DNA of 64,000 nucleotides, from contig OX485804.1 of assembly GCA_950295325.1 (NCBI GenBank), positions 68,052,033 to 68,116,032 of the forward strand. The letters run 5' to 3'. A program made the position numbers and the translations under genes. Origin of the DNA: Polytrichum commune (taxonomy: Eukaryota; Streptophyta; Polytrichopsida; Polytrichales; Polytrichaceae). Positions 1 to 64,000 of this stretch are shown piece by piece (positions within the stretch are counted from its first letter, which is position 1; every line of letters starts with the position of its first letter). Under the pieces are notes generated by a model that worked only from the letters and a program-made list of their open reading frames with translations, searched no databases and was not told the origin of the DNA.

Positions 1-539
1 CCTCTATGTATGTACGTGGCTCAAGTGCAAAAACACACTAAAGTGCTCCACATCAACTACAAAATCTAAGAGCATGATAACATTTTTGGAGATTGACACA
101 GCTTAAGCCAGTACTTTGTCCCTCTCCTTGTCAAGTACAGGCCGTGTCTTCGGACAATCGGCTACTAAATGATTTATCTGCTGATTTGCTTCAGCTTGTC
201 ATGCCTTGATATCGCCACTGCTTGACGTGCTTGCGGGTTTAAGCCCACGTTAAATTGTGAGATGTAATGTCTTGTACACTACACTAATCTCTCAAATTTG
301 TAAAATAGTGTGGTGTTCTCTTATGGAGTATACCACATTAAATCAATCAAGATAACTAAACTAGTTACAAAAGTTGGAAATGGTGAATCCCACACTAAAC
401 AGAAGAAAGGGTGTAGTGCTTTAAGCTGCTCACCAAGACTGCTGCAGCCGATGCTTAACAACTAAATAAAGCGCCATGTTGTGTACGGGCCCCCTAACAC
501 CGCAATTTGCTGCCATCCAACGCCTGTAATCCACATATC
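1..539. other. Intergenic, no gene recognised
   Basis: AT-rich DNA with stops in all frames and no recognisable protein motif or RNA gene. I see no transposon ends here. Confidence 0.5.
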
Positions 540-1310
540 CTCAAACATCTTCACAAAAATCTATCACACCAAAACATGACTTTGCGGTTTTCCGCCCCTT
601 CCAATTCCTATTTGCAGGGTATCTCATCTCTACACATCATCATCAAACGCAACATGTGACGCAAAACTCTCGGTGAAAAAAATGCTCTTGCTTCCTCTTC
701 TTCTCTCTTCTCACCATCTTCACGAAAATCACTACCGCTTCCTCTTTTTCTCTCCAAATCAGCTTCACAAAGTTCGATCACATCGGAGCATTACTTTGCG
801 GTTTTCATCCCCTTCCAAATCCTACTTACAAAATCTCTAATGTCCACGGATCATAATATCAAACGCAACATGTAACGCACAACTCTCGATAGAACATAAA
901 CTACCGTTTCCTCTTCTTCTCTTCACATCATCTTCGCAAAAATCTATCACACTATCGTAGGGTGCCATCTGGTTCGACATAAAATAATTCTTTGCTTGAA
1001 GAAAATTGAAATGTATCATATGCACATTGGTCAAAACGTATTGAATCCTACGTGGAAATTCCCTTTCGGCACTCAAAGTGCTGAACCCCACATTATCTAC
1101 AGTACTTCGCGGTATTCAGCCCTTCCATTTCCTACTTACAATATCAAAAGCAACATATGAGGCAAAACTCTCAACAGAAAAAAAATTCACCTCTTCTTCT
1201 TCTCTTCACATCATCTTCGCAAGAATCTATTGCAGTGCCCTCCGACATTTGCGGTGTTTCGGCCTTCCAAATCCTAGTTGCAATCTCGCTCAGCTCCACG
1301 GATCACAACA
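540..1310. repeat. Degenerate tandem repeat, about four units, CT-rich
   Basis: A phrase like 'actttgcggttttc..cccttccaa(at)cct' recurs near 579, 793, 1104 and 1245. The first three are each followed by 'atcaaacgcaacatgt.acgcaaaactctc' and a pyrimidine-rich tract such as 'cctcttcttctcttcacatc', then 'atcttcgcaaaaatctatc'. Unit lengths vary (about 140 to 310 bases) through internal indels. The serine-rich open frames across 1078-1647 come from this pyrimidine composition and are not supported as genes. Confidence 0.6.
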
Positions 1311-2649
1311 CCACTGGCCGAGTACTCGACCTCGATCAGAAGCAAAACCCACCAAAAAAAAACTACGAACTGAAGGCCAATGTGACCGAGCGATGCAACT
1401 CGCAACCTACCAATGTGATCCTGTGGCCCAAGCCATGTCGCAGCAATTCTTTTGGCGAAGGCGCCATCATGTGTGTCAAGCGCGGCGGTGTCGTGGAGAC
1501 GATGCTGTGACGACGCCACCATTGTTCCTGGCTATTGCTATGGCCAACACTTTGCAACTATCAATTGCAACTAATAAGTTTATCAATCCTTCTTTCTTTC
1601 AAGCATCTTCAACGTCTGAGTCGTCTTCTTCGTATTTTATAAGGTAGCTAATGTGGGTCAAATCATCAATTTCCAAATCTATGTTGGAGATACTTCTTTC
1701 ATAAGATGTTTCAGTTACGTTCTTATGCATATTTTGATTGTTGGGATTGAGTAAAAGAATTTATTTGTATATTATGCACCGTTGAGAAAATTGAACTTTG
1801 AGTGTTCAAATTGCAAACCGAATTTTAAGGATGTTTCAAATCATATGTTTCTTGTAACCTTTTTCTTTCCAACTTCTATCTAATAATGAATACGTACTAT
1901 CTCTACCACAAATGAAAATTCGGATGAAATTTCATGCTTAGATTATATTTATTTTCAATTTATCCTTATTACATGCAAAAAATCATAATGAATCCAAATA
2001 TGGTCCAATCATGTTGAAAATTTGGTTATAGCTTCAATATGATTTTCTTACTTATGTAGGATTTTACTTTAAAGTTCGCGCTCCTTCAAGTAAACAAAAT
2101 TCATTGATATGCAATACTTTAAACTTTTTGGAAATAGGTCCATGCATTTAAGGGTTAACATTAATATACAACCACATGCACAATTTAAATGGGCTTCCAA
2201 GTTCGTACATCATATTTTACATATTTATGTGTTTGGATTCTTATCATATACATTGTCTTATGTCAAAGAGAAAATCAAATTATACTCATAGTAGATATTG
2301 ATGATCAAAATTTAAAGTAGGTATTTGCATCCAAAGGCACCAACATTGCATATTTGAACTTTAAACTTCAAACGTCAAAGTGCTTGACTTATTCAAATAA
2401 TGCACTTGAAGAATAAGTCGATTGTAGATAGGGTCACTTCTAGCCAATTCTTGCTCTTTGTTGAATATGTAGAGAAGAGAGACCGATATCAATGTAACAT
2501 GTGTTCTTTTCGATGTATTATCTTAACTAGAAGCCTTGTCATATACCACTTGAATGTGCGTGCCCAATGAAATGAAATAAAATTGGTTTCAAAGTCAGGG
2601 AAGCTGAAAAGGCTAATGGGATTGAATGTACATCATGATGGTTTCAAAC
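1311..2649. other. Intergenic, no gene recognised
   Basis: AT-rich sequence with only short unsupported open frames. No splice-supported coding exon, RNA gene or element boundary could be identified. Confidence 0.45.
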
Positions 2650-2950
2650 TAGTTGATCCTCTAGAGTGTTGGAGTGTGTTAGCCTCCGTGAGATAGAGGC
2701 TAATGTTAACTTGTTGGTCTAATTGAAAGAAAAACTTGAGGCTCCCTAGATCTACGTTCTCAAATAGTGATGGAAACTTATTTCTAACGAGATTGTATAG
2801 GGACATTCCAACATGAAATGTGCCTCATTTTCAACTACATTATTAGAGCAAAATTGGCATAGTCTAATACCTATAGAGATCAGAATAATTGTCTATCAAG
2901 AAGAGTGAATATTGTTCTCCCTCTTTAGTATCACACATTTGGGAAACACA
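2650..2950 (-). mobile_element. LINE ORF2 C-terminal remnant (zinc-binding tail)
   Basis: On the minus strand, 2865 down to 2803 reads RLCQFCSNNVVENEAHFMLE followed by CP. This is the C-x2-C...H-x4-C zinc-binding signature found after the reverse transcriptase of plant non-LTR retrotransposons. Just downstream the similarity continues in another frame as LVRNKFPSLFENVDLG and then LYLTEANTLQHSR, so at least one frameshift separates the two pieces. No reverse transcriptase core, 3' tail or target duplication could be found, so this is an old, heavily truncated relic. Family membership beyond 'LINE' is not determined. Confidence 0.6.
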
Positions 2951-4834
2951 AAAAAATCGTATTAGCAAGGGAATACATAAACATAAGTAACATGAGTTTG
3001 AGCAGTATAGATGGTATGAAATAATAACTTATAACTCCAAACAAATATAAATATTCTCAATAACTCTTGAAATAGGAGTCCAAAGATCTCTGGTGTTGCC
3101 TACCCAAGTCAGCAACTATCATCTTATCTTAATTCCCTACTAACTTTTGAAAACTATTAATTTCATTAACACCAAAATATAAAGAGTTATCCAATAAGAA
3201 ACTAGACAACAATGATGCATGACATTTAGCAACATACTAGGTAGGAGGCCACTCTAACCCTAACCATGTCCATTATGCACTAGTAACCCTAATTCTCATT
3301 AAGTTTCCAACAATAAGTGAAGTTCCCAAATAGTTTCCAAGTGAAAATGGTTGTATTTTAGATTTACATAACATAAATGAAATGAATTTTAACATTAACT
3401 ACCTCTTTAATATGACAAAATGGAGATTCTAAATGTCACATTATCGAGTGTCGTAGTCATACAAAAGAGGGAATTTTGAACTAAAAAGTTTGGTCACGCA
3501 AAAATGTGTTGTAATATCGAGGGTGTTGTATAAACGAGTGTCGTTTTAACAAGGTTAGACCGTACATAAGGCCAACATACCTCACCTTAAAATACCGACA
3601 TGAGGAAATCATGAGCAACCTAGTTTAACACGCTCTTAATTACGTCCATGTTGAACAAAAATGATGTTAGTTACTATTCTGTTTTCTTATTTAAAACAAG
3701 TTGGGGATACATGGTGCATGTAGCCATCCGTGTGTAGACTTAGTCGAAAGTACTTACCCAAAAAAAATTCTATCAATAATATTTTTATATGTACGCAATT
3801 ATGTACACTCGCAATCTAGCAAGCAAATTTTACTATTAGGCCTTTTAATCCTCAAATTCAAGACCATCCGGGGCCAAAGCAATGTAAGAACTCATGTTGT
3901 ACTGGTATCACAATTATGGTATATCAAACTGGTCATGGTATGAAGAGTTCCAAAATTTGATCATATGGATATGGTAATGATATTGCATTACAAAGGTCAG
4001 ATATGGTATAGGCAAGGTACGAGCATTAATCCTTTCGAGACTAGATATAAGTGTGGTATTTGTATTAAGATTCTCTCACTTGATATTGGGGGAGTATGTA
4101 CCTTGCCCAGGGTACGGGTATTGCAAACCTTTCGATTAAGTACCTCAACCATTTTGCTTAATTTGAAATTGATTAACGTTCATGCCCACTTGCATCTTCA
4201 TCACAATAACCAATATTGTGTGCACCTACCCCCATATTCAACTAGTCTTGCCCCCTTACAGGGTGCACTTAATCAACACAATTTTCTTCATGTTTATCAT
4301 AGGTTGCCAAACCTCAAAGACTCCTACCTAGGCATTTCCCATGATATGTTATCCGATCCATAGGAATGGTTTCAACCCAAGTCTTTTCAGGAAACATTAT
4401 GTGCTAGGTATGTTATGGACCCAAGTATCACAAAAGCAATGTACCATGGCAAGTAGGTTCTATGGCAAAGTATTATGTTTAAACATACCACACGGGTATG
4501 TTCTCACATGTCATTACTATATACCAACGCTTATGCACTAGGTTAGACCAATATACCAATTTAACATTGGTAAGAACCATGTAGGTTATCTATTGTGTCA
4601 TGAAGGTGGTTATGGGTTCATGGCATCATAAGCACACTTTGCTTTATCACACTCATAATTGCATCATGGATTTGAAAGTTTGTGTCTAATATGTATGACA
4701 TTGTGAATCTACATTTCTTCAATGTTAGGGCATAGGGCATAGGGCATGCTAGATGAAGTTTATTATCGAATCCTACAACCATGTTCATCTTGTGTTTAAA
4801 CATGAAATTTGTGCATACACAAAGAGCATGATAT
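2951..4834. other. Intergenic, no gene recognised
   Basis: AT-rich DNA. Between about 3910 and 4560 the sequence is enriched in 'ggtat' and 'atggtat' words, which gives a few open frames (for example 3965-4363) without any recognisable motif. I do not call them genes. Confidence 0.4.
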
Positions 4835-5124
4835 GTTAGTGACACGGGTTTGAGATGACCGTAAACTACCATGTGATAGTGAAGAGGTGCCCATTTCTAA
4901 ATGAAATGGTTGGCGGTTCGATTCCTGCTGTGAAATCTTCTCTCTACTTGACGGAAAAAAGACTAGTTAGATAGGTAGGAAGCCAAAAGCACACCCACTG
5001 CAAGATAGGCAGTAAACCCCACCCCGCACCAAGAAAATTCTTCAGCATGATAGGCCAACGGGCTAAGATTCACGTCAGATTGCTTGGCGTTGGTTGATTA
5101 TTTATTTATTTAGGTTAGTGACAC
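4835..5124 (+). mobile_element. tRNA-derived SINE with target-site duplications
   Basis: An 11-base direct repeat, gttagtgacac, flanks the element at 4835-4845 and 5114-5124. The 268 bp body has a tRNA-like head. There is an A box TAGTGAAGAGG (4877-4887). An anticodon-arm-like hairpin (4891-4909) pairs CCATTT with AAATGG around a 7-base loop with T at the position expected for U33. A B box GGTTCGATTCC follows at 4915-4925. An unrelated body (4930-5090) then ends in an (ATTT)n-like tail just before the right duplication. The A box, B box, tail and flanking duplications together fit a SINE moved by LINE machinery. The partner LINE is not identified. Confidence 0.8.
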
Positions 5125-7130
5125 TTGTTGGGGGGATGTTTGGTAAATTGAGCCAATGCCTAATTCAATTCAACAATCCGTACTTTTGCTTCATGGTGAG
5201 TAAAGAATCAAAATATGCCTTGTACATTGGCTAGCTGACCATAGAGGCAACTCATATATTTGTACTTTAAATGACCAAACTTGCTATTCTAAAATAATAT
5301 GACCAATTTATAATTGGTGCCCGTTGTAGGCTCACATGCCGTAAGTTACAATAAATTTATGTTGAAAACAAGCAACTAGAAGTTCTTTGAGATGTATGAC
5401 AATTATGAAGATACAAATTCTTGCTCTGAAGTCCATGGATCGTATCAATATGTACTAGCTTTTATTATGTTGTGAAAGCCTACAAATGCCCAAAACTCCA
5501 ATGTACCCTCTTTGTTGTTGTGGATTCTTTGTTATTGTGGGCAAATGACGTTTTTATTAGAGGGACAAAGCTCACCGACTTTTTAGTAATGGGAAAACCT
5601 TATGGTTCTCGTAGGAATTTGTTGTGGGTGTACCAAATGTATTGCAAATGTAGTAGGTCTTGTCTAATGTTCATGTAAATAAAAATTCACTAACTTTTCA
5701 GCAAATCATGTAAGGAAATCCTAAACCCTAAAACCCCTTGCACAAACGTTATTTGGAGGCTCTGTGAGAACTGGGAATCCTTTACAGTGGAGGCGAAGGT
5801 TTCAACGAAGAGTTGACTCGAGAAAACAATAAGTGTGTCACATGGGGAAATACTTGTAGAGAGTACTGTGTGCAAGAGTTGGTTGACAAACATGAAGGTT
5901 TCCTTGCTTATTTGTGAGGGAGTGGTGCTAAATGCATGTGAGTGGAAACTGGAGCTCAGGCCATGAGTGTGGAGTTTGATTTTATTTGAGATCAAGGGTG
6001 ACGAGTTTTGTCAATATTTTGGAGTTAGGTGCAAATATGTCGTCATGTGTACAACGACGAGATTGTTCAATTTGAGGAAAGAACACATGAATGAGGTTGT
6101 GTTGCACTTCCTCAAGGACCTCCCAAAATTTGGCTGATATGGTAATACTCTTTGTTCTTGGTGGCCCTCTTCACGAGAATGGTTTTGTTGGAAATTTAGG
6201 TTACTCAAAGACTTTTTTTGGTTCACAATATGTTTTTGCATGTGATTTGTGTAATGTTCGAGGGTTTGTTGGAGGGTAAAAACAATTGTTGGACAGTGTT
6301 GCATGCTATGGGCATTTATCAACCCAATTATGATAGGTATTTGTGAATGTTGAGATTTGAATGATTGACCATTATTGTTATATTATATTACATTTAAAAA
6401 TATATTTCAAATTAAGTAGCACAAAAATAAATATAACAACAAAATGACAGGACACATTTGTGGTTGATCACCAAGTTGGGACTATCAAGCATTGGTCTTC
6501 AAATAACTTCATAACTACAATTATGAAAGAAATGTTTATCTAATGAAATTCAAAACATAGTTTTTCATTATCCTAAAGTTTTCAAAATCTATACCTAATC
6601 ATGATTGGCTAGAAACTTGATGACCAATTGATATCGGTAAAAAACATGAAGCTCTTGTAGCTTCAATCTTCATCCTTTCAAACAAAGCCATCCAATTCGG
6701 TCTAGTGGAACCATGTTAGGAATTCTCAAAGTTATACACAAACCTATAAAGGACCTTTGCTCTCTACCAAACATTCGAGCATGATTAGGTACATCTTTGC
6801 CAAAATTCAATTTCATGTCATGTTTTGACATGTCCTAACCTATCACATGATGACATGTGCCATTTTGGGGGCAATAAAGAATTCTTTATGCTTGATCACT
6901 TACGTAATTTGAAATGGATTTCCAATTCATGATGAAAAACCGGGGGGGGGGGACTTTGGATGAACCACACTTCATCCCTCAATCGATGAACTATAGGTGA
7001 ATTTTACTTCCGTAACTAGAATTAGTAGACTTATTCGTAAGAGACGACTCACTAAGCAAGTTACTAATCACTAGTGGCCGATAGAAGAGGGAGGACGAAG
7101 CCCTTGAGTCCCTCTTTCTTGCTCTCGCAC
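5125..7130. other. Intergenic, no gene recognised
   Basis: No coding region with motif or splice support. A run of ten G occurs near 6942-6951. The final part (7080-7177) becomes GC-richer and pyrimidine-rich, consistent with the promoter and 5'UTR of the ribosomal protein gene that follows. Confidence 0.45.
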
Positions 7131-7177
7131 GGCGTTGCAGCATCCAGCCGCCATCGCCACTTTACCCGGCCGCAGCA

Positions 7178-8793
<1,616 letters not shown>

Positions 8794-8967
8794 GGATCTA
8801 CTGCAGGTTGATTGGAAGAGGAGCAAATTTTTGTTAGTACCTTACCAGGTTGTACTCTTGCTTATAATGTGAGCCAGCAAGTCTCTATGGTGTGGGCTAT
8901 AATATACTCAACTATGTTGACTCATATTTAACAAGTGTGCCTTTGAATTTTCTCATTCTTCACTGTG

Positions 8968-8973
8968 AATAAA
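8968..8973 (+). terminator. Possible polyadenylation signal of RPL11
   Basis: AATAAA lies 175 bases after the stop codon, a plausible distance for a plant 3'UTR. No cleavage site can be defined from sequence alone. From here to 9400 I see no further gene. Confidence 0.4.
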
Positions 8974-11900
8974 ATGTTTGCGTACCCACTTATCTGGTGA
9001 ATGGGCCAAGCCTGAAGTGGGTGTCATGTAGTGACAGATTGTCAGATGGAATTTATTTAGGTTGTTTCAGAGGAAAAATAAATATTGCCGTGGTAATTTC
9101 TTGATATGGAGCAATTTTCAACAGGTGCATCACTTATAATCTTGTTTACTTTGAATCAAAAACCCTAAACACTAAACCAAGAACAACTAGAACTCAACAA
9201 TGATTTGTGTTAATTGATCTTTTGATAAAGATCTGACTTAGTTTGATGAAATGTTGTTAGTACATGAAAAAGATCTGTAGAGGTGTTGTGACGACATTAC
9301 AAGTATTTGTATATGCGTGGTAATTTATATGGTGTCGTTGAAATATTTTTTGGGAGGTTAACTTCAAATTATATTCAAATTAATTTTTCTTGATGTCCAT
9401 GATGTTTTTGATGGTACGGGCCAAAAGCAATGTGTAATATAGGTATTTGTGACCGAAAAACATGGGCAGTGGGGAATGTTTTAGTTCACTAGATGTAAGT
9501 CAGACGTCGTCCCTGGTATTTTCTTGGTCTTGCATTCCTTCTTTCGTGACACCCACAACTATGAGCTTTCTAGACCTTCTTTTAATTGATTTATATTCAG
9601 GCCTTATGCTTGAGGATAGGTAGGGAGGGACTGAAGCGAAGGCATAAGTAGGTATTAATGCTGGCAGTGAAATTGAGCATGATAGGCATCTCACCCAAGG
9701 ATTGGTCTCAACGCCTTCACGAATTAATTGGCACAATATTAGTCCATTCATTGACACTTCCTTGTTACAGGTCCGCTCAATAGTACACAGTACTTCTTAA
9801 CACTCGAGGACATCAAACTATGTTTTCATCCACACCAAGTCATGAAATCGGTGTTCCTTTGGTGTATTGTGGAGTACTCCACATACTTAGGAGAATCTAG
9901 TTCTGGTGAGGAATCAGCTTAATCCCAGCTGATTTGAGGAGAGTTGTGAAACAAGTTTGAGCGATTAGTGGTCATAGCGATCCTACACTCTGTCAAGGAG
10001 GAATATGATGATGTAGGTTCTTGTCAGGGTTCGGGAGATTTCTGAGCTCATCCAGCTAAAATCTGCCCCTTCACAACTTCTACCAGTTTTTTCAGGATTT
10101 GATCGGTTGCAAACTTGTTGCCATTAATTTGGACCGGCCAATATCTTATGTTTTTTTCAATATCCATAGCAAGAGTTGAACCTAAAATAACCCATCAATC
10201 GGTTAATGGTCGTGAATTTACTCTTCTATTGCCCCCTTCCTACCTGACTTTACCAAATAACCAAAGTATTTCCTAAAACCTGGGTAAAGTTCTCCGGTTA
10301 CAACAGAGGCATCCAGCTATCCCAATGCACCTACAAGAACTTGCTCCGGAGATTTTCAAGTAGGTTTTAGTTAAGTAGCTTTAACACATGTTCATTGTTT
10401 TATCTACCAAGCAATGAATGTTGGGTAAGTTTTGTCCCATTCCCAAATGCCTGACTATTCACTTATTTTACCATCGGTTTATGTAAATGGAGCTCCTTGT
10501 GCCCTCATAGCTAAGACTAAAAAGCAACCAATTACATGGGCGGGAGGTGACACTTTTAAAGACCCTATATTTTTGCCTCCCATTTAGGTACCGATGGGAG
10601 GGTCGGTGCTTGAGGCTTAACCTCCACGTTTAAACCATGCCACATCATTTGCCAACTAGGCTTGGCACTAGATGATGTCGATGGTGTGAAGGCCGGGTTG
10701 TTAGAACCAACTTCTAGTCTTATTAGCTAAAGTCATGTGGGAAGGGGGCATATCATACCTAAGTCTTAAAACCTCATATTAGATTTGAGGCCACAACATG
10801 ATAAAAGAGTAACCTAACATACCATACTATATACAAAAACGATATTCATCAACTGTTAGAGTCAAAATCAACAGTATCAACTTCACCTTCAAGAGGAAAA
10901 CGCCCTGAAAGATATCTTTGTGGATGTGAAAACAACCATCTAAAGTTTGTAGAGTTACTCCATAAAGCTATGGCTTTCATTAGTACGTTATCAAGATCAC
11001 CTCAAAGATCTTCCATAGACACACTCACAATACATTCTAAACGCTAGCCGTCAACAATGAAATGCACTAATGAAGCAAAAGCTTCGCATGTCCGCCATTC
11101 ACCAAATCGTTACAATTTGATTTGATTTTATTTTTTTGTCACAAAAAAAGCACCGGTTTCACATCCTCCACTTTCCCAATTCAACCGAACTTTTCACAAA
11201 ACCAATTGGCCGCCAATACACTAAATACCGGTTCTCCCCGGACATTAGTTCTTGTAATCAATGTCCTAGTGTTTGCAAGTGCAACTGGTTACATGTTGAC
11301 ATCCTTCAGTTTTCCTTTATGAATTTGAGGCATATTCCATAGATTCTTCTAAAGTGATCGGTAATTCGCCTGAAGTCTTGAATTTCAACCGGTTATTTCC
11401 CAAACTCAAACCGGTTCATTTGTAACTAATTGTTGGTTCTCCCTGATTTTAGGATGGCATATTAGGGACATTGGACCTACATTTTTTTTGCAGTTAGTGG
11501 TAGTGCCTTTGTCATTTGTTGTTGGCCCTGGATGAAATCCGGATTGCTCCCAAGCTTATTGTGAGTGGTTCTGAGGCCCATTCACTAGGTTTTGTCCATT
11601 GTACCACATGTTTCCCTTAGGATTAAAGTAATTGTGCAAAATGACTTGTTATATAATGGGGTCCTTTTGATAGAAGGGTATTCTATTCAAGTATTTGAAT
11701 TGCATACATATCACGCCTTTTCCACCCCCCATGCATTGGTGGGGATAATACAGGATGGTGCACCGACTAAGTCATATGGGGAGGTGTACATGGTATTTAG
11801 TGTATGCTATTCAAGTTCCCAACATGAATATTTCCACACTCAATTTTGTTCGACATCTTTCACAAAATGTGGATGATTCTATAGTGGGAATTTTGAGAAA

Positions 11901-14070
11901 CTCGAGTGTTAACTTTCAATTTGTAAACATCGACATATACAACATGTAGTTTGGGGAACCCAATGTTCCAACTCTGGTTACGTGGTATCCTCAACTTTCT
12001 TGAATTGAATACTCCATGTCACTAACAATCCTAACAATGTCTTCTCACACGTTCAATATGATCACATTAGGGCAGTTTTTCAACCAACGATGCATACAAT
12101 TCGTACCGCAAAGTGTATCACGTGAGTGAATTAGAAAGCTTGCACACTACAATTGTTGGAATCTTGATATTTGGAGGGGCCCATGATTATGACCAGGGCT
12201 TATTGTAAATATTTGGGCCCGGAGAGCAAGGTTACACATGAAGCATTGAAACCTAAAACTTATACAACACATGACATGTATCACTAGACACTTTGTCTAG
12301 GATGACTTTGTTCGTGAATTTAATGATCTTGTGTTCAAAGGCCAATTTGGAGAGAGAAGATCGTTGCTATGTTGTGATTGTTGGGGTCCCCGAGGGAGGG
12401 GTTGTACCGCCAAGTAGATCGTGCAATACCAAGGTAACACCTGCAGGTCCTTATAGGAAGTTGCTAGATAGAGCCCTCACCCAAGACAAATTGGATTAAT
12501 ATCATGAGGGTTGTTGAGCCTTGTATCATATACTGAATTGGTAAGAACATATACTACACTTGATAATATGCCATTTTCGTTAGAATTTTCGGAGCTCGTA
12601 AGAATCAATTACTAAGTGAAGATTCTCTTTCTTATTGAATGATCATATAAATCTCCCAATTCATTTGACAATTGAGCCTAGAATGATTAACAAATTTAGA
12701 CCATGTGGAGCTCTTGCGTGGCCAAACAAAGCTAGAACAAGGCACTGAAAATGTCAAAATCCTCAAAAACAAAGAGCTCTTGGCATCGAGAAGCACATGT
12801 GAATAATTTTGAGTTAGGCCTTACTAGATGATTGAATCTAAAGTTGAAAGAAAGGAGCTCTGGCCATTGACAATTGGCCAAGGGTCACATATCATATATT
12901 TTGAGAGTCGAGGGAATCACGTTTTCAAATGACAAAAAAGAGTGAATTTGTAATTATACCTGTAAGAACAACCCAACCAAAGGTTGCCTCATCATTTGGG
13001 AACACTCTAATTCTTGATATTTTGAGGAACCATGTGTCAACCCGGACTAAAGCCTTGAAAGCATGTTCCCATGAGGAGAGTCGCCACTTTGCGATGTACT
13101 ATGAAGGGCTTGAGAATAGTGCCGGAAACCCCCAATCATTGGAAATGCAATTGAACTCTTAGATGACAGCCTCCGCTAAATATCATGTTGTAAGATTTAT
13201 TTATTTTATAATTTTTCAAAATTTGAAAAAGGCTATCTCGATGACAAAAAATGTCATGTTGATGATTAATGGACGTGACATTTCTAGGTCTATGCAATAT
13301 GAATTTGAATGTAGCTCTTTGCAATAGTAGTGTACATGACACTAAATATCACGAATAAAGTGGCATCCTCGATCCTTGATTGTTGATCGTAACCTATTGG
13401 GGTTGTCAATTATTCTAGGTGCATTTCAAGTCTTCATTGAAAAAGTTAATCTTGAAAGGATTAAATGGTATTATTAGTTCACAACTTAGTACTGCATGAT
13501 TCACTTCCAATTGATCTACAACATTGAATTTGCTGCATTTGAACCATTATGTCTTATTTGGGAGTGGAAGTAAAATCAAGTTCCAAAAAAAGACTCTCCT
13601 CTTGAAAACTCGTAAAATTTTGTTGATAGCACATGCCAACCAATTACTGCATGAATTCGGCATAATTTGGCCAATTTCATGCCATGTCACTGAGGCTCAA
13701 TGAGCATGGGGAGGGGGATCGTGGGCAAATTCCATCTGAGGCGCCCATTCACAAAAGCCCCAATTCAAGGGTGCATATCACGTGGGCCATCTGACAAATT
13801 TTAAAAATAACTCTCCCGGGGTGAGTGATAGGCGCGTCAAGATGAAAAATGTGGACTTTACTCATCCAAGATGAAATTTGAAAATTTACGATTTACTTGA
13901 ACCTTCGCGCCCTGGTCGGCCGATCGTAAGTTGAGCAGTGCGCCTTAGGGTTTCTCTTCTGTGTCGAATGGCTGCCAAATCGTTTCCCCTAAGTTACACG
14001 CCGGCGCCTCACAGCCTGTGACTGCAGGGTCCGCACCCTCCCTGCGTGGGCTGGGATCAGTGCCACAGGG

Positions 14071-14425
14071 CGAGAGAGAGGGACGGCGACAGAGAGCGAG
14101 GGTGAGAGAGAGCGAGGGCGAGAGAGAGCGAGGGCGAGAGTCTTTTGAGGAATCTCTAGAGTGGGAGAGAGAGAAAGAGATCAGAGACAGATCTTGAGTC
14201 TTTTGGGGAATCTCTAGAGAGAGAGAGGTCCGAGAGAGAGATCAGAGACAGAGATCGAGAGTCTTTTGGGGAATCTCTAGAGAGAGAGAGAGAGGTCCGA
14301 GAGAGGGAGAGAGATCCAAGAGAGAGAGAGAGATATATCCGAGAGAGGGAGAGAGATCCAAGAGAGAGAGAGAGATATATCCGAGAGATAGAGAGAGATC
14401 CGAGAGAGATGCGAGAGAGGGAGAC
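14071..14425 (+). repeat. GA-rich minisatellite upstream of gene A
   Basis: Long GAGAGA runs are interleaved with a repeated word close to 'gagtctttt(g)gggaatctctagagag', seen at about 14138, 14197 and 14258. This gives units of about 60 bases. It lies 130 to 480 bases before the 5'UTR intron donor, so it is promoter or 5'UTR sequence. GA tracts are known BPC/GAGA-binding sites in plants, but activity here is inference. Confidence 0.75.
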
Positions 14426-14911
14426 TGCACATCCCACTGACGAAGCAGTGGCCTGGTAGCTACTAATTAATCTCATCTTCTGTTTGCTGTCACTGTCTGT
14501 GTTGGCAATCAATCTTTCCGAGAGACCGGAGCCGATCTTCTAGGGTTTCATGTGAGTAGGGTGGGAGGTAGAGGCGGTCGAGCATATCGCTTTTTGAAGC
14601 TGTAATTGTCGCAGCAGCGACCTAGTGGTAAGATCCAGTCGGGTGCTTTGGTGTTCTTGCTGTCGTCGATCGGTTTTTGAGGGTGTAATTCCTTGCTCTT
14701 GCTTGTTCGAACATGGGGTTGGATGCAGTGGTTGTGCACTGGGATCTCTATTTTAGCTCGTTTGATTGATAGGATTATGTGATCTAAACCACACATGTGC
14801 TGCTTCTTATTAGCTGGCTAGTTCATTTTGTTTTAGCCTCGAGATCGGAGGATTGAACAGTGTTACATTGGTGTTTGATATTTCTGTTCAGGTATTGTGA
14901 CGTATATTATC

Positions 14912-17780
14912 ATGGGGTTCCTTGAATGCACTCCCAAGAAGGGCACCGCCAGTGTCCAATACAAAGAAACATACTCGATGTCGTGGGGACTTTTTCCTGG
15001 TATGAAAGATTTGTTTCAAGCGCTTGTTCCCCGCCCTGACGATGATAAAATTTTTCCTTTTCTCGATTTTACTGCTGGCGAGCTTTCCGAGTGGGAGGAC
15101 TTCGATGTCGAGTGGCTTGGCACCAAGAAGCGGCGATCCTTGCTTTTGGACAAGGTATCAAGTAATCCCTATGTGACCAAATCCACTTCCATCCGGTCAG
15201 CAGTATGTTGCATACAGGATTTCACCACCATTTAAAAGTACCTATTTGTTACGTGTACGAATTTGTATTGCAAGCACATGACACGAATAACTTGCTGAGA
15301 AGTTTCTTAGATTTTTTCCACAATGAAAAGATAATGTCATGCTCTCAAAGTTGATCAACAAAAGAACGCATCAAAACTACGAGAAATATGATAAAAACTC
15401 CAAAAAGAAAAGTGAACATGACTGTAGGGATTTTGTTCCATCAATAGCCACTATAAATATGGGGATTTGATAGGAGACATGCCATGTGTTGTGGTTGGAA
15501 TCCTTGACCTAGTCATCACCCCTTACAATAAACATATTGAGCTCCCAATCGTCATTTTGTTGAACTCCTTGGATCCATGAGAATCATAATACTATAAAAA
15601 GGTAGGCTTTAATAACTTTGATGGACCTCTAGCTGCAATCGAAATCTTCTTCAAGATCGAAACTGAGTGTGATCAACAAGAAAGCCATAGTTTGGGTTCC
15701 TGGTACGATAGGGTTTAGTATTGTGTTCTCCTTTGTTACTTCTAATCAAGTAAGAACAAGTATGCTAGACTACAAGGTATATATGGCCTGAGGAAAATTT
15801 GATGATGTAAAAATTTTAGTCAACACGTAGGTGGAGTGATTTTCCTCGCAAACAGAATGTGTTTCAGTGTAGTCTTGTTATGGTAAAGTTTACTCAGTCC
15901 TAGACTTCAAGCTACAGGTTATTGCGTTCTATTTTTCTAGAAAAGACTCGAATGATATACTTTCTGGTGAATAAAACTGGAGTAATCGAGAGGTTTGGAT
16001 ATGCTATTTTCCGTTTAAGAAGTGTCTGGATACATGCATGCTTGGGCTTACTTTATACCCTTGAGTTTTCACTTCTTGTATGACACTTGGTTTCGTTGTG
16101 CTCCAGGAAAGGGATGTGTACGAAAAGCTGAAAAATGAGACTTCTGCGAGAATGAAAATGATTCGTTCACGCTGGAACAAATTGGAGGGGCATCTGAAAA
16201 ACATCAAGATATGTCATGCACAAAGCGAACATCTTGTTCAAACTGTCTCGGAGGGCATTCAAAAAATGGCAGACCACTACGCAAGGGTTTCCCAAGTTGA
16301 TTCCAACTTCGTGAGGTTGTATACAACCAGGAATTTTCGGAGTCTACTAAGTTCTGTAGACAGTCTCAAGAATTGTGTGCGGGATATAGAAAAGTTTTTA
16401 TTGGAGTGCAAAAGGGAATGGAAACTTCATGCTCTTCAACTCTCTGTGCCGTTACGTGATTCTGCAACGCCTACACTATCTATGTTTGACCACCTCATTG
16501 TTGAGCTATCCTGGAATCTTAACAAAATCCATTATCTACTATCCTTGGGAGAGGCATCAACGAAGGTAGAATGGAAGTGGCATGCTATACTATGCAGGCA
16601 TGTATTGATAGAAGCAGGCCGTGGAGGTGAAGATCGTCAAGGACCTGGTATTGGTGAATCAAGTCTAGGCTACAGGGACAGTGACCGTGACAATTTAAGT
16701 CACCTCTTGGAGGATGGATCCATATTTGCACTGGAGAAGTCCCTTACTATTTTGAAGCCCTGGACGTGCTTTGCACAGGATGGATCACCAGAAGCTTTTG
16801 GAGAAATTCTGAAGAAGAGGTTGCGTACAGAGAGATGTATCTCCCATACGAACAAGTCAAGCTCAATTCCTGTAAAGAATTTTCAGATTAATCATCTGGA
16901 ACTCAAGTATAAGAGCACGAAGCCCTTAAAAAGTGGAACTTTTAAGAGTATCTACAAAGGAGAGTGGTTTGGCCAGCCAGTTGCGATTGCCATTATGGTG
17001 AAGATTGACGGACTAGAGTCTCTCGTGGAAAAAAAGACAGGGGTTTTGCTGGAGCTGCAACATCCAAATATTGTGGCGTTTTATGGGTATTCGTATACAC
17101 GTGAAGCACGCTTGCCTGAATCCGAGAGTCCCACAACAGCAGCTTATCTTGTAATGGAGCTGATGGAAAGCGACCTGTCTGACCTTATTGAGAGTCGCTG
17201 GAGGTCTAGAGGCCCTTTCTCAATCTCTGTCGCACTTGATATTATGTTGCAGATTGCTGAAGCCATGGTCTATTTGCATGAACGGGGCATCATGCATCGA
17301 GATCTTAAGCCCTTGAATTGCTTGGTGAAAGCTAGATCTGAACCACCAGATGTGTACCACACTGTCAAATTAACTGATTTTGGATCACCCAGAGCAGTGG
17401 ATATAGAATCCACATCCGATTTGTTTACTGCTAATCCAGGAACTACGCGGTGGATGGCACCGGAAATGTTTGCGCCCTGCAAAGGCGCCTGGGAGAAGGT
17501 AAAATATACAAAATCTGCAGATGTGTATGGCTTTGGGATAATTTGCTCCCAAATTGTCACTGGTGAGGTGACACCCATGCCTGAAATAAGAGGACCTGAT
17601 GTGATGGAGGCGGTAAGGAATGGCGCACGACCTTCGTTTCCCGCATCTCTCAGTTATCCGGATGCTTTGAAGCAGCTCATCATCAACTGCTGGCACGAAG
17701 AGCCTGGCTCTCGACCAAACTTCGTAGACATACGGGAAAGATTGTGGACCATCAGAAAAGATGTAGAGCTTCAAGGATAG
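14912..17780 (+). CDS. Kinase-like gene A: N-terminal domain, helical region, atypical kinase
   Basis: Two coding exons are supported: 14912-15154 and 16107-17780 (638 residues). A 5'UTR intron (14552-14891) is likely upstream. The junction ...SLLLDK|ERDVYEKLKN is phase 0 with GT-AG ends. Exon 1 (81 residues) is a small domain I cannot name. Exon 2 starts with about 170 mostly helical residues (for example VRDIEKFLLECKREWKLHAL), then a charged linker, then a kinase fold. The glycine loop is degenerate (SGTFKSIYKG). VAIK reads VAIA, the Lys replaced by Ala (codon 16989-16991). The alpha-C Glu position is Lys (17034-17036). HRDLKPLN (from 17295), DFG (17376-17384) and MAPE are kept. It may be a pseudokinase. 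Helix bundle plus pseudokinase recalls plant MLKL-like or moss kinase-NLR N-termini, which is inference. The ATG at 16080 lies in the intron and is probably not the start. Confidence 0.8.
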
Positions 17781-18167
17781 ACGGACGGACTCCTACAAAT
17801 TATTCATGAGGCACCTGATGCATATGGGTACAGATAACCCTCCAGAGATGTTACCTCGATAAGTGTTAATATATGAAATATTATGCCATTCTAAATTCTC
17901 AAGGAAGTATGTTAGATCTTAGATGTTACTGACTATTTAGAACATCCTTTCTAAGTTTACCTCGTTAAGTGTTAGGATAACTTGAAGTAAATGAGATAGG
18001 CAGGATAATCTGGAGTTTAATCATGAGCTTAATGATCATGTGTCCAACTTGCATCATGTGTCCAACTTGCATGCCTATGGATGCACATACTGTATTGGTA
18101 AAACAATCCTGGATAAAAAAATAAACAGATTTGTTCAATTTGAAACCAGTACACTGATTGTCCCAAT
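17781..18167. other. 3' flank of gene A
   Basis: This flank is conserved with the flanks of copies B (from 23988) and C (from 45371). It probably contains the 3'UTR. No further coding signal is seen. Confidence 0.5.
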
Positions 18168-18345
18168 TAGTGCTATTTGGAGTTACGCAGAGCAATAACG
18201 TTTTCCTCAGGTGTTCAATATTTACTAATGAAAGTTCAATAGGTTGTCCGGACATTTTAGGACATACATGACTTTGCTTTGTAAAATATTATGTTCTTAG
18301 TAAATAGTTATCGCACGGTGTAACTCCGAATAGTAACATGCACTA
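18168..18345. mobile_element. Foldback MITE (copy in unit A)
   Basis: The left end 'tagtgctatttggagttacg' and right end 'taactccgaatagtaacatg' + 'cacta' are near inverse complements. They enclose about 100 bp with 'gaaagttcaataggttgtcc' in the middle. Related copies occur at 24375-24552, 36091-36275 and 45728-45910. The first and the two other kinase-flank copies are inherited by duplication. The 36091 copy is an independent insertion, which defines the element. Confidence 0.65.
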
Positions 18346-19245
18346 TTTGAGATAATCACTATACCCATGTCATTGCTCTTGGAAATGTCAACTTGCCAAG
18401 CTGATAATGATGGACGACAATGTGAAAGTTGAGACTGTTGAGAATGAACCTCCTATCCAAGAAATAACTGTAAAAGATTGTATCCACATTCTTTGGAATT
18501 CTTTAGACGTGAACAAAGGCTATTTTGTACAACTAGCCTCATCAACGATGTCATTACATCTCTAGAGAAGAAGCTTGAAAAGAGACTTATAAGTGCACTA
18601 AATATGAAATTTAGTATCCACAATTCAAATTGTCTTGCTCAATACTAATTGTAAACCATGGTATAGTGTCACCAACAGTAAATATTAACCCAACATTATT
18701 TGTCATTCCTTGTGAAAATTATGCGGGATTATAGATTTACAGTGTTGCAATGGCTGTCACTTACCAAGTGATTTTTCATCCAAATTTCAATCATCCATGA
18801 CAATATCTCATCACAACTTCCTGACAAGAGAAGCTAGGAATGTGGTCAATGGATGAACTCATCCATCATCCATGACAATATTTGTTTACTTATTCATGAG
18901 AAGTGTCTTCCGAAAAGTTACCATAGTGACATAGGCCGGAGGTCCCTACCTGTGTGTTAGATTTAGTTTTGAATGAATACACTCAATTTTTGAAATTTAT
19001 CACAAAAATTTACCACCGACAAAAAATTATTATGTCAGAGAATGAATTTGGTAAACACTAAAAACAAGATTACCGTTTGCGTATAAAAACATATTTGTGT
19101 TAGAAGCCATCATAATTAATTTGTCATTAAATTTGGGGTGGACCCGAGCAATCTGACAAGGCCTACAATAAAAAGGGGTTTGTGTCAAAGGGGGCATGAC
19201 CCTTGGAGCACGACCCGAACAACATTTTTTGGACCAAGTTTTAAA
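18346..19245. other. Gene-free flank of unit 1
   Basis: AT-rich, collinear with interrupted pieces of unit 2 (26752-26958, 28725-29013, 30245-30566). No coding region is recognised. Confidence 0.5.
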
Positions 19246-19320
19246 CACTAGTAAAAATGGCTCTTTTGTGTTAAAATGGCTCTTTTTTCATGTTCAAAAG
19301 AGCCATGATCTGTACTAGTG
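19246..19320. mobile_element. Tiny CACTA-like foldback element
   Basis: The segment starts CACTAGTAAAAATGGCTCTT and ends with AAAAGAGCCATGATCTGTAC then TAGTG. Both termini therefore read CACTAGTA going inward. CACTA ends are typical of the CACTA/En-Spm superfamily. The expected 3-base target duplication is not evident. The unit 2 copy (30567-30622) lacks about 20 internal bases. Confidence 0.45.
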
Positions 19321-20214
19321 CTATCTATGCATGTAAGGTAGAGGGAAGCTAAGTCTCCAATTCACCATCCACTTTCTACTCCAAATTGCCTTTAAAAAGC
19401 CAAAGATTTATGGCCTTGCTCTTGGACACAGCTCTCAAATCCTGCACTGGGAAACTTGAAATATTTCCCCAGAGATGCCATGGACAATTTAATCAATTGT
19501 GTGGCAAGGCTCACGCCTCAAATTGAGAGCCACAGTTTCTGGGCAGACACCAGCCTCTTTGCTACGGATAAAAGGTTTGAAGACATGTTCACATGACAAA
19601 AAATGTTTGTTTGTACATATAATCCAGAACTGGTAACTTTTTTCCTTGCAACTAATGTCGTTAGGGTTTCTAGAGATGAATGTCTTGCATACTTTAGTTT
19701 CCATCACTTAGATATGCCTCACAGTGCAGGACACAGAGTCCTAATCAGATTGGAAGAGTGCAACATGCATTTGTTTTAGTACCATCCCTTTGGAGGAACT
19801 CCACAGACGGCTTACCTGATGCCCCTTCAAAATCTTGGCTCAAATATCCCTTGTAATCAAGAACCTACTCTTACCCAACACAAATGTGCAGAAAAAGAAA
19901 TGTTTTACCAAATGAAAAGACTAAATTCTTACAGCTTGTCCAATCCAACATATAACTCTCCCGGGGTGAGTGATAGGCGCGTCAAGATGAAAAATGTGGA
20001 CTTTACTCATCCAAGATGAAATTTGAAAATTTACGATTTACTTGAACCTTCGCGCCCTGGTCGGCCGATCGTAAGTTGAGCAGTGCGCCTTAGGGTTTCT
20101 CTTCTGTGTCGAATGGCTGCCAAATCGTTTCCCCTAAGTTACACGCCGGCGCCTCAACCCTGTGACTGCAGGGTCCGCACCCTCCCTGCGTGGGCTGGGA
20201 TCAGTGCCACAGGG

Positions 20215-20550
20215 CGAGAGAGAGGGACGGCGAGAGAGAGATCGAGAGTCTTTTGAGGAATCTCTAGAGTGGGAGAGAGAGAGAGAGAGAGCAGAGAGAG
20301 AGAGATCAGAGACAGATCTCGAGTCTTTTGGGGAATCTCTAGAGAGAGAGAGGTTCGAGAGAGAGATCAGAGACAGATCTTGAGTCTTTTGGGGAATCTC
20401 TAGAGAGAGAGAGGTTCGAGAGAGAGATCAGAGACAGAGATCGAGAGTCTTTTGGGGAATCTCTAGAGAGAGAGAGAGGTCCGAGAGAGGGAGAGAGATC
20501 CAAGAGAGAGAGAGAGAGATCCGGGAGAGATGCGAGAGAGAGAGAGAGTC
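20215..20550 (+). repeat. GA-rich minisatellite upstream of gene B
   Basis: Same architecture as in copy A, with GAGAGA runs punctuated by 'gtcttttggggaatctctag' repeats. The number and arrangement of units differ from copy A, so the array has changed since the duplication. Confidence 0.75.
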
Positions 20551-21034
20551 CACATCCCACTGACGAAGCAGTGGCCTGGCAGCTGATAATTAATCTCATC
20601 TTCTGTTTGCTCTCACTGCCTGTGTTGGCAATCAGTCTTTCCGAGAGACCGGAGCAATCTTCCAGGGTTGCATGTGAGTAGGGTGGGAGGTATAGGCTGT
20701 CGAGCATATCGCTTTTTGAAGCTGTAATTGTCGCAGCAGCGACCTAGTGGTAAGATCCAGTCGGGTGCTTTGGTGTTCTTGCTGTCGTCGATCGGTTTTT
20801 GAGGGTGTAATTCCTGGCTCTTGCTTGTTTGAACATGGAGTTGGATCCAGTGGTTGTGCACTGGGATCTCTATTTTAGCTCGTTTGATTGATAGGATTAT
20901 GTGATCTAAACCACACATGTGCTGCTTCTTATTAGCTGGCTAGTTCATTTTTGATTTAGCCTCGAGATCGGAGGATTGAACAGTGTTACATTGGTGTTTG
21001 ATATTTCGGTTCAGGTATTGTGACGGATATTGTC

Positions 21035-23987
21035 ATGGCGACCTATGAATGCACTCTCAATAACGACACCGACCATGCGTTCCACATCAAAGAATCAAAT
21101 TGGTGTAGTGACTCGAGCAAATTTGAAGAGTCTGATGGTTTCATAAACCCCGGCGAGAAATTTATCTTGAAAGGTTTAAATCCGAGATCTAGGTTGCCTA
21201 CGTTTCTTGTCTATTCTGTCTCTGGACAAGATGTTCCAGATCACCATTGGCCTTTGATTGGTGACGAGCTTTCAGGGTGGGAGGAGATTAAATTATATTC
21301 GCCACGGTGCAACGATGTCAAGTTGGTTCGCACCAAGAAGCGGAGATCCTTGCTTTTGGACAAGGTATTAAGTAATCCCTCTGTGGCAAAATCTACTTCC
21401 ATCCTGTCAATAGTATGTTGCATACACGATTTCACGACCATTTAAAAGTACCTATTTGTTACGTGTACGAATTTGTATTGGAAGCACATGACACGAATAA
21501 TTTACTGAGAAGTTTCTTAGATTTTTTCCACAATGAAAAGATAATGTCATACTCTCAAAGTTGATCAACAAAAGAACGCATCAAAACTACGAGAAATATA
21601 ATAAAAACTCCAAAAAGAAAAGTGAACATGACTGTAGGCATTGTGTTCCATCAATAGCCACTATAAATATGGGGATTTGATAGGAGACATGCCATGTGTT
21701 GTGGTTGGAATCCTTGACCTAGTCATCACCCCCTACAATAAACATATTGAGCTCCCAATCGTCATTTTGTTGAACTCCTTGGATCCATGAGAATCATAAT
21801 ACTATTAAAAGGTAGGCTTCAATAACTTTGATGGACCTCTAGCTGCAATCGAAATCTTCTTCAAGATCGAAACTGAGTGTGACCAACAAGAAAGCCATAG
21901 TTTGGGTTCCTGGTACGATAGGGTTTAGTATTGTGTTCTACTTTATTACTTCTAATCAAATAAGAACAAGTATGCTAGACTACAAGGTATATATGGCCTG
22001 AGGAAAATTTGATGATGTAAAAATTTTAGTCAACAAGTAGGTGGAGTGATTTTCCTCGCAAACAGAATGTGTTTCAGTGTAGTCTTGTTATGGTAAAGTT
22101 TACTCAGTCCTAGACTTCAAGCTACAGGTTATTGCGGTCTATTTTTCTAGAAAAGATTCGAATGATATGCTTTCTGGTGAATAAAACTGGAGTAATCGAG
22201 AGGTTTGGATATGCTATTTTCCATTTAAGAAGTGTCTGGATACATGCATGCTTGGGCTTACTTTATACCCTTGAGTTTTCACTTCTTGTATGACACTTGG
22301 TTTCGTTGTGCTCCAGGAAAGGGATGTGTACGAAAAGCTGAAAAATGAGACTTCTGCGAAAATAAAAATGATTCGTTCACGCTGCAACAAATTGGAGGGG
22401 CATCTGAAAAACATCAAGATATGTGATGAACAAAGCAAACGTTTTGTTCAAACTGTCTCGGAGGGCATTCAAAAAATGGCAGATCACTATGCAAGGGTTT
22501 CTCAAGTTGAGTTCTTCGTGAGGTTGTATACAACCAGGAATTTTCGGAGTTTAGTAAGTTCTTTAGAGAGTCTCAAGAATTGTGTGCGGGATATAGAAAA
22601 GTTTTTATTGGAGTGCAAAAGGGAATGGAAACTTCATGCTCTTCAACTCTCTGTGCCGTTACGTGATCCTGCAACGCCCACACTCTCTATGTTTGACTAC
22701 CTCATTGTTGAGCTATCCTGGAATCTTAACAAAATCCATTATCGACTATCCTTGGGAGAGGCATCAACGAAGGTAGAATGGAAGTGGTGCACTATACTAC
22801 GCAGGCATGTATTGATAGAAGCAGGCGGGGGAGGTGAAGATCGTCAAGGACCTGGTATTGGTGAATCAAGTCTAGGCTACAGGGACAGTGACCGTGACAA
22901 TTTAAGTCACCACTTGGAGGATGGATCCATATTTGCACAGGAGGAGTCCTTTACTATTTTGAAGCCCTGGACGTGCTTTGCACAGAATGGATCACCAAAA
23001 ACTTTTGGAGAAATTCTGAAGAAGAGGTTGGGTACAGAGAGATGTATCTCCCATACGAACAAGTCAAGCTCAATTCCTGTAAAGAATTTTCAGATTAATC
23101 ATCTGGAACTCAAGTATAAGAGTACGAAGCCCTTAAACGAAGGAAGTTTTAAGAGAATCTACAGAGGAGAGTGGATTGGACACCGAGTTGCGATTGCCAT
23201 TATGGTGAAGATTGACGGACTAGAGTCTCTCGTGGAAAAGGAGGCAAGGTTTTTGCTGGAGCTGCAACATCCAAATATTGTGGCGTTTTATGGGTATTCG
23301 TATACACGTGAAGCACGCTTGCCTGAATCCGAGAGTCCCACAACAGCAGCTTATCTTGTAATGGAGCTGATGGAAAGCGACCTGTCTGACGTGATTGGGA
23401 GTCGGTGGAGGTCTAGAGGCCCTTTCTCAATCTCTGTCGCACTTGATATTATGTTGCAGATTGTTGAAGCCATGGTCCATTCGCACGAACGGGGCATCAT
23501 GCATCGAGATCTGAAGCCCATGAATATCTTGGTGAAAGCTAGATCTGCACCACCAGATGTGTACTACACTGTCAAAGTAACTGATTTTGGATCAGCCACA
23601 GAAGTGGATACAGAATTCCTCTCCGATTTGTTTACTGTGAGGCCAGGAACCACGCGGTATATGGGACCAGAAATGCTTGGGCCCTGCGATGGCAGTTGGG
23701 AGAAGGTAAAATATACAAAATCTGCAGATGTATATAGCTTTGGGGTAATTTGCTCCCAAATTGTCACTGGTGAGGTGACACCCATGCCTGAAATAAGAGG
23801 ACCTGATGTGATGGAGGCGGTAAGGAATGGCGCACGACCTTCGTTTCCCGCATCTCTCAGTTATCCGGATGCTTTGAAGCAGCTCATCATCAACTGCTGG
23901 CACGAAGAGCCTGGCTCTCGACCAAACTTCGTAGACATACGGGAAAGATTGTGGACCATCAGAAAAGATGTAGAGCTTCAAGGATAG
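21035..23987 (+). CDS. Kinase-like gene B: N-terminal domain, helical region, atypical kinase
   Basis: Coding exons are 21035-21364 and 22317-23987, phase 0, giving 666 residues. The 5'UTR intron is 20674-21014 (GTGAGT...CAG). The N-terminal exon encodes 110 residues beginning MATYECTLNNDTDHAFHIKE, with a GFINPGEKFIL motif and a basic RTKKRRSLLLDK end shared with gene A. This looks like a small beta-rich domain of unknown name. The second exon gives a helical region and a kinase fold with loop NEGSFKRIYRG. VAIA replaces VAIK (Ala codon 23196-23198). The alpha-C Glu is present (EKEARFLLELQHPNI, Glu codon 23241-23243). HRDLKPMN and TDFG are kept, and GPEM replaces APEM. It is the most complete of the three copies. 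It is nearly identical to A in the last third of the protein but differs strongly in the first exon. Catalytic activity is doubtful. Immune signalling is a guess from architecture and duplication pattern. Confidence 0.82.
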
Positions 23988-24374
23988 ACGGACGGACTCC
24001 TACAAATTATTCATGAGGCACCTGATGCATATGGGTACAGATAACCCTCCAGAGATGTTACCTCGATAAGTGTTAATATATGAAATATTATGCCATTCTA
24101 AATTCTCAAGGAAGTATGTTAGATCTTAGATGTTACTGACTATTTAGAACATCCTTTCTAAGTTTACCTCGTTAAGTGTTAGGATAACTTGAAGTAAATG
24201 AGATAGGCAGGATAATCTGGAGTTTAATCATGAGCTTAATGATCATGTGTCCAACTTGCATCATGTGTCCAACTTGCATGCCTATGGATGCACATACTGT
24301 ATTGGTAAAACAATCCTCGATAAAAAAATAAACAGATTTGTTCAACTTCAAACCAGTACACTGATTGTTCCAAT

Positions 24375-24552
24375 TAGTGCTATTTGGAGTTACGCAGAGC
24401 AATAACGTCTTCCTCAGGTGTTCAATATTTACTAATGAAAGTTCAATAGGTTGTCCGGACATTTTAGGACATACATGACTTTGCTTTGTAAAATATTACG
24501 TTCTCAGTAAATAGTTATTGCACCGCTTAACTCCGAATAGTAACATGCACTA
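24375..24552. mobile_element. Foldback MITE (copy in unit B)
   Basis: Inherited copy of the element at 18168-18345, with the same inverted ends and a few substitutions. Confidence 0.6.
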
Positions 24553-25179
24553 TTTGAGATAATCACTATACCCATGTCATTGCTCTTGGAAATGTCAACT
24601 TGCCAAGCTGATGATGATGGACGACAATAGAGTTATCCGCTAACCTCCCTAAACACTAGTTGAGTTGGGGGAGTTAGGGGAATCACCCGTCGGTATCCAA
24701 AAAGCCCACCCGTCAGCAACATCTAAAAAAAATGCGGACCCAGACTCCTTTCAAGGTGTGGGAGACCTTCAAAACGCGTTTGACCAGGGGTTCATTAAGT
24801 AGAGCGGCCCGTCAGGGTTTTTAGACCGGGTCCAGTTGGAGCCCGGCTTCCACACACAGTCCGGGGAGTTCTGTAGAGAAACCGGCTAATTTCCGAGGTT
24901 TCTGGAGGTGGCTCGGATTATACAAATTTTACCCGGAAGTGGCCTAAAGAGTGCAAAATTTATCGGTTGATAGCCCCCATTTCCTAATGTGTTTAGGCAA
25001 TTAGCCGGCATTTTTTTTTTCATTTATGCAATTTCCGGAAGGTCTAAAATATGGCCGGTTTTATATTTTGGTGGTGGATGTGTCATGATCATTTATTCAA
25101 TTTTTTTTGAATTAATGTGGATTAATTCAATGTGGGTATTCACTCTCCATTTATTGTCATCTAAATAATATCCTTAGTA

Positions 25180-25217
25180 GGATTTGAACCTGGCAAAGCC
25201 CCTACCATATTAGGGCT
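25180..25217 (-). other. Pol III-like A and B boxes, possible SINE relic
   Basis: On the minus strand, 25217 down to 25196 resembles an A box with trailing tRNA D-arm (TAGCCCTAATATGGTAGGGG). It is followed closely by B box GGTTCAAATCC (25190-25180). The spacing is shorter than in a tRNA, so this would be a deleted SINE head rather than a working tRNA gene. Confidence 0.3.
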
Positions 25218-26089
25218 AAGGATTTAGCCTTCGAAAAATACAAGCACCACAAAAGGGTCCAAGTATTATTTGGAGGCTAGTTAGTATTGAAAAGTCACGA
25301 GATTTGCGTACCATTGCCGTTAGTATCAATTGCCCCAAACGAACAAGGCACATCACTCATACTCACTGTATTAGGAGAATTTAAATAAGAAGAAGAATTA
25401 GCATACAAGAAACGGTACTTACTTGTCTTTCTTCCAAAGTGGGATAGCATCATAAATTATGTCATCTACCTCTTCATCTGGCCCTTCCAAGGCAATTCGC
25501 AGCATTGCATCGAGATTCCTACTACCCAACCTATTTCTAACTTTGGTCTTAACCTCCACTACTACGGAGTCAAAGCTGGTTTAGGGAAGCAAGGGGAGTC
25601 CTAAACCACAAGCCAACAAGGCATAGTCTCCAACTATGCATAGTATTGAAAACCTTACCTAAAATATATATATTTGGTCGGCTGCCCGCCGTGAAAATAA
25701 TTTCTCAATCGGCAATCTGCCGTGGATACTCTAGGGCAGCTTGCCCAAATGCCGGCATTTTATTTTTCTAATCGGCCCATTTCCGTAAACCTTCATTTTC
25801 TTCCGGAACCCCTTCCTAAACTTTCCAATTGCATTCGGAAATTCCCAAAATCAACCGGCTAGCATCGTAACTAACTGCCGGCACTACCCGTTGATTGCTT
25901 CCACATGCGGCAGGGGTCGGAGTTGTGCTCCTCGCCACCTAGCCCATTTGCTGTGGGTCGTGTGCGGAGGAGGGACGGCGAAGTAATGTGTCTGAATCGC
26001 CGAACAATTTCTGAATTGCCGAAGAACTCTGTTCGACCTTAATTACAGAGAGCAACCATGTGAAGAACTAAGAATCAACCAGAACAAGA

Positions 26090-26420
26090 ACAAGATTCGA
26101 AGTTCTTGTTAGGTGATTCGAAGCTCTTGTTAGGGATTTCGGAGCTCTTGTAGTGGTGCTTTTTTTTCTTGTGGTGTCTTGCTGGTCATCAAGAACAAGA
26201 AGTTATTGCAAGTATTGCGGAGCTCCTGTTTGGTGTTTTTGTGTTCTCTTACTCTTGTTGTGGTGATTTGTTTTCTTGTGGTGTCTTATTGGTCAATAAA
26301 AATGAAGAAGATTGTCTTTGTTTCGGAGCCATTGTTAGGTATTTCGGAGCTCATGTTTGGTATTTTGGGACGTATTTTGGAGGATTTTTTATTGCACTTG
26401 GTACTTCTGATTTGTATTGG
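26090..26420 (+). repeat. Degenerate short repeats around 'tcggagctcttgttaggt'
   Basis: Variants of 'tt(c)ggagctc.tgtt.ggt.tt' appear about six times (near 26100, 26120, 26140, 26218, 26323 and 26345), mixed with 'ttcttgtggtgtcttgctgg' twice (about 26167 and 26272). The pattern suggests a decayed tandem array inside the insertion. Confidence 0.45.
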
Positions 26421-26958
26421 TGGCTTGTACTTCTTGTGAGTTCAATTTGAAGGTCTTTTTTTTCTGGGGTCACTCTCTGTATGATAAGTCATGTGACGTC
26501 GAAACTTATGCAACTTTTATTTGTGCCGAGCATTATCATCTTTCGGACATGATTCTCCATCCACTCAACGATAGGAAAAGTACTCATAATTTAGAGGAAC
26601 TTATAGGATGCACCTCAAATTAATGCAAACAAACCAGAAGATGTCAACATGTAATCGGTTGGATTTGGAAACACTAGGTTCTCGGCCGATTTTGCCCAAA
26701 AATCTCCGCAGACTCTAGTATCTTCGGACTGCAGGTTTGCTTCCGGCCGTGAACCTCCTATCCAAGAAATAATTGTAAAAGATTGTATCCACATTCTTTG
26801 GAATTCTTTAGACGTGAACAAAGGCTATTTTGTACAACTAGCCTCATCAACAATGTCATTTCATCTCTAGAGAAGAAGCTTGAAAAGAGTCGTATAAGTA
26901 CACTAAATATGAAATTTAGTATCACCAATTCAAATTGTCTTGCTCAATACTAAATGTA

Positions 26959-28724
26959 GTAAGTTTTTGCTATGTCTCAAAACAACAAAACCCAGGGAAC
27001 AAAGTCTCCAGGAAGACTGAGATAGTGTCTATAAGGGTTAATGTCACATTGGATTAAGGTTCTTAATAACATCTTAGGGTCTTTCTTCCTTCATTCCTTC
27101 ATTATTCCACTTATTCTCCACTCTTATGGTTCCTTTGTGCTTCCTTAGTCGTGAGTGATTCCGTCCTATCTTCAGGGAAAGTTTCTATCACTCTATGTTT
27201 TTGACCTATTTCAGTCGTGAAGTTCAAAAGCTTGGCAAGTTGTCCTTGGCAATTTGTCAGGACCGAAGTCCGGGGTAATGTCTTTTAGTAACCGCATCGT
27301 CTTAGAGCAACATAATTCACAATTGCGGTAATTCAATCATTTTTAATTCCTTTTTAATTCAACTTACAACCATCATGCATGTCTTCACATAACTCAAGTC
27401 ACCACCTTCATCTTCGATCATCTGGTGATTCGTCTCAGGCAATCATCCACTTGTTAATATGAAATTCAATACATCAACAGCTAGGCTATATTCTTTCCTT
27501 AAGGCTTTAGTATGTTTGAAACTAATAATGTCATGTGGTTGGTAAAGTCTTACTCCAATACGGTAATATCTCCTTCTCGGGAAGGTTATGTCTTGACAGC
27601 CTATGGCCTGCCTCTAGTCCTTCCATGTCCATCGCTGGCTACTAGTCCAACTCTCTCTCTCTCTGAATCTCTCTCGGCTAATGGCCAGTAAAGTAACAGC
27701 ACGTGCCTAGGCGATAGCCCCTCTCTTTGCTCTCTGTCTGCCTCTCTGTAACGGCTATTGCCCTCTCGGCTGGCTACTCAGCTTACTGAGAGTTCTCTCA
27801 ACTCTTTCCCGAGACTATGGCTCTCGTCCTTCTTGGCTAATTGCCAGCATTCGCTGCTCTCGGCTAATTGCCCAAGACTAAGCTTATTGCCCACTCAGCC
27901 TCTCCGACTGAGTTCATCAACAACTTGCCTTCCTTTCGACAGGCTCCTATCTTTCGTCAACACCCCTTCAGGGTAAGTTTACTTTGCCACATCCTGACTT
28001 CCTCTCAGAATATTGCCTCTATTCTCTCACGCTTCACATACACTTAGACTCTTTCGGCTCTTCCTACGACTAAGCATCCTTCCATCAATAGCCCTTCTAC
28101 TCCTCTCCGCCAACTCGCCCTTAACCAACTTTGACATATACCAGTGCAAACTGCTATCAGCCTATTTGCCTGATCTTGATATGACAATACTACGTCAGAC
28201 TATTTGCCTCACTCAGACAATGCTACTGACAGACTCGCTTCACAATTTCCACATTTCACACGCAGACAAACAATGTCACATTTCACTTCTTCTTCCGTAA
28301 TAATTCAATCAATGTTCTTGAATACTTTCAGTCTTTACTGTTTCCAAGTTCACAGACACTCTAACTTTGAGTGCTCCGACTCTCTGCCTATGGCCAATCC
28401 CTCCGAGCCTCTCGCTCTGGGATATAACTATGACGACACTCAATCACTGAGTGATACGCCTGCTAAGACTATTGCTAACTCTATGCTAAGCTTGAGACTA
28501 TGTGTGATTCTGCAAAATGATAATAGCCCGTGGTTGCTGATGGCCGGCTCCTCCTTATTGTCGAAGGAGGTGACGAGTCAGTTAGCTGTCGTAACCGCTT
28601 TTGAACGACAATCGCCCCCTTCATCGACTCCAGATGAAGTTCAACCGTCAATTGCCAAATGAAAGTCGTCAAAATAGGCTAATAGCCTTATTCGGACAGG
28701 CGATGGTCCAAAAATTGGTTTTAC
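26959..28724. mobile_element. 1.77 kb insertion flanked by 10-base duplication
   Basis: The repeat actaaatgta stands on both sides (26949-26958 and 28725-28734), while unit 1 has one copy (actaattgta), so this is a clean insertion. Both ends begin GTAA going inward but lack long inverted repeats. A 10-base duplication would fit a Mutator-like element. No transposase is present. The interior holds many variants of GGCTAATTGCC. Open frames inside are leucine/serine-rich, reflecting composition, and are not called genes. Confidence 0.65.
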
Positions 28725-29013
28725 ACTAAATGTAAACCATGGTATAGTGTCACCAACATTAAATATTAACCCAACATTATTTGTCATTCCTTGTGAAATT
28801 TATGGGGGATTATAGATTTACAGTGTTGCAATGGCTGTCACTTACCAAGTGATTTTTCATCCAAATTTCAATCATCCATGACAATATCTCATCACAACTT
28901 CTTGACAAGAGAAACTAGGAATGTGGTCAATGGATCAACTCATCCATCATCCATGACAATATTTGTTTGCTTATTCATGAGAAGTGTCATCCGAAAAGTT
29001 ACCACAATGACAT

Positions 29014-30244
29014 TAAATACCATATGATACTTAACATGATATTTAGTGTAATGTCCACCAAAGTACACCTTGTTCTTTTAATTTTCAAGTAGTTAAAAAT
29101 GTGCACATGTTTATTGTTTTTGATACAAGAAGAGAAATTTTATACATGCCACTATTGGTCAAGCCTTGTATTTGTTGCTTTTGATTTTGTACGCCCTTCT
29201 AGTTGTTATTTTTCTAAGAGTTAAAAATAATAATGAAATATTTTGCTACATGTTATCAATTAAATGTCATATGTGTTAATAATCTTCACCCCCCAACCTA
29301 TAATATTTAAAGGGGGTTACTTGTAGTTGGATTCATATCTCGCAAGATTTGACAAGTGGTTGGAATTCATATCATAATCATGAGTAATTGGGCAACTTCA
29401 AATGTTGGAAAAAAGTACATGACAAATTGTCAGTGGATAAAATAGTTATACTTTTGATAACTTGATTATATGGTACCTACACTAGTAGAGATCATGGCTT
29501 GTTTGTACACTTGGAATGAACACGATGGTAATTTGTATTGTCCGGACCACGCTCATTTTGGATCGCCATTGAGCCGTTTTGTCATACGGGCCACCACTAA
29601 ATTTGTGTTATTAATCTTGTACATTATAATCACATTTTTGTGGGCCGTGTTGCCGTCTTGTTATTTTGTTGGCCATGCGCAAGGTCCATGAAGTTTCCAT
29701 TATTTTTTTTGGCTACTCATTAAAGCTTACACACTATATTTCATGTTTATTATTGAACGTCCATGAAAAAATGTTCTATCTTTGTTTTTATTTTAAATAT
29801 TTTGTAGATCTAGTCTAGATCTAGATGTGAGCCACCTTCCTAGGTAATTACCAATGTGAAAAGGAGAGAGGAAATTACCATATACAAGTGTGTGTCATTC
29901 ATCCAACAAAGAGGCCTGAAAATATCAAACAATCTACTATTTACTGTTTTTAATAATTGGGACACTGGATTTAGGTTCAAAGCCCCAAATTAGTCTAGTC
30001 CAAGTCATTTGAGATAAATCCGCCAAAAATCTATAAGGGACAAAATTTTATGTTGGATGGATGAGAGGTATTTTACTATCTACATTCTTCAAATACAAGG
30101 TAAAAGCGGCCTCCCATATAGAGAACTTCAAAACCCATTCTTTGCATGTGTGAGGTGTAATGGGTTGGTGACCAACGTGTCGGAGTAGGGCTAGGAGGAC
30201 CAAGATTTGAATCCTTGGCTCGACACTCCTTGGCCTCATCTTGT
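29014..30244. other. 1.23 kb block present only in unit 2
   Basis: Unit 1 reads '...gtgacat' directly followed by 'aggccggaggtccc'. Unit 2 has this extra block between the same words. It opens with 'taaataccatatgatac' and 'catgatatttagtgt', which are inverse-complementary and match the ends of the foldback MITE family (36091). An insertion in B is likelier than deletion in A, but polarity is not proven. No gene is recognised. Confidence 0.45.
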
Positions 30245-30566
30245 AGGTTGGAGGTCCCTACCTGTGTGTCAGATTTAGTTTTAAATGAATATACTCAATC
30301 TTTGCAATTTATCACAAAAATTTACCACCAACCAAAAATTACTATGTCAAAAAATGAATTTGGTAAGTACTAAAAACAAGATTACCGTTTGCATACATAA
30401 ACATATATGTGTTAGAAGCCATCATAATTAATTTGTCATTAACTTTGGGGTGGACCCGAGCAATCTGACAAGGCCAACAATAGGAAGGGGTTTATGTCAA
30501 GGGGGGCATGACCCTTAGAACATGACCCGAACAACATTTTTTGGACTAGCTGGAGCAAGTTTTAAA

Positions 30567-30622
30567 CACTAGTAAAAATGGCTCTTTTTTCATGTTCAAA
30601 AGAGCCATGATCTGTACTAGTG
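30567..30622. mobile_element. Tiny CACTA-like foldback element, copy in unit 2
   Basis: Same ends as the copy at 19246-19320 but about 20 bases shorter inside. Confidence 0.4.
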
Positions 30623-31105
30623 CTATCTATGCATGTAAGGTAGAGGGAAGCCAAGAGTCTCCAATTCACCATCCACTTTCTACTCCAAATTGCCTTTAAA
30701 AGCCAAAGGAGCCAATTGAACTTTCAAAGGATTTATGGCCTTGCTCTTGGACACAACTCTCAAATCCTGCACTGGAAAACTTGAAATATTTCCCCAGAGA
30801 TGCCATGGACAATTTAATCACTTATCAAGGCTGACACCTCAAATTGAGAGTCGCACCGTCTCGGCAAATACCACCCTCTTTGCTACAGATAAAAGGTTTG
30901 AAGACATGTTCACATGATAAAAAATGTTCTTTTGTACATTTATCCCAAAACCGGTAAACTTTTTCCTTGCATCTGATGTCATTAGGGTTTCTAGAGATGA
31001 ATGTCTTGCATAATTTAGTTCCTGTCACTTAGACATGCCTCACAGTGCAGGACACAGACTCCTAATCAGATTGGAAGAGTGCAACACGAATTTGTTTAGT
31101 ACCAT

Positions 31106-33393
31106 AAAGACCTCACCGAGGTTAATGAGAAAAAAAAATTACAAAGCCCCGAAGGGAGTGGCCATCCCAGCCCCACACGTGGCGGCCGGGATGGGCCCGA
31201 GAAGCGGGGGGGAAAACTAAAGGCCAACCGGCCTCGGGTGAGGAAAAGTCCCTCCGAGGAGGGTGGGCGGGAAAGGGGGAGGGGGCAGCCACGTGTCCCC
31301 ACAGGGGCCAACCAACGGTCGGGAGGGGGAGAGAGGCCAGGTCAGCTGACGTGGCCCCTAGAGGAAGGGACCCGGCCCGTCCAGGTGGAACTGGAGAGCG
31401 CGGGAAACCCAGCAAGCTGGGCAGGTGTCTGGGCCTCAGGGGCGCCCGGGGCCGTGCAGGTTTGGTTTGGCCATTGTCGTTGTGTCGCGTGCGGAGAGCG
31501 CGGACGAACGTTGCGGTCGAAGCAGAGGCGAGGTGAGGCGTGGTCGCAGCGGGACGTCGGCAGAGCCAGTGTCCAGCTCAATCGTATGCGTTGAGGAGCT
31601 CCAAGTCGTCGGTGTCGAAGTTCCAATCGAAATTGAAGCGTGCAGCACCAAGACCTGCGCCCATCTGTACACTCCCATCAGGGAGCCGGAAGTGGGGACA
31701 CCCGTGGTGATGAAGAGTTGAAGGCAATCAGCCTGAGTGAGTATTCGCGGGGTGTTGGATGCGATCGATTCAGGTAGGAAGAGCCGACTAAGGCGTCGCT
31801 CCGCCTGACCTTCACGGAGGGTTTCGTTCATTTCCTCCATCGCTCTTTCCTCCAGTGTTTCCCGTGTGATTCCCAACCGGTCGAGAGCGAAGCGGTTGGG
31901 AGTGGAGTGGTTGAGCATTCCCGGGTTGAAGAAGGTTACCCTATCTGCAGTGCTCGTAGAGTGTTCATTACTCGAGGAGGGGCCGGGGTCGTGATTGTTC
32001 TGTGCTGTACGGCTATAGTGATCATTGATCTGATCGCTACCCGCAGGGTGGGTGGGGGTCACTTCTGGTGAGGCCGCCGCGGGGTGAGATCGGTGACGGC
32101 GACCCGAAGAGGGGCCAAATCTGCACTTGACTTTTGGCCTGCTCTGAGGAGGGGGAGCGAAGATATTGGTAAGTCTGGCCACTACTCCACTTTCATTGTT
32201 AGCATGTCCGATCGGGGTGGGAGCTTGTGGCAGGGGTTGATCGACTTCAGAGGGTTGTGCGTGTCGGAGGGTGTCAATTTCTCTTAACAGAGAGTCAATT
32301 TCCTCCGCTGGTTCCTGTGAGGCGCCGGGGAGCACAGGTGGTTGGGCGTCTGTCGATTGTGTATTGACGGCCCGGTCGTGATGTTTCTTGCGCTGTGGGC
32401 CAAAGTTGCATTTAGCTTTACTCCGGCTTTTGGGTTTGTGTCGATTGTCGAAAGTATTGATCTGTACCTCTGCTAGAGGGTTTGAGGCCACTCTTGGTGC
32501 TATGTGAGTGTGGCTGAGGCGATTCCTCGGTGCTTTCTTCCCAGTTGTCGGGTGGGCGATGTGGGGCTCTGTGTGTGGTTGTCCTCTTGTGTCTGTGATG
32601 TCTGAGGTAAGAGTTGCCTCCCCTCCCGCTGTGGAGGCACGTCCTTGGTTAGCCGAGGTTGTCTGTGATGTCAAAACGGTCGCTGCTTCGGCGACCGGCA
32701 GGTCTTCTGTTGTGCTCCGTTGGTATGTTGCAGCTGTGTTTTGAGAGGTCTCCGGTGTAGCAGCCGAGGGAGAGTTTTCTCTCTCATGGTTCATTACCCA
32801 TGGGCTTGCTGGTGTTGAGGAGGGAGGGTCCCTCACAGTATTACCAACCCCTTGGATGAAGTCCTGAACCAGTGTCTGAAAGTCGGGTCTGGCTGTGAAT
32901 TCAGCTTCAATGTCTGGCGAGGGCGAGGGTCTGATAATGCGAATGGGAGGCGTCGTCCAGGCACCAAGGTCATGAGTGAGAAACTCCTGGTGCGGTATGA
33001 TGTGCCATTTGATGCCTGAGTTCCCCAGGTGTCCGAAGATGCTAGAGGCAGTCCAGACTTGTTGGAAGCATGAGATCATCTCATGTCTCTTTTCTTCGTT
33101 TCTTTTGTGACGGAATAACTCTTTATACGCCTCCATCGCGCAGTACACGGTGTTTCTCCAAACTTTTAGTAAGACTAGCCCTAGGTGATATTGCTCGTCA
33201 TTGAATGTGTGCGCTACTTTTTGACACCAGATTGCCCAAAGGAGCTGGGCGCGAAGGATGTCCCAAGGTGTTTCCCTGTTGACTGTAAACGCCGCTGCCG
33301 TGTCCCACTGAAGTTCTTCAACGACGTTGGGGCCAGGTGGGTCGCTAAGGAGGCCTCTACTGATATCTTGCCATGAATTGTACCCTGAGGTGA
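31106..33393 (-). mobile_element. 5'-truncated LINE with long C-terminal open frame
   Basis: An 18-base direct repeat, gaatttgtttagtaccat, flanks the block (31088-31105 and 33394-33411). Unit 1 has a single related copy. A variable, long target duplication and 5' truncation are typical of LINE insertion. The block is GC-rich against AT-rich surroundings. The minus strand is open for more than 600 codons through the element. Near the 5' edge it reads WDILRAQLLWAIWCQKVAHT, resembling the region after the reverse transcriptase in non-LTR elements (IWC motif). A proline/serine-rich tail follows. Two copies of a K-C-x-F-G-P...H/H motif lie near 32380-32435 and 32085-32145. The 3' end (31106) has a T-tract and a CCTCGGTGAGG palindrome (31111-31121) instead of poly(A). 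The reverse transcriptase core is missing. The apparent start in flanking DNA at 33469 is chance. Confidence 0.75.
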
Positions 33394-33739
33394 GAATTTG
33401 TTTAGTACCATCCCTTTGGAGGAACTCCACAGACGGCTTACCTGATGCCCCTTCAAAATCTTGGCTCAAATATCCCTTGTAATCAAGAACCTACTCTTAC
33501 CCAACACAAATGTGCAGAAAAAGGAAACGTTTTACCAAATGAAAAGACTAAATTCTTACAGCTTGTGCAATCCAACATATTGCGTAAAAACACTAGAGGC
33601 CCAACACTTTACTGTGACCTGCCTCTGCAAATAGGATTGTGGTCTTCTCCTGCTGATGCTGATAATGCTCTAAATGTACATGGTCACAAGAAGTGACTGA
33701 CAGGAGCCATTGATGTTTGTGCTCTATGCGTATCCAATA

Positions 33740-34493
33740 TCATGTGAAATCAAGTGTTTCATCCACTCCAGTATTGAAGACGAAACTGGGGAATGATGCT
33801 GTGATATTCCTGCAGTGATATTTCAGTGGGCTAATTAGAAAAAGCATTTTGTTTCTTTGTATTTGGATCATCTAGTGCACTCTAGTGATTCTTTAGCCAG
33901 GTCAGATGAGTTAGATCATGTGTCTCATATCATCATAAAAACCAAATACAAGAGTCTCAATATGCATAGCAATAAGGTGACCTACTTCATGGTTCATGGA
34001 CACAAATACACAGCACACACACTTAATACAATACGGATTTTAGTGCTTGTCCAATAATAGATCAGTATTCTAATTTTGCCTAAGAACTTGACTCTCAATC
34101 TTGGTCATTACTTGAGGTAAGGAAGCGTCATGTTCTTCATCAAAGAAGGATGGTGCATGACCAAATTGTGCCACTCCTCGCGGTCAATGCAACCATCGCT
34201 CTTTGTGTCTGCTTCTTCAAAGGTCTGGTTTCCACATCAATAGCATTATAAGTATACTTCTTCATCCACTGCAAATGTAACAATGTCTGCCGCCCTCAGA
34301 ATCTGTCACCAATGCTTCTTTTGGACTACAAAAACCACAAAGGCCATAAAATAGGCTGAAAGGACTGGCAGAATTATACATATGTACACACAAAGAGGAA
34401 TGGCAACTCGACCTTATCCAATATCTCTTCAATGACTTCATCTGTCAAATCCATATTTGATTCCCTCAGCAATGCATCAAGCATTTGCTTCAC
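33740..34493 (-). pseudogene. CBL: 3' end of a calcineurin B-like calcium sensor gene
   Basis: Three consecutive minus-strand exons match the C-terminus of plant CBL proteins, EF-hand sensors that bind and activate CIPK kinases. Exon 34493-34413 encodes VKQMLDALLRESNMDLTDEV and so on to EEILDK. Exon 34224-34112 encodes [20 protein letters not shown] through [13 protein letters not shown]. Exon 33809-33740 encodes NITASFPSFVFNTGVDETLD then FT and a stop. The frames join (264 nt, 88 codons). The last EF-hand loop keeps D-x-K-x-D-G-x-I-D-x-x-E. The donor after the first exon is GTCGAG, unusual but still GT. The upstream exons (first EF hands, myristoylation start) were not found up to about 36500, so I call this a truncated gene. 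It is not expected to make a full sensor unless exons lie far away. Confidence 0.85.
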
Positions 34494-36090
34494 CTGCCAC
34501 AATATAGTCTTCTTATCGGTTCATCTATAGATATCATCCTCTTAATACAAGGACAAAAATCAATATTAAGACTCAATTTGCATTAGGATGGGGCATCCGA
34601 TGGTTATATTCTATGGGCCCAAATGAATGGACGCACACTGCTAAATAATGTTATGTACTTAATAAGTTGGTGGTGAAGGTAAGCGAGCCTAATTTGCTTA
34701 CTCAACTTAAACAAAAACATGTATTTGAGTGGTTTGTGGGCAAGTCTGTGTCTAAGAATGGACACCAAACAACCTTGTGTAGAAATTACGAGCTCAAAAT
34801 TTGTTAACCATTCTAGGTTGAATATTCAACATTAGTGTGTGAGTGTGTGTGTGTGTGGGGGGGGGGGGAGACCGATATGACCATATGATGAGCTTGAGAT
34901 TCTCCACTTTGATAACAAATAAGAGGTTCATGTGAGCCTTGAAAATTATGAGGAAAACGACCATGAACACAATTTAAAAGGCCAATCACCCATACACTAA
35001 TCGCGTCATTCATATTCTACAAGAAGTGGATGTTGACCTAAAAGTATCTATTTAAGGCATGCTTACCTTAAGATATGCAAGCATTACTTTGTTACCTTTC
35101 TCAATCGAACACCTACAGGCGATTGGTGTGTGCCATAGATGAGGATCAAGAACAAACACCACAAAGACACATGTTTAACAAAGATTAGATTATTTGTTCA
35201 ATTTCTAATACACTCAATACTGAACATAATTGGAAGAACATATGTATTTAGTTAAGAAACCAACAAACATGCACTTCCAATAACGATAACTAAATTAGGG
35301 AAAATTTGATCTTCAATCAATTTTTTTGTTGGTGTTTCATTGTAGATTTGCTAATGCAACACAAGTTTTGTTCGTGTGAATCTAATCAGTAGAAGTTGGA
35401 GATCATGCCCAAAAAAAGGCCAAATAACACCCACATAAGTACCAAGCTACGGTATATTTTTCATGCAAAGGACGTGAAGTGCCCGGATATTAATTTATTT
35501 TGAACTGTTCCATACTGTCATCATCTGAGATTAAATGTTGGAAGCCCACAACCATGGGCCTCAATAGCGGGGCCGGGCACGTGGATGTTATCTGTGCAAC
35601 TTACTTTGGGCTGAAATCATATTACAAAAACTTAATTTTCTTTTATACATTCATTCATATAGCAATCACAATGAATAAAGAAATATTGTGTTTTGTTACT
35701 GTGATAATAAATGTTCATCATAATGTGGAATATTGATAAATTAGCATGCGGCAGCCTACATTGCACATATTCGTGTAGGTTGCTAGAGATCTAAAAACAT
35801 CATGTATGCTAATTATCAAAGTGACACTATATGTTAACATAAATAACTTCTTGAAGTGAATAATTATTTACATCCTGGCACCTAGCGTTAGTTAGGACAT
35901 TGGAGTACTTGATGTGATGGATGTACATTATAGTATGTAAAAAGAAGATATTATTGAACATAGTAATGCCAGGTGTCATGTGGTTACACTAATGGTCAAG
36001 TTATTGATCATTAGTGTAACTTACTTATAGACCTCATAATAGGAGAGGTAACATTATTTACCACAAACCGTGCACATCATTTCTGGTATA
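34494..36090. other. Intergenic, no gene recognised
   Basis: AT-rich sequence where upstream CBL exons would be expected but are not seen. It includes the GT/G microsatellite at 34835-34869. A stretch near 35097-35150 ('cgaacacct.cagg.gattggtgtgtg..agatgaggatcaa') resembles 63022-63070, hinting at an undefined dispersed repeat. Confidence 0.4.
34835..34869. repeat. (GT)n-(G)n microsatellite
   Basis: Alternating GT for about 23 bases followed by 12 or more G. Confidence 0.9.
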
Positions 36091-36275
36091 TAGTGTCACT
36101 TACTATTTAGAATTACACAATGCAATAACTTCTTACTCTTGACTTCAATTTTCACTCACAAAAGTTGAATGGGTGGTTTGGACATTATAGAGCATAAATG
36201 ACTTTGCGTGGTAAAATTTTACATTCTCGATAAATAGTTATAGCATTGTGTAACTCCGAATAGTAAGTGACACTA
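36091..36275. mobile_element. Foldback MITE, independent copy
   Basis: The ends are near-perfect inverse complements over about 38 bases: left 'tagtgtcacttactatttag', right '...ctccgaatagtaagtgacac' + 'ta'. The similarity may extend outward through 'ggtatttagtgtcac'. The interior matches the copies at 18168, 24375 and 45728. Confidence 0.7.
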
Positions 36276-36547
36276 AATACCATAAACGGTGCAGTGGTCA
36301 CATGTTATTTTTTGGGGTGGCTATATAAAGCCAAAACTTGGTAATGATTTTAGTGCATCCCACACCCTTAGGAATTGTCAAATGATAAAACAATAAAGAA
36401 ATCCAAGTATTTGTTTATAGTGTCTTGGAACCATAGCACGATGGAAAACGTTTTTGTCATGTTTGTAATGGGCACATACCATTACTCAACATAATTTGTT
36501 AGAGCATTCCCTTCTAATTTGAAGGAGCTAACAATAGGTGCAAGCTA

Positions 36548-37016
36548 TAGTAATCTCCCGCTTAAGTATGCACTTTGAACCGGAGCCGTTGGTGCGCACT
36601 TTACTCATATCGCTTTCTAGACCCTCTGATTGGATGAATCCCAACGGGAAACGGATAAACCTAAGGCAACCTGCTTGACCCAAACCCAACCAATCAAGAC
36701 ATTGGATGTACTTGAAAGTGCTACCGACTTCAAAGGCTTTGAAGCTTTACACAACACTGTCCTCGACATCGACGACCAATTGCTTTCCTCTGGTATTCAA
36801 ATGGAAGCTAAACATATGTATGATGAATAGTGACGGTCGTTTGAGACATTTCAATGAAATGTTAACACACTGACATTGAATGTCAAGCAAAAAAAATGCA
36901 TGCATTCGCAACAAATGACTCTGCATGACATGTTCAAACCATAAAGTATGAACCCTAATTTTTGTCCAAAAATTTGCGCACTTGACCGGGATGCGTACTT
37001 AAGCGGGAGATTACTG
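36548..37016. mobile_element. Tc1/mariner-like non-autonomous element
   Basis: Terminal inverted repeats of about 24 bases (TAGTAATCTCCCGCTTAAGT at left, inverse of ...ACTTAAGCGGGAGATTACTG at right) are bounded by TA on both sides, the duplication used by Tc1/mariner and pogo elements. The element is 469 bp. A 66-codon open frame (36630-36830, starting MDESQRETDKPKATCLTQTQ) could be a transposase tail remnant, but I cannot confirm that. Confidence 0.72.
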
Positions 37017-37092
37017 TAACATGGTCGGCCCTTACACCCCCAACCCTGCCATGATGTGAGGTTTACTGTCGATGTTTTTGATGGTACTAGCC

Positions 37093-37178
37093 TTGGGCAT
37101 AGGGTCATTGGCGGTACGAACGGACACTTTATTCACGCCGGCCCCTTTTAAGGGACCGGAGTTTCTATCTATCTATCT
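37093..37178 (+). mobile_element. SINE 3' fragment with (ATCT)n tail
   Basis: The 10-base repeat ggtactagcc flanks an 86 bp insert (37083-37092 and 37179-37188). Copy A has a single 'ggtacgggcc' there. The insert ends tttctatctatctatct, a short tandem tail like those of plant SINEs and LINEs, and has no long inverted ends. It is probably a 5'-truncated retroposed copy. Confidence 0.65.
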
Positions 37179-37397
37179 GGTACTAGCCAGAAGCAATGTG
37201 TAATTTAGGTACTTGTGATTGAAAAACACGGGCAGTGGGGAAGGTTTTACTTCACTGGATGTAAGTCAGACTTTGTCCTTGGTATTTTCTTGATCTTGCA
37301 TTCCTTTTTTTTTGTGAAACACCCACAACTAGGATATTTTTAGACCTTCTTTCAGTCGATTTATATTCGGGCCTTATGCCTGAGGATAGGTAGGGAG

Positions 37398-37893
37398 CCC
37401 GGGCACGCAACTCCCATATTATATGCAGGGGGCATCGTATTAAAAACGGCTTAGAGGACGGCTTTTGTAAAAATTATATCAAATTAAAATGATCAAAAAG
37501 TTGGGTGAAGACCAAATTAAATAAATGAGATGAAAAAAAAGTGGGGTTGCATATTTATTAAGCCTCCCATTAAAATTATAAGCCACGAATAGTTGCCTCC
37601 CATTAAAATTATAATTCATTCACAATGTTAAAATTTTATTAAAAAGTCCAAAAAGTTGGGTAGTTTGACCTATGGTACATGTATTCAAAAAAATCATATA
37701 ATTAGGTTTTTAATGCAATTATATGCTTCAAAATATATTCATTTCCTACATATAATTACATTTTTGGATTCCTTGTTAGAAGGGCTACAAGGGTTTCCTA
37801 CATTCAAACAAATTGTATCACTCAATATTGGACTAAAACGCACTATAAGTGATTATAATCAGGACCATATAATACGGGAGTTGCGTACCCGGG
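37398..37893. mobile_element. hAT-like MITE, 496 bp
   Basis: The 8-base duplication gtagggag (37390-37397 and 37894-37901) flanks inverted ends CCCGGGCACGCAACTCCCAT and the inverse of ATACGGGAGTTGCGTACCCG+GG. Copy A keeps the uninterrupted site 'gataggtagggagggactg' near 9614. An 8-base duplication is the hAT signature. No transposase is present. Confidence 0.78.
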
Positions 37894-40274
37894 GTAGGGA
37901 GGGACTGAAGCGAAGGCATAAGTAGGTATTAGTGCTGGTAGTGAAACTGAGCATGACAGGCATCTCACCCAAGGATCGGTCTTAATGCATTCACGAATTT
38001 AGTTGGCACATTGTAGTCAAATTATCAACACTTCCTTGTTACAGGTTCTCTCAATAGTACACAGTACTTCTTAACACATGAGGACATGAAACTATATTTC
38101 CATCGGCACCAAGTCACAAAATCAGTTTTCCTTTGGTATATTGTGTAATGTGATCTACTCTGTATACGTAGGAGAATTTAGTTCTAGTGAGGAATGAGTT
38201 TAATCCCAGTTGATTTGAGGAGAGTTGTGAAACAACTTAATTTGAGCATTGAGAGGTCATGGTGATGCCGCTCTCTGTCAAGGAGGAATATGATGATGTA
38301 GGTTCTTGTACCTATAACATTTATTCTCTTTGTGAAAAGGCAGAGATTGAGAACATATGCAGCTTCTGTTTTGACACTGTATGGATGCTGCCTACTGTTA
38401 AAAGGATTTATGAAGGCGAAAGGAATGCGAAAGGTGAGAATGAGATCACAGATTAGGGACATTGGGCCTACATTTTTTTGCAGTCAGTGGTAGTCTCTCC
38501 GCCATATGTTGCTGGTCCTGGATGAAATCCACATTGATCTTAAGCTTATTGTGTGAGTAGTTCTGAGGCCCATTCAGTAGGTTTTGTCCACTTTATCACA
38601 TGTTTCTCTTAGGATTGAAGTGATTGTTCAAAACGACACCGATAGATGGGTATTCCATTTAATTATTTGAATTGCATGCATCTCAGTGCCACTGCGAAGT
38701 TAGTCCTTCCGTTCCCACCTCCATGCATTGGTGGGGATAATGCATGAAGGTGCATCAACTAAGTCATCTCGGGAGGTGTACATGGTATTACTGTACGCTA
38801 TTCAAGTTCCCAATAGGAAAATTTCCACAATCAATTTTGTTCGACATCTTTCACAAGAATGTGGATGATTCTACAATGGGAATTTTGAGAAATTACAGTT
38901 GTTCACTTCCGATTTGTAAACATCAGCAGATACAACATGTGGTTTGGGGAATCCGGTGTTTCAAATGTGGTCACATGGTATCCTCAACTTTCTTGAATGA
39001 ATACTCCATGTCACTAGCAATCCTAACAATGTCTTGTCAATTGTTCAATACCACCACAACAAGCAAAATTTCAACCAACAATAATGCATACAATTAGTAC
39101 CATACATTGATCACTTGAGTCAATTAGAAAGAATGCTTACTACAATTGGTGGAATCTTCGTATTTGGAGGGGCCCATGATTGTAAATTTTTGGGCCTAGA
39201 GAGTAGGGTTACATGTGAAGCATTGTATTCTAAAACTTAATATACAATGAAGGCATGTAGGACCAAACATTGTGCTTAGGGTGATTTTGTTTGTGAACTT
39301 AATGATCTTGTGTTCATAGCCGAATTTGGAAAGAGAAGATCATTGCTATATTGTGATTGTTGGGATCCCGAAGGGAGGGGTTGTACTATCAAGTAGATCT
39401 TGCGATACCAAGGTAACACTTGCAAGTCCTCGCAACAAGTTGTTAGATATAGCCCTCACCCGAGACAAATTCGATTAATATCATGAGGGTTGATGAGCCT
39501 CATATGAGATATTACATTGGTATGAACATATACTACACTTGATAGTATGCCATTTTCGTCAGAATTTTTGGAGCTCATATGAATCAATTACGAAGTGAAG
39601 ATTCTCTTTCTTATTGAATGATCATATAAATCCCCCAATTCATTTGACAAATGAACCTAGAATGGTTAACAAGTTTAGAACATGAACAACTCTTAGGTGA
39701 CCAAATGGAGCTAGAACAAGGCACTGGAAATGTCAAAATCCTAAAAGCAAAAAAGACCTATTGGCATCGAGAGGCACATGTGAACAATTTTGAGTTAGGC
39801 CTTACTAGATGATTGAATCTAAAGTTGAAAAAAGGACCTCTGGCCATTGACAATTGGCCAAGGGTGAAATATCACATATTTTGAGAGTCATCGAGGGAAT
39901 CACGTTTTCAAATGACAAAAAGAAGTGAATTTGTACTTATACCTGTAAAAAAAACCCAACCAAAGGCTGCCTCATCATTTTGGAACACTCTAATTCTTGA
40001 TATTTTGAGGAACCATGTGTCAACCCGGACTAAAGTCTTGGAAGCATGTTCCCATGAGGAGAGTTGCTACTTTGCTATGTACTCTGAAGGGCTTGAAAAT
40101 ATTGCCGGAAACCCCCCAATCACTGGAAATGCAATTGAACTCTTAGATGATAGCCTCTGCTAAATGCCATGTTGTAAGAAACTAATTATTTTCAAAGCTA
40201 CTTTATTGACAAAAATGGTCATGTTGATGATTAATGGATGTGACATTTCTAGGTCTCTGTAATTTAAATTTTAG

Positions 40275-40613
40275 TCTCGGGGGGGTAGTCATTGGTTGGA
40301 GTAGCAATATACGTGCGAACAAATGATAGGGTATTTTAAAAACATGGGAGCAAAAATTTATAATTGGGCTTAAGACTAATATAGGGTATCAAAAATGGCA
40401 CCGGACATCTTTAAAGTACTATAGGGTATGGAATAATAGGTAATTTGAAATTATAAGTAATGCAAGCCATTTTTATATTAACCCAAAGTAGAAATTTACA
40501 TAATGATAGCATGTGAAAAAAAGAAGAGAATTGAAAGTAATACCCCCCTATAAAATAGTGGTTGTTCGCACCTATATCCTTAACTTTTTAACACACTACC
40601 CCCCCTCCCGAGA
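40275..40613. mobile_element. MITE with long imperfect inverted repeats, 339 bp
   Basis: It starts TCTCGGGGGGGTAGT and ends ACTACCCCCCCTCCCGAGA. Subterminal gtgcgaacaa and ttgttcgcac are also inverted, so the terminal repeats span about 55 bases imperfectly. The word ttttag stands on both sides (40269-40274 and 40614-40619). Copy A (around 13305) lacks it. The superfamily is undecided. Confidence 0.7.
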
Positions 40614-41199
40614 TTTTAGTGTAGCTCTTTGTAAATAGTAGTGTATATGACACTGTATATCATGAACAAAGTACAACCCTTAATCCTTGATTGTTGATCA
40701 TAACATGTCGGGGTTGTCGATTATTCTAGATGCATTTCAAGTCTCCATTGAAAAATTTAAGCGAGAAAGGATTAAGTGGCATTAGTAGGCCACAACTCAA
40801 AACTACATGATTCACTTCCAATTGATCTACAACATTGATTTTGTTATATTTGGACCACTATGTCCTATTTACGAGTGGAAGTAAAATCAACATCCCAAAA
40901 AGGCTCTCGTCTTGAAACTCGTCAAATTATGCCGATTGCACATGCCAACCAATTGTTGTATGAAATCGGCATGCCATGTCACTGAGGCTCTATGAGCATG
41001 GGCCATGGGGAGGGGGATCATGGGCAAATTGCATGTGAGCCACCCATTCACAGAAGCCCCAATTCAAGGGTGCATATCATGTGGGCCATCGGACAACTTT
41101 TAAAAATAACTCTCACGGGTGAGTGATAGGCGCGTCAAGATGAAAAATGTGGATTTTACTCATCCAAGATGATATTTGAAAATTCACAATTTACTTGGA

Positions 41200-41625
41200 C
41201 ACATTCCCACTGCGTTCCCCGAAGGCAAACTCCATTCAGAACTTACGGAACGCATTGGGAATGCACCCAGGTTCGTTTGTAAACTCTCAAATATCACCAT
41301 TTATATATATATGGCATGTTCATGATTGTGTTTATCATAGGGAATTGGAGGTGATGGTTATTAGTCCCCTCAAGCAACATCATTTTAACGGTGGGCTTGA
41401 TTCATGACTTCAAGTTGGAACTTTCATTGCGTGCGCTTGGAGCTGGAAAGAGTATTCAACCACCATGTTTCACGATGGGCGTTGCGGGCAGCCTTCTAGC
41501 CTTTAGATGCTACCATCCTAAATGGACGGCCACGATATGGCTTGGCCGCCACCACCGGAGACTTTTCCAGCGCCTCTGCAGTCAGGCTAGGCTAGGGACG
41601 ACGGCTTCCATGGTAGAGATTTGAA
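41200..41625. other. 420 bp insertion in copy C upstream of gene C
   Basis: A and B read 'tttacttgaaccttcgcgcc' here. C reads 'tttacttgga' followed by extra sequence and then 'gaagattcgcgcc'. Near its start 'cattcccactgcgttcc' is roughly inverse to 'ggaacgcattgggaatg' (41248-41264), so a hairpin can form. No coding or element class is assigned. It would separate gene C's distal promoter from its minisatellite. Confidence 0.45.
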
Positions 41626-41714
41626 GATTCGCGCCCTCGTCCGCCGATCGTAAGTTGAGCAGTGCGCCTCAGGGTTTCTCTTCTGTGTCGAATGGCTGCA
41701 TGCTGATCACAGGG

Positions 41715-41937
41715 CGAGAGAGAGCGAGAGCGAGGGAGAGAGATCGAGAGTCTATTGAGGAATCTCTAGAGAGGGAGAGAGCGAGAGAGAGAGATCGAGA
41801 GTCTCTTGAGGCATCTGTAGAGAGGGAGAGAGCGAGAGCGAGAGAGAGAGATCGAGAATCTTTTGAGGAATCTCTAGAGAGGGAGAGAGCGAGAGAGAGA
41901 TCAGACAGAGAGATTAGAGATCCGAGAGAGAGAGAGT
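41715..41937 (+). repeat. GA-rich minisatellite upstream of gene C
   Basis: Three units of about 60 bases contain 'atcgagagtct.ttgaggaat' and 'ctctagagagggagagagcg'. It is shorter than the arrays in A and B and has a distinct consensus (gagcgagag), so each copy has homogenised its own version. Confidence 0.75.
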
Positions 41938-42421
41938 CCACATCCCACTAAGTAAGCAGTGGCCTGGCAGCTGCTAAGTAATCTCCTCTTCTGTTTCTCT
42001 CACTGCCTGTGGTGGCAATCAGTCTTTCCGAGCGACCGGAGCCGATCTTCCAGGGTTGCATGTAAGTAGTGTGGGAGCTAGAGGCGGTCGAGCATATCGC
42101 TTTTTGAAGCTGTAATTGCCGCAGCAGCGACCTAGTGGTAAGATCCAGTCGGGTGCTTTGGTGTTCTTGTTGTCGTCGATCGGTTTTTGAGGGTGTAATT
42201 CCTGGCTCTTGCTTGTTCGAACATGGAGTTGGACCCAGTTCTTGAGCACTGGGATCTCTATTTTAGCTCGTTTGATTGATAGGATTATGTGATCTAAACC
42301 ACAGATGTGCTGCTTCTTATTAGCTGGGTAGTTCATTGTGTTTTAGTCTCGAGATCGGAGGATTGAACAGTGTTACATTGGTGTTTGATATTGCGTTTCA
42401 GATATTCTGACGGATATTATC

Positions 42422-45370
42422 ATGGTTATATGCACTCTCTATAACGACACCGGCCATGCGCTCCACATCAAAGAAAGTTTCTATGGTCAAAAGAGCAGCC
42501 AAGGTGGTGTCATAAACCCCGGCGAGAAATTTATATTGGAAGTAAGTATGAATGCTACCTATAGAGAGTTTGCTGTCTGGCGTGACCATGAAACAAATGG
42601 TTCAGATCGCCCTCCCTTTTTTACTATTGACGAGATTTACGACTGGGAGGAGATTAGAATCTATACGCCACTGGACGGCGTCGATGACAAGTGGTTTTGG
42701 CACCGAGCTGCGGCGATCCGGGAGTTTCAGGAGTTTCGGAAAGGTATCAAGTAATCCCTATGTGACCAAATCTACTTCCATCCGGTCAGCAGTATGTTGC
42801 ATATGCGATTTCACCACCATTTGAAAGTACCTATTTGTTAAGTGTACGCATTTGTATTGCAAGCACATGACACGAATAACTTGCTAAGAAGTTTCTTAGA
42901 TTTTTTCCACAATGAAAAGAAATTGTCATACTCTCAAAGTTGATCAACAAAAGAACGCATCAAAAATACGAGAAATATAATAAAAACTCCAAAAAGAAAA
43001 GGGAACATGACTGTAGGCATTTTGTTCCATCAATAACCACTATAAATATGGGGATTTGATAGGAGACATGCCATGTGTTGTGGTTGGAATCCTTGACCTA
43101 GTCATCACGCCCTACAATAAACATATTGAGCTCCCAATCGTCATTTTGTTCAACTTCTTAGATCCATGAGAATCATAATACTTTTAAAAGGTAGGCTTCA
43201 ATAACTTAAATGGACCTCTAGCTGAAATCGAAATCTTCTTCGAAACTGAGAATGACCAACAAGAAAGCCATAGTTTGGGTTCCTGGTACGATAGGGGTTA
43301 GTATTGTGTTCTCCTTTATTACTTCTATTTAAGAACAAGTATACTAGACTACAAGGTATATATGTACCTATGACCTGAGGAAATTTTGATGATGTAAAAA
43401 TTTTAGTCAACACGTAGGTGGAGTGATTTTCCTCACAAATAAAATGTGTTTCAGTGTAGTCTTGTTATGGTAAAGTTTACTCAGTCCTAGAGTTCAAGCT
43501 ACAGGTTATTGCGTTCTATTTTTCTAGAAAAGATTCGAATGATATACATTCTGGTGAATAAAACTGGAGTAATCGAGAGGTTTGGATATGCTATTTTCCA
43601 TTTAAGAAGTGTCTGGATACATGCATGCTTGGGCTTACTTTATACCCTTGAGTTTTCACTTCTTGTATGACACTTGGTTTCGTTGTGCTCCAGGAAAGTA
43701 ATGAGTACGAATCTGTGAAAAAAGAGATTTCTGTGAGAATGAAAATGATTCTTTCACGCTGCAACAAATTGGAGGTGCATCTGAAAAACATCAAGATATG
43801 TCATGCACAAAGCAAACATCTTGTTCAATCTTTCTCGGAGGGCATTCAAGAAATGGCAGCAAACTACACAAAGTTTTCACAAGTCGAGCCTAACATTGTG
43901 AGGTTGTATGCATCCAGGAAATTGCGGATCCTACTAAATGTTTTAGACAGTCTCGAGAATTGTGTGCGGGATACAGAAGAGTTTTTATTGGAGTGCAAAG
44001 GGGAATGGAAAGTTCTTGATCTTCAACTCTCTGTGCAGTTACGTTATCCTGGAACGACCACACGATCTAAGTTTGACCACCTCATTGGTGAGCTACGCTG
44101 GAATCTTGACAAAATCCAATATATACTATGCTTGGGAGAGGCATTAACGGAGGTGGAATGGAAGTGGTGCACTATACGATGCAGGTATGTATTGACAGAA
44201 GCAGGCCGTGGAGGTGTAGATCATGAAGGACCTGATATTGGTGAATCAAGTGTAGGTTACAGGGACAGTGACCGTGCCAATTTAAGTCACCACTTGGAGG
44301 ATGGATCCATATTTGCACTGGAGAATTTCCTTACTATTTTGAAGCCCTGGACGTGGTTTGCACAGAATGGATCACCAGAAGCTTTTGGAGAAATTCTGAA
44401 GAAGAGGTTGTGTACAGAGAGATGTATCTCCCATACGAACAAGCCTAGCTCAATTCCTGTAAAGAATTTTGAGATTAATCATCTGGAACTCAAGTATAAG
44501 AGCACGGAGCCCTTAAGCAGAGGAAGTTTTAAGAGAATCTACAGAGGAGAGTGGTATGGACAGGAGGTTGCGATTGCCATTATGGTGGAGAATGAAGATC
44601 TAGATCTAGACTGTCTCGTGGAAAAAGAGGCAGGGTTTTTGCTGGAGCTGCAACATCCAAATATTGTGGCGTTTTATGGGTATTCATATGCACGTGATGC
44701 ACGTTTGCCTGAATCCAAGAGTCCCACAGCAGCAGCTTATCTTATAATGGAGCTGATGGACAGCGACCTGTCACAAGCAATAAGGACCCGCTGGATGTCT
44801 AGAGGCCCTTTCTCAATCTCTGTCGCACTTGATATTATGTTGCAGATTGTTGAAGGCATGGTTTATCTGCATGAACAGGACATCATGCATCGAGATCTTA
44901 AGCCCATGAATTGCTTGGTGAAAGCTAGATCTTCACCACCAGATGTGTACTACACTGTCAAATTAACTGATTTTGGATCAGCCAGAGAAGTGGATACAGA
45001 ATCCACATCCGATTTGTTTACTGTGAGGCCAGGAACTACGCGGTGGATGGCACCAGAAATGATGGGGACCAAAAACAACTGCGAGAAGGTAAAATATACA
45101 AAATCTGTAGATGTGTATGGGTTTGCGGTAATTTGCTACCAAGTTGTCACTGGTGAGGTGACACCCATGCCTGAGATAAGAGGAGGTGATGTGATGGAGG
45201 CGGTAAGGAATGGCGCACGACCTTCATTTCCCGCATCTCTCAGTTATCCAGAGGCTTTGAAGCAGCTCATCACCAACTGTTGGCACGAAGAGTCTGGCTC
45301 TCGACCAAACTTCGTAGACATACGGGAAAGATTGTGGACCATCAGAAAAGATGTAGAGCTTCAAGGATAG
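42422..45370 (+). CDS. Kinase-like gene C, first exon frame disrupted or re-spliced
   Basis: The kinase exon is 43694-45370 (558 residues), intact, with loop SRGSFKRIYRG, VAIA instead of VAIK (Ala codon 44576-44578), EKEAGFLLELQHPNI with the alpha-C Glu, HRDLKPMN, TDFG and MAPE. The 5'UTR intron is kept (42062-42401), its donor GTAAGT instead of GTGAGT. The N-terminal exon starts at 42422 (MVICTLYNDTGHALHIKESF...GGVINPGEKFIL). If the donor homologous to A and B is used (exon end 42743), a one-base insertion (tggttttggcacc against tggcttggcacc in A) shifts the frame and meets TAA at once in the next exon. A strong alternative donor, GTAAGT at 42542, would give a 40-codon phase-0 exon joining cleanly (598 residues). 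Either this copy has lost its N-terminus or it is spliced differently. Confidence 0.7.
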
Positions 45371-45727
45371 ACGGACGGACTCCTACAAATTATTCATGAG
45401 GCATCTGATGCATATGGGTACAGATAACCCTCCAGAGATGTTACCTCGATAAGTGTTCTCTCATTCTAAATCCTCAAAGAAATATGTTAGATCTTAGATT
45501 CTGTGTTACTGATTCTTTAGAACATCCTTTCTGAGTTTACCTCATTAAGTTTTAAATTAACTGGAAGTATATGAGCTAGGCAGGATAATTTGGCGTTTAA
45601 TCATGAGCTTTATGATCATTTGTCCAACTTGCATACCTATGGACGCACATACTGTATTGATAAAATAACCCTTAATAAAAATAACAGATTTGTTCAAATT
45701 CAAACCACTACATTGATTATACCAATC

Positions 45728-45910
45728 AGTGTGTGTTGTTATTCGGAGTTGTGTAGAACAATAGCGTTTTACTCAGGTGTTTCAATTTTTACTATGAAAG
45801 TTCAATAGGTTGTTTGGAAATTTTATAACATAAATGACTTTACCTGGTAAAATATTAAGTTCTCATTAAATAGTTATAGTATTGCGTAACTCCGAATAGT
45901 AACATGCATT
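45728..45910. mobile_element. Foldback MITE (copy in segment C)
   Basis: Inherited copy in the gene C 3' flank. Ends include 'gttgttattcggagttgtgt' and 'gcgtaactccgaatagtaac'. Confidence 0.55.
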
Positions 45911-46450
45911 TATTGGGATAATCAGTGTACCCATGTCATTGCTTTGGGAAATATCAACTTGCCAAGCTGATGATGATGGACGACAATATGATAGTTGAGA
46001 TTGTTGAGAATGAACCTCCTTTCCAAGAAAGAATTGTAGAAAAATGTATCCACATTCTTTAGATTTCTTTAGACTTGAACAAAGTCCATTTGGTACAACT
46101 AGCATCATCAAGAATGTCATTACATCTCTAGAGAAGAAGCTTGAAAAGAGACGTATAAGTACACTAAATATGATATTTAGTATCACCAATTCTAATTGTC
46201 TTGCTCAATACTAATTGTAAACCGCCATATAGTGTCACCAACACTAAATGTTAACCCAACATAATTTGTCATTCCTTATGTATTTTTGAGAGATTATAGA
46301 TTTACAGTGTTGCAATTACTCTCACTTACCAAGTGATTTTGCATCCAAATTTCAATCATCCATGACAATATTTCATCATAAGTTCCTGACAAGAGAAGGT
46401 GGGGTTTTGGTCAGTGGATGAACTCGTCCATCATCCATGACAGTATTTGT

Positions 46451-47972
46451 TGGCTCTGTCTCTAGGACAGAAACTATGCATCAACTTCTCTCATTTAGTA
46501 CAAATTTCCCAATCACTTTGCGTTCACACTTGGATGTTACGCGTTCCTGCTATTTTTGGTCCAGTTTAGGATGAACGTAGTAGTTGGCTGGTCAAACGTT
46601 GGGAGCTACGGAAGTCAGAGTTCAATGAGGGCCAAGTTAGGGTTTCTTGTTTGGGAGGGGTTTGGTTGCCGGTTGTGGATGTGGAGGTTAGTGATGGAAC
46701 GTTTGCTGTTTGAGCGTTGGTGTGAGGAGTGGGAAGGTTAATGGGGGAGTGATGGTATGATATGGACTCGAATTGCATGTCAGGTTGAATGTGACCTCAA
46801 TGATGGAGTTTCAGATGTAAAATCGAAACTTCTTCCTGGATCTAGTCATCTTGCATTCATTCGAGATAGAGCTTGGTTTTCATGCTGGTGTCCTGCAACA
46901 AATTGGCTCCTATGGCATGCGGCCATTTTCGTTTCGAGTCGTTTTGTTACTGAGGACCCTGTTGTGCGGGAACTTCTCACGCAGAGAAAGGAAGAAACCG
47001 AGGCTGGGCATCTGGGCCAGGTTAAAATCTCAACCAATGCTTCACATTAAGTTGGGCTTGCCCAATATTCTTCTTTTTGTATACTTCAAGTCATATCTAC
47101 ACATGTGGATAGAAATTGCTATAGAATCTTCTTCCTAAATTTGTTGAGAAGAGATTTGTTGAGAAGAGATTTGTAGAGAAGAGATTTGTTGAGAAGAGTG
47201 TGTGACGTATCTATATTGTATGATGTTCTTAACTCTGTCTATTTGCTTCAGATGCTATCTATGTGTGTTTTCACCCACACTCCTCTTGAGCTCCTTGGAC
47301 ATCCTGGAATGATAAATAGAATGGGTTTTGGTACTTTTCTAGCTACTGCACAGTCGTTGTGTTGTTTGGAGTTTGTTTAAAACTGTGGAAGACAATCCAA
47401 AGATTCTACCAACGAAGAACTACATCAATATTGGGGCATGCCTTTCACCATCATGGAATCCTTTGATGGAGTCTTGGGGTTTAGAATCTCAGCAAAGAGG
47501 TTCAAGAAGACTCTAACCTTGATGATGTCTGTGAGGACATGCGGTTGGCATTGGAGATTGAAGAGATCACAGAAGCTAGTAGGGTAGAATGACTTGCCCT
47601 CCACAGCTAAGCAAATTGCTTAAAAAACATAATGTTAGTGATGAACAATTGTCGATCTGTTTTTCTATGATCCAGCTCCAGTTTAAAGAATACTGGTAAC
47701 GTAAGTATACAGATGGAATCTGAAAATAGCTGAGTGTTTAATGAAGTTGGCTCCTTGAAACCGAGGTATTGTGATTTATGGGACATATATTGCTGGAAGG
47801 TATGCTATTTGGTTTTGGAGGTTGTTATAATGGACAAAGGTCCAGATCTTATCTGTTCACTTGCATTCGTGTTGGCTTGAGTAAAGGTAGCTGAAAAAGG
47901 AGGAGAGAAGAGCGCTGGAGCTGTTGGGGAAAGCAAAAAGTACATCAATCTATATGGAAGCACAAGTGAGGA
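46451..47972. other. Decayed, unassigned sequence beyond copy C
   Basis: Homology to segment A stops at about 46450. Some frames look formerly coding (for example KSKLLPGSSHLAFIRDRAWF near 46820-46880, and DMRLALEIEEITEAS near 47535-47580 with shifts upstream), but I cannot assign a family. The region joins an island of broken host-gene pieces further right. Confidence 0.4.
47138..47198 (+). repeat. Minisatellite, about 17-base unit x4
   Basis: Four copies of gagatttgttgagaaga, one with 'gtagag' in place of 'gttgag'. Confidence 0.8.
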
Positions 47973-48065
47973 GGCCATGTCTTTGAGTTCAGTCCAGAAG
48001 TTCAGTTGGTCTGTGAGATATGTGGCATCGTGAGTTCGGAAATTGAGAACATGTGGGAGCGTGAT
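47973..48065 (+). pseudogene. Possible SNF2/CLSY-type chromatin-remodeller exon fragment
   Basis: The frame reads GHVFEFSPEVQLVCEICGIV then SSEIENMWERD and stops at a clean GTAAGT donor (48066). The pattern 'ILxExxGLVCRxCGxVxxEI' precedes the SNF2 ATPase of plant CLSY/DRD1-type remodellers, so I suggest a fragment of that family. There is a stop immediately upstream in frame and no helicase motifs nearby, so this cannot be functional alone. The assignment rests on one short motif and is tentative. Confidence 0.35.
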
Positions 48066-48779
48066 GTAAGTCCAACACTTCATATATATTAAGTCATTCC
48101 TTCAGTAATTTGTCTAGTACGTACTTTGGTTTGCATTCCTCTTCTTATCAAGTGACTCATACAAATCTGGGTTGTCAGTCTCTGGCTGCAGTATAATATT
48201 TGAGATTCGAGATGTTAGTGTTGGTACTAATAGATAGGTTGGGCTATAATGTGCACAAGTTAATTTTGTACTAGCACTCTGGCCCACCACCATCACTAAT
48301 AGTGAGACACCACGAACATAAAAAATGCAGAAGCGGAAGGTATTTTAAGTGGTCTTGACGTGTTTCTTGTCACACGGTGTCTGCGTCTTTCCTATCTATT
48401 CTCATCAACTTTATCATTTTGACGTTTTATACTGTCACTCTCATCCTTTTATTAACCTTTCAAACAAGGGAGCTCTACGCCAGATTGCTGAAGTCGGGTC
48501 ATTCAGAAACCGAATTGCTGGATGTGCTTGGGTCGTTGATTGGATCCCTGCATATTTCCCTACTTAGCTTGGGCAATGCTAATGCAATTTATGCTAATTA
48601 GGAATGATCCTGACGGGATGCATGGTTTGAACTTCCCGTGCTTATTCCAAATGCAATATTTTTTGAGAAGTGTATAAGTCGTGGTGCTTGTAAATTTGAA
48701 GGGTGATGAAAACACTTATTTTCAGCTTGAAGTGATGCAATATTGATATGTGAGAACATCATTTTGCCTTAAATTGCAG

Positions 48780-48882
48780 GGTTGACAAAGTGATAGTTCC
48801 TTGCAAGAATTTGCTTAATGCAGTCGCTGATGTTACTCCAGATGGGCGCTACCAATGTGCTATCAAGGACCCAGAACCTTAT
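48780..48882 (+). pseudogene. ACX: Isolated acyl-CoA oxidase exon
   Basis: After a good acceptor (ttaaattgcag) the frame reads VDKVIVPCKNLLNAVADVTP followed by DGRYQCAIKDPEP. This matches the segment of plant peroxisomal acyl-CoA oxidases (fatty-acid beta-oxidation) usually written VRIPRENLLNAVADVS.DGKY.S.IKDP. Neither the preceding GHKVGLNGVDNGA exon nor the following FAD-binding region is present. The exon runs into a TATTGTATTT repeat at about 48880. It is a single captured or left-over exon. Confidence 0.72.
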
Positions 48883-48990
48883 TGTATTTTATTGTATTTT
48901 ATTTATTGTATTTCATTTATTCGATTTCATTTATTGGGTTTTATTATTGTATTGTATTTATTGTATTATATTGTATTTAAAATCATATTT
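48878..48990 (+). repeat. AT-rich array of TATTGTATTT-like units
   Basis: About ten imperfect copies of 'ttgtattttat' and 'ttcatttattg'. The hydrophobic open frames it creates are not genes. Confidence 0.75.
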
Positions 48991-49271
48991 TAAATATTCA
49001 AAACAAGTTATAAGATGTAAATAATTATAAGATATTGTAATGTGTGGTACATATAACATATTCTAATATACTATGCATATTATATATTTTAATTTGTTGT
49101 CTAAATGAATTGCATATAATTGAACTGAATTATTGAACCTTCCAAAACATTTCTAGGTGACCTTCAGATGATGACAATATAGTCTTTATTAAACGAAAAT
49201 GTGATACAAACACATGTCATATATACATGGCATGCATAAGAAAAAAATATAGTATTATGCAACTTGATTTA

Positions 49272-49540
49272 GATATGAGAACGAGCCACTTGGGGCCGAT
49301 GCCCCTCCATTGGTGGGAGGAGGAGGCCCCTCGTAAGAGAGGCGGTGCATTTGGAATGCAACCAGGGTATGCGGGTCATGGACACCAAACCCGAAATATG
49401 AAACCTTCTAGTATGTAAAAAGAAGATAAATTACTGTTGTAGGGTGTTTCTGTAATTTTTATTTGTGAAATAAACATAGGCTTGCGAAAAAAATCAAACA
49501 CTTGACTACATTATTTATCTCATTTAGTGAGGGTGGGATA
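49272..49540 (+). repeat. Dispersed repeat R1, copy 1
   Basis: This shares 'gagccacttggggccga.gc' and 'ggtgggaggaggaggcccct' with 51277-51600. Both also share 'aaataaacataggcttgc', 'gtcaaacacttgactaca' and 'catttagtgagggtgggata'. The GC-rich head and AT-rich tail in fixed order suggest a mobile element, but no ends could be defined. Confidence 0.65.
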
Positions 49541-50015
49541 ATAGTTCGTGTGGGAAATTAGTTAAGGTGATACTAAATTTCTCTCTGCAAAATTCGTTTT
49601 AACAGATTTTGCTGTACCACTTAATTTTCTGATTTTGTCCTTTAGTGATATTTTGCCAGTGGCAATGTCAACTATTTGTTTTTTTGTGGGTCTCCAGTAG
49701 TGCATGCATCCACTCCTAAAAGATTAAAAGGTTAAAAGGTTATCAACTTCAAAAATTAAGGGTTAATACTAGAGCAGTCATTTATAGGCGGTCTATAATT
49801 TTGAGGCCGTTTGTCAACTTCAAGCCAATTTTTTTGCCTGTTTTGCCTGTTTTCTTGGGACACAGAGCACTCTCAAATGGAATGTTGGAAACCTGAGATA
49901 TTAGAGACTAGTCGCACACTCTTCCTTGTACCTATTGCCCAGAAAACGTTGAGAAATCGCACTTCGCAAGATTGCTGCAAGAGGTCGAAGAACTCATGAG
50001 GTCCGACCACGCACT

Positions 50016-50221
50016 ACAGTGAGCCCGCAGAAAGTACAGATCTTAACCACCGAACAGAAAATAATATAAACAACTCAATGTCGAAATCAAACTCAGCAAG
50101 AAACAGCATCAATCGAATACTACGCCCCTTGACCATACTATGTCATAAAACTCCATGTGAAAGCGAAAGTGGTTGTGGGTTTTGGAGAATCGCATACGAA
50201 CACGCTAAGAATCATCATCAA
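50016..50221 (+). repeat. Duplicate of the DBR1 pseudogene 5' flank
   Basis: 206 bases nearly identical to 59729-59934, from acagtgagcccgcagaaagt to gaatcatcatcaa. In the other copy the next bases hold the DBR1-like start codon. Here the sequence diverges immediately. Confidence 0.85.
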
Positions 50222-50482
50222 ATTCGGTGCTGGAGCAATTTGTAAGGAGGTTTTGCGTTGTGTCGCGCTGTATCGACAAGGCTTTAGGGTCTAAGAGGGT
50301 GGGGACTGGTTAGTGTGAGCTGAAAAAATATGTGTTCAGGTAGCTTCTGCACTTCGGACTGCATAGGTATTTAGTTTGTATTTGATCGCAGTCATTTCAA
50401 GAAAATGATGCTAATCTATGTGGAGGGACTGGAGGAGAACATAAGCCGGACACGTGTAGTTGACAATCATGTATGACATAAG

Positions 50483-50677
50483 ACTGGTGATGAGGTTGCT
50501 GTTGTTGCTGAACGGTCTACACCTAATGACTGGAACAGTCACATGTTTGAAGTTGCTGTGGTTGTCGAACATGCTTGTGGAGAGAAGAATGGTTTTGTTG
50601 ACAAGGTTAGCAGTGCCATGGAACATGTTCCTCAAGAAAAGGATATGGTGGATACTTTTGATGAGTGCCAAGTTTGA
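50483..50677 (+). other. Coding-like stretch of 64 codons, unassigned
   Basis: Read from ACT at 50483 to TGA at 50677, the frame gives an acidic, protein-like sequence containing TPNDWNSHMFEVAVVVEHAC and GFVDKVSSAMEHVPQEKDMV. There is no start codon. Codon composition suggests a former exon. I do not recognise the family. Confidence 0.35.
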
Positions 50678-51276
50678 TGAGCAACTACAAGCTGACAGGG
50701 AACATCGGATTTCTTCACATAAGTTACATGTGGAGCTTTACAAGGATGGTTGCTTGTAGTATGTAGAGACTTATGGCAGAGAGCAAAAGAATGAGAATCG
50801 AAGGAACCCTGGGAAGTTTTGATTTAACATCTCTCTGAACAGAAGCATTGAAGAAAATCGTAATATCATAACAATCTATCATCACTTCAGAGGCGTCCAT
50901 CCCTACAGGAGAATTAACCAAGGCAAATAACAGACTTGCACCCAAATCTTCACTTAGACAACCCATCTTAGAAGGCATGAGTGTCTTTAATTGTAGACTT
51001 CCGCACCTAAAACAAAAACTGTAACCTGAACCCCGAATGATGTAGGCAACAAATTGGGGAAATAATTATATTTATGTCAAGAAGAAACCCCTTACAAACA
51101 ATTGCTTGAACATGCAGCAATGCCCTGAGTAAATAGATCCATTCCATGAGGAGATTACTGACACTGAGCTGCTCACTCCAGGACGCATTTACAAGTTTCG
51201 AGAATCCATAGATATTGATGCTCCCTCCGCACCAGGTATGTAAAATCTGACCTTAGACCCTTTGATATGCGGGTTT

Positions 51277-51600
51277 TGATATGCGAGCCACTTGGGGCCG
51301 AGGCCCCTCCGTTGGTGGGAGGAGGAGGCCCCTCGTAAGGGAGGCGGTGCATCTGGAAGGCAACGTGAATATGCGGGTGTGAAGTTAAGGCCGAAGTCAA
51401 TCATGAGCAGCTCAATAAAGGGAAAAAAAACTTAAAAAACTTAGAATAATTTCATTAAGGTATAATTACATATTGACTTAGATTATTTAATGTGATAGGG
51501 TGTTTCTACAATTTTTCATTGTGGAAAAATAAACATAGGCTTGCTATAAAAGTCAAACACTTGACTACACTAATTATCTCATTTAGTGAGGGTGGGATAA
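51277..51600 (+). repeat. Dispersed repeat R1, copy 2
   Basis: Partner of 49272-49540 in the same orientation about 2 kb away, with a longer middle part (additional 'gaagttaaggccgaagtc...ataaaggg'). Confidence 0.65.
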
Positions 51601-51892
51601 AGTTATATTAAATTGCTTCATGCTATGAAATTAGAGCCACCATAAGATGTAGGAAGCATTGTTCATTCCGATATTATTTACTAGAAAAATATACGCATAG
51701 CAAAACTATGCAAAACAGTCATGCTATGCATACCAACATCACTTCTCCTTATTATGTAACTTTGTTTCCCAAATTAGTTCAAATGATGTAGATATGAACC
51801 TATAGATGAGTTGAATCAGCAATAAACATATAAGGGATTAAGTAATCGCTATATAAAAATGTAGACCGGGTTAATTTACATATAATGTGAAT

Positions 51893-51960
51893 TAGGTTTG
51901 TTGTTGATTCACCTCGTTTATACCTACATTTACAAGTTAGGTGAATCAACAACAAACCTA
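51893..51960. repeat. Perfect 22-bp inverted repeat (hairpin)
   Basis: The arm aggtttgttgttgattcacc+t (51894-51914) and its exact inverse (51939-51959) enclose a 24-base loop, with one more pair outside. The arms are free of mismatches while the surroundings are AT-rich and drifting. It could be a MITE relic or a small-RNA-type hairpin. Confidence 0.8.
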
Positions 51961-52348
51961 TGGAGGGTCAATTTTTGATGTTGGATGGATGAGATATACG
52001 CTTGTATGCAATAATTCCCCTCTCCAAATAGTTTGGACTTGTGTATGCAGGTAGATTACTGGGTTTATTCACAAACATGTAGGTTTCATAGGCACAGTCA
52101 AGTAAGCATAATGAACTGAAACATTTTACAAATAGCACACAACATCACAAGTGCAGGATAAATTGTCGACCAAGTCCATTTCACTCTATACAATAATGCT
52201 AAAAGTATAATTTATGTTGGGAGGACACCCTAGTGCTGATGTCCAATTGGCTGGGGTAAGAGAATGTCTCAGATGGCACATAGTATACTACACTCGCATA
52301 ATTTAGCTACTACTTGCCCCAAGAAAACTTTGATGTGTCGTTTTTCAC

Positions 52349-52845
52349 CACGGGTAGATAACTCTAAGGCATTTTTGTGCACCACGTGCGGCTGGGAGTT
52401 TTTTGTTTTGGGGCTATTTACCTTCAAGGGCTGAATTAAAGCCTCCCTATAATTACTTAAATTTCAAAAATGGCCCATTTGTTTGCACCCTTCCATTACT
52501 TATATTGTCCAAGTCACTGCAATTTTTTGTACTCTATATTCCTTTCAAGTAATTTTGGACAGACGGAAATCCCAATTATCATCCATCCCCGTGAGTCCTA
52601 AACCCATTTACATACCATACTAAACATACCTTCTAAGATCCTTGTCTTCATCCCCTATATTAATTTTACAAAAAAATAATGGCCCACGTTTTATGTCCAT
52701 CTAACTTACTTATAATGGGATTGTCTACATTTAATGGCCCCTTCATTATTTGGAATTCCTTTATAATTTTTATTTCAAATGATTTTAATCCTCTCTATAT
52801 TATGCCGCACGTCGTTTTTAAAATGCACTAAGTGATCTACCCGTG
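52349..52845. mobile_element. hAT-like MITE, 497 bp
   Basis: The 8-base duplication tttttcac (52341-52348 and 52846-52853) flanks inverted ends of about 50 bases. The left end is CACGGGTAGATAACTCTAAG. The right end is the inverse of CACGGGTAGATCACTTAGTG. Both continue to ACGTGCGGC / GCCGCACGT. The 8-base duplication fits hAT. There is no coding sequence inside. Confidence 0.8.
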
Positions 52846-53159
52846 TTTTTCACAAGACAAATAGAATACATCTGTTTCCATATGAAATGCCCCCAAGAAT
52901 CCTTTATGAGGAAGAGGAACGTCAATTAGGTGAGAATATCCAAAGTCTTCCGCATCTGAAATTGAGGGGATCATTTCATCATCATATGGGGCAATCCATA
53001 AATACAGCACTCATGGATATTCACAAGGGCGATTTACAGCATTCCCTCTTGGCACACTTCCCTCTTGTGTGCGGGAAAAACTTAAGAATTCCCTTCAAAA
53101 GGAGGGAATTATGTCAAAGTGGGAATGTCCATAGTGGGAAAACCATCCCTTTTCCCATG

Positions 53160-53560
53160 CGGGAATTTCCCAAATGCTCCTTGTGATTGATAGTTCCTCA
53201 TTAAAATGAATAACAGACATGTAGTTTTCATCGTGGTGACCAATAAGTGCAACTCCGTCTTCAAGATCATCACCCCTATCAATCATAATATTATGCAATA
53301 AGCAGCAGCAAAGAATGAGATGAGGCAGCTTCTTCAAATCTGGCCGCCACATAGTGTGGTGCAATATACGCCATGCTCCTTTCAACGTTGCAAATGCAAC
53401 CTCCACAACCAAATGGGTATACAAATGCTTGCAGTTGCATGTTGTATGCTTGACACAACAGAAACATCATCTAGGTATGGTGTTATGAACCATGGCAAGA
53501 GAGGGTACCCCTCATCCCCGATGATGTACTCCCTTAAAGGCATCCCCTGCAGCAAAGAGC
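53160..53560 (-). mobile_element. PIF/Harbinger transposase C-terminal fragment
   Basis: Minus-strand translation gives MPLREYIIGDEGYPLLPWFI (about 53545 to 53486), the second catalytic Asp region (GDxGYPLLPW) of Harbinger DDE transposases. After one frameshift (near 53420) it gives VVEVAFATLKGAWRILHHTM and LKKLPHLILCCCLLHNIMID, containing the catalytic Glu (VVExAFxxLKGRWRIL motif) and the typical C-terminus. The first catalytic Asp, the Myb-like partner gene and the terminal repeats are not seen, so this is a fragment. Confidence 0.85.
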
Positions 53561-54109
53561 ATCACAACCTACCCACAATAAGAATTCAAAAATGTAAATT
53601 TGAAACAGATCACATAGTTGTAATAGCTATTCGTTTTGAAGAAGTATCATCAAAGCCATCCAACAACAAAGAAGCAAGACGGTACAAGCAAGCGTATCAA
53701 CCAGGTGCCAAGCAAATAATTGTTGGTGCTTTGACCTGTCAACTATGTAAGTTTCAATGACACAAGAAGCTGAATACTTAAAACTGCTTGACTCTTAACA
53801 TCCGTAAAGGTGGACAATGAACACTTACTACAATCACCCTTGGCAGTTGTCATTTGACTGTTATAACAGGCATGAATATAGTGTCTACTATCTTCACTCT
53901 TTGAGTACAAGAGGGGCTGACGACATTATGCAACATTATGCATCAAAGACATAGCTAAGTACATGCACAAAAGTGCTTACAAATTCAGGTATCAATTTGT
54001 TGTGAAACCATAATAATCTGGAAGATTTGAACAAAGCAGAGTCATGTGGCGCAATACTCCTCACTGGGCTCCTGGTTTGCAAACAATCATAAACCAACTT
54101 TTTCATCCT

Positions 54110-54966
54110 CCTCCCGCATTTGTTTTTCTAACCTTGCCCGCTCAGCAGCCTGCCGCATCTTCCGCAACGTTAAATCCTCATAGGACCTAAACCCAGCTCC
54201 AACAAGCTTCAGCTCTGCCATCTATGTATTCACAGGTTTGGTCCCTAAAGGCATGGCAAGTACCACCAGCAGGGGATTGGAAAGGTCACCACACTGTCTT
54301 TCAGTAGCCGCTATTTGTTTAACCACCAACTTCCAATCAGAACACCACAATCCAATCCAAACTGAACAAAATATAATAATAATATAATAAAAGACATCGC
54401 ATGCCACTGAAATATTGATCACTTTTTGAAGCCATGACAAGAATGCACTGAATATCACTAACTAGTTCAGCTGAGTAGCTGAACCAAGGAGCCCTACCAG
54501 CAAGTTGAAATACAACAAATTCAATACAATAGGAACAACGAGCAAAAGAAATTGCTTCAAAACAGTAGAATAACCACAACTTGACAAATAAAACACCTTA
54601 AAACACTTATGGGACATGGTACTTACGGCTGCTTCTTTGGAACTCATCACAATAAGTGCCGAGTATTTCTTCTTCGACTTGCTTTGTCGGAGGGCTATAT
54701 CTTCTACTTGACCAAATTCCTCAAAGATCTCCCTCAACCTGGCTGCTGAATACCCACCCCCACCACCTTCCAAGCATGTCCAAGATGCCTTTAGGGACTT
54801 CTCCATTTCATAAGCACTAGCAGCTGGAACCTGGGCAGAGGCCTGCGATTTTGCAAATTCAAAAGAGGGAGATTCTCCGTTCCTCTTTTTCGCCTGAGCT
54901 TTCCCAATTCTTGCAATTTCAGCTTTTAATCGAACAGATGCTTGTTCCTCCTCAACTTTGAATTTC
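54110..54966 (-). pseudogene. DNAJC17: C-terminal half of a DNAJC17-like protein
   Basis: DNAJC17 proteins are nuclear J-domain plus RRM co-factors linked to splicing. Exon 54966-54627 encodes EEEQASVRLKAEIARIGKAQ, then LKASW, then an RRM with ARLREIFEEFGQVEDIALRQ and SKSKKKYSALIVMSSKEAA, and ends at a GTAAGT donor. Around 54310-54230 lies CGDLSNPLLVVLAMP, and at 54205-54110 VGAGFRSYEDLTLRKMRQAA and ERARLEKQMREEDEK, the conserved tail. A TAG lies between these two tail parts (about 54223). The J domain is missing, replaced upstream by the Helitron. Same orientation as the Helitron helicase, so capture by the Helitron is possible. Clearly non-functional as a whole gene. Confidence 0.8.
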
Positions 54967-55038
54967 TGTCAAGTTTCTGTGTGTTTTCCAGGTTTGTTTT
55001 AAGACATGAAAGTTTCGAGTGGTGTGTAATGGTGAGGA

Positions 55039-58000
55039 TCATGGTGTATCAGGAAGGGGGCATGGAATGAAATCTGAAGGTTGCAATTTTCTTACAATCT
55101 TTAGGTTTTGCCTATTTGTTGTTCTAGATAGCATGACGTAAGTTAATCTAGGGGCGAATGCGTTTCGAATATCAACAATAACTTTGTTTGATATTGTAGC
55201 ACCTTGTGATTTGTGGCCGGTCATTGCATATGCTAAAACAATTGGGAATGATGCTTTGTAATAATATTGTTCATATGTGTATTTGTGTTGGAAATTGTGT
55301 CGTTTTAAGAGTATGTTTGTGGAGTTTCCGATGACTTGAACACCAATGGTTGTGACAACACCGTGATTGTCTGTAAGTACCGAGGTTACCGTTGCGGTTG
55401 CACCGTTAACAGCTCCTTTTTCAATATTGACATTCGATGTGAACATAACGAGCGCGCCTACAGCCACATGATGGAGTTGGTCAAATCGTGTGTCATTTAA
55501 CCATGCTGGTACATTGTGGTCTTCGGTTGCATTTGTATCAAGGGTCACAGGAATTCTATCTGCTGGGGCAAAAATGGCTTTGAATATGATGTCGTTGTAC
55601 ATGGTAACATCTTCGCGGTGTGAACATAAAATTGTCGTAGTTGCATCTAGATAGGGTGATAGTATGTCTTTATCAATGAAGCACGCGCTGAGTGTTTGTT
55701 CAATCTATGTTTCTGTAGGTGATCGATGTCATATTATGTTTAGGAATTGGAGGTACAATGGGTCGGATGAATGTCTAACAGATGTTTGAAGCGTATGTTG
55801 TTTTGCAATTGCCCAGCATGGAGCGGAGGTTATGTGACATGCTTTACAAATGATGTCTGGTGCTTTTGGTGTGTGTGTGCATATTGCGGGTAGTTGGGCG
55901 AGGTCTCCAACTAATATGATAAGTTTGTTTTGGAATGAAAATGAGCATGTGGTGAGGGTGCTTTGTCTGAGGCGTTGTTCCACTACACACAATATGTTGC
56001 TAGTCATCATTGACATTTCATCAATGATTATGATGTCTGTGTTCTTTAATTTAGTCAAGACGGAATTTGGTTCAGGTAGCACAGATAAATAACCATGTGT
56101 TGGTATACAAAATACGGTGTGGACTGTAGATGCAGATTTAGAAAGCCTGAGCGCTGCTGCTCCTGTGGTTGCGGAGAGAATGACTTTTTTATTGTGCTTT
56201 TGAAAGTATTGGGTGATATATTTTACAAAAAACGTTTTTCTGCTTCCTGGATTACCTGTGAGGATGTGTAGTCCATGTGGATTTTGAAGAATGTTGTCCA
56301 TAACGTGTTGTTGTTCCTCGGTGAGTACCATATCCGCAATATCAATGTCGAACACGTGGCCAATATGTTTAGGTGCTCGTTTTGTATTTATTCTCTCGGC
56401 ATCCGATAACGGAGTTGAGACATGAATATCTTGTGGTATGTGTTCAGGGTTCAAGTATGGATAGTCTTCTAAAAGTTGCTCGAGTAGTTGAGATCGTTTC
56501 TCTGTGTCTATGAGGTTGCGATGTGCGTATTGTAATAAGTATTCTTGAATGGTGTCTACGTTTGAAATGATTCCACGATCTTGACATTCACGGATATAAT
56601 TTTTTTCGATGTTTGTAGCAGAGAGAAGATCATTTTCGTTTCTGAAAGGAATGGTGCGAATGAGCACATTAAAAAAGAATGCCTCTGAATTATGAATGGG
56701 ATGGAAGTCTGTGAACCTCGTGATTTTATGGGTTTCATATATGTGAAATCCGAGCTTGTCTTTTCCAAAAGAGGTTACATTGCGTCTGCTTATTTTATCC
56801 ATTTCAAACCTTTTGAAATATTCAGTGAATGTCATGTCTTCGTATTCATGGGGTCTGTTGCTGTAAATGTCAATGGGATGAAAGCCCAATACTCTTGACC
56901 TAGTGATCATTCGTGTTCGTAATGTAGGTGGTTTGGAGTCTATATATCTGACAACAATGCTTTTTTGAATAATTGGTATTTGTAAGCACGCAAGCGCGGC
57001 TTCTGAAGGTGAGACCGGTTTAGCTATGATAAGAGATGATATGAGTTTGAGTTGTGCGTCAGAAGCTCCATGAAGTCCCAATCGTTCAGCGTTCTTTTTG
57101 TTTAAGTTAATGGGGCCATGAGGTTCACATTTCATTGCGTATTTTAAGAGATAATACGACCAATACGTTGTATTTATTCGTTGTAAATTCAAATGTGCAC
57201 CCCACACCAATAACAATGTTACATGGTAAGGGACAACGTTGCGATCTTCGTGCCTTGGTCTGTAGTACTCCCACCTTTTTGTTTCGGAGTTGTATGTTGT
57301 TTTTTCTTCAATGTGCGGTTTGAAAGGAAATCCATATTTGCAATGGTTGCTATTGGTTCGTTGTTGACATCGAGAGTTGCATGTATGCAATTGTTTTCTC
57401 ATTACAATCTTGAATAATTTATTTTGATGTGAGTGTATGGGCTCTAAAAATTCTCCAATATTTGTATCAATGATTGCTGGCACTGACGCCGTTATTTCGT
57501 TAGTTATTCGTTCCACGTCAACTTGGTTCATCTACAGAATAATATGGGCATGCACAGAGCCTCGCGATTGTAACTCGTATCGTATGACGTATTGATCAAT
57601 CGTACCTAAGATTTTAGGACCAGATAATAAGACGTCATGCATGAATTTTTGAACACGTGCATGAAACAAAGTGGCGCATTCAACAGGGCAATCCTTCCAT
57701 GACATTGATGGATCTATTGTCTTTGCTATGTCTTCGATATGTATTACCTCTTCCCAACGAAGGGAACTTGTTTCGTCTGCAGTTAAGGTAAGAAAAAAGT
57801 GTGGCATTCCAAATTGCTCGACCATAGCCAATAAGTCTTGCAAATGTGATCTATGCCAACGAGGTGTTCCTTGAATGGATGATGGAAGATTGTATTTTGT
57901 GATATGTTGCAACACATCATGTTCTGTCATATGTGGATATTGTTGTTTAACTTGCTTAATTTCTTTATCCAAACATGTTTTTGAAGTTTCTTTTAAGAAT

Positions 58001-59209
58001 TGCAGAGACTGCCGCACGTCATACATATATAGCAAGTACGGTTTGTATAATGTGAAAGGAGTGAACATTGTTTCCATGCGATATTTTATGTATTCAAAGA
58101 ATGTTATTTTTCCATCATATGAACCGTGTCCGTGTGGAAATAAAAATGGGAATAAAGCGTTTTCAAGTGTTATTCCAGATTCATCCATGTTCATTGTGTT
58201 AGATCGAAAGGCGATTGGTTCACTTGGGATACCAATTTCCGCGACGGTGAATATCACCAATTACATAGAAATCGTTATGTTTATTATGAGATTCAGTGTT
58301 ACGCATATCAAATAAAATGGTTAAATTGTAGACGGTTGATGGAACAAACATCGTAGGAAAGAGATTTGTATGCGTTTCACTTGATTGTATAATATTAGAT
58401 ATTATCTCAGGTGTTAAGATACACATACTTGTGTTTTTTTGTGGTTGTTCAAACACTGTTAAATATGTTTTGAATTGTGGGTTGCTATGCATATTTTGCT
58501 CTAGGATGGGACCAATGGTTGAGGATAATTCTTCAATCGTTGCAGTTTTGTCTGTGGTATCATTCCAACTTAATAACGAACTGTTTGATAAGCTTGTCTC
58601 AAGTATTTGGCCAGTCGAGAATCCCCAATTTCTTGATTGAATGTGCATACCAATGTCTAGGAACGATAACAATTAAACATGTAAAGGGTTTGTTGATATA
58701 ATTGATTTTGTGTATGATGATGAGTGAAATACAACGTATGGAGCATTTGTAGGTTTCGTTTGGTTCATGTAGCATTTCATGCACAAGTGCATTACGTTTC
58801 CTTTCGCGTTCGTCGTGTAATGTGACAAGTATGCGTTTGCAAGTCCGTATGGAGTGCATCCTGGTTGAATGAGAGTACCAGAATCATCCACGTTTGGATT
58901 TGGTATGGATCGATATTTATTATTTTTATGTGATAATTTTGTGACGCCACATATAGCGCAACACTGGAAATCCTTGAAAAATGTCGACGTCGCCTCGATC
59001 CATTTATTGACGATTTCGTTGCGAGCACTCCAAGCCCAATCGTAAGGTTGGAATCTTTGACACCGCCTTTTTTTCACTTGTTCATAAACGTCTTTGATGT
59101 ACCTCATCGTTTTGGTTTTTTCTGAATAAGGTTTAACGATAACGATATATAAAAATTCAATTTGTTTTTTTTTGTAGCTTACAACATTATTGTAGGTATT
59201 CTCAATCAA
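55039..59209 (-). mobile_element. Helitron Rep-helicase gene, decayed
   Basis: Helitrons are rolling-circle DNA transposons encoding an HUH replication initiator fused to a PIF1-family helicase. The minus strand holds about 1,390 codons, near full length. Features in order are a Cys-rich start (CCAICG, about 58950), the Rep histidine motif VHAHIIL (about 57555), a Cys/His cluster (CNSRC...HCKYGFPF), the tyrosine motif YYLLKYAMK (about 57156), helicase Walker A GNPGSRKT (about 56250, Arg where Gly is usual), Walker B IIIIDEMSMM (about 56020), and the C-terminal GHKSQGAT and YVMLSRTTNRQNL. Breaks are in-frame stops at 58673-58675, TAG at 57532-57534 directly after the His motif (where Trp is usual), two stops near 55,690-55,730, and a frameshift near 58,240. 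The 5' TC and 3' CTRR ends could not be fixed. Confidence 0.88.
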
Positions 59210-59728
59210 TCAACGAAAGAAACGTTCAAGATTAAGAAATCAATCGTGAATCTTGTAAATTGACGGTTGCAATATAGGTACTATTAAAGAAATTCTATTC
59301 ATATATGTACTTGAGTCTTAAGTTACATATTTTATGTTTTAAAATTGAATTTTAGTTTGTATTTTATTTACTGTTTGTATTTTAGTTTGTAAAAATGATG
59401 TTTTTTATCCCGGTGAAACTGGAATTCATCGTATTACACTACCCGTTATGTATGTTACCTGGAAGGTATGGGACAGGGTATGGGACATGGTATTTTACGT
59501 TCTTGTATCCATAAGAACTAACTCTGTTTGAAGTAGCCCTACATATAGAACTCAGCTCTTTCCTGGAACAGGACTCCGATAATTGAAGACAGGGATTGGA
59601 GCCAGTGTAATTTTCAAAATTATTATAGGATCTTGACAGACAGATGTTAAGAGAATGTATGTTGTGCTGCTCAGTAATGGTGGAGGATGGTGAGCACAAT
59701 GGTTTGTCGCAACTTGCTCATTGTGCTC
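59210..59728. other. AT-rich flank between Helitron and DBR1 pseudogene
   Basis: No gene is recognised. The 5' end of the Helitron presumably lies here or nearby. Confidence 0.4.
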
Positions 59729-59934
59729 ACAGTGAGCCCGCAGAAAGTACAGATCTTAACCACCGAACATAAAATAATATAAACAATTCAATGTCGAAAT
59801 CAAACTCAGCAAGAAACAGCATCAATCGAATACTACGCCCCTTGACCATACTATGTCATAAAACTCCATGTGAAAGTGAAATTGGTTGTGGGTTTTGGAG
59901 AATTGCATACGAACACGCTCAGAATCATCATCAA
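59729..59934 (+). repeat. 5' flank of DBR1 pseudogene, duplicated at 50016-50221
   Basis: The matching 206-base direct repeat sits immediately before the DBR1-like start codon at 59941, so it is probably old promoter/5'UTR sequence. Confidence 0.85.
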
Positions 59935-59940
59935 GGCGCA

Positions 59941-61340
59941 ATGAGGGTTAGTTTCATCTCTGTTTCTGCTCCTGCAATTAAGAAATGCAAATGCAACTTC
60001 CTTATCATTTTTTGTAAATTTTGATAGTTTCTTCATCTATGCTCGTTTGTACTGCGATGCAGATTGCTGTGGAGGGATGTGCACATTTATGCCACTTTGC
60101 AACATTTGGAGGTTGTGGAGAATGTTAAAATTGATCTGCTCATCTGCTGTGGCGACTTCCAGGTTACTGTAGCCCTAAACCTTTATGAGTTCCAATCTCC
60201 ACAAAATAATAATTAAGGAGAGCATGAAGTTCCCCACTCTCTTTGTGGATGGGAACCATGAAGCATGTAATTATCTTTGGGAGCTGTGAGTACCATCTCT
60301 GTAACTTCATGCTGTCTTTAATGTAATTTTATGTAAGGGAATGAAACATAACTTGCAAACGTGTGGTGTATTTGTTTTGCAAATTTTATATGTTGAACGT
60401 GTGGCCACGATGTTTATAAGAAAGGGAAGTTAATTCCAGTTTTGTGGATCTCATCTCTTTGGAGGATTTTGAGCAGTTTGTGTGGGTGCGTGGGCTACGT
60501 GAGGTAGTATGGTGGATTTGTGGCACCGAACATCTATTTCATGGGATTTGCTGGAGTAGTGAATTTTGGAGGTGTTCTGGAATCTTTAAGTAGGGTGACT
60601 ACCGCAAAGGCAAGTCAAAGCACTATCTACTGCTTATGTGCCACTTTGAACGAGTTCCGTACAATTATTCTGACATTCGATCAATTTATCATGTCAGGGA
60701 GTACGAAGTGCAGAAACTTATGCAACTGGAAGGAGCAATTGATGTTTTTGTTTCACATGACTGGCCTCGTGGAATTACACAATATGGAGATGTACAACAT
60801 TTTCTTCGTCATAAGCAGTACTTTGAAGAAGAGGTCAGAATATGGAAATTGATTGGTGATTGTCTTCTTATGTCATGGAAACAAACTCTATTTCACATGG
60901 ACGTCTGAGAGGATCTCACAGAAAATTTATCATTTTTTACTCTCAATTATAGTGAACTTGAAATCTGTTGTGTATCCAACTTGAATCAAGCCACATTCTT
61001 GGATAAAGAAAAGAAAAAACCTCATTGTTTTCTGGATGTGGAAGACCGACCTAAGTTGGTGTCAGAAAAAAAATACGTGAAAAGCATACAACTCGTGTTG
61101 TTCATGGTCTAACTCACCTTCTATTCCAACATTGACAGATTATGGAAAATAGGCTGGGAAGCAATGCAGGCGAGGAGCTGCTGCATAAGTTGAAGCCTGA
61201 TTATTGGTTTTCCGTGCATCTTCACACAGAATTTGCTGCTCTTGTAAATCATCCTAACAGCAACAAGACAACATAGTTTTTGGCACTTGACAAATGCCTC
61301 CATCATTGCAGGTTTTTACAGGTGCTTGTGGGTTACCTCT
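59941..61340 (+). pseudogene. DBR1: Lariat debranching enzyme gene, decayed
   Basis: DBR1 is the metallophosphoesterase that opens intron lariats. Exon 1 is ATGAGG (59941-59946). Exon 2 (60063-60162) reads IAVEGCAH then, after loss of 17 bases encoding about GELDKV, continues in another frame as YATLQHLEVVENVKIDLLIC CGDFQ. Later exons give VDGNHEACNYLWEL (to 60285), APNIYFMGFAGVVNFGGV (about 60520-60573), then a second deletion and stop, then YNYSDIRSIYHVREYEVQKL, MQLEGAIDVFVSHDWPRGIT and QYGDVQHFLRHKQYFEEEVR (to about 60840). The last exon (from 61139) has LGSNAGEELLHKLKPDYWFS and VHLHTEFAALVNH, with a stop before FLALDKCLHHCRFLQ. Metal-binding signatures GNHE and SHDWPRG survive. Introns are present, so this is a decayed gene duplicate, not a retrocopy. 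Confidence 0.9.
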
Positions 61341-61752
61341 GCGAAATTCGTTAGCCCCTGTCTGTACACATTCACAAAGTAATAAAAGCCACATAATAAA
61401 TACAATTATTATAAAAATAAGTACAAATAAGAAAAGCCACTGAGGGACGAATAACAACAAGGATGCCTACATCACAATACCATCAGAAACCCCGAATAAC
61501 CGCTTCAAGAAGTTTGGTATTTCCCACAAACCCAGCACGTTGAAAGGCAGAAACTACATGGGCATACCTGGGAGTAGCAGAGGTCGATGACATGCACAAG
61601 CTGCTGGTGGATCCCATGAAGGATCCGCCATTGCAGGTGGAGAAGCCAACGTTCTTCCTCTGCCTAAAGGCCTGTTACACATACACAAGTACAGATGGAT
61701 CCAGATCCTTTACATCCTTAAGCGAGTTTCTTTTACACGACTGATTTGACAT
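61341..61752. other. Unassigned region after DBR1 pseudogene
   Basis: A plus-strand stretch near 61565-61680 (AEVDDMHKLLVDPMKDPPLQ then VEKPTFFLCLKA) looks formerly coding but is not recognised. The rest is AT-rich. Confidence 0.35.
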
Positions 61753-62263
61753 CCGTTTACATCTTCGTTGCAAATTGTGCACAGGAGGTGGATGCAATTC
61801 AAGTCGAAGCCAAAGTACTTGTTCACACTGACAGTAGGGCTTAAACATAAAGATTTTGTTGATCAGTGCGTTCAGAAGGTATGCTTTTGAAACCTTCAAG
61901 AATACTTCTTCACAACCTGCCTGCCTTGTAATTTATTCAATAACAACGGTTTAGGGTTTGGGATAAGTCCCTACTTCAATTATGAAACGTGTAGCTAGAA
62001 CTAATCTCTTCCATGTATTCGAGGGCATATGAGGATCGTTACTTGCAGAAGATGATTTTGTTAAACTAAATAAGAATTTGGCAGCTCTCTCTGGATCGGA
62101 AGATGCACCCTGAAGGGCAGAACTCCCCCACCAATTTCAAAATTCTTTCAAACTCCCTCCCTTTCCTGCGAAGTAGATTACATAAAACCTATCCCAATCT
62201 GCTGCAACACAATACAAACCCAACAAAATTTTGATTCAAATTCTTTGAGCAACAAACCCCACC
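61753..62263 (+). repeat. Direct repeat R2, copy 1
   Basis: About 500 bases match 63364-63843 in the same orientation. Copy 1 has about 40 extra bases after 'gacagtaggg' and lacks about 20 bases after 'gagggcat' relative to copy 2. Within it, NCAQEVDAIQVEAKVLVH follows an AG and may be a former exon. Confidence 0.85.
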
Positions 62264-63363
62264 ACTCCTTCTACCCCACCAGCAGCAATCGTAACCACGC
62301 CAGCAAGATTGCGGTAAGAGGTCAAAATTTAAAAAGAGTCGGGCACTTGTGCCAAGCTTAATCATACCTGGAGCAAATATGTAAGCTTTGAGGCACGATA
62401 GAGCACATCATGCTGCTTGCCATTTGCAACATCCAGCAGGATCATGATAACAAGTCTGCAGGGTCGACACAAACTACTCATTAGAAATATGGAATACTGT
62501 TACCACTATCACAAAGTGCTTCTTCCTGAGAAGGAGTTTTATTTACAAGCGTGAACTGTTGCAAAAGTTCTCCCGGTTTAGGGAGCACAAGAATTTAAAG
62601 GCGTTTCTCCGTCATTTTCCGGATTTAAACAAATGTAGCTATGATACGGTATTTATCCTGGTAACAACATTTCTGGAAATAGTAGAATTGGTTCCCCAAC
62701 CTGTATTCGTGAACGGCATGCAACTAGCTTTTCTTTACGTCACACCAATGTGTTCCTGAACCTCATACGTTCAAGTATCTACGTTTGTCCAACAATAATA
62801 CAGTAATGTCCAACAACTCCCTGGACACCTAAAGAGGCACTTGCGAATGTGCAAGTGTTTCTCACACTACATGATGCAGATGGTTCATCAATATAACCCA
62901 TATGGAATGAAAAGCCATGCTACATTACAATGGTCGAAGCTTTAGCCAAGCGTGGCATGAACATCTAATTCACAGCATCATCAGTTTTAGAGGGACGTAA
63001 AAGGCGGCTGACGCGTTAACTCAATGGAACACCTGTATTTGATTGGTGTGTGGTTAGGTGAGGATCAAAGAATGACTATGCAATCAAGTAGTACTCAACT
63101 TTATAGGTTCCTCCGTCAAATCAACAGCACTGGAGTTTAAGAAAAATAGCAAGAACAATTCAAAACCAAGTGGGAATTAGAGATCGAAATCTGACCTGCT
63201 CCTAAAGGATACTCAGAGATGCTGCAATCTTCTTTCGTGACAGAAACTCCATCACGAACATCAGCCGCAGTTGCTGGTAATAAGGATTACGTGTAGTTGA
63301 CGTTCATGTAATCGTTTAGATGGCGTAAATTTCTGCATAAGACAATAGATGTGCTCAAAATTT
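62264..63363. other. Spacer between R2 copies, no gene recognised
   Basis: This contains an open frame 62559-62759 (FSRFREHKNLKAFLRHFPDL...) and a minus-strand stretch near 63200-63280 (PATAADVRDGVSVTKEDCSI then SEYPLGAG) that look coding-like but are unassigned. Confidence 0.35.
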
Positions 63364-63843
63364 CCGTTTACATCTTAGTTGCAAATTGTGCACAGGAGGT
63401 GGATGCAATTCAAGTTGAAGCCAAAGTACTTGTTCACTCTGACAGTAGGGTACTTCAAGAATACTTCTTCACAACCTGCCTGCCTTGTAATTTATTCAAT
63501 AACAACGGTTTAGGGTTTGGGATAAGTCCCTACTTCAATTATGAAGCGTGTAGCTAGAACTAATCTCTTCCATGTATTCGAGGGCATTTCGAATAACCTC
63601 TCTTTCCATATGAGGATCGTTACTTGCAGAAGATGATTTTGTTAAATTAAATAAGAATTTGGCAGCTCTCTCTGGATCGGAAGAAACACCCTGAAGGGCA
63701 GAACTCCCCCACCAATTTTAAAATTCTTTCAAACTCCCTCCCTTTCCCGCGAAGTAAATTACATAAAACCTATCCCAATCTGCTGCAACACAGTACAAAC
63801 CCAACAAAATTTTGATTCAAATTCTTTGAGCAACAAACCCCAC
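63364..63843 (+). repeat. Direct repeat R2, copy 2
   Basis: Partner of 61753-62263. After the repeat the two copies diverge abruptly at 'caaaccccac'. The remaining bases to 64000 hold no recognised gene. Confidence 0.85.
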
Positions 63844-64000
63844 TGTATATTGAAGACATCATTATTCATTAGCACATGCAGATAACAGGACATTGAATAC
63901 TTGCAGAAATCAAGTACCATTAAAACCAGCCACAGAATATAGAACAACGTCCTTGGCGCGCTCTTCATAGATGTTGATATTCTTTACTGCTGATCCAAAT

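Follow-up and report, generated by a model that had tools for sequence, protein, structure and literature searches.

The window, a 64,000 nt stretch of the Polytrichum commune genome (contig OX485804.1), holds three copies of one gene on its forward strand, here called c1, c2, and c3. Their layout is common to all and agrees with the one originally predicted: a short exon 1 (81, 110, and 107 codons, respectively), a phase-0 intron of about 0.95 kb (950–952 bases), and a long exon 2 (557, 556, and 558 codons, with stops ending at 17780, 23987, and 45370), preceded in all three by a putative 5′UTR intron with GT/AG ends. The array is larger than the three copies first proposed. It has five tandem members, the remaining two (c4 and c5) lying outside the window at C2:68131800 and C2:68144266, and contig C1 carries a separate homologue with 49% identity. 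By self-BLAST, c1 and c2 match at 95.6% across 3319 alignment columns and c1 and c3 at 88.5% across 3831, a local duplication, as had been supposed, far beyond chance. The features of the window copies are as follows.

13807..19953 (+): duplicated unit around c1, from self-BLAST; matches 19952–24628 and scattered pieces of the c2 3′ flank up to 33580
14552..14891 (+): c1 putative 5′UTR intron, GT...AG, ends conserved in the three window copies
14912..15154 (+): c1 exon 1, 81 codons, shortened and diverged, in the DUF7748 position; from position, DNA alignment, and conserved donor
15155..16106 (+): c1 phase-0 intron, 952 bases, GTATCA...CTCCAG, 3.0–6.2% different from other copies
16107..17780 (+): c1 exon 2, HeLo/brace-like helical region, kinase, and stop; open frame, Pfam kinase match
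16944–16946 and 16989–16991 (+): c1 beta-2 Lys and Ala at the VAIK position
20674..21014 (+): c2 putative 5′UTR intron, conserved ends
21035..21364 (+): c2 exon 1, 110 codons, diverged DUF7748; genome search with c3 exon 1, E 5.8e-10
21365..22316 (+): c2 phase-0 intron, 952 bases, from copy comparison
22317..23987 (+): c2 exon 2, helical region (to ~23087), kinase, and stop; open frame, Pfam kinase and PDB matches
23151–23153 and 23196–23198 (+): c2 beta-2 Lys and Ala at the VAIK position
37178..46455 (+): duplicated unit around c3, from self-BLAST; upstream part common with 9412–13902
42062..42401 (+): c3 putative 5′UTR intron, conserved ends
42422..42743 (+): c3 exon 1, DUF7748 over residues 5–86 (PF24928, E 1.7e-11), one base out of frame at the conserved donor
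42744..43693 (+): c3 intron, 950 bases, from splice and frame check
43694..45370 (+): c3 exon 2, helical region, kinase, and stop; open frame, Pfam kinase match
44531–44533 and 44576–44578 (+): c3 beta-2 Lys and Ala at the VAIK position

We infer from conservation that exon 1 is spliced to exon 2. Joining the two exons gives an open frame in c1, c2, c4, and c5; in c3, exon 1 is 322 bases long in the assembly, a multiple of three plus one, so that the conserved splice meets stops immediately. The C1 homologue has a DUF7748 match 7.3 kb upstream of its exon 2, with splice sites again in phase 0 and an open frame (both judged by eye). The frame of c3, the reduced exon 1 of c1, and the lack of the alpha-C Glu in the c1 kinase suggest that some copies may be decaying.

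Kinase domain and helical region

Exon 2 encodes a kinase fold in all window copies (Pfam PF07714, E 2.4e-42, 4.3e-37, and 4.6e-44 for c1, c2, and c3); NCBIfam gave only kinase models, far under their cut-offs. For c2 exon 2, the best two PDB matches, located in the kinase part, are 6lba and 6ka4, which we take to be Arabidopsis MLKL3 and MLKL2. The original prediction described the kinase as defective, and in all six members of the family (the five tandem copies and the C1 homologue) the VAIK Lys is indeed absent. They are not plainly defective, however: HRD and DFG are intact in all six, and each has a Lys in the beta-2 strand of the glycine loop, at the WNK position. All ten other homologues compared keep the VAIK Lys and lack the beta-2 one. 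With the beta-2 Lys present and HRD and DFG kept, the label is doubtful; in the explanation favored below, ATP binding by the family kinase is probable, and a Lys moved to beta-2, as in WNK, may make it active.

It is possible, if somewhat doubtful, that the domain is nonetheless a true pseudokinase, with an incidental beta-2 Lys, acting only as a switch as in the Arabidopsis MLKLs, the kinase domains of which are called pseudokinases in PMC10951266. The consistent loss of the VAIK Lys would fit this, as would the missing alpha-C Glu of c1, but the unbroken HRD and DFG motifs and a WNK-position Lys confined to the six family members, in a comparison where the ten homologues retain the usual one, argue the other way. 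This alternative is compatible with the HeLo-kinase receptor explanation given below in everything except kinase activity.

WNK kinases, as described in PMC5346417, likewise have no VAIK Lys and carry their Lys in a GSFK-type beta-2 motif. The glycine loop of a fragment of WNK1, verified against 4pwn, aligned in register with the family, but the VAWC stretch of the fragment did not. The family has DFG where WNK has DLG. Membership in the WNK kinases was rejected because the best PDB matches for c2 exon 2 are the two MLKL entries and no WNK is among the best 60 of 2362; the likeness would be convergent at most. In a kinase tree of 16 sequences (without WNK, midpoint root), the family forms a group at 100/100 and is joined at 83/85 to L007, L008, and L064, three HeLo-type kinases from the same genome. 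These and others like them have the same order of helical region and kinase as the family and include its nearest group in the tree, but differ in the canonical VAIK Lys and the absence of a beta-2 Lys in the ten compared; the DUF7748 part was not seen in the sequence stretches examined around them.

A relationship to MLKL-like HeLo-kinases, as suggested originally, is favored by the kinase matches and, indirectly, by the helical region. A helical-only profile pooled from the six family members and ten other homologues ranks 6lba (E 4.4e-6) at the top of 177,635 sequences and 6ka4 (E 0.0011) next, whereas a family-only profile finds no MLKL in the PDB (best match GSK3, E 1.5). An HMM built from 20 homologues without the family matched the 6lba fragment at 1.1e-11, a flattering value since the Arabidopsis fragments had been trimmed to the part that the pooled profile matched, and the family at 3.2e-7 (C1), 4.9e-6 (c4), 1.6e-5 (c5), 2.4e-4 (c1), 0.0024 (c3), and 0.0058 (c2), all as single comparisons with filters off. 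By hhalign, the family scored 65.1% against the 20 homologue regions and 84.8% with the two Arabidopsis fragments added, compared with at most 1.07 and 0.44%, respectively, in 60 column shuffles per target. Against the Arabidopsis pair, the family region alone scored 1.89% (score 21.25; best of 100 shuffles 21.1), a marginal match. Among subsets of the homologues, the DUF1221-type gave 0.09%, L065–67 gave 0.30%, and the L007/L008/L064 group gave 61.4% in local mode but 0.12% in global mode. A Pfam search of the helical region of c1, c2, c3, and the C1 homologue found no HeLo, RPW8, or DUF1221, with RPW8 unlisted at E up to 10 although HMMER filters drop most weak matches, and a genome search for DUF1221 gave 15 matches, one over the cut-off and none at the family's places. 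AlphaFold models of the three window exon-2 proteins are of low confidence (pLDDT 37), with long helices only. Support for tying the family's helical region to the Arabidopsis MLKL2/3 HeLo-brace is indirect, by way of other kinases of the same genome.

Plant MLKLs (6ka4, 6lba, and wheat Pm13) resemble the family in placing a helical region, putatively HeLo/brace-like in the family, ahead of a kinase fold at the C terminus. The family differs in its added N-terminal DUF7748 on a separate exon, its beta-2 Lys with HRD and DFG kept, and the lack of a Pfam DUF1221 match. One survey reports MLKL proteins in all of its species, including bryophytes (PMC11218826), and PMC9950082 and PMC10951266 describe MLKL/HeLo proteins as taking part in cell death and resistance in plants. 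A second comparison made originally, with moss kinase-NLRs, a type described as expanded in mosses (PMC10952240), holds to the extent that both have a kinase in an immune-type gene. As membership it fails, because all six family genes have a stop codon just after the kinase and no NB-ARC or LRR in the protein; following c1, the first same-strand frame open for 150 codons belongs to the next copy, and those following c2 and c3 are at 28180 and 53302.

The DUF7748 exon

The small N-terminal domain, which the original prediction could not name, is identified by Pfam profile search as DUF7748 (PF24928), with 44.6, 38.9, and 27.2 bits for exon 1 of c3, c5, and c4 and 39.6 bits for the C1 exon, relative to a curated cut-off of 25 bits. 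These exons share their domain with other DUF7748 proteins; here it stands ahead of a HeLo-type kinase. Exon 1 of c1 and c2 has no Pfam match, and a genome search (E up to 10) that used c3 exon 1 as query did not recover that of c1, for which the proposed homology rests on position and DNA alignment. Models of the three window exon-1 peptides are all-beta at low confidence (AlphaFold, pLDDT 54), with 138 Foldseek matches at E up to 10, the best at 0.79. Neither DUF7748, PF24928, nor IPR056650 (presumably its InterPro number) is named in the literature searched.

The DUF7748 exon is strongly diversified between copies. Introns of the tandem copies differ by 2.5–6.2% and exon 1 by 18–41%, about 5 to 10.5 times as much, with exon 1 the more different in all ten copy pairs (p ≤ 3e-18). 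Its dN/dS is above 1 in nine of ten pairs, and that of the helical region is at least 1.0 in all ten. This pattern favors the earlier idea of unequal divergence typical of immune loci. Exon-1 dS is also raised (0.11–0.58, above the intron divergence of 0.026–0.058), however, so that positive selection on point changes explains only part of the pattern. Such dS values are what exchange or homogenization would give, and the genes could instead be ordinary signaling kinases, developmental or stress-related, with a DUF7748 domain, their exon-1 diversity reflecting either a loss of constraint or old lineages of the exon that stayed distinct as gene conversion evened out the introns. The shortened exon of c1, the frame of c3, and the position of the C1 exon apart from the tandem copies in a DUF7748 tree (with long branches) would all be in keeping with this. 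Lost constraint, though, predicts divergence at or below about the intron rate rather than several times higher; the extra divergence is restricted to the coding exon in 100-base windows, and frames are open in four of five tandem copies, and by eye in the C1 homologue, although indels are many. With the dN/dS values, these observations make ordinary kinases unlikely. The DUF7748 tree needs two changes and has long branches, and so does not establish a single fusion origin.

DUF7748 also occurs elsewhere in the genome. Of the 52 places over its cut-off, four are exons of this family and a few are incomplete. At 37 non-family loci (L020–L056, each with flanks of 1.5 kb, and some places counted twice), no kinase was found with two family kinases as query, but introns longer than the flanks could hide fusions, and the kinase candidates scored were 76 of 706 and 74 of 828. 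The 30 loci translated (L027–L056) have mostly short open frames, and one further DUF7748 protein (L068) has a hydrophobic C-terminal segment. A DUF7748 beside a HeLo-type kinase at C5:29.729 Mb was rejected as a fusion; it is in its own open frame about 2.2 kb downstream, and thus appears separate from the kinase. That pathogens target these stand-alone proteins, with the fused DUF7748 an integrated decoy reporting the attack and the helical bundle and kinase as output, agrees with their number and with several lying near a consensus while fused copies are on long branches, but is improbable, as the fused copies lack a conserved SSD-ECCDY-like segment (by eye) and may be too different to act as baits.

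A candidate immune receptor

The explanation slightly favored here is a tandem array encoding receptor-like proteins, each a single chain of the plant HeLo-kinase (MLKL) type with a diversifying DUF7748 sensor or docking domain, a HeLo-like bundle with brace, and a kinase. On sequence grounds, the family resembles a self-contained immune receptor, and this MLKL-type subfamily with its proposed DUF7748 sensor is probably immune in role. DUF7748 would be bound either by a molecule of a pathogen or by a host partner that the pathogen has changed; binding would alter the kinase and brace, releasing the helical bundle, which would then oligomerize and disturb the membrane or signal cell death. It is a bolder and rather unlikely proposal that these genes represent a new class of plant immune receptor built as one chain, in which a hypervariable DUF7748 is wired directly to a HeLo cell-death bundle and to a kinase with an independent WNK-type Lys swap, the genes being kept as a diversifying tandem array with no NLR component. 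No description of this architecture was found in the literature searched by title and abstract opening.

If the receptor explanation is true, MLKL-type HeLo-kinases can serve as receptors that bring a variable sensor of their own, here in a plant that is not a seed plant, and DUF7748 would have its first role. The kinase would be a further, independent instance of the WNK lysine shift, and the array, compact and at a single locus, a possible route of recognition alongside the NLRs.

The gene array

The original prediction was of a three-copy array of genes joining an unnamed N-terminal domain to a helical bundle and a defective kinase. This observation is real and goes beyond a plain kinase family, yet it is partly misnamed. 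The layout is indeed common to the three copies in the window, each with a putative 5'UTR intron, a short exon 1 followed by 950-952 bases of intron, and a single long exon 2, and with intron ends conserved among them. The copy number was too low, as a survey of the same genome (408 Mb on 64 contigs, the window lying on contig C2 at 68052033-68116032) gives five tandem copies, c1 to c5, and a homologue on contig C1, together the six family members:

14912-17780, c1, copy of the kinase gene inside the window
21035-23987, c2, copy of the kinase gene inside the window
42422-45370, c3, copy of the kinase gene inside the window
C2:68131800, c4 (locus L005), tandem copy
C2:68144266, c5 (locus L004), tandem copy
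Contig C1, homologue (locus L006), 49% identity

Self-comparison of the window places c1, c2 and c3 each within large duplicated units. Two U2 snRNA-like sequences (12397-12589 and 39376-39553, both minus strand; 52.1 and 60.2 bits, above the Rfam gathering score) sit in two matching stretches of one duplicated region. A 684-codon open frame without a Pfam match (31436-33490, minus strand), located where GC is higher (0.49), lies between scattered pieces of the c2 3' flank. Remains of a Helitron-type element, in which distinct open frames match PIF1 helicase and Helitron_like_N, are found at 55729-58260 (minus strand), perhaps 54462-59209.

Exon 1 and its divergence

The supposedly unnamed N-terminal domain has a name, DUF7748 (Pfam PF24928; cut-off 25 bits), with matches in exon 1 of c3, c4 and c5 at 44.6, 27.2 and 38.9 bits. 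Exon 1 of c1 and c2 is without any Pfam match; a genome search with c3 exon 1 reaches that of c2 (E 5.8e-10) and does not find that of c1 at E up to 10, the latter being assigned as the counterpart from DNA alignment and position. The predicted structure of exon 1 is all-beta at low confidence (pLDDT 54), and a fold search with this model gave no significant match. Genome-wide there are 56 DUF7748 matches, 52 over the cut-off; four of these 52 are the family's (c3, c4, c5 and the C1 homologue), and some of the others are partial. No kinase was found by a search with two family kinases in 37 non-family loci (L020-L056, some the same place twice) and their 1.5 kb flanks, and short open frames predominate among the 30 non-family loci read out. 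Trp-containing C-terminal tails occur in several of the places read out, and one DUF7748 place (L068, C5:29.729 Mb) has a hydrophobic segment of membrane type at its C-terminal end.

The intron between exons 1 and 2 is in phase 0, and joining them leaves an uninterrupted frame in c1, c2, c4 and c5. At 322 bases, exon 1 of c3 exceeds a multiple of three by one, so splicing at the conserved site runs straight into stops and c3 is out of frame. In the C1 homologue the DUF7748 match lies 7.3 kb upstream of exon 2, and a donor and in-frame acceptor again fit phase 0 by eye; this identical two-exon design in a far more distant relative is the chief support, from sequence, for exon 1 being spliced to exon 2, as it probably is. 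By eye, the long intron of this homologue contains apparent retroelement coding remnants.

Pairwise divergence, over pairs that are not independent, is 2.5-6.2% in introns and 18.3-40.6% in exon 1, where the c1 alignment is unsure. Exon 1 exceeds the intron in all ten pairs (Fisher p 3.0e-18 to 3.6e-42) and exon 2 does so in eight. Windows of 100 bases wholly in UTR or intron differ by 2-7%, those wholly in exon 1 by 21-41%, and in a base-by-base alignment of c1-c3 the shift falls near both ATG and donor. The intron rate should be a ceiling for relaxed constraint alone; by pairwise NG86 estimates, exon-1 dN is 0.21-0.74 against 0.026-0.058 for the intron. On the same basis dN/dS is above 1 in nine of ten pairs for exon 1, at least 1.0 (rounded) in all ten for the helical part, and above 1 in four for the kinase. 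Because dS in exon 1 is also elevated (0.11-0.58), the probable positive selection must be accompanied by exchange or by exon lineages kept apart for long, whether or not introns were homogenised.

The kinase and its apparently moved lysine

A kinase domain is clear in exon 2. When the six members are aligned with 10 further homologues from the same genome, the usual VAIK Lys is replaced in all six (Ala; Gly in c5), and each has instead a Lys on the beta-2 strand, in the glycine loop (G-S/T/A-F/A-K); the other homologues keep Lys at VAIK in 10/10 and have a beta-2 Lys in none. HRD and DFG are intact throughout the family, and the alpha-C Glu is absent from c1 only. The description as a defective kinase is doubtful: the VAIK Lys is lost, but HRD and DFG are kept and a Lys stands in a new place, where it may confer kinase activity. 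WNKs are described as using a distal glycine-loop Lys, Lys233 in WNK1 (review, PMC5346417), and a fragment of WNK1, verified with PDB 4pwn, has its own Lys in the same place as the family's; the glycine loop aligned in register and the VAWC stretch did not, so this comparison covers the gained Lys only. In a kinase tree of all 16 the six members join at 100/100 and, with a midpoint root, are placed with three HeLo-type kinases of the genome (L007, L008 and L064) at 83/85. From this placement, the Lys move would most simply have arisen on the family's own branch, convergent with WNK.

The helical region and a possible role

No HeLo, RPW8 or DUF1221-kind Pfam model matched the helical region of c1, c2, c3 or the C1 homologue, and its structure model was too poor for use. 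Linked profile comparisons make homology to the plant HeLo/brace likely, though by an indirect route. With hhalign, the six family regions against the helical regions of 10 other kinases of the genome gave 81.9% local and 82.1% global (40 column shuffles at most 1.01%, reversed profile 0.23%). The L007/L008/L064 subset gave 61.4% local but 0.12% global, and the remaining two subsets 0.09% and 0.30% (local). Against 20 helical regions of such other kinases the value was 65.1%, and 84.8% with two Arabidopsis fragments added (60 shuffles per target, at most 1.07% and 0.44%, respectively); the same 20 regions against the Arabidopsis pair, PDB 6lba and 6ka4, gave 94.3%. These entries, listed as "Protein kinase family protein" and "F22L4.1 protein", are presumably MLKL3 and MLKL2. 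They rank first and second of 177,635 PDB sequences with a profile in which 16 helical regions, the family's included, are pooled (E 4.4e-6 and 0.0011), and score E 0.0033 and 0.0016 when the family is removed. An HMM of the 20 regions without the family scores all six members, with E-values for one comparison of 3.2e-7 (C1 homologue), 4.9e-6 (c4), 1.6e-5 (c5), 2.4e-4 (c1), 0.0024 (c3) and 0.0058 (c2). Counting against the homology, hhalign of the six family regions by themselves with the two Arabidopsis sequences gave only 1.89%, the score of 21.25 being barely higher than the best of 100 shuffles (21.1), and a profile of the family by itself found no MLKL in the PDB (best E 1.5, to GSK3).

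Another HeLo-type kinase, L073 (C4:39115000-39116200; 1034-codon open frame), has a long extra N-terminal part, of which 163 residues tested had no match in Pfam or among PDB chains; other front domains, too, may be attached to the HeLo-type kinase platform. In L067 (C3:43753900-43757000) a long C-terminal extension resembles, by eye, a second, degenerate kinase, Pfam matching the first only, and kinase-matching open frames 791-928 codons long lie nearby on C3.

No description of the DUF7748-HeLo-kinase architecture was found in the one open-licence library searched. Kinase-type NLRs are reported as expanded in mosses (PMC10952240), but the family genes have no NLR part. Roles in resistance and cell death are described for plant MLKLs and Pm13, whose MLKL_NTD is given as the HeLo or DUF1221 domain (PMC9950082, PMC10951266), and one of these papers calls the MLKL family conserved across seed plants. 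A survey reports MLKL proteins in every species covered, including bryophytes (PMC11218826), so on that account the occurrence of MLKL-type proteins beyond seed plants was already known. The best-supported picture is a plant HeLo-kinase of MLKL type, in which the N-terminal DUF7748 would provide a variable contact with something outside and the kinase and brace would control the helical bundle; sensing, gating and cell death may then be the business of these DUF7748-HeLo-kinases.
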